From contig CM049313.1 in NCBI GenBank assembly GCA_026874595.1, positions 32,112,008-32,176,007 of the forward strand: a stretch of 64,000 bases of DNA, read 5' to 3'. How positions within the stretch are numbered: the first letter of the stretch is position 1; every line of letters starts with the position of its first letter. Shown here in pieces: positions 1-64,000 of this stretch. Made by a program: the position numbers and the translations under genes. Origin of the DNA: Sipunculus nudus (taxonomy: Eukaryota; Annelida; Sipuncula; Golfingiida; Sipunculidae). The notes under the pieces are model-generated. The model saw only the letters and a list, made by a program, of their open reading frames with translations, searched no databases and was not told the origin of the DNA.

Positions 1-128
1 TAGGCCTGTGAGCCTTGTTCTGGATATCACATGAATCTGCAGACAATTTTATTTTGTGTTGTATGTGAGTGCCAAAATTATATCAGAGTGCAGTTTGAGA
101 TTTCCTATGTAAGTGAAGAGGTATAATT
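1..128 (-). repeat. Fragment of interspersed repeat L (left piece)
   Basis: This stretch matches the reverse complement of about 60434-60560 with scattered substitutions and a small indel. The next part of the same repeat resumes at 5198-5312, so the repeat appears split by the DNA between. Related pieces lie near 22735-22755 and 36690-36745 (shared phrase GCACAGGTTCGCATTAGGC). No coding capacity is seen. Confidence 0.6.
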
Positions 129-3100
129 GACCTGACGGCGAGTGCGTGATCGACAGGTCTATTAGCCAATCAGCGAACGTGATTGCTGGACTGAAAACGA
201 GGCCACGTAAACACACGTGGAGGTCGGACATCAGGTCGGACATTTCTGACACGCGTGTAAACTTTCAATGCCCGATGGACCTGTCATCATAAAGGTGTTT
301 AATAAGGTCGAGGCATTTAGTTTGTATAAAAGTTACTCCAGGTATCATTCGAAGTAACTGAAATGTGTTTTCTTCCTTCTCTTCGTAATTAAATCACAAG
401 ACAAGGAGAAACGGAGGGATGGGACAAGGCTGGCCTGATTTTTCCCTGTCATATATTGAATCCATATTGACACATATGAAAGTCAAAGACCCAGCCAGTA
501 TGATCCTATACACCATCTGTTGGTAAACATTGGCCAGTAACCAGTGCTAAAAAGTGTTACATTTACCCCGAACCAGCGCGTCACTCTTCAAAGTTGATTG
601 GATTAAACAAAATGTAACAATCTCGGCCCTGTCGACAGTGCGTTTCCCACTCCCAGTCAAAGTATTCATGTGTTCATGTGCATGCGGCGATATGCAACCT
701 CCTGTTACCACAAATATAGTTGATATATCTCTGGTAAAAGGTCAGTAACTGTTATTGACGAGTATTCAAATTTAATTGTATAGCTCTCTTTTTTATTGTA
801 ACCATGTTGAAAATTAACATTACATTACACATTCATTGCCACTGAAAGATGCAAGACGGATGAACATTACTGCCAATATTGGTGTTAGTTACAACCCACA
901 GATCTGGTCATTGTTATAAAGCGTGAGCTCAAATTTTGGTGACCGGCCTAGATATTCTGATTATTTAAATGACAAAAAAAATTATACCGTAAATCATAAA
1001 GAAATTACCGAAAGACAATCAGAGGTACTATATTGAATAATTGAACTGAATAAATTAAAACGTGTAAACATCGGCTATAAATAGTACAATGCCTATATTT
1101 TTCACAGAAGTTTTTAAAAAAAAATCAATCTTAATATATTTAGTGATCACATGAAAATTGTTTGTTGATGTATGATTATATAAAAAAATCAATAATACAT
1201 TGCATTCTATGGCAGCATATACCCTGCCTGGGGGAGCATGTATGTAGCAAGAAAAGGGAAAAAATCCTTTTTTTACAATTAGTAAAAAAAGGGATAAAAA
1301 TCATATTTGTTATTAATATTGCACTTGGAATCAGACATGACAACCATGAGTAATAATTAGAAAATAATCATTAAGATGTTTCTATTCAACAATAAATAAG
1401 ATAAATGATAATTACTCACTGACTATATGTGTTTACATGCGTCATGAAAATTTCATTGAAATGGTGTGAGAAATTGTTAAAAAATAAATTCATGATTAAG
1501 GCTATAATGATGCATTACCTCAGAATATAATAAATACATGTACTCGTAAGTTGTAATTACGAAGTGTAACTATGTTAACTTTCAATAATTAAATTATAAA
1601 AAGTAAAATAAATACTTCATTAAACATTAAAGGTTATTATCTTCATGAAGATAATGTCTGGATGTATCACAATGTCTTTTATACTGAAAAAAATACCACA
1701 TTTAAGTCACAAATGGAGCATCACTTGCTATTTACAGTTCTCATTGACATGTACACAATAAGTCAATGTACTTATATTATTACATACATGAGTCACTGAC
1801 TGTTAAAAGGAAGAATCTAAAAAGTAATGCCACAAGTTGATTTAAGTGTAATTCACAGAACAACTCAATTTCTGTAAATAATGCACATGTATATATAAAA
1901 ACAGATAATTTGCACACATACACATCCTCACACACACAAACAAATGTTTATATACAGCCACAACAGCCTTTTTTGCAGGATTTTAAACAATTTTCTTCTG
2001 GCCTGGACCCCTCAAATCCTGTAGCAGGGGACCTTTTTAAGGCTTTCATATTAGTCTTCCTGGGTTGCCCCCCCCCCCCCTTTTCAAACCCTTGAGTTGT
2101 TATGGGTTCATAACTGAAATAAGATTTCAGTTATGGGAATCCTCTTATGGAAAAGCGTAGCAAGGGTATATTGGGATATTAGCAAAATAAACAGAGAAAA
2201 TGGAGGCAATTAAGCAAATTTCTTACCAATAATGGCTCATAAACTGTTCTGGAGTAAAAATAAATTATGTAGAAGTGCCCTTATAAGGAAGTTGTTAAGA
2301 TTTCAACTCCTGTTGTTTTTTTTTTAGCCTGCCATGCTGTCATGTTTATCTTTTGTCACATGACCCTGTCCTTGACCTTATTGATATGAGAAAAGTTGTC
2401 CTCTGATTATTGTCCCAAATATATTATAGTAAATATTGTTTCCATAATTTCCATAGGCAAATTTGTTAAAACCTTAAAAGATATAGCCATAAACTTATAA
2501 TGGACTTATTGTAGCCATATATTATCATTTACTCATAAGTATTATTCATGAAATAAGATTTTTAAATAGATTTATTAGCAATAAATTACTCTGGTACACC
2601 AGAGGTCAGGTCACAGGTCAGGTCATGGGTGACCAGAGTTCATGCCTCAGCAACACGGCTGTGTCAGTGATGGTCTTCTGCTCTTCTCTTCATGATAAAA
2701 TGCTGTTATATCATATATAACATAAACAGGAGATTCCACATGTATGGAAACTGATATATAAAGGATATATAGGTAGAGTGAACATAGTTTAAGCTGCATC
2801 TTATTCTTAATTACTCTTTTATTCTTTCCTTCTGATAAATCAGAAGGACTGCTACGATATTTCGTAAGAACATATTCAAGGCTGAGTCTGGAGCCCGGGT
2901 CACCTGGTGTGTAATTCTCAGCCTTGCACCAAGGCAAACCCTTGAGCCGCCCTTGAAATATATATATATACACTAGTACCTGTCGTGAGGGGACACCTTC
3001 GGGATTTCGCCAAAGTGTTCCTACATTGCAGGTGTCCCTTCGTGAGAGGGAGGGACATATGGGCGTGGATGTAGGTTGGGCGAGGGGGGGGGGGGATTAT

Positions 3101-3885
3101 TGTACTGATATTGGTTCAACAGTTGAAATAAAAAAACCTCAAATATAGAAAATTGATTTATTCCAGAAGAAAACATGATATTAACATATTTACATTATAA
3201 GACAACTGTTAATTAGCATGTACGTTGACTGATTGAGTTACTCAGTTTATTACTCCTTGTGCTTACCTTGATCAGTGTTTGATTAACAAACAATCTCAAT
3301 TTAGTGGTGATTAAAACAGGATGTAAGCTTTGATGTTATCAAAGGCATAAATTGCCGTGCCCCGTTTTCACGTGATCGGTCATGCGAAAACTCCAACAAA
3401 CCTAGGCCCAGCCAAGCACATAAGTCACGGAGATAGGGTGTTAAACACATTTCAGGATATGTTAAATGATAAATTATCTAAATATTCATGTTAAACTGGG
3501 TCATGGTTGTGATTTTTCAAGGAAAAGTATTCTTCGCAGGAGTCGGCATCAACCAGTTTGCACCAGCTGTTCCATTACACTGATGCTTGTTTCAGGGCCC
3601 CGTCAAAACAAGTATAGGCCCCGAAACATGTATTTATAATTAGAGCCTGTCCCATGGTATCACGTGTTACAAGCGGTTGATGGCTCATGTGATCAAAAAG
3701 TCTCACTTTATTGGTTGTCAGCATTGACTCAGAGAGGGGTATTATGAAATGATGTTATTGTTAAATTGAACAAGGGAAGCGTGTCAGTTCGGGGAAACCC
3801 CTCAGGACCGCGTGTTTACAAGCAGTTGATGGCCCATGTGATCAAACAACGTCATTTTATTGGCTGTTGGCATTGACTGCGAGTG

Positions 3886-3931
3886 GCGTATTACCAGAGA
3901 GCTTATCGGACGAAGCTCTCTGGTATTACGC
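3886..3931. repeat. 19-bp-stem hairpin
   Basis: The arms 3886-3904 (GCGTATTACCAGAGAGCTT) and 3913-3931 are inverted copies with one mismatch, around an 8-nt loop. The same hairpin is at 8019-8064 in the duplicated unit. No function is assigned. Confidence 0.85.
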
Positions 3932-4209
3932 ATTGAAGCGTGTTAGGTTGGTCAGCATGGGAAACCCCTCGGTCATCTGGTCATGTACTGAAAACGATCT
4001 CCGTGAGTCGGTGTCCGTCCGGATTTCTGACTCTAGTGTCCGCTCATGATAGGGTTTTCAACCAAATATTACTGTCCTCTGTCCGCGTTTAGCAGGTGTC
4101 CGCTCATGATAGGTCAATTTTAATGGGAAACGCGTCCGGACAATGGCTTAGTGTTCGTACATTGAAGGTGTCCGCTCGTGCTCGGGTTCGCTCACGGCAG
4201 GTACTGCTG

Positions 4210-4268
<59 letters not shown>
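4210..4268. repeat. (TA)n microsatellite
   Basis: This is a run of about 59 bases of alternating T and A with one C interruption. It has exactly the same length in the second duplicated unit (8343-8401). Open frames across it encode only Tyr-Ile repeats and are not genes. Confidence 0.95.
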
Positions 4269-4272
<4 letters not shown>

Positions 4273-5197
4273 TTGTTCCACCACCCCTTTAACACAATAC
4301 AAGAGATTTGGGACTTTCATAAAAAAGTATCTGTGTCATATATGCATTTAAATTTCTTCTTGTTTACACATCTTTTTTCCTGTGTATAAACAGGGTGCTT
4401 CCTAGTACTTACATCAATATACATGCAATATTTGATAATAATTTTTACTTCAGTTTCAAATCTGTATTATTCAATAATTTTCTCAGTTTATTAAATTTTA
4501 TATAACATACTTGATATATGATTAATATAAATTAATAATTCATTGTTTGAATACTGTAGGGTATTGACACTAGTTTGATTTTTATTATTAATTTCAATTG
4601 GAAAACTGATTTGACAAAACAAACTTTCAATATTTATAAAATCTCTGCTTGAGCAAAACATACTTAGCAAGACTTCCTTTAATGTTTATAAAAAAATGAG
4701 TTATCCCCCCCCCCTCCATACAGCATGTCTTCTTTTACCTGTATGGAAGTAACACTTTTTACGTTGTCTTCCTAATTTTTTTGTTGAAACTGCACCCTAG
4801 GTGATAAACAAATATTTTAATAACTGTTACTTTGTTGTTTTTCAAATTTGTTCTACTGGACTAGAACAAAGTGTTTATTTTAACCAACCGCTCAGGTGTC
4901 ATGGCTGATGCGAGGGATCAGCTGATTAGTTCTCTGACACCGGCCGTATCAATCAGAAACAGGCGCAAATTTATCAAACTTCTCAATTTTATTGTTAAAA
5001 CATCTCTGTAGACTCCATATGTACACTTTCAACCTAAGGGTGCGTTCTTTGTAAAATTAATACTGTTTGAAGTCTGGTGCGATGTACGGCTGAAGTGCCG
5101 GTTCCACGTGTACAAACAACACGCTTTCTTGGTTTAATGTCCTACCTAGCAACCGTTTCTAAGGTGGGCGGAGCTAACTGGTCCCTGCCGTCACGTC

Positions 5198-5707
5198 AAT
5201 TAAGACGGATGGTAATAAATGAACTCTTTAGTAATAATCAATGTGTAATAAGGTAGTAGAATATATAAAATGTTTATATAAATATATGTAAAACTGTACT
5301 TATTTGAAAGATGAAACCATATGTTGGAAGTCTGTACCCTGACCATGCCCCTCACCTTCCCCAGATGCCTTTGACAGCCAGTATGTGATATGAAATGGCA
5401 TCACCAATATATAGTCCTTATTTGTGCAAGATATTTAATGCAAAAGGTTATAAAAAACAGTCAAAATGCATGCCCTGAGACTCCTATGTATTATTTAAAC
5501 TTCACCACCAGCATGGACTTTTAGCACTACTGTACAGTTAGCACTACTGTTGACATGCATACAAGTTTCACAGGCCCACCAGAAAAAAATTACAGGCCCT
5601 TGTATTTTTTTTGTAAAAATAAAAAAAAGGAATTGAAAACTAAAAAAATATAATTAACCATTTATGATCTATTTGTATAACGTTTCCCAAAGGCTTGGGG
5701 TATTCAT
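5198..5707 (-). repeat. Repeat L (right piece) and AT-rich spacer
   Basis: Positions 5198-5312 match the reverse complement of about 60320-60430 and continue repeat L from position 128. The remainder to 5707 is AT-rich DNA in which I see no gene. The same DNA is repeated at 9331-9840. Confidence 0.5.
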
Positions 5708-7157
5708 TGTATCCGCCAAAACAGAGTTTTGGGGATACTATGTTTTCAGCTGCACGCCGCCGCCGCAGCGTAGGTTTCCGGAGAACTCCTCCGTAACCGC
5801 CGGGCGGAATTTTACGAAACCCGGGATTATGTTCGGGTCACTTGTGAACTGCTGCGCCCCAATTTTGTTTTGACCTCTGACCTTTCCTCTGCGCTCTGCG
5901 TCCGTTTGTGCGTCTGTTTCCACACATAAACCCACATATCTCGGGAACCATTTGACCAGGAAAATTCTTTTGCACAAATGTAGCCCTTGGAGAGCTTTAT
6001 AACATACACAAAAAATGGTGGCGCCACCTGCAACCATGTTTGCACAGTGTCCATCTGTTCGTCTGCCTTGGGTTAAAATCACTCATATCTCTGCAGTGAC
6101 TTGACTAATTAACCTGAAATTTGGCATGCGTATACATCCTGGATAGCTTTTCTGATTTTGTGACAGGTGGTGCCACCTACATTCACGTTTACGCTGCGGA
6201 CATCCAAGCTCATATCTCGGGAACCGTTTGACCCATCAGGAAAATTTTTTTTGCTCAAATGTAGCCCTTGGAGAGCTTTATAACATACACAAAAAAAAGG
6301 GGGCACCACCTGCAACCATTTTTGAACAGTGTCCATCTGTTCATCTGCCTTTGGAGAAAATCAGTCATATCTCTGCATTGGTTGGACTTATTCACCTGAA
6401 ATTCGGCATGTGTATACATCCTGGATAGCTTTTCTGATTTTATGACAGGTGGCGCCACCTACATTCATGTTTACGTTGCAGACATCCAAGCTCATATCTT
6501 AGGAACCGTTTGACCGATCAGGCTAAAAATTTTATACAAATGTAGCCCTTGGATAGCTTTATTAAATACACTAAAAATTGTGACGCCACCTGCAACCACT
6601 TTTGCACAGTGTCCGTCTGTTTGTCTGCCATGGGATAAAATTACTCATATCCGGCAGTGATTTGACATATCTGCTAAAAATTTTGCAGGTTTATAAATCC
6701 TGGATAGCTTTTTCGATTTTATGACAGGTTGCGCCTACTACATTCTAGTTTATGCAGCAGACATCCAAGCTCATATCTTGGGAACCGTTTGACCGATTGG
6801 GCCAAAGTTTTGCATGTGTATAGTTCTCACATAGCTCTTTATCATACGCAAAACTGGTGGCGCCACCTGCAACCATTTTTGTACAGCGTCCATCTGTTTG
6901 TCTGTCGTGGGCTAAAATCACTCATATACATGTAGTGGTTTGACCTATCTGCCTTAAATTTTGCATATGTATACAACTTGGACGGCTTTCTGGTTTTTGT
7001 GGTAGGTGGCGCAACCTACTTACACAATTTGGCTGCAGACATCCATGCTTATATGCAACACTTCACTCTATTTCCCCTTGCCACTCAATCCATGCCTCAC
7101 TTCACCCGTTCCACTCTGATTTAGGCGGATACACGTAGTCGACTGCCCGTATTCTAG
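5708..7157 (+). mobile_element. R1 element copy 1 (Helentron/pearl-like, non-autonomous)
   Basis: The head TGTATCCGCC folds with a nearby inverted copy (degenerate here). The 3' end carries an inverted head motif (GGCGGATAC), then a short arm pair and TATTCTAG, followed by T. The core is a tandem array with a 280-bp period: its palindrome-bearing segments recur at about 6161, 6441 and 6721, most with GGTGGCGCCACC or a one-base variant. The period is not divisible by three, the frames contain stops, and no Rep or helicase motif is present. The right flank is an R2 repeat interrupted here. Confidence 0.75.
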
Positions 7158-7582
7158 TTGTTTTAAGTTATGGGCCCAAACATAATGCACTTTGTAAAAA
7201 ATCAAGAAATATATTTACTCCCTTAACAAGTTGATTGCTGAAGCTAGAGATTTTTTGTCAGGGATGTAACATTATTTAATCAAGATTCAATTGAATACCC
7301 AAAATTAGTTCTGAATTTTTCAAATTTTATAAGTTATTAGTATAAATATAAAATTAGTACCTTAAATTTTGCCAAACTTTGACCATGGCATGTTTATTTC
7401 CTGTGAGCACTGTTGATATAATTTTCATATCATGCACACATAAATATTTCAGCTTTTTAGTTTAAAAAGCTGAAAGAAATTGGCCAAAAATTGTAGCTTT
7501 TATTAATGTTTTTATGAGACCATGTCAGACCTTGGCTCTCTGTAGCACCTCTTGAGTCACCTGTATGTTGACCTTGTTGAAC
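7158..7582 (+). repeat. R2 internal fragment (unit 1)
   Basis: This matches the interior of R2 (for example 49375-49794), starting at the T after the R1 tail and stopping at the duplication junction. No gene is seen. Confidence 0.8.
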
Positions 7583-8342
7583 TTTCAGGATATGTTAAAT
7601 GATAAATTATCTAAATATTCATGTTAAACTGGGTCATGGTTGTGATTTTTCAAGGAAAAGTATTCTTCGCAGGAGTCGGCATCAACCAGTTTGCACCAGC
7701 TGTTCCATTACACTGATGCTTGTTTCAGGGCCCCGTCAAAACAAGTATAGGCCCCGAAACATGTATTTATAATTAGAGCCTGTCCCATGGTATCACGTGT
7801 TACAAGCGGTTGATGGCTCATGTGATCAAAAAGTCTCACTTTATTGGTTGTCAGCATTGACTCAGAGAGGGGTATTATGAAATGATGTTATTGTTAAATT
7901 GAACAAGGGAAGCGTGTCAGTTCGGGGAAACCCCTCAGGACCGCGTGTTTACAAGCAGTTGATGGCCCATGTGATCAAACAACGTCATTTTATTGGCTGT
8001 TGGCATTGACTGCGAGTGGCGTATTACCAGAGAGCTTATCGGACGAAGCTCTCTGGTATTACGCATTGAAGCGTGTTAGGTTGGTCAGCATGGGAAACCC
8101 CTCGGTCATCTGGTCATGTACTGAAAACGATCTCCGTGAGTCGGTGTCCGTCCGGATTTCTGACTCTAGTGTCCGCTCATGATAGGGTTTTCAACCAAAT
8201 ATTACTGTCCTCTGTCCGCGTTTAGCAGGTGTCCGCTCATGATAGGTCAATTTTAATGGGAAACGCGTCCGGACAATGGCTTAGTGTTCGTACATTGAAG
8301 GTGTCCGCTCGTGCTCGGGTTCGCTCACGGCAGGTACTGCTG

Positions 8343-8405
<63 letters not shown>

Positions 8406-11400
8406 TTGTTCCACCACCCCTTTAACACAATACAAGAGATTTGGGACTTTCATAAAAAAGTATCTGTGTCATATATGCATTTAAATTTCTTCTTGTTTAC
8501 ACATCTTTTTTCCTGTGTATAAACAGGGTGCTTCCTAGTACTTACATCAATATACATGCAATATTTGATAATAATTTTTACTTCAGTTTCAAATCTGTAT
8601 TATTCAATAATTTTCTCAGTTTATTAAATTTTATATAACATACTTGATATATGATTAATATAAATTAATAATTCATTGTTTGAATACTGTAGGGTATTGA
8701 CACTAGTTTGATTTTTATTATTAATTTCAATTGGAAAACTGATTTGACAAAACAAACTTTCAATATTTATAAAATCTCTGCTTGAGCAAAACATACTTAG
8801 CAAGACTTCCTTTAATGTTTATAAAAAAATGAGTTATCCCCCCCCCCTCCATACAGCATGTCTTCTTTTACCTGTATGGAAGTAACACTTTTTACGTTGT
8901 CTTCCTAATTTTTTTGTTGAAACTGCACCCTAGGTGATAAACAAATATTTTAATAACTGTTACTTTGTTGTTTTTCAAATTTGTTCTACTGGACTAGAAC
9001 AAAGTGTTTATTTTAACCAACCGCTCAGGTGTCATGGCTGATGCGAGGGATCAGCTGATTAGTTCTCTGACACCGGCCGTATCAATCAGAAACAGGCGCA
9101 AATTTATCAAACTTCTCAATTTTATTGTTAAAACATCTCTGTAGACTCCATATGTACACTTTCAACCTAAGGGTGCGTTCTTTGTAAAATTAATACTGTT
9201 TGAAGTCTGGTGCGATGTACGGCTGAAGTGCCGGTTCCACGTGTACAAACAACACGCTTTCTTGGTTTAATGTCCTACCTAGCAACCGTTTCTAAGGTGG
9301 GCGGAGCTAACTGGTCCCTGCCGTCACGTCAATTAAGACGGATGGTAATAAATGAACTCTTTAGTAATAATCAATGTGTAATAAGGTAGTAGAATATATA
9401 AAATGTTTATATAAATATATGTAAAACTGTACTTATTTGAAAGATGAAACCATATGTTGGAAGTCTGTACCCTGACCATGCCCCTCACCTTCCCCAGATG
9501 CCTTTGACAGCCAGTATGTGATATGAAATGGCATCACCAATATATAGTCCTTATTTGTGCAAGATATTTAATGCAAAAGGTTATAAAAAACAGTCAAAAT
9601 GCATGCCCTGAGACTCCTATGTATTATTTAAACTTCACCACCAGCATGGACTTTTAGCACTACTGTACAGTTAGCACTACTGTTGACATGCATACAAGTT
9701 TCACAGGCCCACCAGAAAAAAATTACAGGCCCTTGTATTTTTTTTGTAAAAATAAAAAAAAGGAATTGAAAACTAAAAAAATATAATTAACCATTTATGA
9801 TCTATTTGTATAACGTTTCCCAAAGGCTTGGGGTATTCATTGTATCCGCCAAAACAGAGTTTTGGGGATACTATGTTTTCAGCTGCACGCCGCCGCCGCA
9901 GCGTAGGTTTCCGGAGAACTCCTCCGTAACCGCCGGGCGGAATTTTACGAAACCCGGGATTATGTTCGGGTCACTTGTGAACTGCTGCGCCCCAATTTTG
10001 TTTTGACCTCTGACCTTTCCTCTGCGCTCTGCGTCCGTTTGTGCGTCTGTTTCCACACATAAACCCACATATCTCGGGAACCATTTGACCAGGAAAATTC
10101 TTTTGCACAAATGTAGCCCTTGGAGAGCTTTATAACATACACAAAAAATGGTGGCGCCACCTGCAACCATGTTTGCACAGTGTCCATCTGTTCGTCTGCC
10201 TTGGGTTAAAATCACTCATATCTCTGCAGTGACTTGACTAATTAACCTGAAATTTGGCATGCGTATACATCCTGGATAGCTTTTCTGATTTTGTGACAGG
10301 TGGTGCCACCTACATTCACGTTTACGCTGCGGACATCCAAGCTCATATCTCGGGAACCGTTTGACCCATCAGGAAAATTTTTTTTGCTCAAATGTAGCCC
10401 TTGGAGAGCTTTATAACATACACAAAAAAAAGGGGGCACCACCTGCAACCATTTTTGAACAGTGTCCATCTGTTCATCTGCCTTTGGAGAAAATCAGTCA
10501 TATCTCTGCATTGGTTGGACTTATTCACCTGAAATTCGGCATGTGTATACATCCTGGATAGCTTTTCTGATTTTATGACAGGTGGCGCCACCTACATTCA
10601 TGTTTACGTTGCAGACATCCAAGCTCATATCTTAGGAACCGTTTGACCGATCAGGCTAAAAATTTTATACAAATGTAGCCCTTGGATAGCTTTATTAAAT
10701 ACACTAAAAATTGTGACGCCACCTGCAACCACTTTTGCACAGTGTCCGTCTGTTTGTCTGCCATGGGATAAAATTACTCATATCCGGCAGTGATTTGACA
10801 TATCTGCTAAAAATTTTGCAGGTTTATAAATCCTGGATAGCTTTTTCGATTTTATGACAGGTTGCGCCTACTACATTCTAGTTTATGCAGCAGACATCCA
10901 AGCTCATATCTTGGGAACCGTTTGACCGATTGGGCCAAAGTTTTGCATGTGTATAGTTCTCACATAGCTCTTTATCATACGCAAAACTGGTGGCGCCACC
11001 TGCAACCATTTTTGTACAGCGTCCATCTGTTTGTCTGTCGTGGGCTAAAATCACTCATATACATGTAGTGGTTTGACCTATCTGCCTTAAATTTTGCATA
11101 TGTATACAACTTGGACGGCTTTCTGGTTTTTGTGGTAGGTGGCGCAACCTACTTACACAATTTGGCTGCAGACATCCATGCTTATATGCAACACTTCACT
11201 CTATTTCCCCTTGCCACTCAATCCATGCCTCACTTCACCCGTTCCACTCTGATTTAGGCGGATACACGTAGTCGACTGCCCGTATTCTAGTTGTTTTAAG
11301 TTATGGGCCCAAACATAATGCACTTTGTAAAAAATCAAGAAATATATTTACTCCCTTAACAAGTTGATTGCTGAAGCTAGAGATTTTTTGTCAGGGATGT

Positions 11401-11715
11401 AACATTATTTAATCAAGATTCAATTGAATACCCAAAATTAGTTCTGAATTTTTCAAATTTTATAAGTTATTAGTATAAATATAAAATTAGTACCTTAAAT
11501 TTTGCCAAACTTTGACCATGGCATGTTTATTTCCTGTGAGCACTGTTGATATAATTTTCATATCATGCACACATAAATATTTCAGCTTTTTAGTTTAAAA
11601 AGCTGAAAGAAATTGGCCAAAAATTGTAGCTTTTATTAATGTTTTTATGAGACCATGTCAGACCTTGGCTCTCTGTAGCACCTCTTGAGTCACCTGTATG
11701 TTGACCTTGTTGAAC
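7583..11715 (+). repeat. 4133-bp tandem duplication, unit 2
   Basis: This is the second copy of 3450-7582. I found no differences by eye, and all open frames compared translate identically. After 11715 the sequence runs on into the rest of an R2 element, while unit 1 jumps back to its own start, so unit 2 carries the natural downstream continuation. The perfect identity implies either a very recent event or an assembly duplication. Confidence 0.95.
9841..11290 (+). mobile_element. R1 element copy 2 (inside duplicated unit 2)
   Basis: This duplicates the R1 copy at 5708-7157, displaced by 4133 bp. It is a product of the tandem duplication, not an independent insertion. Confidence 0.8.
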
Positions 11716-14700
11716 TTTCAGCAAATTATGCATGCTTGAGGCAGGGCATAAACTGGGGCTCCAGGCAGCTTATTATATAATGGCCAGCCACAGTTGATCA
11801 AGGTGTCCAACCCAACTCATCTAGTAGTTTTAACCAACAACATAACTATAAACAATAAATAAATAAATTTTTATTGGTTTTTAATAACAAATTAAAGAAA
11901 AATAGGAAAGGAATTTGTTAGTTGATAATAACAGGAAATTAACTTGCAGTTACCGATGATATAAGAATCTTGTATCGATGGATAGAATGTCACATATTCC
12001 AAATAACACCATGCAGTCACCTATGGTATTTTTCAGTTCAATTTTAATGATAAAAATGTAAATCATATTATTCATTACTAATTATTAGGGATCATATGAA
12101 GGAAATTAATGATAGACAAAGATGCAGTTGATAATATTATTATCTAGATTCCTACTGTGTCTATAGTAAGTACATTGATGTGAAATTAGTCCAAAATGAA
12201 TATATTACATTTTTTTTTGATATAAATAAAAGCCATAAAACCAGGTACTTATGATCATTATTTAAATGTGTTAATTTTGTATATTCTGGATTCTCAACAT
12301 GATTGTTTGATGAAAACTGAATAAATACCAGACATGGTGCGATTACTTTGCAATTGTATTTAAACACGAATATGAATATGTACTCCATTATTAAATTTCT
12401 TTCATAAGAATGGGAATTCAGGTAAAATTGAAAGTATATGAATACCAGTGCAAATACTTTCAAAATGTATTAATGAATGCATTCATGAATATATTCTTTA
12501 ATATTATTTTAATAATCATTTCAGTTATATTTTATTTTTAAATATCATACGATTCTCTTATTATTTTTAATAAAAAATATATTTGGGACAATATTTGTAA
12601 TTTTTAGCTCAGCTGACTAAGTCATCTGAGCTATAGGGATCACCTTTTGTCTGTTGTCCGTCCGGCCGTCCGGGCGTCTGTCCATTAACAGGGCACAAAT
12701 CGTAACCGCTAGAATTGGAATCTTCTTACTTGACATCCTGGGAGGTCCATGAAAAATCTCCTTGGAAACCAGAAATTAGGTCTCTGTTACCCATATCCTT
12801 CGAGCTATGGGACCCCAAAGTACCCCCCAGAAAAGTCCAAAATTTCATACAAAAACTTCAATATCTCATTAACTACTTGACTGATGGTCATGATTTTTGG
12901 CATACATATTGATCATGAGAGGTTTCATCAGTTCCTGAAGACTGGTGGCGCCACCTATATTTTTTGATTTTTTACGAATTTTTTTCTCTATTTTTGAGAC
13001 CTTTAAGGATGCTGTCATCTGTTAGCATGGCACAAATCGTAACAACTGGACCTAGAATCTTCATTCTCAACACACTGAGAGACCTATGAAAAGTCTCCGT
13101 GGAAACCAGAAATTAGGTCTCTGTTACCCATATCCTTCGAGCTATGGGGCCCCAAAGTACCCCCCAGAAAAGTCCAAAATTTCATACAAAAACTTCAATA
13201 TCTCATTAACTTCTTGACTGATGGTCATGATTTTTGGCATACATATTGATCATGAGAGGTTCCATCAGTTCCTGAAGACTGGTGGCGCCACCTGTATTTT
13301 TCGATTTTTTACGATTTTTTCCTCTGTTTTTGAGACCTTTAAGGATGCTGTCATCTGTTAACGTGGCACAAATCATAATGACTGGACCTAGAATCTTCAT
13401 TCTTGACACACAGGGAGACCCATGAAAATTCTCCATGGAAACCTGAAATTAGGTCTCTGTTACCCATATTCTTTAGGCTGTATGGCTGCAAAATACCCCC
13501 CAGAATAATGGAAAATTTGATACAAAAAGTGCAGTATCTCAATAACTACAACACTGATGGTCATGATTTTTGGCATACATATTGATCATGAGCTGTTCCA
13601 TCAGTTTCTGCAGAGAGGGTGCGTCACCTCTATTTTTTTCAAATTTTTACGAATTTTTTTTCTCTTTTTTCGAGACCTTTGAAGATGTGGCCATCTGTTA
13701 ACAGGGCACAAATCGTAACGACTACACCTAGAATCTTCTCTCTTGACATGCAGGGAGGCCCATAAAAAGACTCTTTGGAAACCTGAAATTAGGTTAACCT
13801 TTGAGCTATGGGGCTCAGAAGTACCCCCCAGAATAATGGAAAATTTGATACAAAAGCTCAAGTATCTAAACAACTATTGCAGTGATCACCATGATTCTTT
13901 GCATGGATATTGATAATGGAATGTGTCATCAGTTTCTGCAGTATGGTGGCGCCACCTGTATTTTTTTATTTTTACGAATTTTTTTCTCTATTTTTGAGAC
14001 CTCATAAGATGCGGTCATCTGTTAACATGGCACAAATCGTAACAACTGGACCTAGAATCTTCTCTCTTGACATGCTGAGAGGCCCATGAAAAGTCTCCGT
14101 AAAAACTTGAAATTAGGTCTCTGTTACCCATAACCTCTGAGCTATGGGGCTCCGAAGTACCCCCCAGAATAATGGAAAATTTGATACAAAAGCTCAAGTA
14201 TCTGAACAATTATTATATTGATCACCATGATTCTTTGCATGGATATTGATCATGAAATGTTTCATCAGTTTCTGCATTTTTTTTATTTTTTAAAGTTTTT
14301 TTTCTCTATTTTTGAAACCTTTTAAGATTTGGTCATCTGTTAACAGGGCACAAATCATATCAACTGGACCTAGAATCTTCTGTCATGACATGCAAGGACG
14401 GTCATAAAAAGTCTATATGGAAACCTGATACAAGGTCTCTGTTACTGATATCCTTTCAGCTATGAGGCTCGGAAGTTCCTCCCAGAATAATGCAAAAATT
14501 GATACAATAACTAATGCATTGATCACCATGATTGTCCACATTTGTATTGATAATGCCTTGTTTCATCAGTTTCTGTAGATTGGTGGTGCCACCTGTATTT
14601 TGATTTTTTAAGAATTTTTTTCTTGATTTTTGAGACCTTTAAACATTTGGTCATCTATTAACAGGCCACTAATCATAATGACTTGACCTAGAATCTTCTT

Positions 14701-15542
14701 TCTTAACATGCAGGGAGGTCCATGAAACATCTTGGAAACCTGAAATTAGGTCTCTGTTACCAATATCCTTCATGCTCTGGGGCTCCGAAGTACTCCCCAG
14801 AATAAAGATTTGGTTATCTGTTAACAGAGCACAAATTATAATGACTTGACCTAGAATCTCCTTTCTTGATATGCTGGGAGGCCCCTGAAAAGTCTCCTTG
14901 TGCACCTGAAATTACATCTCTGTTACCCATATCCTTCATCCTATGCGGCTTTGAAATACCCCCCAGAATAAACATTTGGTCATCTGTTAACAGGGCACAA
15001 ATCATAATAACTGGACCTAGAATTTTATTTTTTGACATGCTGGGAGACCCCTGAAAAGTCATCTTGTAAACCTTGAAAATAGGTGTCTGTTACCCATATC
15101 CTTCATGCTACAGAGCTCCATAGTACCCCAATGAATATTGGATGATTATTGGTCAAGTTTGGAAAAAGTATTTCATTCAAATTTGACATTCAGATGATAA
15201 AATCACTTTTGTCAATGTCTTCCTGGTCAGCTGAGTGTCATGACCCCTGGGTCACTTGTTTAAATAAATAGTTAAACTCTTAAATTATATGTTCTGCTTA
15301 TCAGTTATATGGCCAAGTCAAAATCTGTGTGACAATCGCACTCCATTTGTTAATAAAATAAATGAAATTAATCCTCTTTCCTGTCTCCAAAGGTACTATC
15401 AAAATCATACATAAGCTAAACAACAACAACTCATAATACAGCTTATTTTTATTACCACATAAAACCAGCATGTGCCTCATTTCTAAATCATATTTTTTTT
15501 ATCATATATAACAGCTGATTGCCGTGACCCATAGGTCCCTTG
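11291..15542 (+). mobile_element. R2 element (3' part) interrupted by an R3 element
   Basis: The R2 pieces are 11291-12605 and 15259-15542. The tail has the inverted head motif (CAGCTGA), GACCCATAGGTC (a short hairpin) and CCCTTG, followed by TT. Uninterrupted R2 copies such as 21361-21395 read straight through the T run where R3 sits, so the two pieces were once contiguous. Short open frames here occur in other R2 copies with shifts and stops and are not genes. Confidence 0.8.
12606..15258 (+). mobile_element. R3 element with ~332-bp tandem core, inserted in R2
   Basis: The head AGCTCAGCTGACTAAGTC folds with CTGAGCT, and a GTCC-rich tract follows. The core is a tandem array of about eight diverged units. 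GGTGGCGCCACC occurs at 12944, 13281 and 13945, giving a period near 332-337 bp. The last units lose the palindrome and shorten. The tail has GTCAGCTGAG (inverse of the head), the hairpin TGACCC-CT-GGGTCA at 15241-15254, then CTTG and TT. No target duplication is seen. Both flanks are T, and intact R2 copies provide the empty site. Confidence 0.8.
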
Positions 15543-15552
15543 TTTGTGAAAC

Positions 15553-15611
15553 AGCCATAATATTGATGAGTAAAATATACTCCCTGTTTATTACTCATCG
15601 ATATTATGGCT
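15553..15611. repeat. 21-bp-stem inverted repeat
   Basis: The arms 15553-15573 and 15591-15611 (AGCCATAATATTGATGAGTAA and its inverse) differ at one position and flank a 17-nt loop. It lies immediately after the R2 tail. Function unknown. Confidence 0.8.
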
Positions 15612-15631
15612 ATTTTCCCAAAAACTGGCGA

Positions 15632-16125
15632 ATAACAGTAAAGACGTTTGAGCTCCTTTATTTCTGATAAATATGTCTGTTTGTAAATAGAGGTTTAAAA
15701 ATAAACAAATTTTACTGTTTGACTCTGGATGAAACATTTGTTTCTGCTATATCATTGTATTTTGCTGTATGAAAAGTTTAACCCACAAAATGTTCACTCC
15801 GTTATTGTTCAAAAATTTTCCATGCAATATCATTGATTTGCAACCATATTTTTATGGATTTGTTTTTACATATTTGTCTGAATAATTGATAAAGTTCCAC
15901 AGCTATACATATGAAGAAAGCAGTGGCACATGCGATTTCTTTTTTGTGTGTTGGCAGATAATGACCAGTTACAGATCAAGTTCACGTTTTGTCCCAGTTG
16001 ATCACTTTTGACCGTTTGACGGTGCCCTAACACAGAAAATTTCATGAAAAATATAAATTTTTATGACAAGTGCACATGTACGTGTTTCTTATAAAAATCT
16101 TCTCTTAAATTGTCTTTACCGTTAT
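15632..16125. mobile_element. Possible short MITE-like element with TAACGGTAAAGAC ends
   Basis: A degenerate TAACAGTAAAGAC at 15633-15645 and an inverted GTCTTTACCGTTA at 16112-16124 bracket about 490 bp of AT-rich non-coding DNA. The same 13-mer occurs twice in each orientation at 22816-22923. I see no clear target duplication, so the call rests on the paired inverted motif. Confidence 0.35.
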
Positions 16126-16386
16126 ACTATGTTGTAAAATGACTACTGGTACACCAGACATGGTACACCAGACATGGTTTATTTTGCATCCTGGTAGGGG
16201 GCATCATATAACAAGGTGAAGGTTATGTTAGCCACATGTTCTCTTAAATAGCGGGAAAACAGAAGTTTTAAACTTTCTTCAGTCAGGTTAAGTCATGCAT
16301 TATGTGATGTCACACAGATTGTCTGTCTTTACCTGTAGCGTACAAATATACCTGAAAATTGTATCAAATTACTTATTTCCAATAAT

Positions 16387-18089
16387 TGTATCCGCCAAAA
16401 CAGAGTTTTGCGGATACCATGTTTTCAGCTGGACGCCGCCGCCGCCGCGTTGGTGTCCGGAGAACTCCTCTGTAACCACTGGGCGGAATTTTCCGAAACC
16501 CGGGATTATGTTCGGGTCACATGTGAACTGCTGCGCCCCGATTTTGTTTTGACCTCTGACCTTTCCTCTGCGTTCTGCGTCCGTTTGTGCGTCTGTTTCC
16601 ACACATAAACCCACATATCTCGGGAACCGTTTGACCGATCAGGAAAATTTTTTTGCACAAATGTAGCCCTCGGAGAGCTTTATAACATACACCAAAAATG
16701 GTGGCGCCACCTGCAACCATGTTTGCACAGTGTCCATCTGTTCGTCTGCCTTGGGTTAAAATCACTCATATCTCTGCAGTGACTTGACTAATTCACCTGA
16801 AATTCGGCATGCGTAAACATCCTGGATAGCTTTTCTGATTTTATGACAGGTGGCGCCACCTACATTCACATTTACGCTGCAGACATACAAGCTCATATCT
16901 CGGGAACCGTTTGACCGATCAGGAAAATTCTTTTGCACAAATGTAGCCCTTGGAGAGCTTTATAATATACACAAAAAATGGTGGCCCCACCTGCAACCAT
17001 GTTTGCACAGTGTCCATCTGTTCGTCTGCCTTGGGTTAAAATCACTCATATCTCTGCAGTGACTTGACTAATTCACCTGAAATTTGGCATGCGTATACAT
17101 CCTGGATAGCTTTTCTGATTTTATGACAGGTGGCGCCACCTACATTCACGTTTACGCTGCAGACATACAAGCTCATATCTCGGGAACCGTTTGACCGATC
17201 AGGAAAATTCTTTTGCACAAATGTAGCCCTTGGAGAGCTTTATAACATACACCAAAAATGGTGGCGCTACCTGCAACCATGTTTGCACAGTGTCCATCTG
17301 TTTGTCTGCTTTGGGTTAAAATCACTCATATCTCTGCAGTGACTTGACTAATTCACCTGAAATTTGGCATGCGTATACATCCTGGATAGCTTTTCTGATT
17401 TTATGACAGGTGGCGCCACCTACGTTCACGTTTACGCTGCAGACATCCAAGCTCATACCTCAGGAACCTTTTGACCGATCAGGAAAATTTTTTTGCACAA
17501 ATGTAGCCCTTGGAGAGCTTAATAACATACACAAAAAATGGTGGCGCCACCTGCAACCATGTTTGCACAGTGTCCATCTGTTTGTCTGCCTTGGGTTAAA
17601 ATCACTCATATCTCTGCAGTGGTTTGACTAATTCACCTGAAATTCAGCATGCTTATATATCCTGGATAGCTTTTCTGATTTTATGACAGGTGGCGCCACC
17701 TGCATTCTAGTTTATGCAGCAGATATCCAAGCTCATATCTTGTGGAATGTTTGACCGATTAGGCCAAAGTTTTGCATGTGTATAGTTCTCACAAAGCTCT
17801 TTATCATACGCTAAACTGGTGGCGCCACCTGCAACCCTTTTTTGCACAGCGTCCATCTGTTAGTCTGCCAAGGGCAAAAATCACTCATATACAATATAGT
17901 GGTTTGACTTATCTGCCTTAAATTTTGCATATGTATACAACTTGGACGGCTTTCTGGATTTTTTGGTAGGTAGCGCAACCTACATACACAATTTGGCTGC
18001 AGACATCCATGCTAATATGCAACACTTCACCGGTTCCACTCTGATTTAGGCGGATATAAGTAGTCGCTTGTCGACTACCCGTATTCTAG
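16387..18089 (+). mobile_element. R1 element copy 3 (best-preserved)
   Basis: The head GTATCCGCC pairs with GCGGATAC around a short loop. The core has near-identical 280-bp units, with matching positions at 16850, 17130 and 17410. Each unit is a dimer of two diverged ~140-bp halves, both ending in a GGTGGCGCCACC palindrome. The 3' end has an inverted head (GGCGGATA), a perfect hairpin GTAGTCG-CTTGT-CGACTAC at 18060-18078, then CCGTATTCTAG and TT. This is the terminal plan of Helitron2/Helentron-type rolling-circle elements. No protein domain is present, so it would depend on an autonomous relative. Confidence 0.8.
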
Positions 18090-18100
18090 TTATGTTTTAT

Positions 18101-18960
18101 TTTTAGCGAACCTGTGAGCTTATGTGATGGCGTGGCATCTTACTTCCGCCGTCCGCCAACCATGGCTGTAAGTTGGAAACTGTCGGAGCTAGCAGCTCCA
18201 AATTACATTTAAGAATTAGTCACATGTGAAACTTGGTGCCCTAGAGCTTATTATTGGGTATCTGCATTAATTTAGATTTTATAGGGAAAAAGCTTAAAGA
18301 CCTTTAAAAATCTTCTTCTCTGAAACCATCCAGCCAAATTGTCCTATATTTCACAGAAATAATCCAAGAAATGATCTTTCTCAAGTTTGTTTGAATGGTT
18401 GCAGTTCGGTGATTTTTAGCTGAGTTATAGGAAGTTGAACTTAGTCATCTGTGCAAAAAAGCACACTAAAACTAAAATCTCTGAAACTGCTAGAGATATC
18501 ATCACCAAATTTTATACCAATGTTTGTCACATAAGTCATATCTGAAATTAAAGTATTGGTGACGCCACCTACATTGATCTGTTTTTAAGAAGCAAACATG
18601 TTATTTTAGACTCTTCTAACTTATACACTGTGTTATGATGAAACTTTTAAGCTGATTGGTATAAACTTTAAAAGAATTATTCTATGGTAGGGTTCTGCCA
18701 GTGTTATAAGAATAGATTGGGTAAATGCAGCTTTAAAAAAGCAGTGTAGCCAATTGATAAAGGCTTTCAATTTTTTAAAACAGATATGACAACATGCCAA
18801 GTTTCATCATGCCAAGTCAAGAAGTCACTCAGTGCACCCAGGTGCAGTCCAGACATCACCATGGCAACTGACCTGCATCTGCCTGTTGTCTAGAAGATGT
18901 GTCTAGACATCTAGACACATTGTCTAGACGTCTAGACACATCGTCTATATGCAGAATGCC
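18101..18960 (+). repeat. R7 repeat (AGCGAACCTGTGAGC head)
   Basis: The head at 18104 recurs with changes at 22337 (AGTGAATCTGTGAGC). The interior has a TCCGCC tract, then AATCTC at 18476 and GGTGACGCCACC at 18558, the same spacing as in R3, R4 and R6. The right boundary is uncertain. The segment 18886-18946 carries a cluster of TCTAGAC palindromes. No gene is seen. Confidence 0.5.
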
Positions 18961-19017
18961 CAGATTAGAACTAGTGGAACTATATCTTTCAACTGTTTGA
19001 CAAAAATTGGTTTGCAT

Positions 19018-21664
19018 TTTTAGCTCAGCTGACTATAAGTCATCTGAGCTATAGTCGTGGTCCATTGTCCGTCGTCCGTCCGTCTGTCCATCTGTCCGTC
19101 CGTCTGTCCATCCGTCCGTCCGTCCGTCCGTCCGTAGATGTGGCACGTTTTGAAACCGTAAGACCTAGGAATCCAAAATTCAGCAAAATGTTAGATGTCC
19201 CCAAGATCTCCTACCAAGCCGAAAACTGGGTCTTTGCTACTTCATTCCTTTGAGAAATTAAGGAAAAAACCTCAATTTTTTATTAAAAACCTATTTTCAC
19301 ACTTTAGGACTGCCTTATATCAAAACCACTCATCTGTTTTTCCTCATATTTCCTATAAATAATCCTCTATATAATTCCTATGTACATGCCAGAAATTAGG
19401 TCTGTATTATTTAATTTAAAAAAGTTATGGGCCCAAACATAATGCATTTTGTAAATAATCAGGAAAGAAATTTTATCACTTAACACAAAACTTGTTAAAG
19501 CTAAGCACTTTTTTTCCAGTAATATTACTTTTATTAATCAAAATTAAATTGTATACCCAAAATTAGATCAAAATCTTTAAAATTTTTAAAAATATTAGCA
19601 AAAATAAAAAATTGGTACCTTAAATTTTGCCCAACTTTGACCATGGCACGTTTTTTTGCTGTAACTGCTGTGGATTTAATTTTCACAGCATGTTTTTGTT
19701 AGCATTTCAACTGTAAACACCAAAAATTTGAAACCAGTTGATCAAAAACTGTAGATTTTATTCAAGTTTTCAAGCACCATGTCACTTATTGCTAGTGTTA
19801 TGCAGTTTGCTAGAGCTCAGCTCCCGAGCTTCAGCTCTAAGTTCCTTAAATTTGGCATACAGTTAGATTTCTCCAAAATCCCCTACCATGCCAAGAATTT
19901 GGTCACTAGGACTTAATTCCTTCGAGATATCAATGAAAAACTTCATTTTTCCATTAAAAACCCAATGTTACACTTTAATACTGCCTAATATCAAAACCAC
20001 TGATCTGACTTTGATCATATATAAGATACATATTTTTCTATACATTCACTATGCACATGCCAGAAATGATGTCAGTATTGTGTATTTTTTTTTAAGTTAT
20101 GGGCCCAAACATAATGCACTTTGTAAAAAATCAAGAAATATATTTACTCCCTTAACAAGGGCATTGCTGAAGCTAGAGATCTTTTTTGTCAGGGATGTAA
20201 CATTATTTAATCAAGATTCAATTGAATACCCAAAATTAGTTCTGAATTTTTCAAATTTTATAAGTTATTAGTATTAATATAAAATTAGTACCTTAAATTT
20301 TGCCCAACTGTGACCATGGCACATTTGTTTCCCGTGAGCACTGTTGATATAATTTTCATATCATGCACACATAAGGATTTCAGCTTTTTAGTTTAGAAAG
20401 CTGAAAGAAATTTGCCAAATATTGTAGCTTTTATTAATGTTTTTTATGAGACCCTGTCAGACTTTGGCTCTCTCCAGCCCCTCTTGAGTCACCTGTATGT
20501 TGACCTTGTTGACCTTTCATCAAATTATGCACGCTTGAGGGGAGAATCCAGACAGCTTATGGCCAGCCACAGTTGATCAAGGTGTTCAACCCAACTCATC
20601 TAGTAGTTTTAACCAACAACATAACAATAAACAAAAAAATTAATAAATTTTTATTGGTTTTTAATAACAAATTAAAGAAAAATAGAAAAGGAATTTGTTA
20701 GTTTATAATAACAGGAAATTAACTTGCAGTTACTGATGATATAAGAATCTTGTATCGATGGGTAGAATGTCACATATTCCAAATAACACCATGCAGTCAC
20801 CTATGGCATTTTTCAGTTCAATTTTAATGATAAAGAAGTAAATCATATTATTCATTACTAATCATTAAGGATTATATGAAGGAAATTAATGATAGACAAA
20901 GATGCAGTTGATAATATTAATCTAGATTCCTACTGTGTCTAGTGTGTACATTGATGTGAAATAAGTCCAAAATGAATTTTTTACAGTTATTTTTTAATAT
21001 AAATAAAAGCCATAAAACCAGGTACTTATGATCATTATTTAAATGTGTGAATTTTGTATATTCTGGATTCTCAACATCATTGTTTGGTGAAAACTGAATA
21101 AATACCAGACACGGTGCAAATACTTTGTAATTGTATTTAAATACGAATATGATTATGTACTCCATTATAAAATTTCTTGCATAAAGAATAGGAATTCAGG
21201 TAAAAATGAAAGTATATGAATACTCGTGCAAATACTTTCAAAATGTATTCATGAATGCATTCATGAATATATTCTTTAATATTATTTTAATAATCATATC
21301 AGTTATATTTCATTTTAAGAAATCATATGATTCTCTTATTATTTTTAATAAAAATTATATTTGGGACAATATTTGTAATTTTTTTAATAAATAGTTAAAC
21401 TCTTATATTATATGTTCTGCTTATAAGTTATATGGCCAAGTCAAAATCTGTGTGACAGTAGTACTCCATTTGTTAATAAAATAAATGAAATCAATCCTCT
21501 TCCCTGTCTCCAAAGGTACTATCAAAATCATACATAAGCTAAACAACAACAACTCATAATACAGCTTATATTTATTACCACACAAAACCAGCATGTGCCT
21601 CATTTCTAAATAATATTTTGTTATCATATATAACAGCTAAATGTCGTGACCCATAGGTCCCTTG
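19018..21664 (+). mobile_element. R2 element, full length (about 2.65 kb)
   Basis: The head TTAGCTCAGCTGACTATAAG has its own inverse CTGAGCTATAG close by. A TCCG/TCTG microsatellite follows, then a long AT-rich unique body, then the tail with CAGCT, a GACCCATAGGTC hairpin and CCCTTG followed by T. Other R2 copies align throughout. The longest frame inside (about 127 codons) is broken in sister copies, so I see no conserved protein. It is probably a non-autonomous rolling-circle element. Confidence 0.75.
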
Positions 21665-22335
21665 TTTTTTAATATAAATCAAAACCATAAAACCAGGTAC
21701 TTATGATCATTATTTAAATGTGTGAATTTTGTATATTCTGGATTCTCAACATCATTGTTTGTAGAAAACTATATAAATACCAGACATGGTGCAAATACTT
21801 TGCAATTGAAAATTAAATACGAATATGAATATGTACTCCATTATAAAATTTCTTGCATAAAGAATGGGAATTCAGGTAAAAATGAAAGTATATGAATACC
21901 AGTGCAAATACTTTCAAAATGTATTCATAAATGCATTCATGAATATATTCTTTAATATTATTTTAATAATCATTTCAGTTAATTTCATTTTAAAAATCAT
22001 ATGATTCTCTTATTATTTTTAATAAAAATTATATTATGGACAATATTTGTAATTTTTTTAATAAATAGTTAAACTCATATTATATGTTCTGCTTATAAGT
22101 TATATGGCCAAGTCAAAATCTGTGTGACAACAGTACTCCATTTGTTAATAATATTAATGAAATCAATCCTCTTCCCTTTCTCCAAAGGTATTATGAAAAT
22201 CATACATAAGCTAAACACCAACAACTCATAATACAGCTTATTTTTATTACCACACTAAACCTGCATGTGCCTCATTTCTAAATCTTATTTTTTATCATAT
22301 ATAACAGCTGAGCGCCGTGACCCATAGGTCCCTTG
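21665..22335 (+). repeat. Extra 3' portion of R2 in tandem
   Basis: About 670 bp matching 20989-21664 follow the first R2 tail directly and end in a second complete tail (GAGCGCCGTGACCC, CCCTTG). The two copies have diverged, so this is an old tandem 3' end. Confidence 0.8.
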
Positions 22336-24047
22336 TTAGTGAATCTGTGAGCTTATGTGATTGTCTGTCGTCCATCGTGTGTCATAACTATCTCAAAATT
22401 AGTTATCTAAAAAATTCTATGGGATTTTGCTTATTTCTTGACTAACTACATTTTCTTTGATTTTATAGGGAAAAAGCTAAAAACATTTAAAAATGTTCTT
22501 CTCCGAAACCATGCTGCCAAATTGTCTGTTCATCAATCCCAATAATCCTTCCTGGTAAAAGAACATATCCAAAATATCCTGACTTATACATCCTAGTTTT
22601 AAAATGTCCTAGCCTGAAACTTGCAGGTCTGAAACGTCCATTTGGCTGAAATCATAATATAAAGGTAGATATGCAGGACATATGAGGATCAAGGTTAAAT
22701 TTTAAAAATAATCCTCCATTCATACTCCCAAACTTTGCACAGGTTCGCATTAGGCCTATTCATAGAGATTAAAGTTCACAAATACAAATAAACCTTCACC
22801 TGGCCAACTTAATTTGTCTTTACCGTTAAAATATTGTCTTTACCGTTATAAATAGTGCATAACCTGATGGACAGCTTAAGTAACGGTAAAGACATTGATT
22901 TATTTTGAAGTAACGGTAAAGACATTGATTTATTTTGAAGTGATTTTTTAACATGCAGTTAATAAAGTAGACATTTTTCATTAAATATTATTAATTCCAT
23001 TCAAGTAATACAACCTGTGTATATGTTTGGTTTAACATTATGTAGAACATTCAATATATTTGTGTTTATCTTTATGTTGAACAGTTAACCTATGAATCAT
23101 GGGGAAAGGTAGACATGGCATGGCAATATATAGCCTGACATTCACAACTGCTAGTCACATCTTTAAAGAACTTGGTTGCCCATTTTGTAAATACTTTGCA
23201 GGAGGGCAGGGATATTTGTCTGTTTAAAACACTTTACTAAATATCCAGGGTAAATCAATGCCAAGTCTAAAATGGTGATATGATAGCTATAATTCAGCCT
23301 TAAATAACTTCTAAGTAAAGAGCACACTAACAATGTAAAAAGAAGGTTTAGGTGGCACTAAGATCAGCATAAAATCATTACTAATACAAAATAAATATCA
23401 ATGCAACACATATTAGGACAATTGGGACAATTTGGAAATAATGAATATAAATTAAAAAAAAGGGCCCACTTAATTGAACTTGGTGACAGTGTTAGTCATA
23501 TTTTTAAGAAATGTTTGATTAAATGGTCAAACGCTTAAAAGTCCAAATGCTCTACTAATACTCTTGAAATGACTAATATTTATAAAAATAAACATTAATT
23601 TTGTGATGATTTGAAGAAATTGCAGGTGGAACTTTTGATTTATATCAATTTTGGAGATATCCAGGTTCAACATGCAAACAAATTATTATTATTTCAGAAA
23701 AATTTTACCATTTTTTTTTTCGGAATTGACCAGTTCCAGGAAACCCTTGTTCATTATAACACCTGTTTAAAATTTAAATGATGACCTCAGTAGTTTTAAA
23801 CAAGGGACCTGTAGGTAATGGTGCTCAGCTGAGAATGATAATGAAATATTTGTATAAAATCCTAGTGATCATATTTTATCATATATTTTTATTACTAAAT
23901 TAATAATTGTAAATTTGTTATAGGAAGAGCATGGGACTGAAGGCCCATGCCCCTGGAAAAATGTGTTTCCTTATTTGTAACCTAAATTTAACACATGAAC
24001 ATTTTATGTGTAACTAAGATGCCATTTGATTTCTCTTGTATTTGCAG
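22336..24047 (+). other. Non-coding DNA upstream of the first GNB5 exon
   Basis: A short R7 fragment lies at 22336-22560. Four copies of GTCTTTACCGTTA (two forward at 22816 and 22836, two inverted at 22881 and 22911, the latter in a 30-bp direct repeat) follow. The remainder looks like unique intron, ending in a pyrimidine-rich tract and TTTGCAG at 24041-24047. I could not find an upstream coding exon. Confidence 0.6.
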
Positions 24048-24184
24048 TGACAGTTGTTGCCCAAAAGTTAGAAAGTCTACCCCAGTTTAATATCAAGACC
24101 CGTCGTGTTCTTAAGGGTCACCAGGGCAAGGTCCTGTGCATGGATTGGTCCCAAGACAAAAGACACATAGTCAGTTCTTCACAG
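24048..24184 (+). CDS. GNB5: GNB5 internal exon (start of WD40 propeller)
   Basis: The G-protein beta-5 subunit partners the GGL domain of R7-family RGS proteins, and the complex speeds GTP hydrolysis on Gi/o alpha subunits, mainly at neuronal membranes (family knowledge). The exon follows TTTGCAG and begins with two bases of a split codon. It encodes [19 protein letters not shown], then [13 protein letters not shown] and [10 protein letters not shown], and ends at CAG before GTTTGT. The KTRR-LKGH start, the WD repeat 1 GH and the DKR-IVSSSQ string fit beta-5 better than beta-1 to beta-4. It corresponds roughly to residues 40-84 of the ~353-aa short form. The exon ends in phase 0, matching the next one. 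Confidence 0.95.
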
Positions 24185-24388
24185 GTTTGTATGGATTCTA
24201 TGTTTGTATTGTTTGCTCTCATATAACAGCCATGACAAGATGTGACACTAGATTTACAGAATTGCCCTCTGTAGTGGCCTTCTGAGCAGGAAAAGGTTAA
24301 CTTAATAGTAATTTTAATACAGGTATATCCATTGTGACAGTTTTACCTGCAGTAAATATGTTTTTCATTGGATTTCAAGATTCTCATT

Positions 24389-25796
24389 ATATCTGCAGAC
24401 AAGGTCGGGGATCTATGTTTTTACCATGGTCTGGCCATTACAGCAGTTAAAATCATGGGAGCAAAATAACTGAAAAAATATTTCACAGATCTTTATAACA
24501 CTTGATATGTGTATAGATATTCGTGAGAGGAGGAAGCCTAGATGTTAAATGGGGTCATGACCTTTACTATCAGAGTAACCCTCACTATGAATAGGTCCAT
24601 TTTTGGTGAAAATCACACAATTTTCTTTAATATATAAGAAAGCTTGCATGGATTTATATAAAAAACAAATTGACAGAAGATCTTGGATAGCTTTATTCTG
24701 AACGGAGACTGATTGTGTCCCCTATTATCCATATCTTGTTTTTGTGCCTTTTAATACACCCATAATTGCCACTTAACATCACTGTGAGCATTATAAGTCT
24801 AAAACTAATGGACAGATTTCTTTTATATTATGCACATGCATAGATATGGGTTATAGAATGATGTCTGTTTAAATTCAAGCCATGACATTTACCATGAGAG
24901 TGGCCTTGACCTTGAATATTTTCCAAATATTGTGAAAATCACACAAAATCTTAATATTTCAAGAAAGGATGCATGGATTGGTTCAATAATCAAGTTGACC
25001 AAAGATCTCGGATAGCTAAATGTATCCTGCAGGAGACAGGTCACGCCATTTTTTGTCCTTTTCTTGTTTTTGCACCTATTAATACCCCGATCATTGCCAT
25101 TTGACAGTACGGTGAGCATTTAAGTAAAAAACTAATGCACAGGTTTCTTTTATATTATGCACATGCATAGACATCAGTTATAGGATAGTCTGTTTCAATT
25201 GGGTCATGAACTTTACTATGAGAGTGGCATTGACCTTGAATATTTCCATATTAGGTGAAAAAACAAACAAAAACATGGTTTCTCAAGTGGATACATGTAT
25301 TTTTCTGATAAATCAAAATGAAAGATGTCAGATGATAATATGTAAGATTTTTGTGAACCCCATAACTTTGGAAGTACTGTATCTTTATTCTTCAAATGTG
25401 ATAGGTAGATGGTTTCCACCAAGATGTCAGACATGTTTGAAGACCGGTGACCATGACCATGCTTTTCCAGGTCAAATTTGCGGATACATAGGATTTTTGT
25501 TAACCCCAATAACAGTTAATGTACAGCATATCTTTTCTTCAAGTTTAATACACAAATTGTTTCCACCAAGATATTAGACATGTTTGAAGGCTGTTGACCT
25601 TGAGCTTGGTCTACAGGGTCAATCTGCAAATATATAAGTCCATAACTTTTGAAGTACTGCATCTCTTTTCTATCAGATTTGACACCAAAAAAATTTCGAT
25701 CAATATCTTTGAGTTATTGAAGACTGGTACCTTTAAGCGTGGTCTTCAAGGTCAAATTTGCAAATATATAGGATATTAGTTTACCTTATAACTTTG
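24389..25796 (+). mobile_element. R6 repeat copy in intron
   Basis: The head is degenerate (ATCTGCAGACAAGGTCGGGG resembles the GTATCCCCAGACAAAG head at 34861). Inside are tandem units of about 317 bp; the phrase TTTTATATTATGCACATGCA is seen near 24831 and 25148. The right boundary with the following R3-like array is not sharp. No coding sequence is seen. Confidence 0.55.
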
Positions 25797-26981
25797 AAGT
25801 ACTTGAGCTATAGCTATCACCCTTTGTTGTCTGTCCAATTGTCCAGCTCACAAATTGTAACTGTTAGACCTATAGAAACTTTTTACTGTACATCCAGGGA
25901 GGTCCTAGGCAGTTCTCCTAGGAAACCTGTAATAAGGTCATGGTGTCCAATATTTTGTGACCTCCAGGCTGAAAACATGATTTTAGCACCCAGACAGGCA
26001 GCTGGGGCACAAATTGTATCCATTAGGCATTGAATCCTGTAACAGGAAGGTCCTAGGCAAATGTCCTGGGAATTCTGAAATAAGATCACTGTAACCTATA
26101 TTCTGCGACCTCTAGGAAAAAGATGTCATATGAACAAGCTTAATGTCAGATGGGCACAAATTATCATCTTCGTACGCAACATCCTGGAAGGTTCTATGCA
26201 AATCTCCTTGGAAACCTGAAATTGGGTCATGGTGACCTACATTTTGTGACCTAGAAGCCGAAAACATGATTTTGAGCACCCAGAAAGTCAGACTGGCCAC
26301 AAATTGTACCTGTTAGACCCAGAATCATCTACTGTAACATTCTGAGAAGTCCTTGGCAAATGTACGTGGAAACCTGAAATTAGGTAATTTAGGTCAATTG
26401 TGCCTTTTTAGGAAAATAACATGTCATATGAACACCCTGAATGTCAGATTGGCACAAATTGTATCTATGAGACCTAGAATCTTCTAACATAAAATTCAGG
26501 GAGGTCCCAGGCAAATGTCCTTGGAAACCTGAAATTAGGTCACTATAACCTATATTCTGCAACCTGCAGGGAAAAGGTGTCATAATGATATGAGCACCCT
26601 GAATGTCAGATGGGCACAAATTGTATCCATTAAGCGTTGAATCTTCTAAAGCAACATCCAGGGAGGTTATAGGCAAATCTCTTTTGAAACCAGAAATTAT
26701 GTCATGCTGCACAAGCTATATTCTATGTGCTAGAGCAAAAAAAAATATGAAATTGAGCATCCAGACAGACAAGGTACAAATGTATCTATTTTCCTTTGAA
26801 CCTTATTTTGAAAAGTCTACTAAGGTTGTTGACAGGTCTCCTGTGAATCCTGATATTTTTATTTTCCGTCCATTTTTCTACATAGTAACATTTCCCATAT
26901 GTTTTTCTCAATGACAATGTATTATATTAATAAAAGAAATGAGCACCCAGTCAAAGAGAGCTGAGCATCATGGCCCATTTG
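25797..26981 (+). mobile_element. Diverged R3-like tandem array
   Basis: It starts near a GAGCTATAG head remnant with a TTGTCTGTCC tract. It continues as repeated units carrying a CACAAATTGTA phrase and CTTGGAAACCTGAAAT, and ends GCTGAGCATCATGGCCCATTTG. The units parallel the R3 core at 12606-15258 but lack the GGTGGCGCCACC palindrome. No gene is seen. Confidence 0.6.
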
Positions 26982-27176
26982 TTTTCAAGACTGGTGATCT
27001 TGACTTTGATTTTCATTATGATATTTATAATATTCCTTTCTTATATATTGTTTCTGAATCACTAAAATTAATATGAATAAACATAGTTCATACAGGTCTG
27101 GGAAACCAGGAAAAGTCTGGGAAATAAAAAATTGTGGTTCCTGGGCCGGGAAAAGCCCGTGAATTCCTTCATGTTA

Positions 27177-28515
27177 TTAGCTCAGCTGACTGTAAGTCAT
27201 CTGAGCTTTAGCAATCACTCTTTGTCCGTCGTCTGTCCGGCTGTCCGGTTGTCTGTCCGTAAGCAGGGCACAAATCGAAACCGCTGGACCTGGAATCTTC
27301 TAACTTTACATCCAGAGAGGTCCATGAAACATCTCCTTGGACACCTGGAATTAAGTCTCTGTTACCCATATTCTTTGAGCTATAGGGCTCAAAAGTACCC
27401 CCCAGAAAAATGGAAAATTTGGTACAAAAGCTCAAGTATCTGAACAACAAATGCATTGATCACCATGATTCTTTGCATGGATATGATCATGGAGTGTTTC
27501 ATCAGTTTCTGCAGACTGATGGTGCCACCTGTATTTTATTTATTTTTACGATTTTTTTCCTCTGTTTTTGATACCTTAAAAGTTGCGGTCATCTGATAAC
27601 AGGGCACAAATCGTATCAACTGGACCTAGAATCTTCTCTCTTAACATGCAGGGAGGCCCATGGAAATTCTCCTTGGAAACGTAAAATTATGTCTCTGTTA
27701 CCCAAAACCTCAGAGCTATGTTGCTCTCAAGTATCCCCCAGAATAATGGAAAATTTGATACAAAAGCTCAATTATCTGAACAACTGATGCATTGATCACC
27801 ATGATTCTTTGCATAGATTTTGATTATGGAGTGTTTCATCAGTTTCAGCAGACTGGTGGCGCCACCTGTATTTTTTCGATTTTTTACGATTTTTTTTTTC
27901 TTTATTTTTGATACCTAAAAAGATGCGGTCAACTGATAACAGGGCACAAATCAAAGCGACTGGACCTAGAATCTTCTATCTTGATATGAAGGGAGGCCCA
28001 TGAAAAGTCTCCTTGGAGACCTAAAATTAGGTCTCTGTTACCAGAGAAACCTTAGAGCTATGGGGCTCGGAAGTATCCCCCAGAATAATGGGAAAATTTG
28101 ATACAAAAGCTCAAGTATCTCAACAACTAATGGATTGGTCATCATGTTTCTTTGCATGGATTTTGGTCATGGAATGTTTCATCAGTTTCTGCAGACTTGT
28201 GGGGCCACCTGTTTTTTTTATTTTTTGTGTTCTTTTCTCTGTTTTTGAGACCTTTAAAGATGTGGTCATCCTTTAACAGTGCACATGGTCCTAGAATCTT
28301 CATTCTTGTCATGCAAGGAGGCCCATGAAAAGTGTCTGTGGAAACCTGAAAATAGGTCTCTGTTTCCCATATCCTTAAAGCTATTGGACTCCGAAGTATC
28401 CCTCAGAAAAATGGACAATTTGATACAAAAGTTGAAGTATCTGAACAACTTATGCCGAGATCACCATGATTCTTTGCCTGGATATTGATTATGGAGTGTT
28501 TCATCAGTTTCTGCA
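27177..28515 (+). mobile_element. R3 element, 3'-truncated
   Basis: The head TTAGCTCAGCTGACTG and its inverse CTGAGCTTTAG are followed by a GTCCG tract and about four core units. A GGTGGCGCCACC palindrome is at about 27856 and one-base variants lie near 27521 and 28199. The element stops within a unit at about 28515 without the hairpin-CTTG tail, so the 3' end is lost. Confidence 0.7.
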
Positions 28516-28766
28516 TTACTTACACAGTAATGAACTGAGATTTCTCATTTTCTGTTCTGTCACCTTTGTGTTAATCTCTGATGCATGTTCAGTTTTTCAG
28601 ATTCCCTTGTCATATAGACCTTTGTATTTTATGGATAATCAGTAAACAAACCTGGGCCAATAACTAGTCTGATTTACAAAAATTTCTACTAATAACCAGC
28701 TGTGTCTGCTTGTGTGGGCACATTTAATCTTTGAAAGAGTAACTGTGATAACTTTTTGTGTTTCAG

Positions 28767-28808
28767 GATGGGAAAATGTTGGTGTGGGATGCATTTACAA
28801 CGAACAAG
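28767..28808 (+). CDS. GNB5: GNB5 42-nt exon (end of WD repeat 1)
   Basis: TTTCAG precedes and GTAAAG follows this 42-nt exon. It encodes exactly 14 residues, DGKMLVWDAFTTNK, in phase with the preceding exon. The VWD is the WD signature that closes the first propeller repeat, and the FTTNK ending is typical of G-protein beta subunits. Small exons at this place are known in the family. No frame damage is seen. Confidence 0.93.
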
Positions 28809-29323
28809 GTAAAGTTTTTTCTTTAATTTATTACAGGTTTTGAAAGGTTCTCAATCAATCTTGCTTTGATTAATATTGGAGTATAATCCATGACATATTT
28901 CATTGCAGATTCTCTCACTCTCTTTGACCTCCCAAGTTTGATTTTGATAAATTATATGTTAATGATAGGGCTTGACATTAACTTTGGAAATACTTGCCCT
29001 GTTTTGCAAATAACATGATGGTTTTACTTGCCTTATAAGGGATTGAAATAATGTTACATTCCCTTAGGGAATGCTGTGTGTTGCTGGAATATTCCCCATC
29101 AAAAGTTACATTCCCTCATATAGAAGTGGTTTATATATGTTAGATGAATAACACAACTTGTCCTTTGAAAAGCCTTTCTTTATCTTTATAATATTGTTCT
29201 TTCTTGATCTGCCTAACAACAGTAAGGCTTAATAATTGTTTTCTTTAATCTATTGATTGGACAGAGAAACAGTGTAATAAGGGAACAAGACAAATAAACA
29301 TTAGTGGGTTCTGCCATCCAAGT
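28809..29323 (+). other. GNB5: GNB5 intron, unique part before the DIRS insertion
   Basis: The donor GTAAAG begins this AT-rich stretch, in which I recognise no repeat family or exon. The intron continues past the retrotransposon to 38351, 9543 bp in all. Confidence 0.7.
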
Positions 29324-29344
29324 TTTTATTACGTAAACATAATT

Positions 29345-29500
29345 GTGAGCTGTTTCTGTATTAATGAGAATTTTCTCTGTTAAAGTTTATACGCCAGAGT
29401 AAGCCAACCGAAAATTTTCCCTTATTGGGCCTATTATCGCCCATCCCGCCTCGTTCCCGTGTATCTAGGTCACACTTCCGTTACCCATAATCACATTTTC
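29345..29500 (+). repeat. DIRS left inverted terminal repeat
   Basis: About 155 bp here are the inverse of 34611-34765, nearly identical. Landmarks are GCCAGAGTAAGCC, ATTGGGCCTATTATCGCC and TTACCCATAATCACATTTT. The two ITRs differ by a small indel near the outer end (CTGTTTCTG against CTTTTCTG). The distinct sequence outside the repeat (29324-29344) is what the internal complementary region copies. Confidence 0.92.
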
Positions 29501-30085
29501 TTCTGGCGTTCGCCATGATGGACGTGTGATCCCGCTCTGCGAGATTCGTCCACTGTTGGGTTTGTACTAATGAGTTTACCAACTGAACTGTAAGTTGTCT
29601 TCTTTTTCCCTTGCCCGCCATGGAGAACCCCACTTATTGTGGCTCTTGTGGTTCTTAATCCCGGTTGGGACCCCCACCCCCCTCTTTTTTTTGTTGCCAC
29701 TCCAACATTGTCTCCTGCCGTGTTCCGGCTGATCCTTGTTTTCACTGCCAGACTTAGACGTCTGACCAGTGGGCCCTTTCCCGGATTGGGCTCATTCCCC
29801 GGTACTTGGGGGTTCACCCTCCTGTATTCCATTGTCTGACCCCGTGGTTGTCTCCGAGGGGGGGGGGGGGGGGGGGGGGCCTACCCTGGTTGACCGCACC
29901 ACGGCCGTGCTGCCTTCACCGTCCGTTCCCGCCGGTCCTGTCACCTCTCCAGTGGTTTCGACAGTTATATCGTTGCATTCTCATTCACGGAACCGGAATT
30001 CTTTCCCCGTTCCCGCGGCCTCCCGTTCTGCCAGCACATCTGCCTATTCCATATTACATTATTGTCCCAGGTTTGTTAATCACTT

Positions 30086-31500
30086 ATGTCGGATCTCGAC
30101 GATTCGTCTAGACCCGATTCTGTCCGCCCGGCGCCCTCGCCGGTGCCCCGGTACTTTCTCCCCGGCCGTTCTCGTCGCCAGCTCCTCGCCGCATTTCTTC
30201 CTTATCCCCGGGGCCGGCTGGAGCCGTCCCGCTGGATCGCCCGGACCTTCCTGGTGTGCAGGTACATGCGTCGGTCCCTACTGCCTCCATTCGGGGCTGC
30301 CAGCCTCGCCTCCGGTTCCTCCGTCTGCCGTCGTTCCTTAACGGCCGGCCGGCTCTTTTTTTCAGTTACCATCTGCTGTGCGGCCTGCGGCTCTGGTTCC
30401 TGTGCCTTCCCGGATGGTTCCTGTGGCTGCTCATTCCCCAGCTTCCGGTTTCCAGCCTCCCGTGGCTCCGGCTCAGCGGGTCTCTCTGGCTCCCCCTACA
30501 CGGGGTTCTCCAGGGTCCCCGACTGCTCAGTCAGCCGATCCCGCCCTGGCATCAGACCACACAGGAGGCTAACCCTAGTGGTCCGAAGTTCCGTAGGTAC
30601 AACCTCGGACTTCCTCGGTTCTTCTTTGAATCCTGGCCCCTTCATTCGCCCTCCGCCGCACCCGCCGTGTGTCTGGTATTACTGACCGCTGGGGGGATCT
30701 CTTCCGTGGGCGCCCCGCGGTGGTCTCGGGGTCTCGCTCTACTGGGGCCCCGCTTCCGCCGGGTTCGGATACACCTTGGTCCCCCGGTACCCTCGGGAGT
30801 TCCCTTGGGTACCGGGCTCCCGGGCTGCCTGTTCGTTCGCTTGCTCCCTTCTCCTGAGCTCCCGGATGTTTAGTCTGCTCCGCTGCGCCTCGTGTCCGGC
30901 CTGGCACAGCCGTTTGCGGACGGTCAGTCTTTAATTCCATCCTCTGTCCAGTTTTCCGATCGTCACCTGTCGGATCTGGAGGGGCTCGGCCGGCAAGCGG
31001 CCGATATGGTTTATGACTTGCAAGCTGTCCCTTGCTTGCTCGCCGTTTCCGGACACGCTCACTCTCCCCGACATATGGCAGGCTTCTGCCCATTCTGGGG
31101 CTGTGTTCCATTCAGGTCGTTGGCGCACGGTTGTTAATTGCATCTTGTTACGCCGCCCGGCTTGCATTCAGTCATTTATGCACTAACGGCCGCGGCTTCT
31201 CCGACGGAGTTAACCGAGCTTTACTCTCCGCCTTTCCCGGTTCCCTGCTGTTTGGCGGTCAGTTACGGCCTCTCTTTGACCGCGCCTTGGCGCGCTCGGA
31301 TTGTCAGGCCCGCCTCCGCTCGACCTCCCTTGCGCCTCGGCCTTCCTTCCGTGTTCCCCGCCTTTGGCCTCCGGTTGCAGCTTCCGCTCAGCCGCGTCGC
31401 GCATCTGCTACCTCGTCACGTCCTTCAGGACGTTCCAGCCGTTCTCCGCCTTTCGTGGTCGCTCCTCCCAACGAGGTTCGACCGAGAAATGACTCTCTAG
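30086..31500 (+). pseudogene. DIRS gag-like ORF, frameshifted
   Basis: A plausible start at 30086 gives MSDLDDSSRPDSVRPAPSPV, a proline/arginine/serine-rich N-terminus. The likely reading then passes through all three frames: a segment near 30590 has FRRYNLGLPRFF, one near 30960 has DLEGLGRQAADMVYDLQAV, and one near 31070 has LPDIWQASAHSGAVF. No single frame covers it, so several indels are present. A 22-base G run at 29858-29879 lies upstream. DIRS first ORFs are poorly conserved, so the gag label rests mainly on position. Confidence 0.6.
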
Positions 31501-32880
31501 CTCCGGTCGGCGCTCGGCTCAGCGACCTTTTTCCCGCGTGGGCGGATTTCACCTCCCAGCGGTTAATTCTCAGCGCCCTACAGTTCGGGTTCCGTCTTGC
31601 GTTTAGCACTCTCCGCCTCCGTCCAACCGGCCAAACGCCTCGCTTGGCGGAGGCCCTTCAATCTATGTTAGACAATCGGGCAATAACGAGGTTTCCCCAT
31701 CCACCGTGGGGTTTTCCCTCTCGCCTTTTCTTGTTCCCGAACCGCACGCCCGTTGGCCCCCGATCATGGACCTGAAGCGCCTCCATTCGTTCATCCGTCC
31801 GCCCCCGTTTCGGATGTTCATTATCCATGCTGTACTCCGCATTGTTCGGCAGATGGATTCGGCGTTCAAATATAGACCTTACGGATGCCTAATTTCACGT
31901 TTCCGTTCCGGGTCCATCCGTTCGGGATCCACGTGGCCCCCTGGAATTTACCATCCTTGTTCACGCGGTCCCGAGTTCTCTCCGTTCACCGGGCATTTCT
32001 GTGCTCCCTTATCTGGACGATGGCTTGTCCATGCGGCCGCATCGCATCGCATCGCTCCCAGGTTCTCAACTTACTTCGGAACCTCGGCTTCCTGGTCACT
32101 GCGGCGAAATCTCTTCTCACTCACACCCAGTCCCTCCAATTTCTGGGTGTCATGCTCGCTTTGGCGTCCGGCACTGCGTCGCTCCCGCGCGATTTTACTC
32201 TCACGCTCCGCCGCCTGATTCGTTCCTTCTCACGAGGCGCCGTGTAGACTCGCGCACTGCGGCTTCTCTCCACGGTGCTCTCAACCGGGCCGCTTCTCTC
32301 ATCCCGTTCGGCCGCCTGTACCTGCGTCCGATTCAGTCTATCTTGCGCCGTCACGGCCTTCTCCGGTTACCTCGGTTTGTCCTACGATCCTCCTGTTTCG
32401 GCGCACCTGGCGGTCCCTTCGTCCCTGGATGGACCTTTCCTGTCTCCTGCGCGGCATTCCTTTTTCCAGGGATGTCAATTGCACCGTCTATACCGATGCG
32501 TCTCTCCTCGGTTGGGGGGACCATCTCGCCGATCTTCGCGCTTACGGGATATGCTCCCCGTTGGAACGTCTGCTCCATATCAATTTCCTCGACCTGCGTG
32601 CCGTCCGTCGCGCGATCTCCCACTGGTCTCCCTGCTTGTTCGGACGTCCCATTCTCGTCCGGCCCGACATTCCCACGGTTGTGGCATATATCAACAAGCA
32701 GGGCGGTACTCGGTCTCCCTCGCTCATGCAGGCGACTTCCCTTTTGTTCGATCTATGCCTCTCTCTCCAGGCATCAGTTCGTGCATCCCCTCTTCCGGGC
32801 GTGGCGCACATCCTAGCGGACGCCCCTTCTGCATCCGGCGTCTCTTCCTTCCCCGCCGCTCCTTCCGCACCCGGTTATTC
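31500..32880 (+). pseudogene. DIRS reverse transcriptase / RNase H, broken
   Basis: The domain starts with LSDLFPAWADFTSQRL, then GFPSRLFLFPN, a frame change, and RWPPIMDLKRLHSFIRPPPF (RT motifs 1-2). IDLTDA at 31872-31889 holds the first catalytic Asp but runs into a TAA where the family has an aromatic residue. PFG is in another frame and about 20 residues before it appear deleted. YLDD, the RT active site, is at 32010-32021. GALNRAASLIPFGRLYLRP follows. RNase H (32429 onward) reads VYTDASLLGWG, LDLRAV (usually Glu at its second position), INKQGG and HILAD. At least four frame changes are needed, so it is inactive. Confidence 0.85.
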
Positions 32881-32883
32881 TGA

Positions 32884-34425
32884 GTGTTTTCGCTCGCCTT
32901 GGGCGGCCGGAATTCGATCTGTTCGATTTTCTGTCCCCCCCCCCCCCCCGTTCTCGTGCCTTCCGAGACGCGTCTCCGTCCCCTCGCGACCGTCTCCCCG
33001 ACCCGCCGCCGTCCGGGTGGTCTCACCGGTTTCTCTTGCGTTTCCGGCGCCTCCTCTCCTCCGCCATGTCCTTCTCCGCTTGTCCCGCGCGGACCATACT
33101 ACCCTGCTTCTCATCCTTCCCTTTCAACCTGCGGCTCCATGGTTTCCTCTGTGGCGCTCGCTTCTCTCTCGCCCCCCGCTTATACTACAGCTCCGCATCG
33201 CGCTCCTGTCGTTCCCTCGAACGCGTCGCCCGTTTCGGTCGTGCCCTCTATGCGCATGCGTGCTTTCATCGGACACCTCAAGGATCAGGGCATTTCAAGT
33301 CTGGCTGCTCTCCTTGCCTCGGCTCCCCGTTGCCGTTCTTCGGACCGCATCTATGACTCCCGGTGGCGTCTCTTCACGGAGTGGGCGTCTTCCTGCAGAA
33401 TCTCCCCTTTAGATCCGTCGCTTGCGGCTGTTTTGGATTTTTTCGTGTTCTTACTGCAGGATAAACATTTATCCTATCCCTCTCTGCGTGGCTATCGCGC
33501 CGCCCTGCTGTCGGTGCTCCGTCCGCTGGGTCACGATCGTGTCCTTCATCACCCGTTGGTGTCGGACTTTCTCAAGGGGGTTCAGGCCCGTGCGTCTCGT
33601 CATCAGTATGTTGCGCCTTCCTGGCGCCTGGACGTCGTCTTACGTCACCTCCGGGAACCCCCTTATGCGCCGTTGCGTTCGGCCCATCTTCTACCTTTGT
33701 CTCGGACAACGGTTTTCCTCCTAGCTCTTGCCTCGGCAGGTCGCCGTTCTGAGCTTCATGCCCTCGTGGCTGATTCGAAATTCCCGCAAGTTGCGGCCGC
33801 CGCTTCGTCGGCCACCCTACATTTTCCTCCGGACTTTTATAGGAAATATCACAATTTCGATGACCCTCCATCTGCTTGGCACGTTCCGGCACTCCCTACC
33901 GGTCCGTACCGTTCTGGGGATACCCCTTGCCCGGTTTGTGCGTTGCGTTATTATCTACACGCTCCTCCTTCTTTACGGGGGGAGGGGGGGGGGGGGCGCA
34001 AGAAGTTGTTTATTTCTACAAAAGTCACATCTTCCAATTAGGTGATTAGCCCTTTCACCATTAGTGCGTGACTCAACACTACTATCGTCGCCGCATATGA
34101 ATCAGCTTCTCCTTCCACACTAGACCAACTTCACTTCAAGGCCCATGACATTCGAGCTATTTCGACTTCCTTGGCCCATTTCTCCGGGATCTCACCTAAT
34201 CAGTTGGTCAAGATGGGATACTGGATATCCCCATCTCCGTTCACACGCTTCTATCTGAAAGATGTTCCGCTCCAGGCTTCGGGCGTCTACTCCATGGGCC
34301 CTGTGATCGCGTCGGGTGAGGTCCTACAATTTTCCAGGCCTTCTTCTTCCTCTCCGTCTGTCCCGCCACCGACGTCGACTGCTGCTCCATCACCGCACTG
34401 TGATTCCTCGTTCCAGCGTTACAGG
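32884..34425 (+). pseudogene. DIRS tyrosine recombinase, two in-frame stops
   Basis: One frame covers the domain. IYDSRWRLFTEW and LRGYRAALLSVL form the N-terminal DNA-binding part. LASAGRRSELHAL carries the first catalytic Arg. KAHDIRAISTSLAHFSG holds the H-x-x-R pair (His codon 34144, Arg codon 34153). FTRFYLKDV carries the nucleophile Tyr (codon 34252). The frame is broken only by TAG at 34039 and TGA at 34069, between the first Arg and the HxxR motif. The coding part probably begins near 33240; upstream codons overlap RNase H in another frame. The recombinase would insert circular DNA intermediates. Confidence 0.88.
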
Positions 34426-34459
34426 TAGGTGCCCCCTCCCCAAGGCATGTCTGTTTTTT

Positions 34460-34570
34460 TCTCATTGATACAGAAACAGCTCACAATTATGTTTACGTAA
34501 TAAAACCCCCCCATTCCCTCCCTGTGAATGGTGGTTTTGTTAGTAAACTGTTGTGAGCTTTTCTGTATTA
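34460..34570 (-). repeat. DIRS internal complementary region
   Basis: The first half is the inverse of the left terminus (about 29324-29372, one mismatch near TCATTGATAC). The second half is the inverse of the right terminus (about 34752-34816), including the seven-G run and a CCACCATTCACAGGG segment. The halves meet at TAATAAAACCCCC, reproducing the circle junction. This is the diagnostic DIRS feature thought to template completion of the ends during reverse transcription. Confidence 0.92.
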
Positions 34571-34610
34571 CAAACATCGCTCCCTCCCAGTCCTCTTCCT
34601 TATGCCTTCG

Positions 34611-34765
34611 AAAAATGTGATTATGGGTAACGGAAGTGTGACCTAGATACACGGGAACGAGGCGGGATGGGCGATAATAGGCCCAATAAGGGAAAATTTT
34701 CGGTTGGCTTACTCTGGCGTATAAACTTTAACAGAGAAAATTCTCATTAATACAGAAAAGCTCAC
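34611..34765 (-). repeat. DIRS right inverted terminal repeat
   Basis: This is the inverse of 29345-29500, followed by the right-end-specific segment to 34816. The flank continues as CTTTAAAAGG with no target duplication matching the left flank. Confidence 0.9.
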
Positions 34766-34816
34766 AACAGTTTACTAACAAAACCACCATTCACAGGGAG
34801 GGAATGGGGGGGTTTT

Positions 34817-35564
34817 CTTTAAAAGGCACACCATGAACAATTAAGTGTTGCTAGGTCATTGTATCCCCAGACAAAGTCAGGGGATACTATGTTTTCATGA
34901 CGGTCCCGCTAGCTGCCGCCACCGCATATAAATCTTGTTGGCGCAATAACTCAAAATATTTCACAGATCTTTACCAAACTTGGTATATGTATAAAAGTAA
35001 TTTAAATGGTTGACACCTTTTGAAAAAGACTAGCTGTGTGTAGGTTCTTGTACACAAGCTATCGGGTGCTCGGTCCCCTTCCTCAGGTGTCGACCTACAC
35101 ACTGAACCTACACACAGCTAGTCTTTTTCAAAAGGTGTCAACCATTTTCATTACTTTTGTAAGTAACAGACTAGCACGGCATTTCAAAACTTTACATCAT
35201 GGTATATGTATAGATATGGGTGAATGGACAACGCCTATTTAAAATGAGGTCATGACCTCTACTAGGAGAGTGTCCTTGACCTTGAATAGGTCCAATTTTG
35301 GGGAAAATCACACATATTCTTAAATATCTCTCGAAATCTTGCATGGATTGATCCTAAAATCAAGTTGATCAAAGATCATGGATAGGGTTGTCATGTTCCA
35401 GAAACTGGTGGCGCCACCTATTATTCTTTACTTGTTTTCGTGCCTTTTAATACCCCCAAAATTGCCACTTGACAGTACTGGGAGCATTATAAGTCAAAAA
35501 CTAATGGACAGATTTCTTTTATATTATGCATATACATAGATATGGGTTATGGGATGATGTGTCT
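34817..35564 (+). mobile_element. R6 repeat copy 2 with embedded foldback insertion
   Basis: The head at 34861 folds as GTATCCCC paired with GGGGATAC. The interior matches the intron copy at 24389 (phrases TTTCACAGATCTTTA and TTGATCAAAGATC). TATCTC at 35325 and GGTGGCGCCACC at 35407 show the shared 82-bp module. It is interrupted at about 34994-35205 by an inverted-repeat insertion. The 3' end abuts an R1 head at 35565 and no tail hairpin was recognised. Positions 34817-34860 are unassigned flank. Confidence 0.6.
34994..35205. mobile_element. Foldback insertion with ~55-bp arms
   Basis: The arms at about 34992-35046 and 35103-35157 are inverted copies (GGTTGACACCTTTTG, GACTAGCTGTGTGTAGG), nearly perfect, around a ~56-bp loop. 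TGGTATATGTATA flanks it on both sides and could be a 13-bp target duplication. The outside sequence joins into a continuous R6 repeat. It carries no coding sequence. Confidence 0.6.
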
Positions 35565-36393
35565 TGTATCCACCAAAACAGAGATTTGCGGATACTATGT
35601 TTTCAGCCACTGCCACCGCGTAGGTGTCCGGAGAACTCCTCTGTAACCGCTGGGCGGAATTTTACGAAACCCGGGATTATGTTCGGGTCACATGTGAACT
35701 GCTGCACCCTGATTTTGTTTTGACCTTTGACCTTTCCTCTCTTAAGTGCGTCCATCTGTGCGTCTGTTTTGACACATTAACCCACATATCTTGGGAACCG
35801 TTTGACCAATGTGGAAAAAAATTTTGCACAAATGTAGCCCTTGGATAGCTTTATAACATACATAAAAATGGTGGCGCCATCTTTCAAAGTTTTCTCAAAG
35901 TATTGGTCTGAAATTTTGCATGTTCATCCATCTTGGAAAGTTCTCTCGTAATCCAGACAGGTGGAGCCACTTACTGTTCCGTTTTTGTAGAATAAATTAA
36001 TGCTTTTTCTCAGGAGTGATTTGCAGTATTGGCATGAAATTGTGCATTTCCATAGATCTTATACTCCTCCATCATGTACTCAAGACTGGTGACACCATCT
36101 GCAACCATTTCCCCATGGCGTCTATTTGTACATGTGCTTTGGGTAAAAATTGCTCATATCTCAGGAGTGGGTCAAGGTATTGGTCTGAAATTTTGCATGT
36201 TCATCCATCTTGGAAAGTTTTCTCATGAAGCAGACAGGTTGTGCCGCTTACCTTTCCATTTTTGTAAATAAATTAATGCCCTGTTTTCAGGAGTGATTTG
36301 CAGTATTGGCCACATGTGGTGCAACCTACAATCATGTTTATGTGGCAGACATCCATCTCACTCTATTTCCCCTTACCACTCAATCCATGCCTC
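35565..36393 (+). mobile_element. R1 element copy 4, diverged and 3'-truncated
   Basis: The head TGTATCCACC and its inverse GCGGATAC are present, followed by the R1 leader with GCGTCTGTTTTGACACA. Core units are irregular and mostly lack the exact palindrome. The match stops after CACTCAATCCATGCCTC near 36393, before the hairpin and CTAG end. Confidence 0.7.
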
Positions 36394-38351
36394 TTGTACA
36401 ACTCTTGCTAATGACTTCCTGTATCTAGGTGTTTCATGGATCTACGCACATAGCCAAAGAGTGGTTTAAAGCATGAAATTGTTTATGTCTATAAACCTTT
36501 GATGGCTTTCTCGTACACAAGGCTGGTGGTGCCACTCACATTCATTTTGTGTTGTGTGCACCTATGCCAGTATTTCAGCAGTGACATTTGTGTAATTGGT
36601 GCATGCACTCAGGTTCAAAATGTTCAGTGCTTGCATTGAACATATACATGTCACACGTACTAGTAACGGTCCAGCATGGAAGCATTATACCTGATGTATA
36701 TCCCATTGCACAGGTTCGCATTAGGCATGTAGGCCTTGTTAAGAACTTTAATAGCTACAATTGAATGGGGAAACCACCTACAAAATTTGATATTCAGATG
36801 ATAAAATTCCTTTTGTGATTGTCTTCCTACCCATGGGTCACTGGTTTAATATATTCATTAATTCACAATTGTGAATCCAATTTTTTATCTGCTAGTGCTG
36901 TTGAATTAAGTTTCATATCCTGTATATATATAGACAGAAATGTTCCAACTCAAATATTGCCGAGTAAGCACTGACATGGCGTGCACGTTTGAAATGCACT
37001 GACACAAATTTGGCGAGGGGTGAGATGTTCCGCGTCCAAAATCGTCCCAACGATTAACCCGCAACATGATTCACTTGTGCCAAAATTGCCGATATGGGCA
37101 GTGGTGAGATGTTCCCGGTCTAAATTCGTCCCCGTGGTCAACCCACAACAACATTCATTTGTGTTGAGCTAGCGGACTGCTTAGAAAAGGCCGACGCGTA
37201 GTGAATGTTTGGCAGACTATGTCAGGTTTGATTTGATTGGTTAGCGAGAGGAGATTCAGGACGACGTGGGCGCACTATGTGAGAATGGCCATGGCACAGC
37301 GCAGGTATTAAACCCATAATATTTTTATCGATTTTGAGGCCATTTCTTTACCAAACGCCTAAAAATATAAACTCGTTCTTCCCCTGACCAAGATGCACCC
37401 TCCCACAAAGTTTGATGACCGTGCGATCCCTAGCGTGCGAATGAATCCGGACAGACAGACAGACAAACAAACAAACAGATTCCCGTGAATTATAGTATGA
37501 TTAAAATAAATTTGAGTATAAAAAAATAGGGTATAATTGAACAAATTTGTAAACTGCCGAACTGTTAACTGCTTATCAAATATCCAGCCAATGATCATGG
37601 TGTATAGATCTGTGTTCACAAACTGCTCACATGCATAAGTTTCAGCATTATGAAACACAATGTCAGATCACAAAATATTATTTGCAACAATTTCTTACAC
37701 AGCAATACAAACCAATGATAACAACCATGGCCTTATTGTATCTCTTCCTCATACTATATCTCCATTTGGTATTATTTTAGATTTTTACCATCAAGGTTAA
37801 CGTCAGCTGAGCACAGTGACCCATGGGTTAACCTCTGCCATTTTGGGACAAATGGGTAGACCTACTATCCAAATACATTGAACATCAACATGTTGACACA
37901 AACCCTGCTTGTACCACTGCTTCACAGTTTGAGGAAATGTGATTCATTAACAACAATAAGTCTGTTCACATGATTTCAAGAAGATAAAAGTAAAATAAAA
38001 ACATATAGTGTGATATCACACAGCTCCCTCATGGTCGCCTGTTCAATTGCTGATAAAATGGAGTGATAATCATCAGCCATTCTAGACATTAATAGTAATG
38101 TTACAGCTGGACCTTTTTAATCTTACTTTAATTATGATGTGCCAATTTTATATTTGTGCGTTGCATATTAAAAAAAAATAATGCTTATATATGTAAACTT
38201 TGGTCATGCATGTGTTTTGTTACTGATTACATTTTGCTATGTAAAGTCTGAAAAGATGACTTTGGGTTAAGTTGTTGAAGCAGAGATGTAATTTACAGGT
38301 AAAATTTAACATTAGTACATCAATAACTGTGTTTCTGATTTGTAACTTCAG
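36394..38351 (+). other. GNB5: GNB5 intron with unassigned repeats
   Basis: A GGTGGTGCCACT remnant of the core module is near 36525. A repeat L fragment (inverse orientation) is near 36690-36745. Two diverged ~80-bp units carrying GTGAGATGTTCC lie at about 36985-37150. A long-R2 tail fragment lies at about 37440-37830 (ending GAGCACAGTGACCCATGGGTT). The last 500 bp look unique and end in TTCAG. No exon is seen. Confidence 0.6.
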
Positions 38352-38428
38352 GAGCATGCTGTTACTATGCCAACGACCTGGGTGATGGCATGTGGTTATG
38401 GACCATCAGGAACAGTGGTGGCCTGTGG
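38352..38428 (+). CDS. GNB5: GNB5 exon (WD repeat 2 start)
   Basis: The exon follows CTTCAG and encodes EHAVTMPTTWVMACGYG, then PSGTVVAC and two bases of a Gly codon, before the donor GTAGGT. The WVMAC-YAPSG-ACG pattern is the second WD repeat of G-protein beta subunits, and EHAVTMP is the beta-5 form. It joins the 42-nt exon in phase and ends in phase 2. The next residues in the family are GLDNK, which I did not find downstream, so the following exon probably lies beyond the window. The three exons give 256 nt, about 85 residues, without stops or frameshifts. Confidence 0.95.
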
Positions 38429-39894
38429 GTAGGTGGTTCACTAAAAATAAATCATTGCTGAATGTTTAGCCAAGAAAATACTATAAATTAATTCCTTTTA
38501 CACTGATTAATTTAATATCCTGTCTCAGATCAGTTACACCAGCTGGTGAAACTGCCGTGGTGGGTAATGCATTAGTTATGGTCTAGCCAGCTGAAAGGAA
38601 CAACCTGGCCGATAAGTTATGACTTAAAGTCATGACTTAAATGACTTTAAGTCATTTAAGCTATAGTGAAACTCTTTTTCTCTCATCTGGCCATCCATGA
38701 TTAACATGCAAAAGCCATAACTGATAGACCTAGAGACTTTGAACTTAAATTGCAGGGAGGTCCTTAAAAATCTCCCTGGAAACCTTATATTAGTAATTCT
38801 TGTGATAAGATCAATGTTCTTAAAATTTTGATTCTGGATTATCTTTTCTTTAGCTACCTGACTATAAGTCATCTGAGCTATAGTCTTGGTCCATTGTCTG
38901 TCGTCCCTCCGTCTGTCCACCCGTCCATCCGTCCATCCTTAGATGTGGCACGTTTTGAAACCGTAAGACATAGGAATCCAAAATTCGGCATAATGTTAGA
39001 TGTCCCCAACATCTCCTACCAAGCTGAAAAACTGGGTCTTTGAGACTTCGTTCCTTTGAGAAATTAATGGAAAACCTCCATGTGTTAGCTCAGCTGACTA
39101 TAAGTCACCTGAGCTATAGTCGTGGTCCATTGTCTGTCGTCCGTCCGTCTGTCCGTAGATGTGGCACGTTTTGAAACCGTAAGACCTAGGAATCCAAAAT
39201 TCAGCATAATGTTAGATGTCCCCAAGATCTCGTACCAAGCCAAAAACTGGGTCTTTGCGACTTCATTCCTTTGAGAAATTAAGGAAAAAACCTCAATTTT
39301 TTATTTAAAAACCTATTTTCACACTTCAGGTCCACCTAATATCAAAACCACTCATCTGTTTTTCCTCATATTTGCCAAAAAATATTCCTCTATATAGTTC
39401 ATATGTACATGCCAGAAATTAGGTCTGTATTATATAATTTAAAAAAGTTATGGGCTCAAACATAATGCATTTTGTAAAAAATCAGGAAAGATATTTGATC
39501 ACTTAACACAAAACATGTTAAAACTAAGGACTTTTTTTCCAGTAATATAACTTTCATAAATCAAAATTAAATTGTATACCCAAAATTAGATCAAAATATT
39601 TTAAATTTTTTAAAATATTACCAAAAATAAAAAATGGTACCTTACATATTGCCCATCTTTGGCCATGGCACGTTTTTTTCCTGTAAGTAATGTGGATTTA
39701 ATTTTCACAGCATGTACACATAAGGATTTAATCTGTTAAAATCTGAAATTTGAAAATAAAAGCTGCAAAATTAGGCTAGTTATTGAATTTTTTTATTTGG
39801 AGGCTCTTGTTGTATTCCCTTACATTGTCAAGCAGTCCACTTTGGTCACTGTAGGTCATTCAGTTCAACTCTCTATGCTCCCCAGGCTGTTGGC
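38429..39894 (+). repeat. Intron start and truncated R2 heads
   Basis: Positions 38429-38849 hold an R3-like remnant (head near 38640, CAGGGAGGTCC near 38753) and otherwise nothing recognised. An R2 head at 38850-39084 is broken off and followed directly by another R2 head at 39085, which runs to about 39780. The stretch 39780-39894 is unassigned. Confidence 0.6.
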
Positions 39895-40359
39895 ATAATG
39901 TTAGATGTCCCCAAGATCTCCTACCAAGCTGAAAACTGGGTCTTTGTGACTTTGTTCCTTTGAAAAATGAAGGAAAAACCTCAATTTTTTATTAAAAACC
40001 TATTTTCACACTTCAGGACTGCCTAATATCAAAACCAATCATCTGTTTTTCTCATATTTACCATAAATATTCCTCTATATAGTTCCTATGTACATGCCAG
40101 AAATAAGGTCTGTATTATATAATTTACAAAAGTTATGGGCTCAAACATAATGTATTTTGTAAAAAATCAGGAAAGATATTTGATCACTTAACAATAAACA
40201 TGTTAAAACTAAGGACTTTTTTTTCCAGTAATATAACTTTAATTAATCAAAATTAAATTGTATACCCAAAATTAGATCAAAATCTTTTAAATTTTTAAAA
40301 ATAATAGCATAAAAATAAAATCAGTACCTTAAATATTGCCCAACTTTGACCATGGCACG

Positions 40360-40585
40360 TAATGTCTACTTGAATTCGTACAGGAAAAAATAATTATTTT
40401 TCTCAGTGTGTGAATTATTATATGTAAAATATGAAAAATTAGAATATTGCAGGAGAGAAGATCGTTTGACACATGAGAACCGGCGATGGGCGATAATAGA
40501 TGATGTACGGCAACTCCCATGTTAATTATTATTTAACACTTGTTCGGGAATATATGTGAGCGCTGCTGGTGACGAAAAAGATATC

Positions 40586-40673
<88 letters not shown>

Positions 40674-42214
40674 CAGGGTTTTAGCCGCGCTGTTCGGGGG
40701 TAACCGGGACGGCCTGTACTGCCGGCAATAACAGACTTAACATTCGTAACTCACAGACCGGCACAAAAGATCATAAAGATCGTCAAAAATCCAGCTACCG
40801 GCAATAGAACTTCAGTAATTCATTACCCCAAACTGTTAAATTTGTACCTCATTAGTATGTTAACAAATTTATTTGATCACAGCTGTGGTGCAAACAAAAT
40901 TGGCAGGAGTCACTGATCACCTTAATATTACACATCAAATAAATTATTGGTAAACAAACAAGCAACGAAGTGTTTCACAGTTTGGACATGAAAGGAAAAC
41001 ATCATCAGCCAGGGGTCTCTCACGGCCTACAGCGGTGCGTAGCATCTTTAGTGGTAAGAAAATGGGCTATTGTTTTGTAATACTTCATGGCAACATTTAA
41101 TTCATTAACAAACATTATTTGTATGGATTGCAGAATACACCCTAATAAAATGGTAATGGTGATTTTCTTAGGGCGTTAATGAAATTTATTCGGGGTGCCA
41201 CCTGGCGGCAAGTGAACTTATTACAGCCGTGAATATGTAATCTCAGCAGATTATATTTATATTTATATATTTCAATAAATTGTTTATTTTACCCGTTTGG
41301 TAATTTCAGTGGAAAGAAATAAATGAAAAAAATATATGTTTATCATATTTTTAAACTGGGACAGGGGAGTAACATAAAAGTGGAAAAAAATTGGTTGGTG
41401 TGAACCAGGGGCACTTAGTTCACACTAAAGCAGTTCATGCGCCTTTAACCAAATGGCCACAGTAACCAACGAATAATACGGAAGTTTTTATTTGGGAGAT
41501 ACTAATAAGATTTATACAACTGGGAAAAAAAATATATTATTTCACGGACATAACCGGGATTTATCAAATTAAAATCCTTGAAGACAGCGGTATATCCCTT
41601 GTAGCTGCGGTTCAAAGCACTCTGACGATCTCCATTTAACCTTTGATGTCTTGTAGCACCAGGTCATGCTCGGATCAGCGGTCCGTGCGAGGTTTGTCCC
41701 AAGTGGATTACTAGTATATGATCATCAGCTAATGTGATTTTTGTCCCACTTACAAATCCTTCTTATTTTATTATTAAGTAAACAAAATATTATCGATTAA
41801 GACACATTTTTTACCTCGAGTTCTATTGTTCAAATCACATTCATGCTGTAACAAGTCTGAAGCAAAGATGGCCCATCGGTATCAGTTAAGCGACAGTTTT
41901 TCCTATTCACATACATGAAGTCGCAAATCTGATAAAATTGTTCCGATAAATTATCATGTTACTTCCTCGCACTAAGACATAAAGATGTGTTGTTATCAGG
42001 TGAACAGCGTAGACATTTGATTCATCTCCGCATGCAAAGCCGTTTTAATCATAGCTACAATTACTGTTCATACGGACCGCCGGTGGTCACAGGCAATAGC
42101 TAATATCGGCACAGTATGTTGGTGTACGAATTCATATATGTAATATAGAAAAATATGATTCAGGAAATTTATAGTGTGCGAACTAATGAAGGATACGAAA
42201 TGATGTAGACATTA
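40360..42214. mobile_element. TIR insertion with TAATGTCTAC ends (1855 bp)
   Basis: The ends TAATGTCTAC and GTAGACATTA interrupt R2 exactly where other copies read GGCACGTTTTTTTCCTG. CG (perhaps ACG) may be duplicated. A (TA)n tract fills 40591-40668. GAATTCGTACA occurs near both ends. No transposase frame is present and the superfamily is undetermined. Confidence 0.55.
40591..40668. repeat. (TA)n microsatellite, 78 bp
   Basis: This is a pure TA dinucleotide run inside the 40360-42214 insertion, likely polymorphic in length. Confidence 0.95.
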
Positions 42215-42335
42215 CGGTATTTTTCTTGTAAGTACTATTGATTTAATTTTTCACAGCATGTTATCATAAGTAATTTATTTGTTTAAATCTGAAATTTGAA
42301 AATAAAAGCTTGAAAATTTGGCAAGTTATTGATTT

Positions 42336-43359
42336 TTTAGCCCTCAGCCCTTAGGCTGATGGGCTATTGTCGTCACCCAAGCTGTCCGGCCATCCGTCCG
42401 GCGTCCGTTAACTTTTACCTTGTGAGCGGGATATCTTGAAAAGGATTCACCGTCAGAATTTTATTTCCTTGGTAAAGATGTATATGGACAAAATCTCGGT
42501 CAAGTTCGAAGATGGGTGACCTTGACCTATTTTTCTACATTTTCGAGCTGATTATAGAAAAACACTTAGATGCTTATATCTCAGGAACCATTTGGTGGAT
42601 TTTCACAAAACTTACTATGATTATTGGGACTGATAGTCTGTACCTGCTTCACAAGTTTGGTGGCGCCACCTACAATTTCTGATTTTTAATGAATTTTTAT
42701 CGGATTTTTCAACTTTGGGCTTGTGAGCAGGATATCTCTAAAAGGATTCACCGTAGGAATTTTATTTTTTCGGAAAGGATGTATATTGACAAAATCTCGG
42801 TGAAGTTCGAAGATGGGTGACCTTGACCTATTTTTCTACGTTTTAGAGCTGATTATAGAAAAAACACTTAGAAGCTTATTTCTCAGAAACCATTGGGTGG
42901 ATTTTCACAATTATTACTATGATCATAGGGACTGATGGTCTGTAACTGCTGCACAAGTTTGGGGGCGCCACCTGCAATTTGTAATTTAAATGAATTTTTC
43001 TTGTATTTTTCAACTTTGGCCTTGTGAGCGGGATATCTCTAAAAGGATTCACAAGAGGAATTTTATTTCTTTGGTGAAGACTTATATCTACAAAATCTCG
43101 GTCAAGTTCGAAGATTGGTGACCTTGACCTACTTTTCAAGGTCACAGAGCTTATAATAAATTTAGAAGCTTATTTTTCAGGAAGCATTGGGTGGATTGTT
43201 ATGAATCATGGTACATACCTCTCCATTTTAAATTTATAACTGAGACATGAACAGATATACATCCATGTGAGAACAGGTATTTAGTACTTGTAACTGTTAC
43301 CACCTCTAAACACTGTTGATTTGGCTGAGGGCTTTTGTCAGCTTCTGCTGATATTCTAG
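42336..43359 (+). mobile_element. R4 element, complete (about 1 kb)
   Basis: The head TTTAGCCCTCAGCC folds with GGCTGATGGGC and is followed by a GTCCGG tract. The core has about three units near 300 bp, each with a TGAGCGGGATATC phrase, GAAGATGGGTGACCTTGACC and the module TATCTC (42577) to GGTGGCGCCACC (42659). The second unit has a one-base variant at 42961. The 3' end has GGCTGAGGGCT (exact inverse of the head), the hairpin TCAGC-TTCT-GCTGA at 43338-43351, then TATTCTAG and TT. It sits in a T run of R2 with no target duplication. Confidence 0.82.
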
Positions 43360-43978
43360 TTTTCTTGAGGCTCTATTGTAGTCAGTTGCTTTGTCAAGAT
43401 GCAGGGTCCCACTCCAGGTCACTGGAAGTCAGCTATGCCAGGGTTTCTGATTTGTTACAGTCACTGGGGGAGATCCCCTGCTGTGACAGGTGTACAGTTA
43501 ATCTCATATCAACACCCCAATCCCCCCCCCCCTGCAAACCTGACCCACCAAGTGTTATGCAGTAATTGTTACTGTTTCCACTCCAATATACAAAAACTTT
43601 CCTTTAAAAAGTAATTCGAGGTGTAATCCAGAGGATGCAATGTTGTCTTATGTAGCATTTTTAAAGAAATCAATTTTCTTTTAAATGATTTTAACAAATA
43701 TAATTGAACCCATCAGTATGCTTAAATTTATAAAATATGAAGCACATTATGGGTAAATATAGGCACAATTTAAAATTGTAAAATCTGAATCAAGTATTAT
43801 ATTTTGATATTTATTGTTTTGCAAATTTATTTTTGTGGTAAAAAATAAATTAACATTTGTAAGCATGATGTGGTGTTGTCGTACAAGATTGAGATTTAAG
43901 ATGATGCAATTTAGAATTATGAATCAACTTTTATATTCAGCTATACATGTTATATTGGAAATGTATAGAAATATAAAC

Positions 43979-45738
43979 TAGAGCCAATGATTTTCCGTTT
44001 CAAAAACAAGGCTTTTCCGTTTCATTCATCACCAAATTCCGTTTCAATTCCGTTTAGTATTCCTGGGAGCCAGATCCATTATTTTTGCTGACAAGATAGT
44101 TTATTTTACTGTTTTTAAATCATATAAAAAGATATAAATATATGTCAAGTCTTAATGTAACTTGTAATGTACATTTTTACACTACTGTGTACAGATCTAA
44201 TGGAATGGGAAAAATGTTGTGTATGTAAAATTTCATTCATTGCTGAAAAATTCAGTTCAAGCCAAATGCAGATTTTATTACCAGTACCATAGCTGAGACT
44301 GTAACAGGAACATTTATTGTATAGTCTGATCATTCATAATTCTTATTAAAAATAAAGAAGGAAAAAAACCAGTTCATATATAATCTTTAAATGTGACATG
44401 TTACATTATGACAAGAATGCGATATTCAAGTTAGGCCCTACTGTTAAGTGTATTCAGATACTAATTTAGTTTTCCAATTCTGACCCTCTGAATTTACAGG
44501 TCACATTTAAAAAAATAATTATTATAACAGTTCTTAATGAAATTTGTGGTGGCACATCTTTTAACAAGTTGTGTGTAAAGTAAAATAAAATTACCATAGA
44601 AAAAAATAAAACAACATAATTCTTTTTATATATTTACTCTCATAATTTCAGGCTTCTGTCTATCTTTATTGGACATTTGCATTTACACCGTTCCAATCTG
44701 AATCATAAAACTTCACGATCGACGATCTCATTGACTGTTTATAACTGTCAAAGTATATTAACTAACATAGGCACGACATCGTTCTGTCGAATCAATTTAT
44801 ATAAAAATTGTTGCAAAGTGATCAAAACCCAGGTTTCATTCAATTAAATACGATTTCGCAAGAACTGGCGTTATATTTCTGTGAAAAAGAAAGTGCCGGT
44901 TCCTCCGTGACATGTCAAGCGCGGGCATAGAAGAGATTCACTGCGCGCGGCGATATGATACACAAGCGAGCTAACTTTGAAAACGAGCACAAGTGAATGC
45001 GCTGTCAAGAAAACGGGGACAGCTTGTTCTTGGGCATATTAATTAAGGTCAACGCATAAATTATGCAAAGTACCTACTCCTATTTTTGACAAAAGTTCAC
45101 GTGACTCCATCGCTTTCCAGCGGTGGAGGCTTTGAAGAATGCCGCCCGTGCAATTCCTTTTGACCAGTTATGACGTGAGCGTATAAATGAGTTAGAATAC
45201 CGCTTTAGTTTTATATTAAACTGAGCAAAAAATTTGCATTCAGCGTGATTATTTTCCCAAAAAGGCAGACCTTTGACATTTTGCATGCATTACAAAGTCG
45301 GGCGCACTTCGCTCTGGGCATTGCCGTTTGAAAGCAGGGGATCTGCTGAATCGTAAGGGGTCGCGTGTCTGAATATTAATCGGCCTACAGGTCAGGCACA
45401 TTGCATGTTTTTAGGGTCGACTCGCGGGTCACACCTGACACCTGTTGCGTTAAGCCATGGGTCACTACATACAGTCATGCGAGCTACGATGTTTGATGGC
45501 CAACGCAGGGGCCTCTATTTGACAGTAAATGTGGTGCAGGTCACCATTGCAAACTGATATTAAACGATTCTGGAATTCTGAGGAATTGAAAATGCCGATA
45601 TCATGTGACTTGGAGAAGAAAAGTCTTAAATTTTTTCCTGGTTGCCCAGACTCCGTGTCAAGTTGCAAATTCCGTTTCAAAATGCGTTTTCCGCGAATTC
45701 CGTCCGTTTCCCGCGATCACGGAAAATCATTGGCTCTA
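43979..45738. mobile_element. Non-autonomous TIR transposon, 1760 bp
   Basis: Perfect 20-bp inverted ends (TAGAGCCAATGATTTTCCGT) are flanked by ATAAAC on both sides. The paralogue near 48470 has the empty site with a single ATAAAC. If the ends are taken as AGAGCC, an imperfect 8-bp duplication is also possible, so the superfamily is open. Sub-terminal TTCCGTTTC repeats occur near both ends. The GC-richer interior has only short unrelated frames and no transposase. Confidence 0.8.
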
Positions 45739-45991
45739 ATAAACTTAAATTTAAAAAAATTGATGTGATGAAAAAATGAGGATTTAATACAAACATTTGT
45801 TCATTATTTTCCTGCCTCAGCAGAATTTGAGATCAGGCTTTGTTTGCCCTGTTTTATGTTGTTAATAAGTTATATTTGAACTGTATACATTTCAGGGTTG
45901 GGGCTAGGTACTTGTACCTGTACCTGTACCTGGAACTAAAGTACCTGTACCTGGTACAAGGTACTCAAGGTACATTTTCATATTTTCAGTT

Positions 45992-47103
45992 TTTAGCTCA
46001 GCTGACTATAAGTCATCTGAGCTATAGTTGTGGTCCATTGTCCGTCGTCCGTCCGTCTGTCCGTCCGTCTGTCTGTCTGTCCGTCCGTAGATGTGGCACG
46101 TTTTGAAACCGTAAGACCTAGGAATCCAAAATTTGGCATAATGTTAGTTGTCCCCAAGATCTCCTACCAAGCCGAAAACTGGGTCTTTGCAACTTCGTTC
46201 CTTTGAGAAATTAAGGAAAAACCTCAATTTTTTATTAAAACCTATTTTCACACTTCAGGACTGCCTTATATCAAAACCACTCATCTGTTTTTCCTCATAT
46301 TTACCATAAATATTCCTCTATATAGTTCCTATGTACATGCCAGAAATTTTGTCTGTATTATTTAATTTAAAAAAGTTATGGGCCCAAACATAATGCATTT
46401 TGTAAAAAATCAGGAAAGATATTTGATCACTTAACACAAAAAATGTTAAAGCTATCGACCTTTTTTCCAGTAATATAACTTTAATTAATCAAAATTAAAT
46501 TGTATTAAATCGAAATTAACTTGCAGTTACTGATGATATAAGAATCTTGTATCGATGGGTAGAATGTCACATATTCCAAATAACACCATGCAGTCACCTA
46601 TGGCATTTTTCAGTTCAATTTTAATGATAAAGAAGTAAATCATATTATTCATTACTAATCATTAGGGATCATATGAAGGAAATTAATGATAGACAAAGAT
46701 GCAGTTGATAATATTAATCTAGATTCCTACTGTGTCTAGTGTGTACATTGATGTGAAATTGGTCCAAAATGAATTTTTTACAGTTATTTTTTAATATAAA
46801 TAAAAGCCATAAAACCAGGTACTTATGATCATTATTTAAATGTGTGAATTTTGTATATTCTGGATTCTCAACATCATTGGTTGGTGAAACTGAATAAATA
46901 CCAGACATGGTGCGAATACTTTGTAATTGTATTTAAATACGAATATGATTATGTACTCCATTATATGTTTCTTGCATAAAGAATAGGAATTCAGGTATAA
47001 TGAAACTATATGAATACTCGTGCAAATACTTTCAAAATGTATTCATGAATGCATTCATGAATATATTCTTTAATATTATTTTAATAATCATATCAGTTAT
47101 ATT
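45992..47103 (+). mobile_element. R2 copy with internal deletion (inside hAT)
   Basis: A normal R2 head and body run to about 46503, then jump to the 3' half (GAAATTAACTTGCAGTTAC), losing roughly 1.5 kb present in the 19018-21664 copy. It stops without a tail where another R2 head begins. Confidence 0.75.
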
Positions 47104-50100
47104 TTTTTATCTCAGCTGACTATAAGTCATCTGAGCTATAGTCGTGGTCCATTGTCCGTCGTCCGTCCGTCTGTCCGTCCGTCCGTCCGTCCGTAGATGT
47201 GGCACGTTTTGAAACCGTAAGACCTAGGAATCCAAAATTCAGCATAATGTTAGATGTCCCCAAGATCTCCTACCAAGCCGAAAACTGGGTCTTTGCGACT
47301 TCGTTCCTTTGAGAAATTAAGGAAAAACCTCAATTTTTTATTAAAATCCTATTTTCACACTTCAGGACTGCCTAATATCAAAACCACTCATCTGTTTTTC
47401 CTCATATTTACCATAAATATTCTTCTATATAGTTCCTATGTACATGCCAGAAATTAAGTCTGTTAAGTAAAAATTCTTTAAGTTATGGGCCCAAACATAA
47501 TGGACTTTGTAAAAAATCAGGAAAAATATTTACTCACTTAACATGAAAAATTTTGAAACTAGAGTCTATTTTCCCAAGTATATAACTATGTTTATTTAAG
47601 ATTCAATTGTTTACCCAAAATTAGATCTGAATTTTGTAAATTTTTTAAGTAATTAGCATAAAAATAAAATCAGTACCTTAAATTTTGCCCAACTTTGACC
47701 ATGGCACGTTTTTTTCCTGTAAGTACCATTGATTAAATTTTCACAGCATGTAAACATAAATATTTAATTTGTTTAAATCTGAAATTTGGAAGTAAAAGCT
47801 TGAAAATTAAGCTAGTTATTGATTTTTTTCTTGAGGCTCTATTGTAGTCATTTGCTTTGATTACAGATTACAGATGCAGGGTCCCACTCCAGGTCACTGG
47901 AAGTCAGCTATGCCAGGGTTTCTGATTTGTTACAGTCACTGGGGGAGATCCCCTGCTGTGACAGGTGTACAGTTATTCTCATATCATCACCCCCCCCCCC
48001 CCCCCCCCCCCCCCCGCAAGCAAACCCAACCCACCAAGTGTTCACTGTATCTCCTTAATTGTAATGCTGTTTATGCAAAAACTTTCCTTGAAAAAGTAAT
48101 TCAAGGTGTAATCCAGAAGATGCAATGTTGTGTAATGTAGCATTTTTAAAGAAATAACTTTTCTTTTAAATGATTTTACCAATCATAATGGAACCCATCA
48201 GTATGCTTAAATTATGATAAAATATGAAGCACATTATGGATAAATAAAGACACAATTAAAAATTGTGAAATCTAAATCAAGTATTTTTTTAGATATTTAT
48301 TGTTTTGCAGATTTAAAAGATATATTTTTGTGGTTAAAAATAAATAAACATTTGTATGCATGATGTGGTATTATCTGACAAGATTGAGATTTATGATGAT
48401 GCAATTGAGAATTATGAATCAACTTTTATATTCAGATATATATGTTATATTGAAAAAGTATAGAAATATAAACTTAAATTTTAAAAAAAAATTGATGTGA
48501 TAAAAAATGAGGATTTAATACAAACATTTGTTAATTATTTTCCTGCATCAGCAGAATTTGAGATCAGGCTTTGTTTGCCATGTTTTATGTTGTTAATTAG
48601 TTATATTTCAATTGTATACATTTCATAAAAAAAACATATATTTAATACTATATATTATACAAAAAAAAAGATTCGATTGAACAAATGTGTAAACTACTGA
48701 AATGTCAACAGTAGCATTGTGTAAAAAATCAGGAAAGATATTTGATCACTTAACACAAAATATGTTAAAGCTAAAAACTTTTTTTCCAGTAATATAACTT
48801 TAATTAATCAAAATTAAATTGTATTCCCAAAATTAGATCAAAATCTTAAATTTTTTAAAATATTAACAAAAATAAAAAATTGGTACCTTAAATTTTGCCC
48901 AACTTTGACCATGGCACGATTTTTTCCTGTAAGTACTGTGGATTTAATTTTCACATCATGATTTTTTTAGCATTTTGTCTGTAAACACCAAAAATTTGAA
49001 ACCAGTTGATCAAAAACTGTAGATTTTATTCAAGTTTTCAAGCACCATGTAACATATTGTTTACATCAAGCTAGTGTCATGCAGTTTGCAAGTGCTCAGC
49101 TCCCCAGCTTCAGCTCTCAGTTCCTAAAATTTGGCATGCAATTTGATGTCTCAAAAATCCCCTACCATGCCAAGAATTTGGTCTCTAGGACTTAATACCT
49201 TTGAGATATTAATGAAAACCTTCATTTTTCCATTAAAAACCCATTGTTACACTTCAAGACTGCCTAATATCAAAACCACTGATCTGACTTTAATCATATA
49301 TAATATACATATTTTTCTATACATTCTCTATGCACATGCCAGAAATGATGTCAGTATTGCGTAATTGTTTTAAGTTATGGGCCCAAACATAATGCACTTT
49401 GTAAAAAATCAAGAAATATATTTATTCCCTTAACAAAAGGATTGCTGAAGCTAGAGATTTTTTGTCAGGGATGTAACATTATTTAATCAAGATTCAATTG
49501 AATACCCAAAATTAGTTCTGAATTTTTCAAATTTTATAAGGTATTAGTATAAATATAAAATTAGTACCTTAAATTTTGCCCATATTTGACCATGGCATGT
49601 TTGTTTCCTGTGAGCACTGTTGATATAATTTTCATATCATGCACACATAAAGATTTCAGCTTTTTAGTTTAAAAAGCTGAAAGAAATTGGCCAAAAATTG
49701 TAGCTTTTATTAATGTTTTTATGAGACCATGTCAGACCTTGGCTCTCTGTAGCACCTCTTGAGTCACCTGTATGTTGACCTTGTTGAACTTTCAGCAAAT
49801 TATGCATGTTTGAGGTGAGGCATAAACTGGGGGTCCAGGCAGCTTATTATATAATGGCCAGCCACAGTTGATCCAGGTGTCCAACCCAACTCATCTAGTA
49901 GTTTTAACCAACAACATAACAATAAACAATAAATTAATAATTTTTTATTGGTTTTTAATAACAAATTAAAGAAAAATAGAAAAGGAATTTGTTAGTTGAT
50001 AATAACAGGAAATTAACTTGCAGTTACCGATGATATAAGAATCTTGTATCGATGGATAGAATGTCACGTATTTCAAATAACACCATGCAGTCACCTATGG

Positions 50101-50518
50101 CATTTTTCAGTTCAATTTTAATGATAAAAACGTAAATCATATTATTCATTACTAATCATTAGGGATCATATGAAGGAAATTAATGATAGACAAAGATGCA
50201 GTTGATAATATTATTATCTAGATTCCTACTGTGTCTATAGTTAGTACATTGATGTGAAATTAGTCCAAAATGAATATATTACATTTTTTTTAAAATATAA
50301 ATAAAAGCCATAAAACCAGGTACTTATGATCATTATTTAAATGTGTGAATTTTGAAACAACTCGTAATACAGCTTATTTTTATTACCACATAAAACCAGC
50401 GTGTGCCTCATTTCTAAATCATATTTTTTTATCATATATAACAGCTGAGCGCCGTGACCCATAGGTCCCTTGTTTTATCATATATGACAGCTGAGCGTCG
50501 TGACCCATAGGTCCCTTG
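47104..50518 (+). mobile_element. R2 composite with two tails (inside hAT)
   Basis: It begins with a slightly altered head (ATCTCAGCTGAC at 47109) and runs through the long-form segment 47829-48714. A 26-base C run is at 47990-48015. It then returns to standard R2 body from about 48715 to a complete tail ending at 50472. A further 46-bp solo tail (50473-50518) repeats the hairpin and CCCTTG. The native hAT right part resumes after it. Confidence 0.7.
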
Positions 50519-51012
50519 TTTTTTTTTCTCTTTAGTATTAAATTATCTGTAGTGTAAAATAATCAGCAAGCCATCAGTGTGATAAACCGGTCATGAATTG
50601 AATTGTTATCACACCTCCAGAATGGTCACATGTGTGAAATCAGCTGTAACCACTAATTGAACAAATCATTTGATTATACTGTACTTGGTGCACTTAATGA
50701 ACATTTAGTACACAAATATCATGTTTGTGAAGTATGGTGCCATACAGTTAATAAGCTCTCTTACTGTACTTGGTGTACTTAATGGACTTTCAGTAGATTT
50801 GAATTTCATGTTTGTGAATGTATGGTGTCACTTGGTGCACTTAATGGACTTTAATATTATTAAACTTGCATATCATGTTTGGGAACAGATGGTGCCATAC
50901 AGTTAATAAGTTCTATTAAAATATACTTTAGCAAATGACATCAGTATTATTTGCAAGAAAAAAGGCATGTTAACTTGCATAAACATGAATTTATGGTGTA
51001 AAAACATCTTTA
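50519..51012. other. hAT internal sequence, tandem phrases
   Basis: Non-coding. Three to four diverged ~75-bp units carry TACTTGGTGCACTTAATG and ATCATGTTTG phrases between about 50680 and 50905. No protein domain is seen. Confidence 0.5.
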
Positions 51013-51477
51013 AAGTGATCCTCATATCAGTGTACCTGTACCTGTACCTAAGTACTTTCTAAATTACCTTTACCTGTACCTAGGTACTCTGTGAAAATAA
51101 AGTACCTGTACCTGGCTAATTCACATGTACCTGTACCTAGGTACTTTCTCTTGTACCTGGCCCCAACCCTGATACATTTCATAAAAAAAATACATATATA
51201 TTTTATTATGCCCCCGCCACAAAGTGGCCAGGGCATATAGTTTTACCCATGTCCATCCATCCGTCATTCTGAAATCAAACAGTTGTGCGGACTTTTTTTT
51301 TCACAATGCCTGCAGATATTGGCCTGATTTTTGGTATGTGGGCAGAAAATGACCAGTTACAGGTTGAGTTCGCGTTTTGTCCCGGTTGACCTACTTTTGA
51401 TTGTTTTACAGCTCCTAAACATAGAAAATTTCATGAAAAATATAAATTTTCATGACAGATGTACATTTACAGCCGTT

Positions 51478-54400
51478 TTTAGCCCTCAGCTCATAGGCTG
51501 ATGGGCTATTGTCGTCACCCAAGCTGTCCGTCTGTCGTGCCGTCCGTCTGTCTGGCCGTCCAATGTCCATCAATCCCGCGTCTGTTCACTTTTACCTTGT
51601 GAGCGGGATATCTCTAAAAGGATTCACCATTGGAATTTTATTTTATCAGTGAAGATGTATATCGATAAAATCTTGGTCAAGTTCGAAGATGGGTGACCTT
51701 GACCCATTTTTCTACATTTTAGAGCTGATTTTAGAAAAATACTCAGAAGCTTATATCTCAGGAACCATTGTGTGGATTTTCACAAAACTTACTATGATCA
51801 TTGGGACTGATGGTCTGTAAATGCTGCACAATTTTGGTGGCACCACCTGCAGTTTCTGATTTTTTAATCAATTTTTATCAGATTTTTCAATTTTGGCCTT
51901 GTGAGTGGGATATCTCTAAAAGGATTCACCGTTGGAATTTTATTACATCAGTCAAGATGTATATCAACAAAATATTGGTCAAGTGCAAAGATGGGTGACC
52001 TTGACCTATTTTTAGCTCAGCTGACTATAAGTCATCTGAGCTATAGTCGTGGTCCATTGTCCGTCGTCCGTCCGTCTGTCCGTCCGTCCGTCCGTCCGTC
52101 CGTAGATGTGGCACGTTTTGAAACCGTAAGACCTAGGAATCCAAAATTCAGCATAATGTTAGATGTCCCCAAGATCTCCTACCAAGCCGAAAACTGGGTC
52201 TTTGCGACTTCATTCCTTTGAGAAATTAAGGAAAAACCTCAATTTTTTATTAAAAACCTATTTTCACACTTTAGGACTGCCTAATATCAAAACCACTCAT
52301 CTGTTTTTCCTCATATTTCCTATAAATAATCCTCTATATAATTCCTATGTACATGCCAGAAATTAGGTCTGTATTATTTAATTTAAAAAAGTTATGGGCC
52401 CAAACATAATGCATTTTGTAAATAATCAGGAAAGAAATTTTATCACTTAACACAAAACTTGTTAAAGCTAAGCACTTTTTTTCCAGTAATATTACTTTTA
52501 TTAATCAAAATTAAATTGTATACCCAAAATTAGATCAAAATCTTTTAAATTTTTAAAAATATTAGCAAAAATAAAAAATTGGTACCTTAAATTTTGCCCA
52601 ACTTTGACCATGGCACGTTTTTTTTCTGTAACTGCTGTGGATTTGATTTTCACAGCATGTTTTTGTTAGCATTTCAACTGTTAACACAAAAACTTTGAAA
52701 CCAGTTGATCAAAAACTGTAGATTTTATTCAAGTTTTCAAGCACCATGTCACATATTGCTAGTGTTATGCAGTTTGCTAGAGCTCAGCTCCCGAGCTTCA
52801 GCTCTAAGTTCCTTTAATTTGGCATACAGTTAGATTTCTGCAAAATCCCCTACCATGCCAAGAATTTGGTCACTAGGACTTAATTCCTTCGAGATATCAA
52901 TGAAAAACTTCATTTTTCCATGAAAAACCCATTGTTACACTTTAAGACTGCCTAATATCAAAACCACTGATCTGACTTTGATCATATATAATATACATAT
53001 TTTTCTATACATTCGCTATGCACATGCCAGAAATGTGGTCAGTATTGTGTATTTTTTTTAAGTTATGGGCCCAAACATAATGCACTTTGTAAAAAATCAA
53101 GAAAAATATTTACTCCCTTAACAAGGGCATTGCTGAAGCTAGAGATTTTATTGTCAGAGATGTAACATTATTTAATCAAGATTCAATTGAATACCCAAAA
53201 TTAGTTCTGAATTTTTCAAATTTTATAAGTTATTAGTATAAATATAAAATTAGTACCTTAAATTTTGCCCAACTGTGACCATGGCATGTTTATTTCCTGT
53301 GAGCACTGTTGATATAATTTTCATATCATGCACACATAAGGATTTCAGCTTTTTAGTTTAGAAAGCTGAAAGAAATTGGCCAAATATTGTAGCTTTTATT
53401 AATGTTTTTTATGAGACCCTGTCAGACTTTGGCTCTCTCCAGCCCCTCTTGAGTCACCTGTATGTTGACCTTGTTGACCTTTCATCAAATTATGCACGCT
53501 TGAGGCGAGATTCCAGGCAGCTTATGGCCAGCCACAGTTGATCCAGGTGTCCAACCCAACTCATCTAGTAGTTTTAACCAACAACATAACAATCAACAAG
53601 AAATTAATAAATTTTTCTTGGTTTTTAATAACAAATTAAAGAAAAATAGAAAAGGAATTTGTTAGTTTATAATAACAGGATATTTACTTGCAGTTACTGA
53701 TGATATAAGAATCTTGTATCGATAGGTAGAATGTCACATATTCCAAATAACACCATGCAGTCACCTATGGCATTTTTCAGTTCATTTTTAATGATAAAGA
53801 AGTAAATCATATTATTCATTACTAATCATTAGGGATTATATGAAGGAAATTAATGATAGACAAAGATGCATTTGATAATATTAATCTAGATTCCTACTGT
53901 GTCTAGTGTGTACATTGATGTGAAATTAGTCCAAAATGAATTTTTTAGTTATTTTTTAATATAAATAAAAGCCATAAAACCAGGTACTTATGATCATTAT
54001 TTAAATGTGTGAATTTTGTATATTCTGGATTCTCAAAATCATTGTTTGGTGAAAACTGAAATTATATTTGGGACAATATTTGTAATTTTTTTAATAAATA
54101 GTTAAACTCTTATATTATATGTTCTGCTTATAAGTTATATGGCCAAGTCAAAATCTGTGTGACAATAGCACTCCATTTGTTAATAAAATAAATGAAATCA
54201 ATCCTCTTCCCTGTCTCCAAAGATACTATCAAAATCATACATAATCTAAACACCCACAACTCATAATACAGCTTATATTTATTACCACACAAAACCAGCA
54301 TGTGCCTCATTTCTAAAAAATATTTTTTTATTTTTTTATCATATATAACAGCTGAGCGTCGTGACCCATAGGTCCCTTGTTCTTTGTTTTAGAGCTGATT

Positions 54401-54520
54401 ATACAAAAACACTCGGAAGCTTATATCTCAGGAACCATTTGGTGGATTGTTATGAAACATGGTACATACCTCTCCAGTTTAAATTTATAACTGATTATCA
54501 GGTTTTTGCTAATATTCTAG
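51478..54520 (+). mobile_element. R4 element inside R5, itself holding an R2
   Basis: The head AGCCCTCAGC with inverse GGCTGATGGGC starts at 51478. The native core (to about 52010, and 54380-54520) has the GTGAGCGGGATATC and GGGTGACCTTGACC phrases. A core palindrome variant GGTGGCACCACC is near 51837. The end TATTCTAG at 54520 is followed by T. The sub-terminal inverted head is missing at the 3' end, so the tail is partly deleted. Confidence 0.75.
52011..54379 (+). mobile_element. R2 element inside R4 inside R5
   Basis: This is an R2 copy (about 2.4 kb) with standard head, TCCG tract and tail ending CCCTTG. It lies between CCTATTT and TTCTTTGTTTTAGAGCTG, where R4 elsewhere reads CCTATTTTTCTACGTTTTAGAGCTG. 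No target duplication is seen and the flanking bases are T. A short internal deletion joins body to 3' part near 54058. Confidence 0.8.
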
Positions 54521-55229
54521 TTTTGCAATGCAATGCTTACAGTTATTGGCCTAATGTTTGGTCTGTGGCTGCATAATGACCACTTACAGATCGAGTTCGC
54601 GTTCGGTCCCAGTTGACCTATTTTTGACCATATGATAGATCCTGAACATAGAAAATTTTATGAAGGACAGAAATTTTTATGAAAAATGCACATGTATGGA
54701 CTTTTTTCACAATGCCTGCAGATACTAGCCTGATTTTTTGTGTGTTCCTTGATAATGACCCGTTACAGATAGAGTTTGCATTTTGCCCTTGTCCCTTGTA
54801 CTTTTGACCAAACGACATCTCTGGAACTTAAAAAATTCACAAAATTTAACAAATATTTCTAATTTGCCCCAGGCGGGGGCATTCGTGTCGTTCCGACACA
54901 TCTAGTAATATATAGTATACCAAAAAATAGATTCAATTGAACAAATGTGTAAACTACTGAAATGTCAACAGTAAACCAAAAAGCCGATCATGGTAATAGT
55001 ACAGATCATCAACTGCTCACATGCTTCAGTTGCAACATTAGGAAACACATGGTCAGGTCACAAAATATTATTTGCAACAATTTCTTGCTCATCAATACAA
55101 ACCAATCATATAAACCAACCATGGCCTTTATTACCTCTTCAACTTACACTTTATCTCCATTTGATATTATTTTAGATTTTTACCTTCAAGGTCAACTTCA
55201 GCTGAGCACAGTGACCCATGGGTCCCTTG

Positions 55230-55904
55230 TTTAATGAATTTTTATCGGATTTTTCAATTTTGGCCTTTTGTGCAGATATCTCCAAAGGTATTCAACACAG
55301 GAACTTCATTTCTTCAGTGCTATTGCATATTTACAAACTCTTGGTCAAGTTCAAAGATGGGTGATCTTGACCTACTTTTCAAGGTCACAGAGCTTAGAAT
55401 AGAAAAAAAAATTAGGAGCTTATTTCTCAGGAAGCATTTGGTGGATTGTTATGAAAAATGGTACATACCTCTTCAATTTAAATTTATAACTGATTATCAG
55501 CTTTTGCTAATATTCTAGTTCGCAATGCAATGCTTACAGATACTGGCCTAATTTTTGGTCTGTGGGCCCATAATGACCACTTACAGGTCGAATTTGCATT
55601 TCGTCCTAGTTGACCTATTATTGACCATATGACAGATCCTGAACATAGAAAATTTCATGAAAACAAAAATGTTTTTGAAAAATGCACATGTATGGACTTT
55701 TTTCACAATGCCTGCAGATACTGGCCTGATTTTTGGTTTGTTGCTTGATAATGACCTGTTACAGATCAGGTTTACATTTTGCCCTCATTGACTTTTGACC
55801 ATATGACTCCTGAACTTAAAAATTTTTACAAAATTCAACAAAATTTAACAAATATTTCTTATTTGCTCCAGGCGGGGGCATTCATGTCGTTCAGACACAT
55901 CTAG
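55230..55904 (+). repeat. R4 3' fragment joined to R5 3' fragment
   Basis: R4 sequence (55230-55518, ending TATTCTAG) passes directly into R5 sequence (55519-55904, ending with a GTCG hairpin remnant, ACACATCTAG). The R4-to-R5 junction (CTAG, then TT and GCAATGCAATGC) is at the same R5 position as the one at 54520, so both derive from one composite. Confidence 0.7.
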
Positions 55905-57123
55905 TTTTTAATATAAATAAAAGCCATAAAACCAGGTACTTATGATCATTATTTAAATTTGTGAATTTTGTATATTCTGGATTCTCAACATCATTGTTTG
56001 GCTAAAACTGAGGCCATCCTTAAAAAGTTCTGTGTTGGGGCTAACCCGGCCGGTCGTGTTTTTTGGCTGCGGCTGGAATTTTTTTTTTAACATATCTGCA
56101 AATTAATATTTTTATATGATCTGCCGCAAGCACCTGGGCCCATAAAAATCTGCCTTCATGTGCTAGAAAAATAGTCCTTCTATTACATTTTTAGATGCAC
56201 TTAATTTCCATAATTAAAGGTATTACCCAACGTCGCCGATCGTTTAATTTGAGCCCTAACAATTAGTCAGGTTGTGCCTATATATGTACACGTGGAACGA
56301 TCGCTACACTCGTGCGCGAGAGTAGAAAAACTGCCGGGAAACCGCCATCAAATTTCGTTGTTCTGGCGAAACAGGCTGAAAAAAAATATTGAGCAATAAG
56401 AAATGGTTCTTATTTGATTTCAAATAAAGCGGAAGCTTACCACTGTCGCATTAACTGATTAAATGAAAGTTCTCTCGACATTCATACTGTCAACTGACCA
56501 ATGTTGGCATTTAAAACCATGTGACACGTTGATTTGCATAAACACGTGCCTGGCCCATGCAAACGTTCTTGTGATTGGCGGAGCGGTCACGCGTCATACC
56601 AGAGAGCCAATAAGAGGTCCTTAGTAAAAGTTCACCCCATATGACTTCATTCATCACTATTTTGGCGGGAAAATGTTCACTGACATAGTGTCGCTTACGC
56701 TGGTTATAATTTTTCAGCAACACTCACGGTGGCACCGTGAGTAGGCCTATATCAAGCAAATGAAGCGGGCCTATTTAATAGAATCTGCAACTGACGATGT
56801 GTAACGCACAATCTCCACAAATCAGATGTTTGGTATTACAAGAATTGCGTGATTTCGTCAGTTCTGTGGCGATCATGACAGGGTTTTGCGAGGTGTCTGA
56901 CGCATCGTTTCTACCGGCCACAGCTGATCAGAACAGGCATAACATATAAGCGACTGTCTTTTTTTTGGTTGTGTTTCTTTTTAACTGCCTTTGTAAATTT
57001 ATTTCATTTTATTAATAGCTTTTATAATAAACAGATATTTCCTGACCGTACGGCATTTCTTGTTTAGACGTAGACGAGATAGAGATCAACATTGATTGCT
57101 CAGTCATTAATTACAGAAAAATA

Positions 57124-60100
57124 CTAGAATATCAGCAAAAGCTGACAAAAGCCCTCAGCCAAAAGAGCAGTATTTATGGGTGGTAACAGTAACAAGTATT
57201 CATGTAATATTTGTTCTCACATGGATGTATATCTGTACATATGTCTTTTGTTCAAGTTGTGAATTGGAACTAGAGAGGTATGAACTTTGTAAGTCTGGCC
57301 CCAGTCTTTGTGAGTCATGCAGCACTTACGAGATCATCAAGGCCAATGACCATTCCATATTCCAAAACAATCCATCCAGTGGTTCCTTAGAAATAAGCTC
57401 CTAAGTTTTTTTAGCTCAGCTGACTATAAGTCATCTGAGCTATAGTCGTGGTCCATTGTCCGTCGTCCGTCCGTCTGTCCGTCCGTCCGTCCGTCCGTCC
57501 GTCCGTAGATGTGGCACGTTTTGAAACCGTAAGACCTAGGAATCCAAAATTCAGCATAATGTTAGATGTCCCCAAGATCTCCTACCAAGCCGAAAACTGG
57601 GTCTTTGCGACTTCATTCCTTTGAGAAATTAAGGAAAAACCTCAATTTTTTATTAAAAACCTATTTTCACACTTTAGGACTGCCTAATATCAAAACCACT
57701 CATCTGTTTTTCCTCATATTTCCTATAAATAATCCTCTATATAATTCCTATGTACATGCCAGAAATTAGGTCTGTATTATTTAATTTAAAAAAGTTATGG
57801 GCCCAAACATAATGCATTTTGTAAATAATCAGGAAAGAAATTTTATCACTTAACACAAAACTTGTTAAAGCTAAGCACTTTTTTTCCAGTAATATTACTT
57901 TTATTAATCAAAATTAAATTGTATACCCAAAATTAGATCAAAATCTTTTAAATTTTTAAAAATATTAGCAAAAATAAAAAATTGGTACCTTAAATTTTGC
58001 CCAACTTTGACCATGGCACGTTTTTTTGCTGTAACTGCTGTGGATTTAATTTTCACAGCATGTTTTTGTTAGCATTTCAACTGTTAACACAAAAACTTTG
58101 AAACCAGTTGATCAAAAACTGTAGATTTTATTCAAGTTTTCAAGCACCATGTCACATATTGCTAGTGTTATGCAGTTTGCTAGAGCTCAGCTCCCGAGCT
58201 TCAGCTCTAAGTTCCTTAAATTTGGCATACAGTTAGATTTCTCCAAAATCCCCTACCATGCCAAGAATTTGGTCACTAGGACTTAATTCCTTCGAGATAT
58301 CAATGAAAAACTTCATTTTTCCATTAAAAACCCAATGTTACACTTTAAGACTGCCTAATATCAAAACCACTGATCTGACTTTAATCATATATAATATACA
58401 TATTTTTCTATACATTCACTATGCACATGCCAGAAATGATGTCAGTATTGTGTATTTTTTTTAAGTTATGGGCCCAAACATAATGCACTTTGTAAAAAAT
58501 CAAGAAATATATTTACTCCCTTAACAAGGGCATTGCTGAAGCTAGAGATTTTTTTTGTCAGGGATGTAACATTATTTAATCAAGATTCAATTGAATACCC
58601 AAAATTAGTTCTGAATTTTTCAAATTTTATAAGTTATTAGTATAAATATAAAATTAGTACCTTAAATTTTGCCCAACTGTGACCAAGGCACGTTTGTTTC
58701 CCGTGAGCACTGTTGATATAATTTTCATATCATGCACACATAAGGATTTCAGCTTTTTAGTTTAGAAAGCTGAAAGAAATTTGCCAAATATTGTAGCTTT
58801 TATTAATGTTTTTTATGAGACCCTGTCAGACTTTGGCTCTCTCCAGCCCCTCTTGAGTCACCTGTATGTTGACCTTGTTGACCTTTCATCAAATTATGCA
58901 CGCTTGAGGGGAGAATCCAGGCAGCTTATGGCCAGCCACAGTTGATCCAGGTGTTCAACCCAACTCATCTAGTAATTTTAACCAACAACATAACAATAAA
59001 CAATAAATTAATAAATTTTTATTGGTTTTTAATAACAAATTAAAGAAAAATAGAAAAGGAATTTGTTAGTTTATAATAACAGGAAATTAACTTGCAGTTA
59101 CTGATGATATAAGAATCTTGTATCGATGGGTAGAATGTCACATATTCCAAATAACACCATGCAGTCAACTATGGCATTTTTCAGTTCATTTTTAATGATA
59201 AAGAAGTAAATCATATTATTCATTACTAATCATTAAGGATTATATGAAGGAAATTAATGATAGACAAAGATGCAGTTGATAATATTAATCTAGATTCCTA
59301 CTGTGTCTAGTGTGTACATTGATGTGAAATTAGTCCAAAATGAATTTTTTACAGTTATTTTTTAATATAAATAAAAGCCATAAAACCAGGTACTTATGAT
59401 CATTATTTAAATGTGTGAAATTTGTATATTCTGGATTCTCAACATCATTGTTTGGTGAAAACTGAATAAATACCAGACATGGTGCGAATACTTTGTAATT
59501 GTATTTAAATACAAATATGATTATGTACTCCATTATAAAATTTCTTGCATAAAGAATGGGAATTCAGGTAAAAATGAAAGTATATGAATACTCGTGCAAA
59601 TACTTTCAAAATGTATTCATGAATGCATTCATGAATATATTCTTTAATATTATTTTAATAATCATTCAAGTTATATTTCATTTTAAAAAATCATATGATT
59701 CTCTTATTATTTTTAATAAAATTATATTTGGGACAATATTTTTAATTTTTTTAATAAATAGTTAAACTCTTATATTATATGTTCTGCTTATAAGTTATAT
59801 GGCCAAGTCAAAATCTGTGTGACAGTAGTACTCCATTTGTTAATAAAATAAATGAAATCAATCCTCTTCCCTGTCTCCAAAGGTACTATCAAAATCATAC
59901 ATAAGCTAAACAACAACAACTCATAATACAGCTTATATTTATTACCACACAAAACCAGCATGTGCCTCATTTCTAAATAATATTTTTTTATCATATATAA
60001 CAGCTGAGCGTCGTGACCCATAGGTCCCTTGTTTCTATTATAAGCTCTGTGACCTTGGGTCATCCATCATGGAACTTGACCGAGATTTTGTTGATATGTA

Positions 60101-60300
60101 TCAGCACCAAAGAAATGAGATTTCTGTGTTGAATACTTTTGGAGATATCCTCCTCACATGGTAAATGTTAACACACGCCGGTTATTTTCTATAATTCGCT
60201 CTAAAACGTCGAGAAATAAGTCAAGGTCACCCATCTTCGAACTTGACCAAGATTTTGTTTGTATATACATCAACACCGAAGAAATAAAATTCCTAATCAG
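57124..60300 (-). mobile_element. R4 element, minus strand, holding an R2
   Basis: Read on the minus strand it ends TTGCTGATATTCTAG (57124-57138 region) with AGCCCTCAGCC nearby on the plus strand, the inverted head. The rest (57140-57408 and 60033-60300) matches R4 core phrases in reverse (GGTCACCCATCTTCGAACTTGACC). The R4 head is absent, so this copy is 5'-truncated or rearranged near 60180. Confidence 0.72.
57411..60031 (+). mobile_element. R2 element inside minus-strand R4
   Basis: This is a complete R2 copy very similar to 19018-21664, with the same head, TCCG tract and tail. It sits in a T run of R4; the R4 copy at 55385-55430 (inverse) gives the empty site. It has no target duplication, and its length and identity suggest relative youth. 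Confidence 0.82.
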
Positions 60301-61162
60301 GGTACCGACATCCAAAACTCATCTTTCAAAAAGTACAGTTTTACATATATTTATATAAACATTTTATATATTCTACTACATTATTAGGCATTGACTATTA
60401 CTAAAGAGTTCATTTATTACCGTCCTTCTTAATTATACCTCTTCACTTGCAAAGGAAATCTCAAACTGCACTCATTCCTACAATGCTGGCACTCGCATAC
60501 AACACAAAATAAAATTGTCTGCAAATTCATGTGAGATCCAGAACAAGGCTTACAGGCCTAATGCGAACCTGTGCAATGGGATATACATCAGTTATAATGC
60601 TTCCATGATAACATGCTTGACCATTATTGGAAAAGTACTTGATAACTTTTCAAATACGTGAATGTTTGACATGTACATGTTCAAAGCATGTACTAAAACA
60701 TTTTAAACCCAAGTACAGGATTTTAAGCCTGTAATAAAACACAAAATCTGTTCAGAGATACCTTGTTGTGCATGTTTCAATGGTTTTGAGGCAAGGAATG
60801 AATGGAGTACGGGTATGTAATTTGACATAAACCTCGCATATGCTAATATCCAGTAAAAAAAGGTGTAGTAAACTCCAGATCCTCCTTTAAAAAAAATATT
60901 TTTTTCCTCCCTACCCGATGAATTTTTTTGGACCAATGTTAGCCCCAACACAGAAATTTTTAAGGATGGCCTGAATAAATACTAGACATGGTGCGAATGC
61001 TTTGCAAATGTTTTCAAATACGAATATGAATATGTACTGCATTAAAAAATTTTATTGCATAAGAATAGGAATTCAGGTAAAAATGAAAGTATTTAAATAC
61101 TAGTGCAGATACTTTCAAAATGTATTCATGAATGCATTCATGAATATATTCTATAATATTAC

Positions 61163-62278
61163 TGTATCCGCCAAAACAGAGTTTTGCAGATACTATGTTT
61201 TCAGCCCACCGCCGCCGCCGCGGCGTAGGTGTCTGGAGAACTTCTCCGTAACCGCTGGGCGGAATTTTACGAAACCCGGGAATATGTTCGGGTCACATGT
61301 GAACTGCTGCGCCCTGATTTTGTTTTGACCTCAGAACTTTCCTCTGCGCTCTGTGTCCGTTTGTGCGTCTGTTTCCACACATAAACCCACATATCTCGGG
61401 GGAACCGTTTGACCGATCAGGAAATTTTTTTTGCACAAATGTAGCCCTTGGAGAGCTTTATAACATACACAAAAATCACTCATATCTCTGCAGTGGTTTG
61501 ACTAATTCACCTGAAATTCGGCATGCGTATACATCCTGGATAGCTTTTCTTATTTTATGACAGGTGGCGCCACCTACATTCACGTTTACGCTGCTGACAT
61601 CCAAGCTCATATCTCGGGAACCTTTTGACCGATTGGGCCAAAATTTTGCATGTGTATAGATCTCACATAGCTCTTTATCATACGCAAAACTGGTGGCGCC
61701 ACCTGCAGCCATTTTTGCACAGCTCCCGTCTATTTGTCTGCCATGGGATAAAATCACTCATATCTCGGCAGTGGTTTAACATATCTGCCTAAAATTTTGC
61801 AGGTTTATACATCCCTGACAGCTCTCTTGATTTTATGACAGGTGGCGCCACCTACATTCACGTTTACGTTGCAGACATCCAAGCACATATCTCGGGAACC
61901 GTTTGACCGATTGGGCCAAAATTTTGCATGTGTATAGTTCTTACATAGCTCTGTATCATACGCAAAACTGGTGGTGCCACCTGCAACCATTTTTGCACAG
62001 CTTCCATCTGTTTGTCTGTCGTGGGCTAAAATCACTCATATACATGTAGTGGTTTGACTTATCTGCCTTAAATTTTGCATATGTATACAACTTGGACAGC
62101 TTTCTGGATTTTGTGGTAGGTAGCGCAACCTACATACACAATTTGGCTGCAGACATCCATGCTAATATGCAACACTTCACTCTATTTCCCCTTGCCACTC
62201 AATCCATGCCTCAATTCACCTGTTCCACTCTGATTTAGGCGGATACACGTAGTCACTTGTCGACTTCCCGTATTCTAG
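61163..62278 (+). mobile_element. R1 element copy 5
   Basis: The head is TGTATCCGCC. The core has fewer 280-bp units than the 16387 copy, one of them shortened near 61470. GGTGGCGCCACC occurs at 61563 and other units carry it or one-base variants. The tail has GGCGGATAC, an imperfect GTAGTC/CGACTTC arm pair, then CCGTATTCTAG. The R2 paralogue reads AATATTATTTTAATAATC, so the insertion left no duplication. The base before the head is C where T is expected. Confidence 0.8.
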
Positions 62279-62551
62279 TTTTAATAATCATTTCAGTTAT
62301 ATTTTATTTTAAAAAATAAATGGCCAAGTCAAAATCTGTGTGACAATGGCACTCCATTTGTTAATAAAATAAATGAAATCAATCCTCTTCCCTGTCTCCA
62401 AAGATACTATCAAAATCATACATAAGCTAAACAACAACAACTCTTAATAAAGCTTATATTTATAACCACACAAAACCAGCATGTGCCTCATTCCCAAATC
62501 ATATTTTTTATCATGTATAACAGCTGAGCGCCGTGACCCATGGGTCCCTTG

Positions 62552-63415
62552 TTTCTATTTTTCATGTATTTTTTCCTAATAATTTTAAGTTTGCCAGATA
62601 ACAGCAGAGGTGTTAGTTTCTCAGGTCTGGTTTCATCTGGTCTCCTAAAACCTGGTGTGTTTATTTCAGTCCCTTCAGGATAACTAGCTCCACACATAAA
62701 AAAACATCTAGCTTCATAGCCACTACCAGCATGTGAGTCAGCTGAGTGTCATGACCCATGGGTCATTTGTTATTTATTTATTTATATTTTTTTAATATCA
62801 TTTGATGAAAGGACCAGATTAATGATTTGCCCTTTTCTGTATGGTCAGTGCTTGGTTCTCAGTCTTTGTGTATAGTAAGGTTGCTACATGCTAGTAATTG
62901 TATAGCTGTTATTGTCGCATGAATGTAGTAATCTTTATTTCTTATACAATGTCTGGTTTGTTTTCAGTGGACCTGCATGTATATATCTATTGTTGCATTG
63001 TTGAGGTTAGTCTCTTTGATTTGCTCTTTCTGTGCCTGCAAGTGTTTCTTGTATGTTGTACCCTTGATGTGCTATGTTAGTGTTCCATGTGCTCTTAAAT
63101 GTTTATAGTAGATTATCTGAACATGGTTTATCCCAAAAATCATCTGTTTAAACATAAATCAAATGTTGACTGTTTGTAAGAAAATTAAAAAAAAAAAACA
63201 AATGTTTATAATTTGTTTTGACCTGGAGAAGTATGAAGATTTTAACATGTTTAAGGTAAATCAGAGGGCAGAAGGTACTGATTGGTGTTTAAGAAATACT
63301 GTTGTCATTTATAAATAAGTTGTGGAATGTGCAAATGCCAAAATGTTTTCCTGATGCATTGTCTGCCATCCACAATATAGATATGTATTCCTAAAGACAT
63401 CTGAGGTTGCCTCAG
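62552..63415 (+). other. Unassigned non-coding DNA
   Basis: A short R2/R3-type tail remnant (GTCAGCTGAGTGTCATGACC, then GGGTCATTTG) ends near 62770. Beyond that I see no repeat family or exon. Open frames are short and unlike GNB5. Confidence 0.5.
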
Positions 63416-63957
63416 TGATTATCAATGCCTGTGAATCATGTTCTCATGGTGATTATAAATGCCTGTGAATCATGTTTTCATGGTGATTAAAAATGCCTGT
63501 GAATCATGTTTTCATGGTGATTATAAATGCCTGTGAATCATGTTTCATGGTGATTATAAATGCCTGTGAATCATGTTCTCATGGTGATTATAAATGCCTG
63601 TGAATCATGTTTTCATGGTGATTATAAATGCCTGTGAATCATATTTTCATGGTGATTATAAATGCCTGTGAATCATGTTCTCATGGTAATTATAAATGCC
63701 TGTGAATCATGTTCTCATGGTGATTATAAATGCCTATGAATCATGTTCTCATGGTGATTATAAATGCCTGTGAATCATGTTCTCATGGTGATTATAAATG
63801 CCTGTGAATCATGTTTTCATGGTGATTATAAATGCCTGTGAATCATGTTCTCATGGTGATTATAAATGCCTGTGAATCATGTTCTCATGGTGATTATAAA
63901 TGCCTGTGAATCATGTTCTCATGGTGATTATAAATGCCTGTGAATCATGTTCCCATG
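63416..63957 (+). repeat. 34-bp minisatellite, 16 copies
   Basis: The unit contains ATGCCTGTGAATCATG, then TTCTCATGG and TGATTATAA. Sixteen tandem copies differ at only a few positions. One copy is 33 bp (CATGTTTCATGG) and the last ends TTCCCATGG. There is no spacer structure, so it is not a CRISPR array. 34 is not divisible by three and stops occur in each frame. Confidence 0.97.
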
Positions 63958-64000
63958 GCCGTTAGGCAACACTATGTATAATGTGTTTCAGTATACTTGC

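Follow-up and report, generated by a model that had tools for sequence, protein, structure and literature searches.

A shared 95-bp module with a conserved palindrome block in central repeats of HINE elements of Sipunculus nudus

The 64,000-nucleotide stretch of Sipunculus nudus contig CM049313.1 analyzed here (the window) contains several repeat families that share a 95-bp module, in which the word TATCTC, or a close variant, precedes a short palindrome at a similar distance. The question is what these families have in common, and why the two words and the distance between them should persist in repeats that otherwise differ.

Spacing and abundance of the module

The start of TATCTC lies 82 bp before the start of the palindrome in R3 (12862 to 12944), R4 (42577 to 42659, and 42879 to 42961 with the variant TTTCTC), R6 (35325 to 35407), and R7 (18476 to 18558, with AATCTC and the palindrome GGTGACGCCACC), and the R1 half-units give 84 (16616 to 16700) and 80 (16769 to 16849). 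These distances, described in an earlier note on this DNA, all read back from the sequence; the R3 unit, put there at ~332 bp, measures 336 bp. The fixed internal spacing claimed in that note holds as a range of 80-84 bp but not as one value, and differs by unit type: among eight consensi the modal spacing is 82 in six unit types and 84 and 80 in the two R1 half-units. In F8 the majority word is TATTTT in place of TATCTC.

The pattern TATCTC-N70-90-GGTGGCGCCACC has 66,267 exact matches genome-wide (1.43 Gb) and none in the reversed control. At the two spacings counted across the genome there are 23,167 exact matches at 82 vs 3,543 at 83, again with no matches in the reversed controls, and most of 100 listed places with spacing 83 resemble R1 units with changes in A/T-run length. 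With exact TATCTC, the window plus 170 kb sampled contains spacings of 80 (25), 82 (17), and 84 (9), with minor classes at 79 (5), 81 (2), 78 (1), and 83 (0). The palindrome occurs 45 times in the window at ≤2 mismatches, compared with 0.68 expected; this count includes seven second copies, since positions 3450-7588 and 7583-11721 are 100% identical. This excess and the zero reversed controls rule out a chance origin of the module.

Carriers of the module

All features of the window given here lie on the + strand. In three carrier types, A, B, and D, each end carries a subterminal inverted repeat (AGCTCAGCTGAC / GTCAGCTGAG in A, TGTATCCGCC / GGCGGATACA in B, and AGCCCTCAGCC / GGCTGAGGGCT in D), and a further palindrome lies near the 3′ end (GACCCATGGGTC in A, GTAGTCG-loop-CGACTAC in B, and GTCAGC-loop-GCTGA in D). 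A GTCC-like run, which may correspond to the microsatellite by the 5′ part in oyster and DINE-1 types, is found in A and D, and none was seen in B or C. When the flanks of 10 elements were joined, three (one each of A, B, and D) matched paralogous empty sites, which are T-rich and without duplication; the other seven queries gave no spanning match to an empty site. Types A, B, and D are thus built like HINEs (non-autonomous Helentrons) and insert into T-runs without target duplication, and the arrays within them are therefore HINE central repeats. The repeat arrays of the earlier note are real, but their nature was not recognized there.

A-type elements occupy 12601-15261, with head TTTTTAGCTCAGCTGAC, an R3 (F3) array of 336-bp units that includes a module at 12862-12955 (spacing 82), a tail GTCAGCTGAG..CTTGTTT, and a paralogous empty site, and 27177-28515, where a head is followed by an F3 array (27264-28515) with palindromes at 27518, 27855, and 28198 and the end was not found. 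B-type elements are present at 5707-7159 (head TTGTATCCGCC, R1 (F1) array 5935-7054, tail GGCGGATA..hairpin..TTCTAGTT); at 9840-11292, a second copy within the 4,139-bp duplication and 100% identical; at 16386-18091, where the half-units of the R1 array (16614-18018) alternate between F1a, spacing 84, and F1b, spacing 80; and at 61163-62280 (R1 array 61472-62159, paralogous empty sites). A B-type head with degenerate F1 units (35870 and 35960) lies at 35564-35971. The D-type HINE at 42336-43363 has head TTTAGCCCTCAGCC, an F4 array (42410-43197) with modules at 42577-42670 and 42879-42972, both of spacing 82, a tail of GGCTGAGGGCT, hairpin, and TATTCTAGTT, and a paralogous empty site; a second D-type head, with an F4 module at 51754-51847 (spacing 82), spans 51480-52010 and is interrupted by an A-type head at 52009. 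For the C and E types only heads were identified in the window, and tails were not found: a C-type head at 34855 with an F6 module at 35325-35418 (34855-35418, spacing 82), and an E-type head at 18105 with a single F7 module at 18476-18569 (18105-18569, spacing 82), in which the palindrome differs by one base.

The genome also encodes Helentron-type sequence, with at least 143 Rep matches and one copy that has OTU, Rep, helicase, and endonuclease domains in three frames. The ends of types A-E are absent from 10 Rep loci of ~3.5 kb each and from a 10-kb stretch that excludes the 5′ end of the Helentron element. HINE elements keep to a single strand for up to ~200 kb at a time. A MITE-like 18-mer intended as a non-HINE control for strand has 52 copies only.

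Common descent and the palindrome block

The unit types share more than the two words. Across six types in register, the 76-bp spacer alone has an identity of 0.441 vs 0.265 in nulls (0/5000), which falls to 0.21-0.31 when shifted by 1-10 bp, so the likeness reflects common ancestry and not chance. Descent of the unit types from a common ancestral core, as the earlier note had suggested, is well supported by these comparisons; lack of similarity beyond the palindrome was the result named there as contrary to its proposal, and the spacer is homologous across types. Between types the spacers are 33-57% identical, and similarity fades within ~20 bp on the 5′ side of TATCTC and 14-24 bp beyond the palindrome. 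Differently ended HINE types do carry the core, as the idea of movement between element families has it, but transfer and old shared descent look alike here. The other F4 half-unit (TATCTC to GGGTGACC, 82 bp) was tried as a further relative; its relation in register is not significant (0.320 vs 0.270 ± 0.030, and 0.329 at shift 2).

The palindrome is identical across types partly by construction, because it served as the search word, and the same is partly true of 12 of the 13 invariant consensus columns, the units having been collected by it. The three bases on its 3′ side lie outside the search word and read T, R, Y in all eight consensi. Profiles of the upstream part, trained on palindrome-bearing units, matched 159 places, 131 of which reach the model end; the palindrome (≤3 mismatches) comes next in 130 of the 131 and is exact in 59, and it is followed by T in 128/130, R in 125/130, and Y in 129/130. 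In 95 units, none of them from F8, the mismatch level is 3.2% for TATCTC, 6.4% for the palindrome, and 9.7% for the spacer. The order is reversed in the 24 units of F8 (13.5% in the palindrome vs 3.1% in the spacer) and slightly so in F1c (7.6% vs 6.6%).

The best explanation, to which we give a probability of about one half, is an old HINE central-repeat monomer whose block is kept through binding of a host protein. The 95-bp module would be the core of this monomer, of ~130-150 bp, repeated in tandem in several HINE types, and would have dispersed with its carriers by rolling-circle movement, presumably driven by an autonomous Helentron. Shared descent of the monomers, with few indels since, would be the main cause of the like spacing across types, and binding of the block by a sequence-specific host protein would be what keeps GGTGGCGCCACCT, with the R and Y after it, in the lineages that propagate. 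A tandem array would present multiple sites together, which may aid the element via open chromatin, transcription, or tethering.

The strongest alternative, a possible though less probable one, is descent only. The monomers would be related and the block functionless, its likeness across types being due to the way units were collected, to luckily few substitutions, or to gene conversion among arrays. This reading fits the use of the palindrome to gather units, the modest protection of the block within copies with its reversals in F8 and F1c, and the R1 spacing, which is no more fixed within the module than outside it. It accounts less well for T, R, and Y, which hold in every consensus beside such diverged spacers, and for the palindrome that follows nearly every upstream-only match.

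It is unlikely that a single complex reads TATCTC and the palindrome jointly and requires 80-84 bp between them. The genome-wide excess at 82 over 83, the sharing of 82 by six unit types, and the place of TATCTC as the least mutated part are as expected of such a site, but spacings of 80, 82, and 84 are all abundant, F8 has mostly TATTTT, and a few large families dominate the spacing counts. Under the indel rate measured, it is only mildly improbable that lengths agree (P 0.005-0.03 for six, and 0.06-0.24 for six or more of eight), and between-module distances in R1 arrays are as fixed as those within modules. A constraint on spacing is thus weakly supported; what stands of the constrained bipartite site in the earlier note is that the bases just 3′ of the palindrome are kept beyond what the search required.

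We consider it improbable that the block is instead a recombination or template-switch point for monomer exchange between HINEs; the fading of similarity on either side of the module and the related units in differently ended HINEs agree with such a point, but homology extends over the whole spacer, more than a short seed for exchange would require. Least probable is a module acting as structured RNA or single-stranded DNA: a four-pair hairpin can form in the palindrome and one of four consensi folds at z -2.01, but the other three score -1.19, -0.05, and 0.07, no pair is changed on both sides among the eight consensi, and the window has no Rfam match at gathering score.

A prokaryotic or viral origin was rejected after the module profile was compared with eight viral and at least 118 prokaryote stretches; the exact matches there look like chance because the best E is 0.006 and 101/127 have GC-rich spacers. 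A coding module was also rejected, as six open frames of the window have no Pfam match, which is weak evidence because these frames cover no array.

A putative protein-binding site and its meaning

We predict that the block is a protein-binding site, for which CTCF is the best-fitting named candidate; other binders are possible. The CTCF consensus is CCASYAGRKGGCRS, with core YAGRKGGCRS (PMC6746451, in excerpt). In 8/8 consensi the reverse complement of GGTGGCGCCACCTR fits the ten bases of this vertebrate core, a likeness rather than an independent test because the core bases are mostly inside the search word. The window has 33 copies of the string YAGGTGGCGC, duplication included, where 0.05 would be expected. 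No CCA, from the 5′ part of the CTCF consensus (CCA(S)), is present in the flank of the consensi, and the conserved left arm GG of the palindrome is unexplained by CTCF. Exact-string literature searches gave only an unrelated match for GGTGGCGCCACC and, for AGGTGGCGC, none that evidently concerns the motif among the matches listed. Repeat families such as mammalian SINEs spread CTCF sites. Here too, copies of one host-factor motif would be spread in large numbers by a mobile repeat, but the vertebrate consensus is represented by its core part alone and the binding is putative, predicted from the letters.

As far as the excerpted text of PMC7492417 describes it, Cg_HINE of Crassostrea gigas has subterminal inverted repeats, a 5′-end inverted repeat, a microsatellite, co-oriented central tandem repeats, and a 3′ palindrome, and inserts into T-rich sites without duplication, the same anatomy and insertion as in the HINEs here, where the GTCC-like run of A and D may correspond to the microsatellite. 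Its monomers CL4 and group 1 likewise have two conserved segments common to otherwise dissimilar repeats, a comparison made by description and not by letters. In Cg_HINE unrelated flanks go with unrelated repeats, whereas here differently ended types share a homologous core and the same block (PMC7492417, in excerpt). HINE-Mo and DINE-1 are also similar in their subterminal inverted repeats, 3′ palindrome, insertion at TT that leaves the target unchanged, and central repeats or microsatellite; an extra 5′ inverted repeat occurs in A, B, and D and in DINE-1 but not in HINE-Mo, and no common 13-bp block is apparent in the excerpted text (PMC4067079). Helentron central repeats are common in oysters (PMC7492417, in excerpt), and the literature compared, as excerpted, gives no function for them.

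A bolder and doubtful extension of host-protein binding is that HINEs have seeded ~10^5 copies of a docking site for a host factor (CTCF-type core), kept by selection on the elements across families and inserted with the same orientation throughout domains as long as ~200 kb. If so, the genome would be a fossil record of strand-specific single-stranded insertion, with replication-fork or transcription polarity, and would have domains of co-oriented CTCF-like sites. Strand-coherent stretches bear on the choice of target strand by eukaryotic rolling-circle transposons. A short block kept in repeats that have drifted to less than half identity is a concrete sign that central repeats may serve the element, and it defines which bases deserve testing. 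Were a chromatin protein to bind the block, transposition would have dispersed tens of thousands of its sites.

Modules and their carriers

The coordinates and distances that the earlier note claimed for pairs of TATCTC and a near-palindrome are right on re-reading of the window. The pattern is genuine and of an ordinary kind: these 95-bp modules (TATCTC or a variant, a 76-bp spacer and the palindrome) are the central repeats of non-autonomous Helentrons (HINEs). The carrier elements have different ends (A to E). A, B and D combine subterminal inverted repeats with a further inverted repeat near the 5′ end, a 3′ palindrome and T-rich boundaries, features described for HINEs in parts of PMC4067079 and PMC7492417; a GTCC-like microsatellite is found in A and D. 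Joining the flanks of ten elements identified three paralogous empty sites (one each for A, B and D), T-rich and without target duplication, and gave no spanning match for the remaining seven. The heads (5′ ends) of C and E resemble those of A, B and D in design; tails (3′ ends) of C and E were looked for and not found. It is unusual that one block, the palindrome with its adjacent kept bases, is common to differently ended elements. Helitron central repeats are similarly dominant in oysters, according to parts of PMC11136912 and PMC8268682.

The genome contains at least 143 Helentron-type Rep coding matches. Another stretch, L162 (C7:31576001-31586000), encodes OTU, Rep, helicase and endonuclease domains of Helentron type at 66-6745, across three frames. 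A to E ends and modules were looked for and not found in ten Rep loci and in L162, which stops short of the element's 5′ end.

At up to two mismatches the palindrome occurs 45 times in the window (0.68 expected), with seven of these being second copies within a 4,139-bp tandem duplication of 100% identity (3450-7588 and 7583-11721) that is either very recent or an artefact of assembly. In the 1.43-Gb genome there are 66,267 exact matches to the bipartite pattern (reversed control, 0); start-to-start spacings of exactly 82 and 83 account for 23,167 and 3,543 matches genome-wide. We sampled 17 segments of 10 kb, at 5 Mb of the first 17 contigs, C1-C17 (61-111 Mb); 44 exact palindromes were confined to seven segments, and 101 of the 159 profile matches in window and sample fell in nine. 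Scaling from the exact count puts the module total at roughly 0.27 million; the sample, which is small and clustered, puts it at roughly 0.85 million.

Grouping by sequence upstream of the palindrome divides repeat family R1 into three half-unit types, F1a (spacing 84), F1b (80) and F1c (82), while families R3, R4, R6 and R7 correspond to F3, F4, F6 and F7. A new type, F8, was found in stretch L020 via the palindrome alone. Its TATCTC-like word, at -82 in 13/13 units, is weak, because nine have two mismatches and ties in placement were resolved toward 82; alignment gives firmer support for the register (0.57 identity to F7). There were 144 entries without a type, about half being expected since both strands of each palindrome were entered. 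Five have a TATCTC-like word (at most one mismatch) near the expected distance: L020:9226 is an extra unit with spacing 80, and the scores mark the remaining four as reverse strands of known units. Additional types are present among the 100 matches listed at spacing 82. In stretch L011, 3580-9985 is a long array with self-similar steps of ~180 bp, a satellite-like expansion whose relatives include repeats in the window and in stretches L009 and L017.

Descent and constraint

The common ancestral core proposed in the earlier note is borne out by the spacer alone. Mean identity among the six 82-types in register is 0.441 (15 pairs, 0.33-0.57), versus 0.265 after rotation or shuffling (observed value reached in 0/5000 each); at shifts of 1-10 it is 0.21-0.31. 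Averaged in ten-base windows, identity fades to background at ~20 bp upstream of TATCTC and at 14-24 bp downstream of the palindrome, apart from one stray window at 0.39 further on. From this fading we infer that the module would be the core of a ~130-150 bp monomer, the size of the R1 half-units.

GGTGGCGCCACCT is invariant in a MAFFT alignment of the eight consensi (some ambiguous bases hand-resolved), but 12 of its 13 invariant columns are so partly by construction, because the palindrome (at most one mismatch) was the word used to collect units. Outside the search word, a T, then R and Y, follow in 8/8 consensi. Upstream-only profiles, with residual bias from training on palindrome-collected units, matched 159 places, 131 extending to the model end and 28 not. 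The palindrome (at most three mismatches) follows 130 of the 131, 59 exactly, with T next in 128/130, R in 125/130 and Y in 129/130. Within copies the palindrome is modestly protected: over 95 units, not counting the duplicate and F8, its mismatches amount to 6.4%, those of the spacer to 9.7% and those of TATCTC to 3.2%. The relation is reversed in F8 (13.5% palindrome versus 3.1% spacer, 24 units) and slightly so in F1c (7.6% versus 6.6%, 22 units). Our preferred, unproven account is that the palindrome was kept through selection on propagating lineages.

The proposal of constrained spacing is weakly supported. Indels were measured at 0.027 for each substitution in the spacer (118 of the 121 units; three short ones excluded). 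At this rate six equal spacer lengths have P 0.005-0.03, but six or more equal among all eight types has P 0.06-0.24, and distances between modules in R1 arrays (35 in 24/26, 57 in 22/27) are about as fixed as those within. Common ancestry and a small number of indels may be enough.

Candidate binders and motifs

We take TCAAGGTCA to be a nuclear-receptor-like half-site; it occurs 14 times in the window versus 0.63 expected (24907, 25231, 25595, 25746, 35277, 42517, 42818, 43119, 43136, 51694, 51996, 55186, 55379 and 60221), several within F4 and F6 carriers. AGGTCATGACCT occurs once, at 35247. Besides the CTCF motif, the block may resemble E2F-type TGGCGCCA and E-box/zinc-finger CACCTG motifs. 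Reverse-complemented, the block with its following R agrees in all eight consensi with the last ten positions of the CTCF consensus CCASYAGRKGGCRS (from part of PMC6746451, a figure legend), whose CCA is absent. Parts of PMC10658181 and PMC9023564 place the origin of CTCF in the bilaterian ancestor and report a CTCF-like motif enriched at squid domain borders. At echinoderm borders such motifs are mildly enriched without an orientation pattern (PMC13317027, in part), so little is to be read into motif orientation. The portions of literature on Helitron, CTCF and tandem repeat that were retrieved contain no evident mollusc Helitron-borne CTCF site.

Strand coherence

Of 159 module matches, 158 share the majority strand of the segment they are in (ten segments; units of the same array are non-independent), and four of the ten segments contain types from two or more carriers. 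Long stretches with HINE modules of different families on one strand occur in the window (1-64000), in L009, L010, L016, L017, L020 and L022-L024, and in C1 at 0.14-4.66 Mb. Terminus matches in the window are all + save one reverse match overlapping a + head, which is that head's inverted repeat; a single A tail in L017 and two short A-head matches in L009 are opposed to the rest.

On C1, tests used the first 100 matches listed at each of the spacings 82 and 83, assumed complete to the last entry, in preference to the list for all spacings, which covers the two strands unevenly. Merged, these form 39 strand runs versus 60.2 ± 5.4 when shuffled (0/20,000). The listed 82-spaced matches are significant alone (9 versus 21.0 ± 2.9; 0/20,000) and the listed 83-spaced ones are not (33 versus 40.0 ± 4.4; 1345/20,000), with agreement in only 3/8 pairs under 50 kb. 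Among the listed 82-spaced matches, different-family pairs agree in 23/25 cases under 50 kb (shuffles 3/5000), 17/23 at 50-100 kb (422/5000), 45/54 at 100-200 kb (0/5000) and 43/70 at 200-400 kb (1808/5000), and about half agree beyond 400 kb.

The window also contains, at 29500-34450, a GC-rich region of long overlapping open frames, possibly a retroelement (four longest-frame stretches tried had no Pfam match), and at 63415-63958 a 34-bp unit repeated 16 times (96% match). Three matches to a G-protein beta subunit follow one another like exons on the + strand, at 24056-24184, 28764-28814 and 38355-38429 (35, 65 and 56% identity to an approximate query); several arrays would then be intronic. 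This Gbeta-like gene is on the same strand as the HINE modules, in favor of gene strand as an alternative source of the pattern. Bacterial single-strand transposons of the IS200/IS605 type insert with replication-fork polarity, as described in part of PMC5371812. The strand pattern is worth a study of its own.
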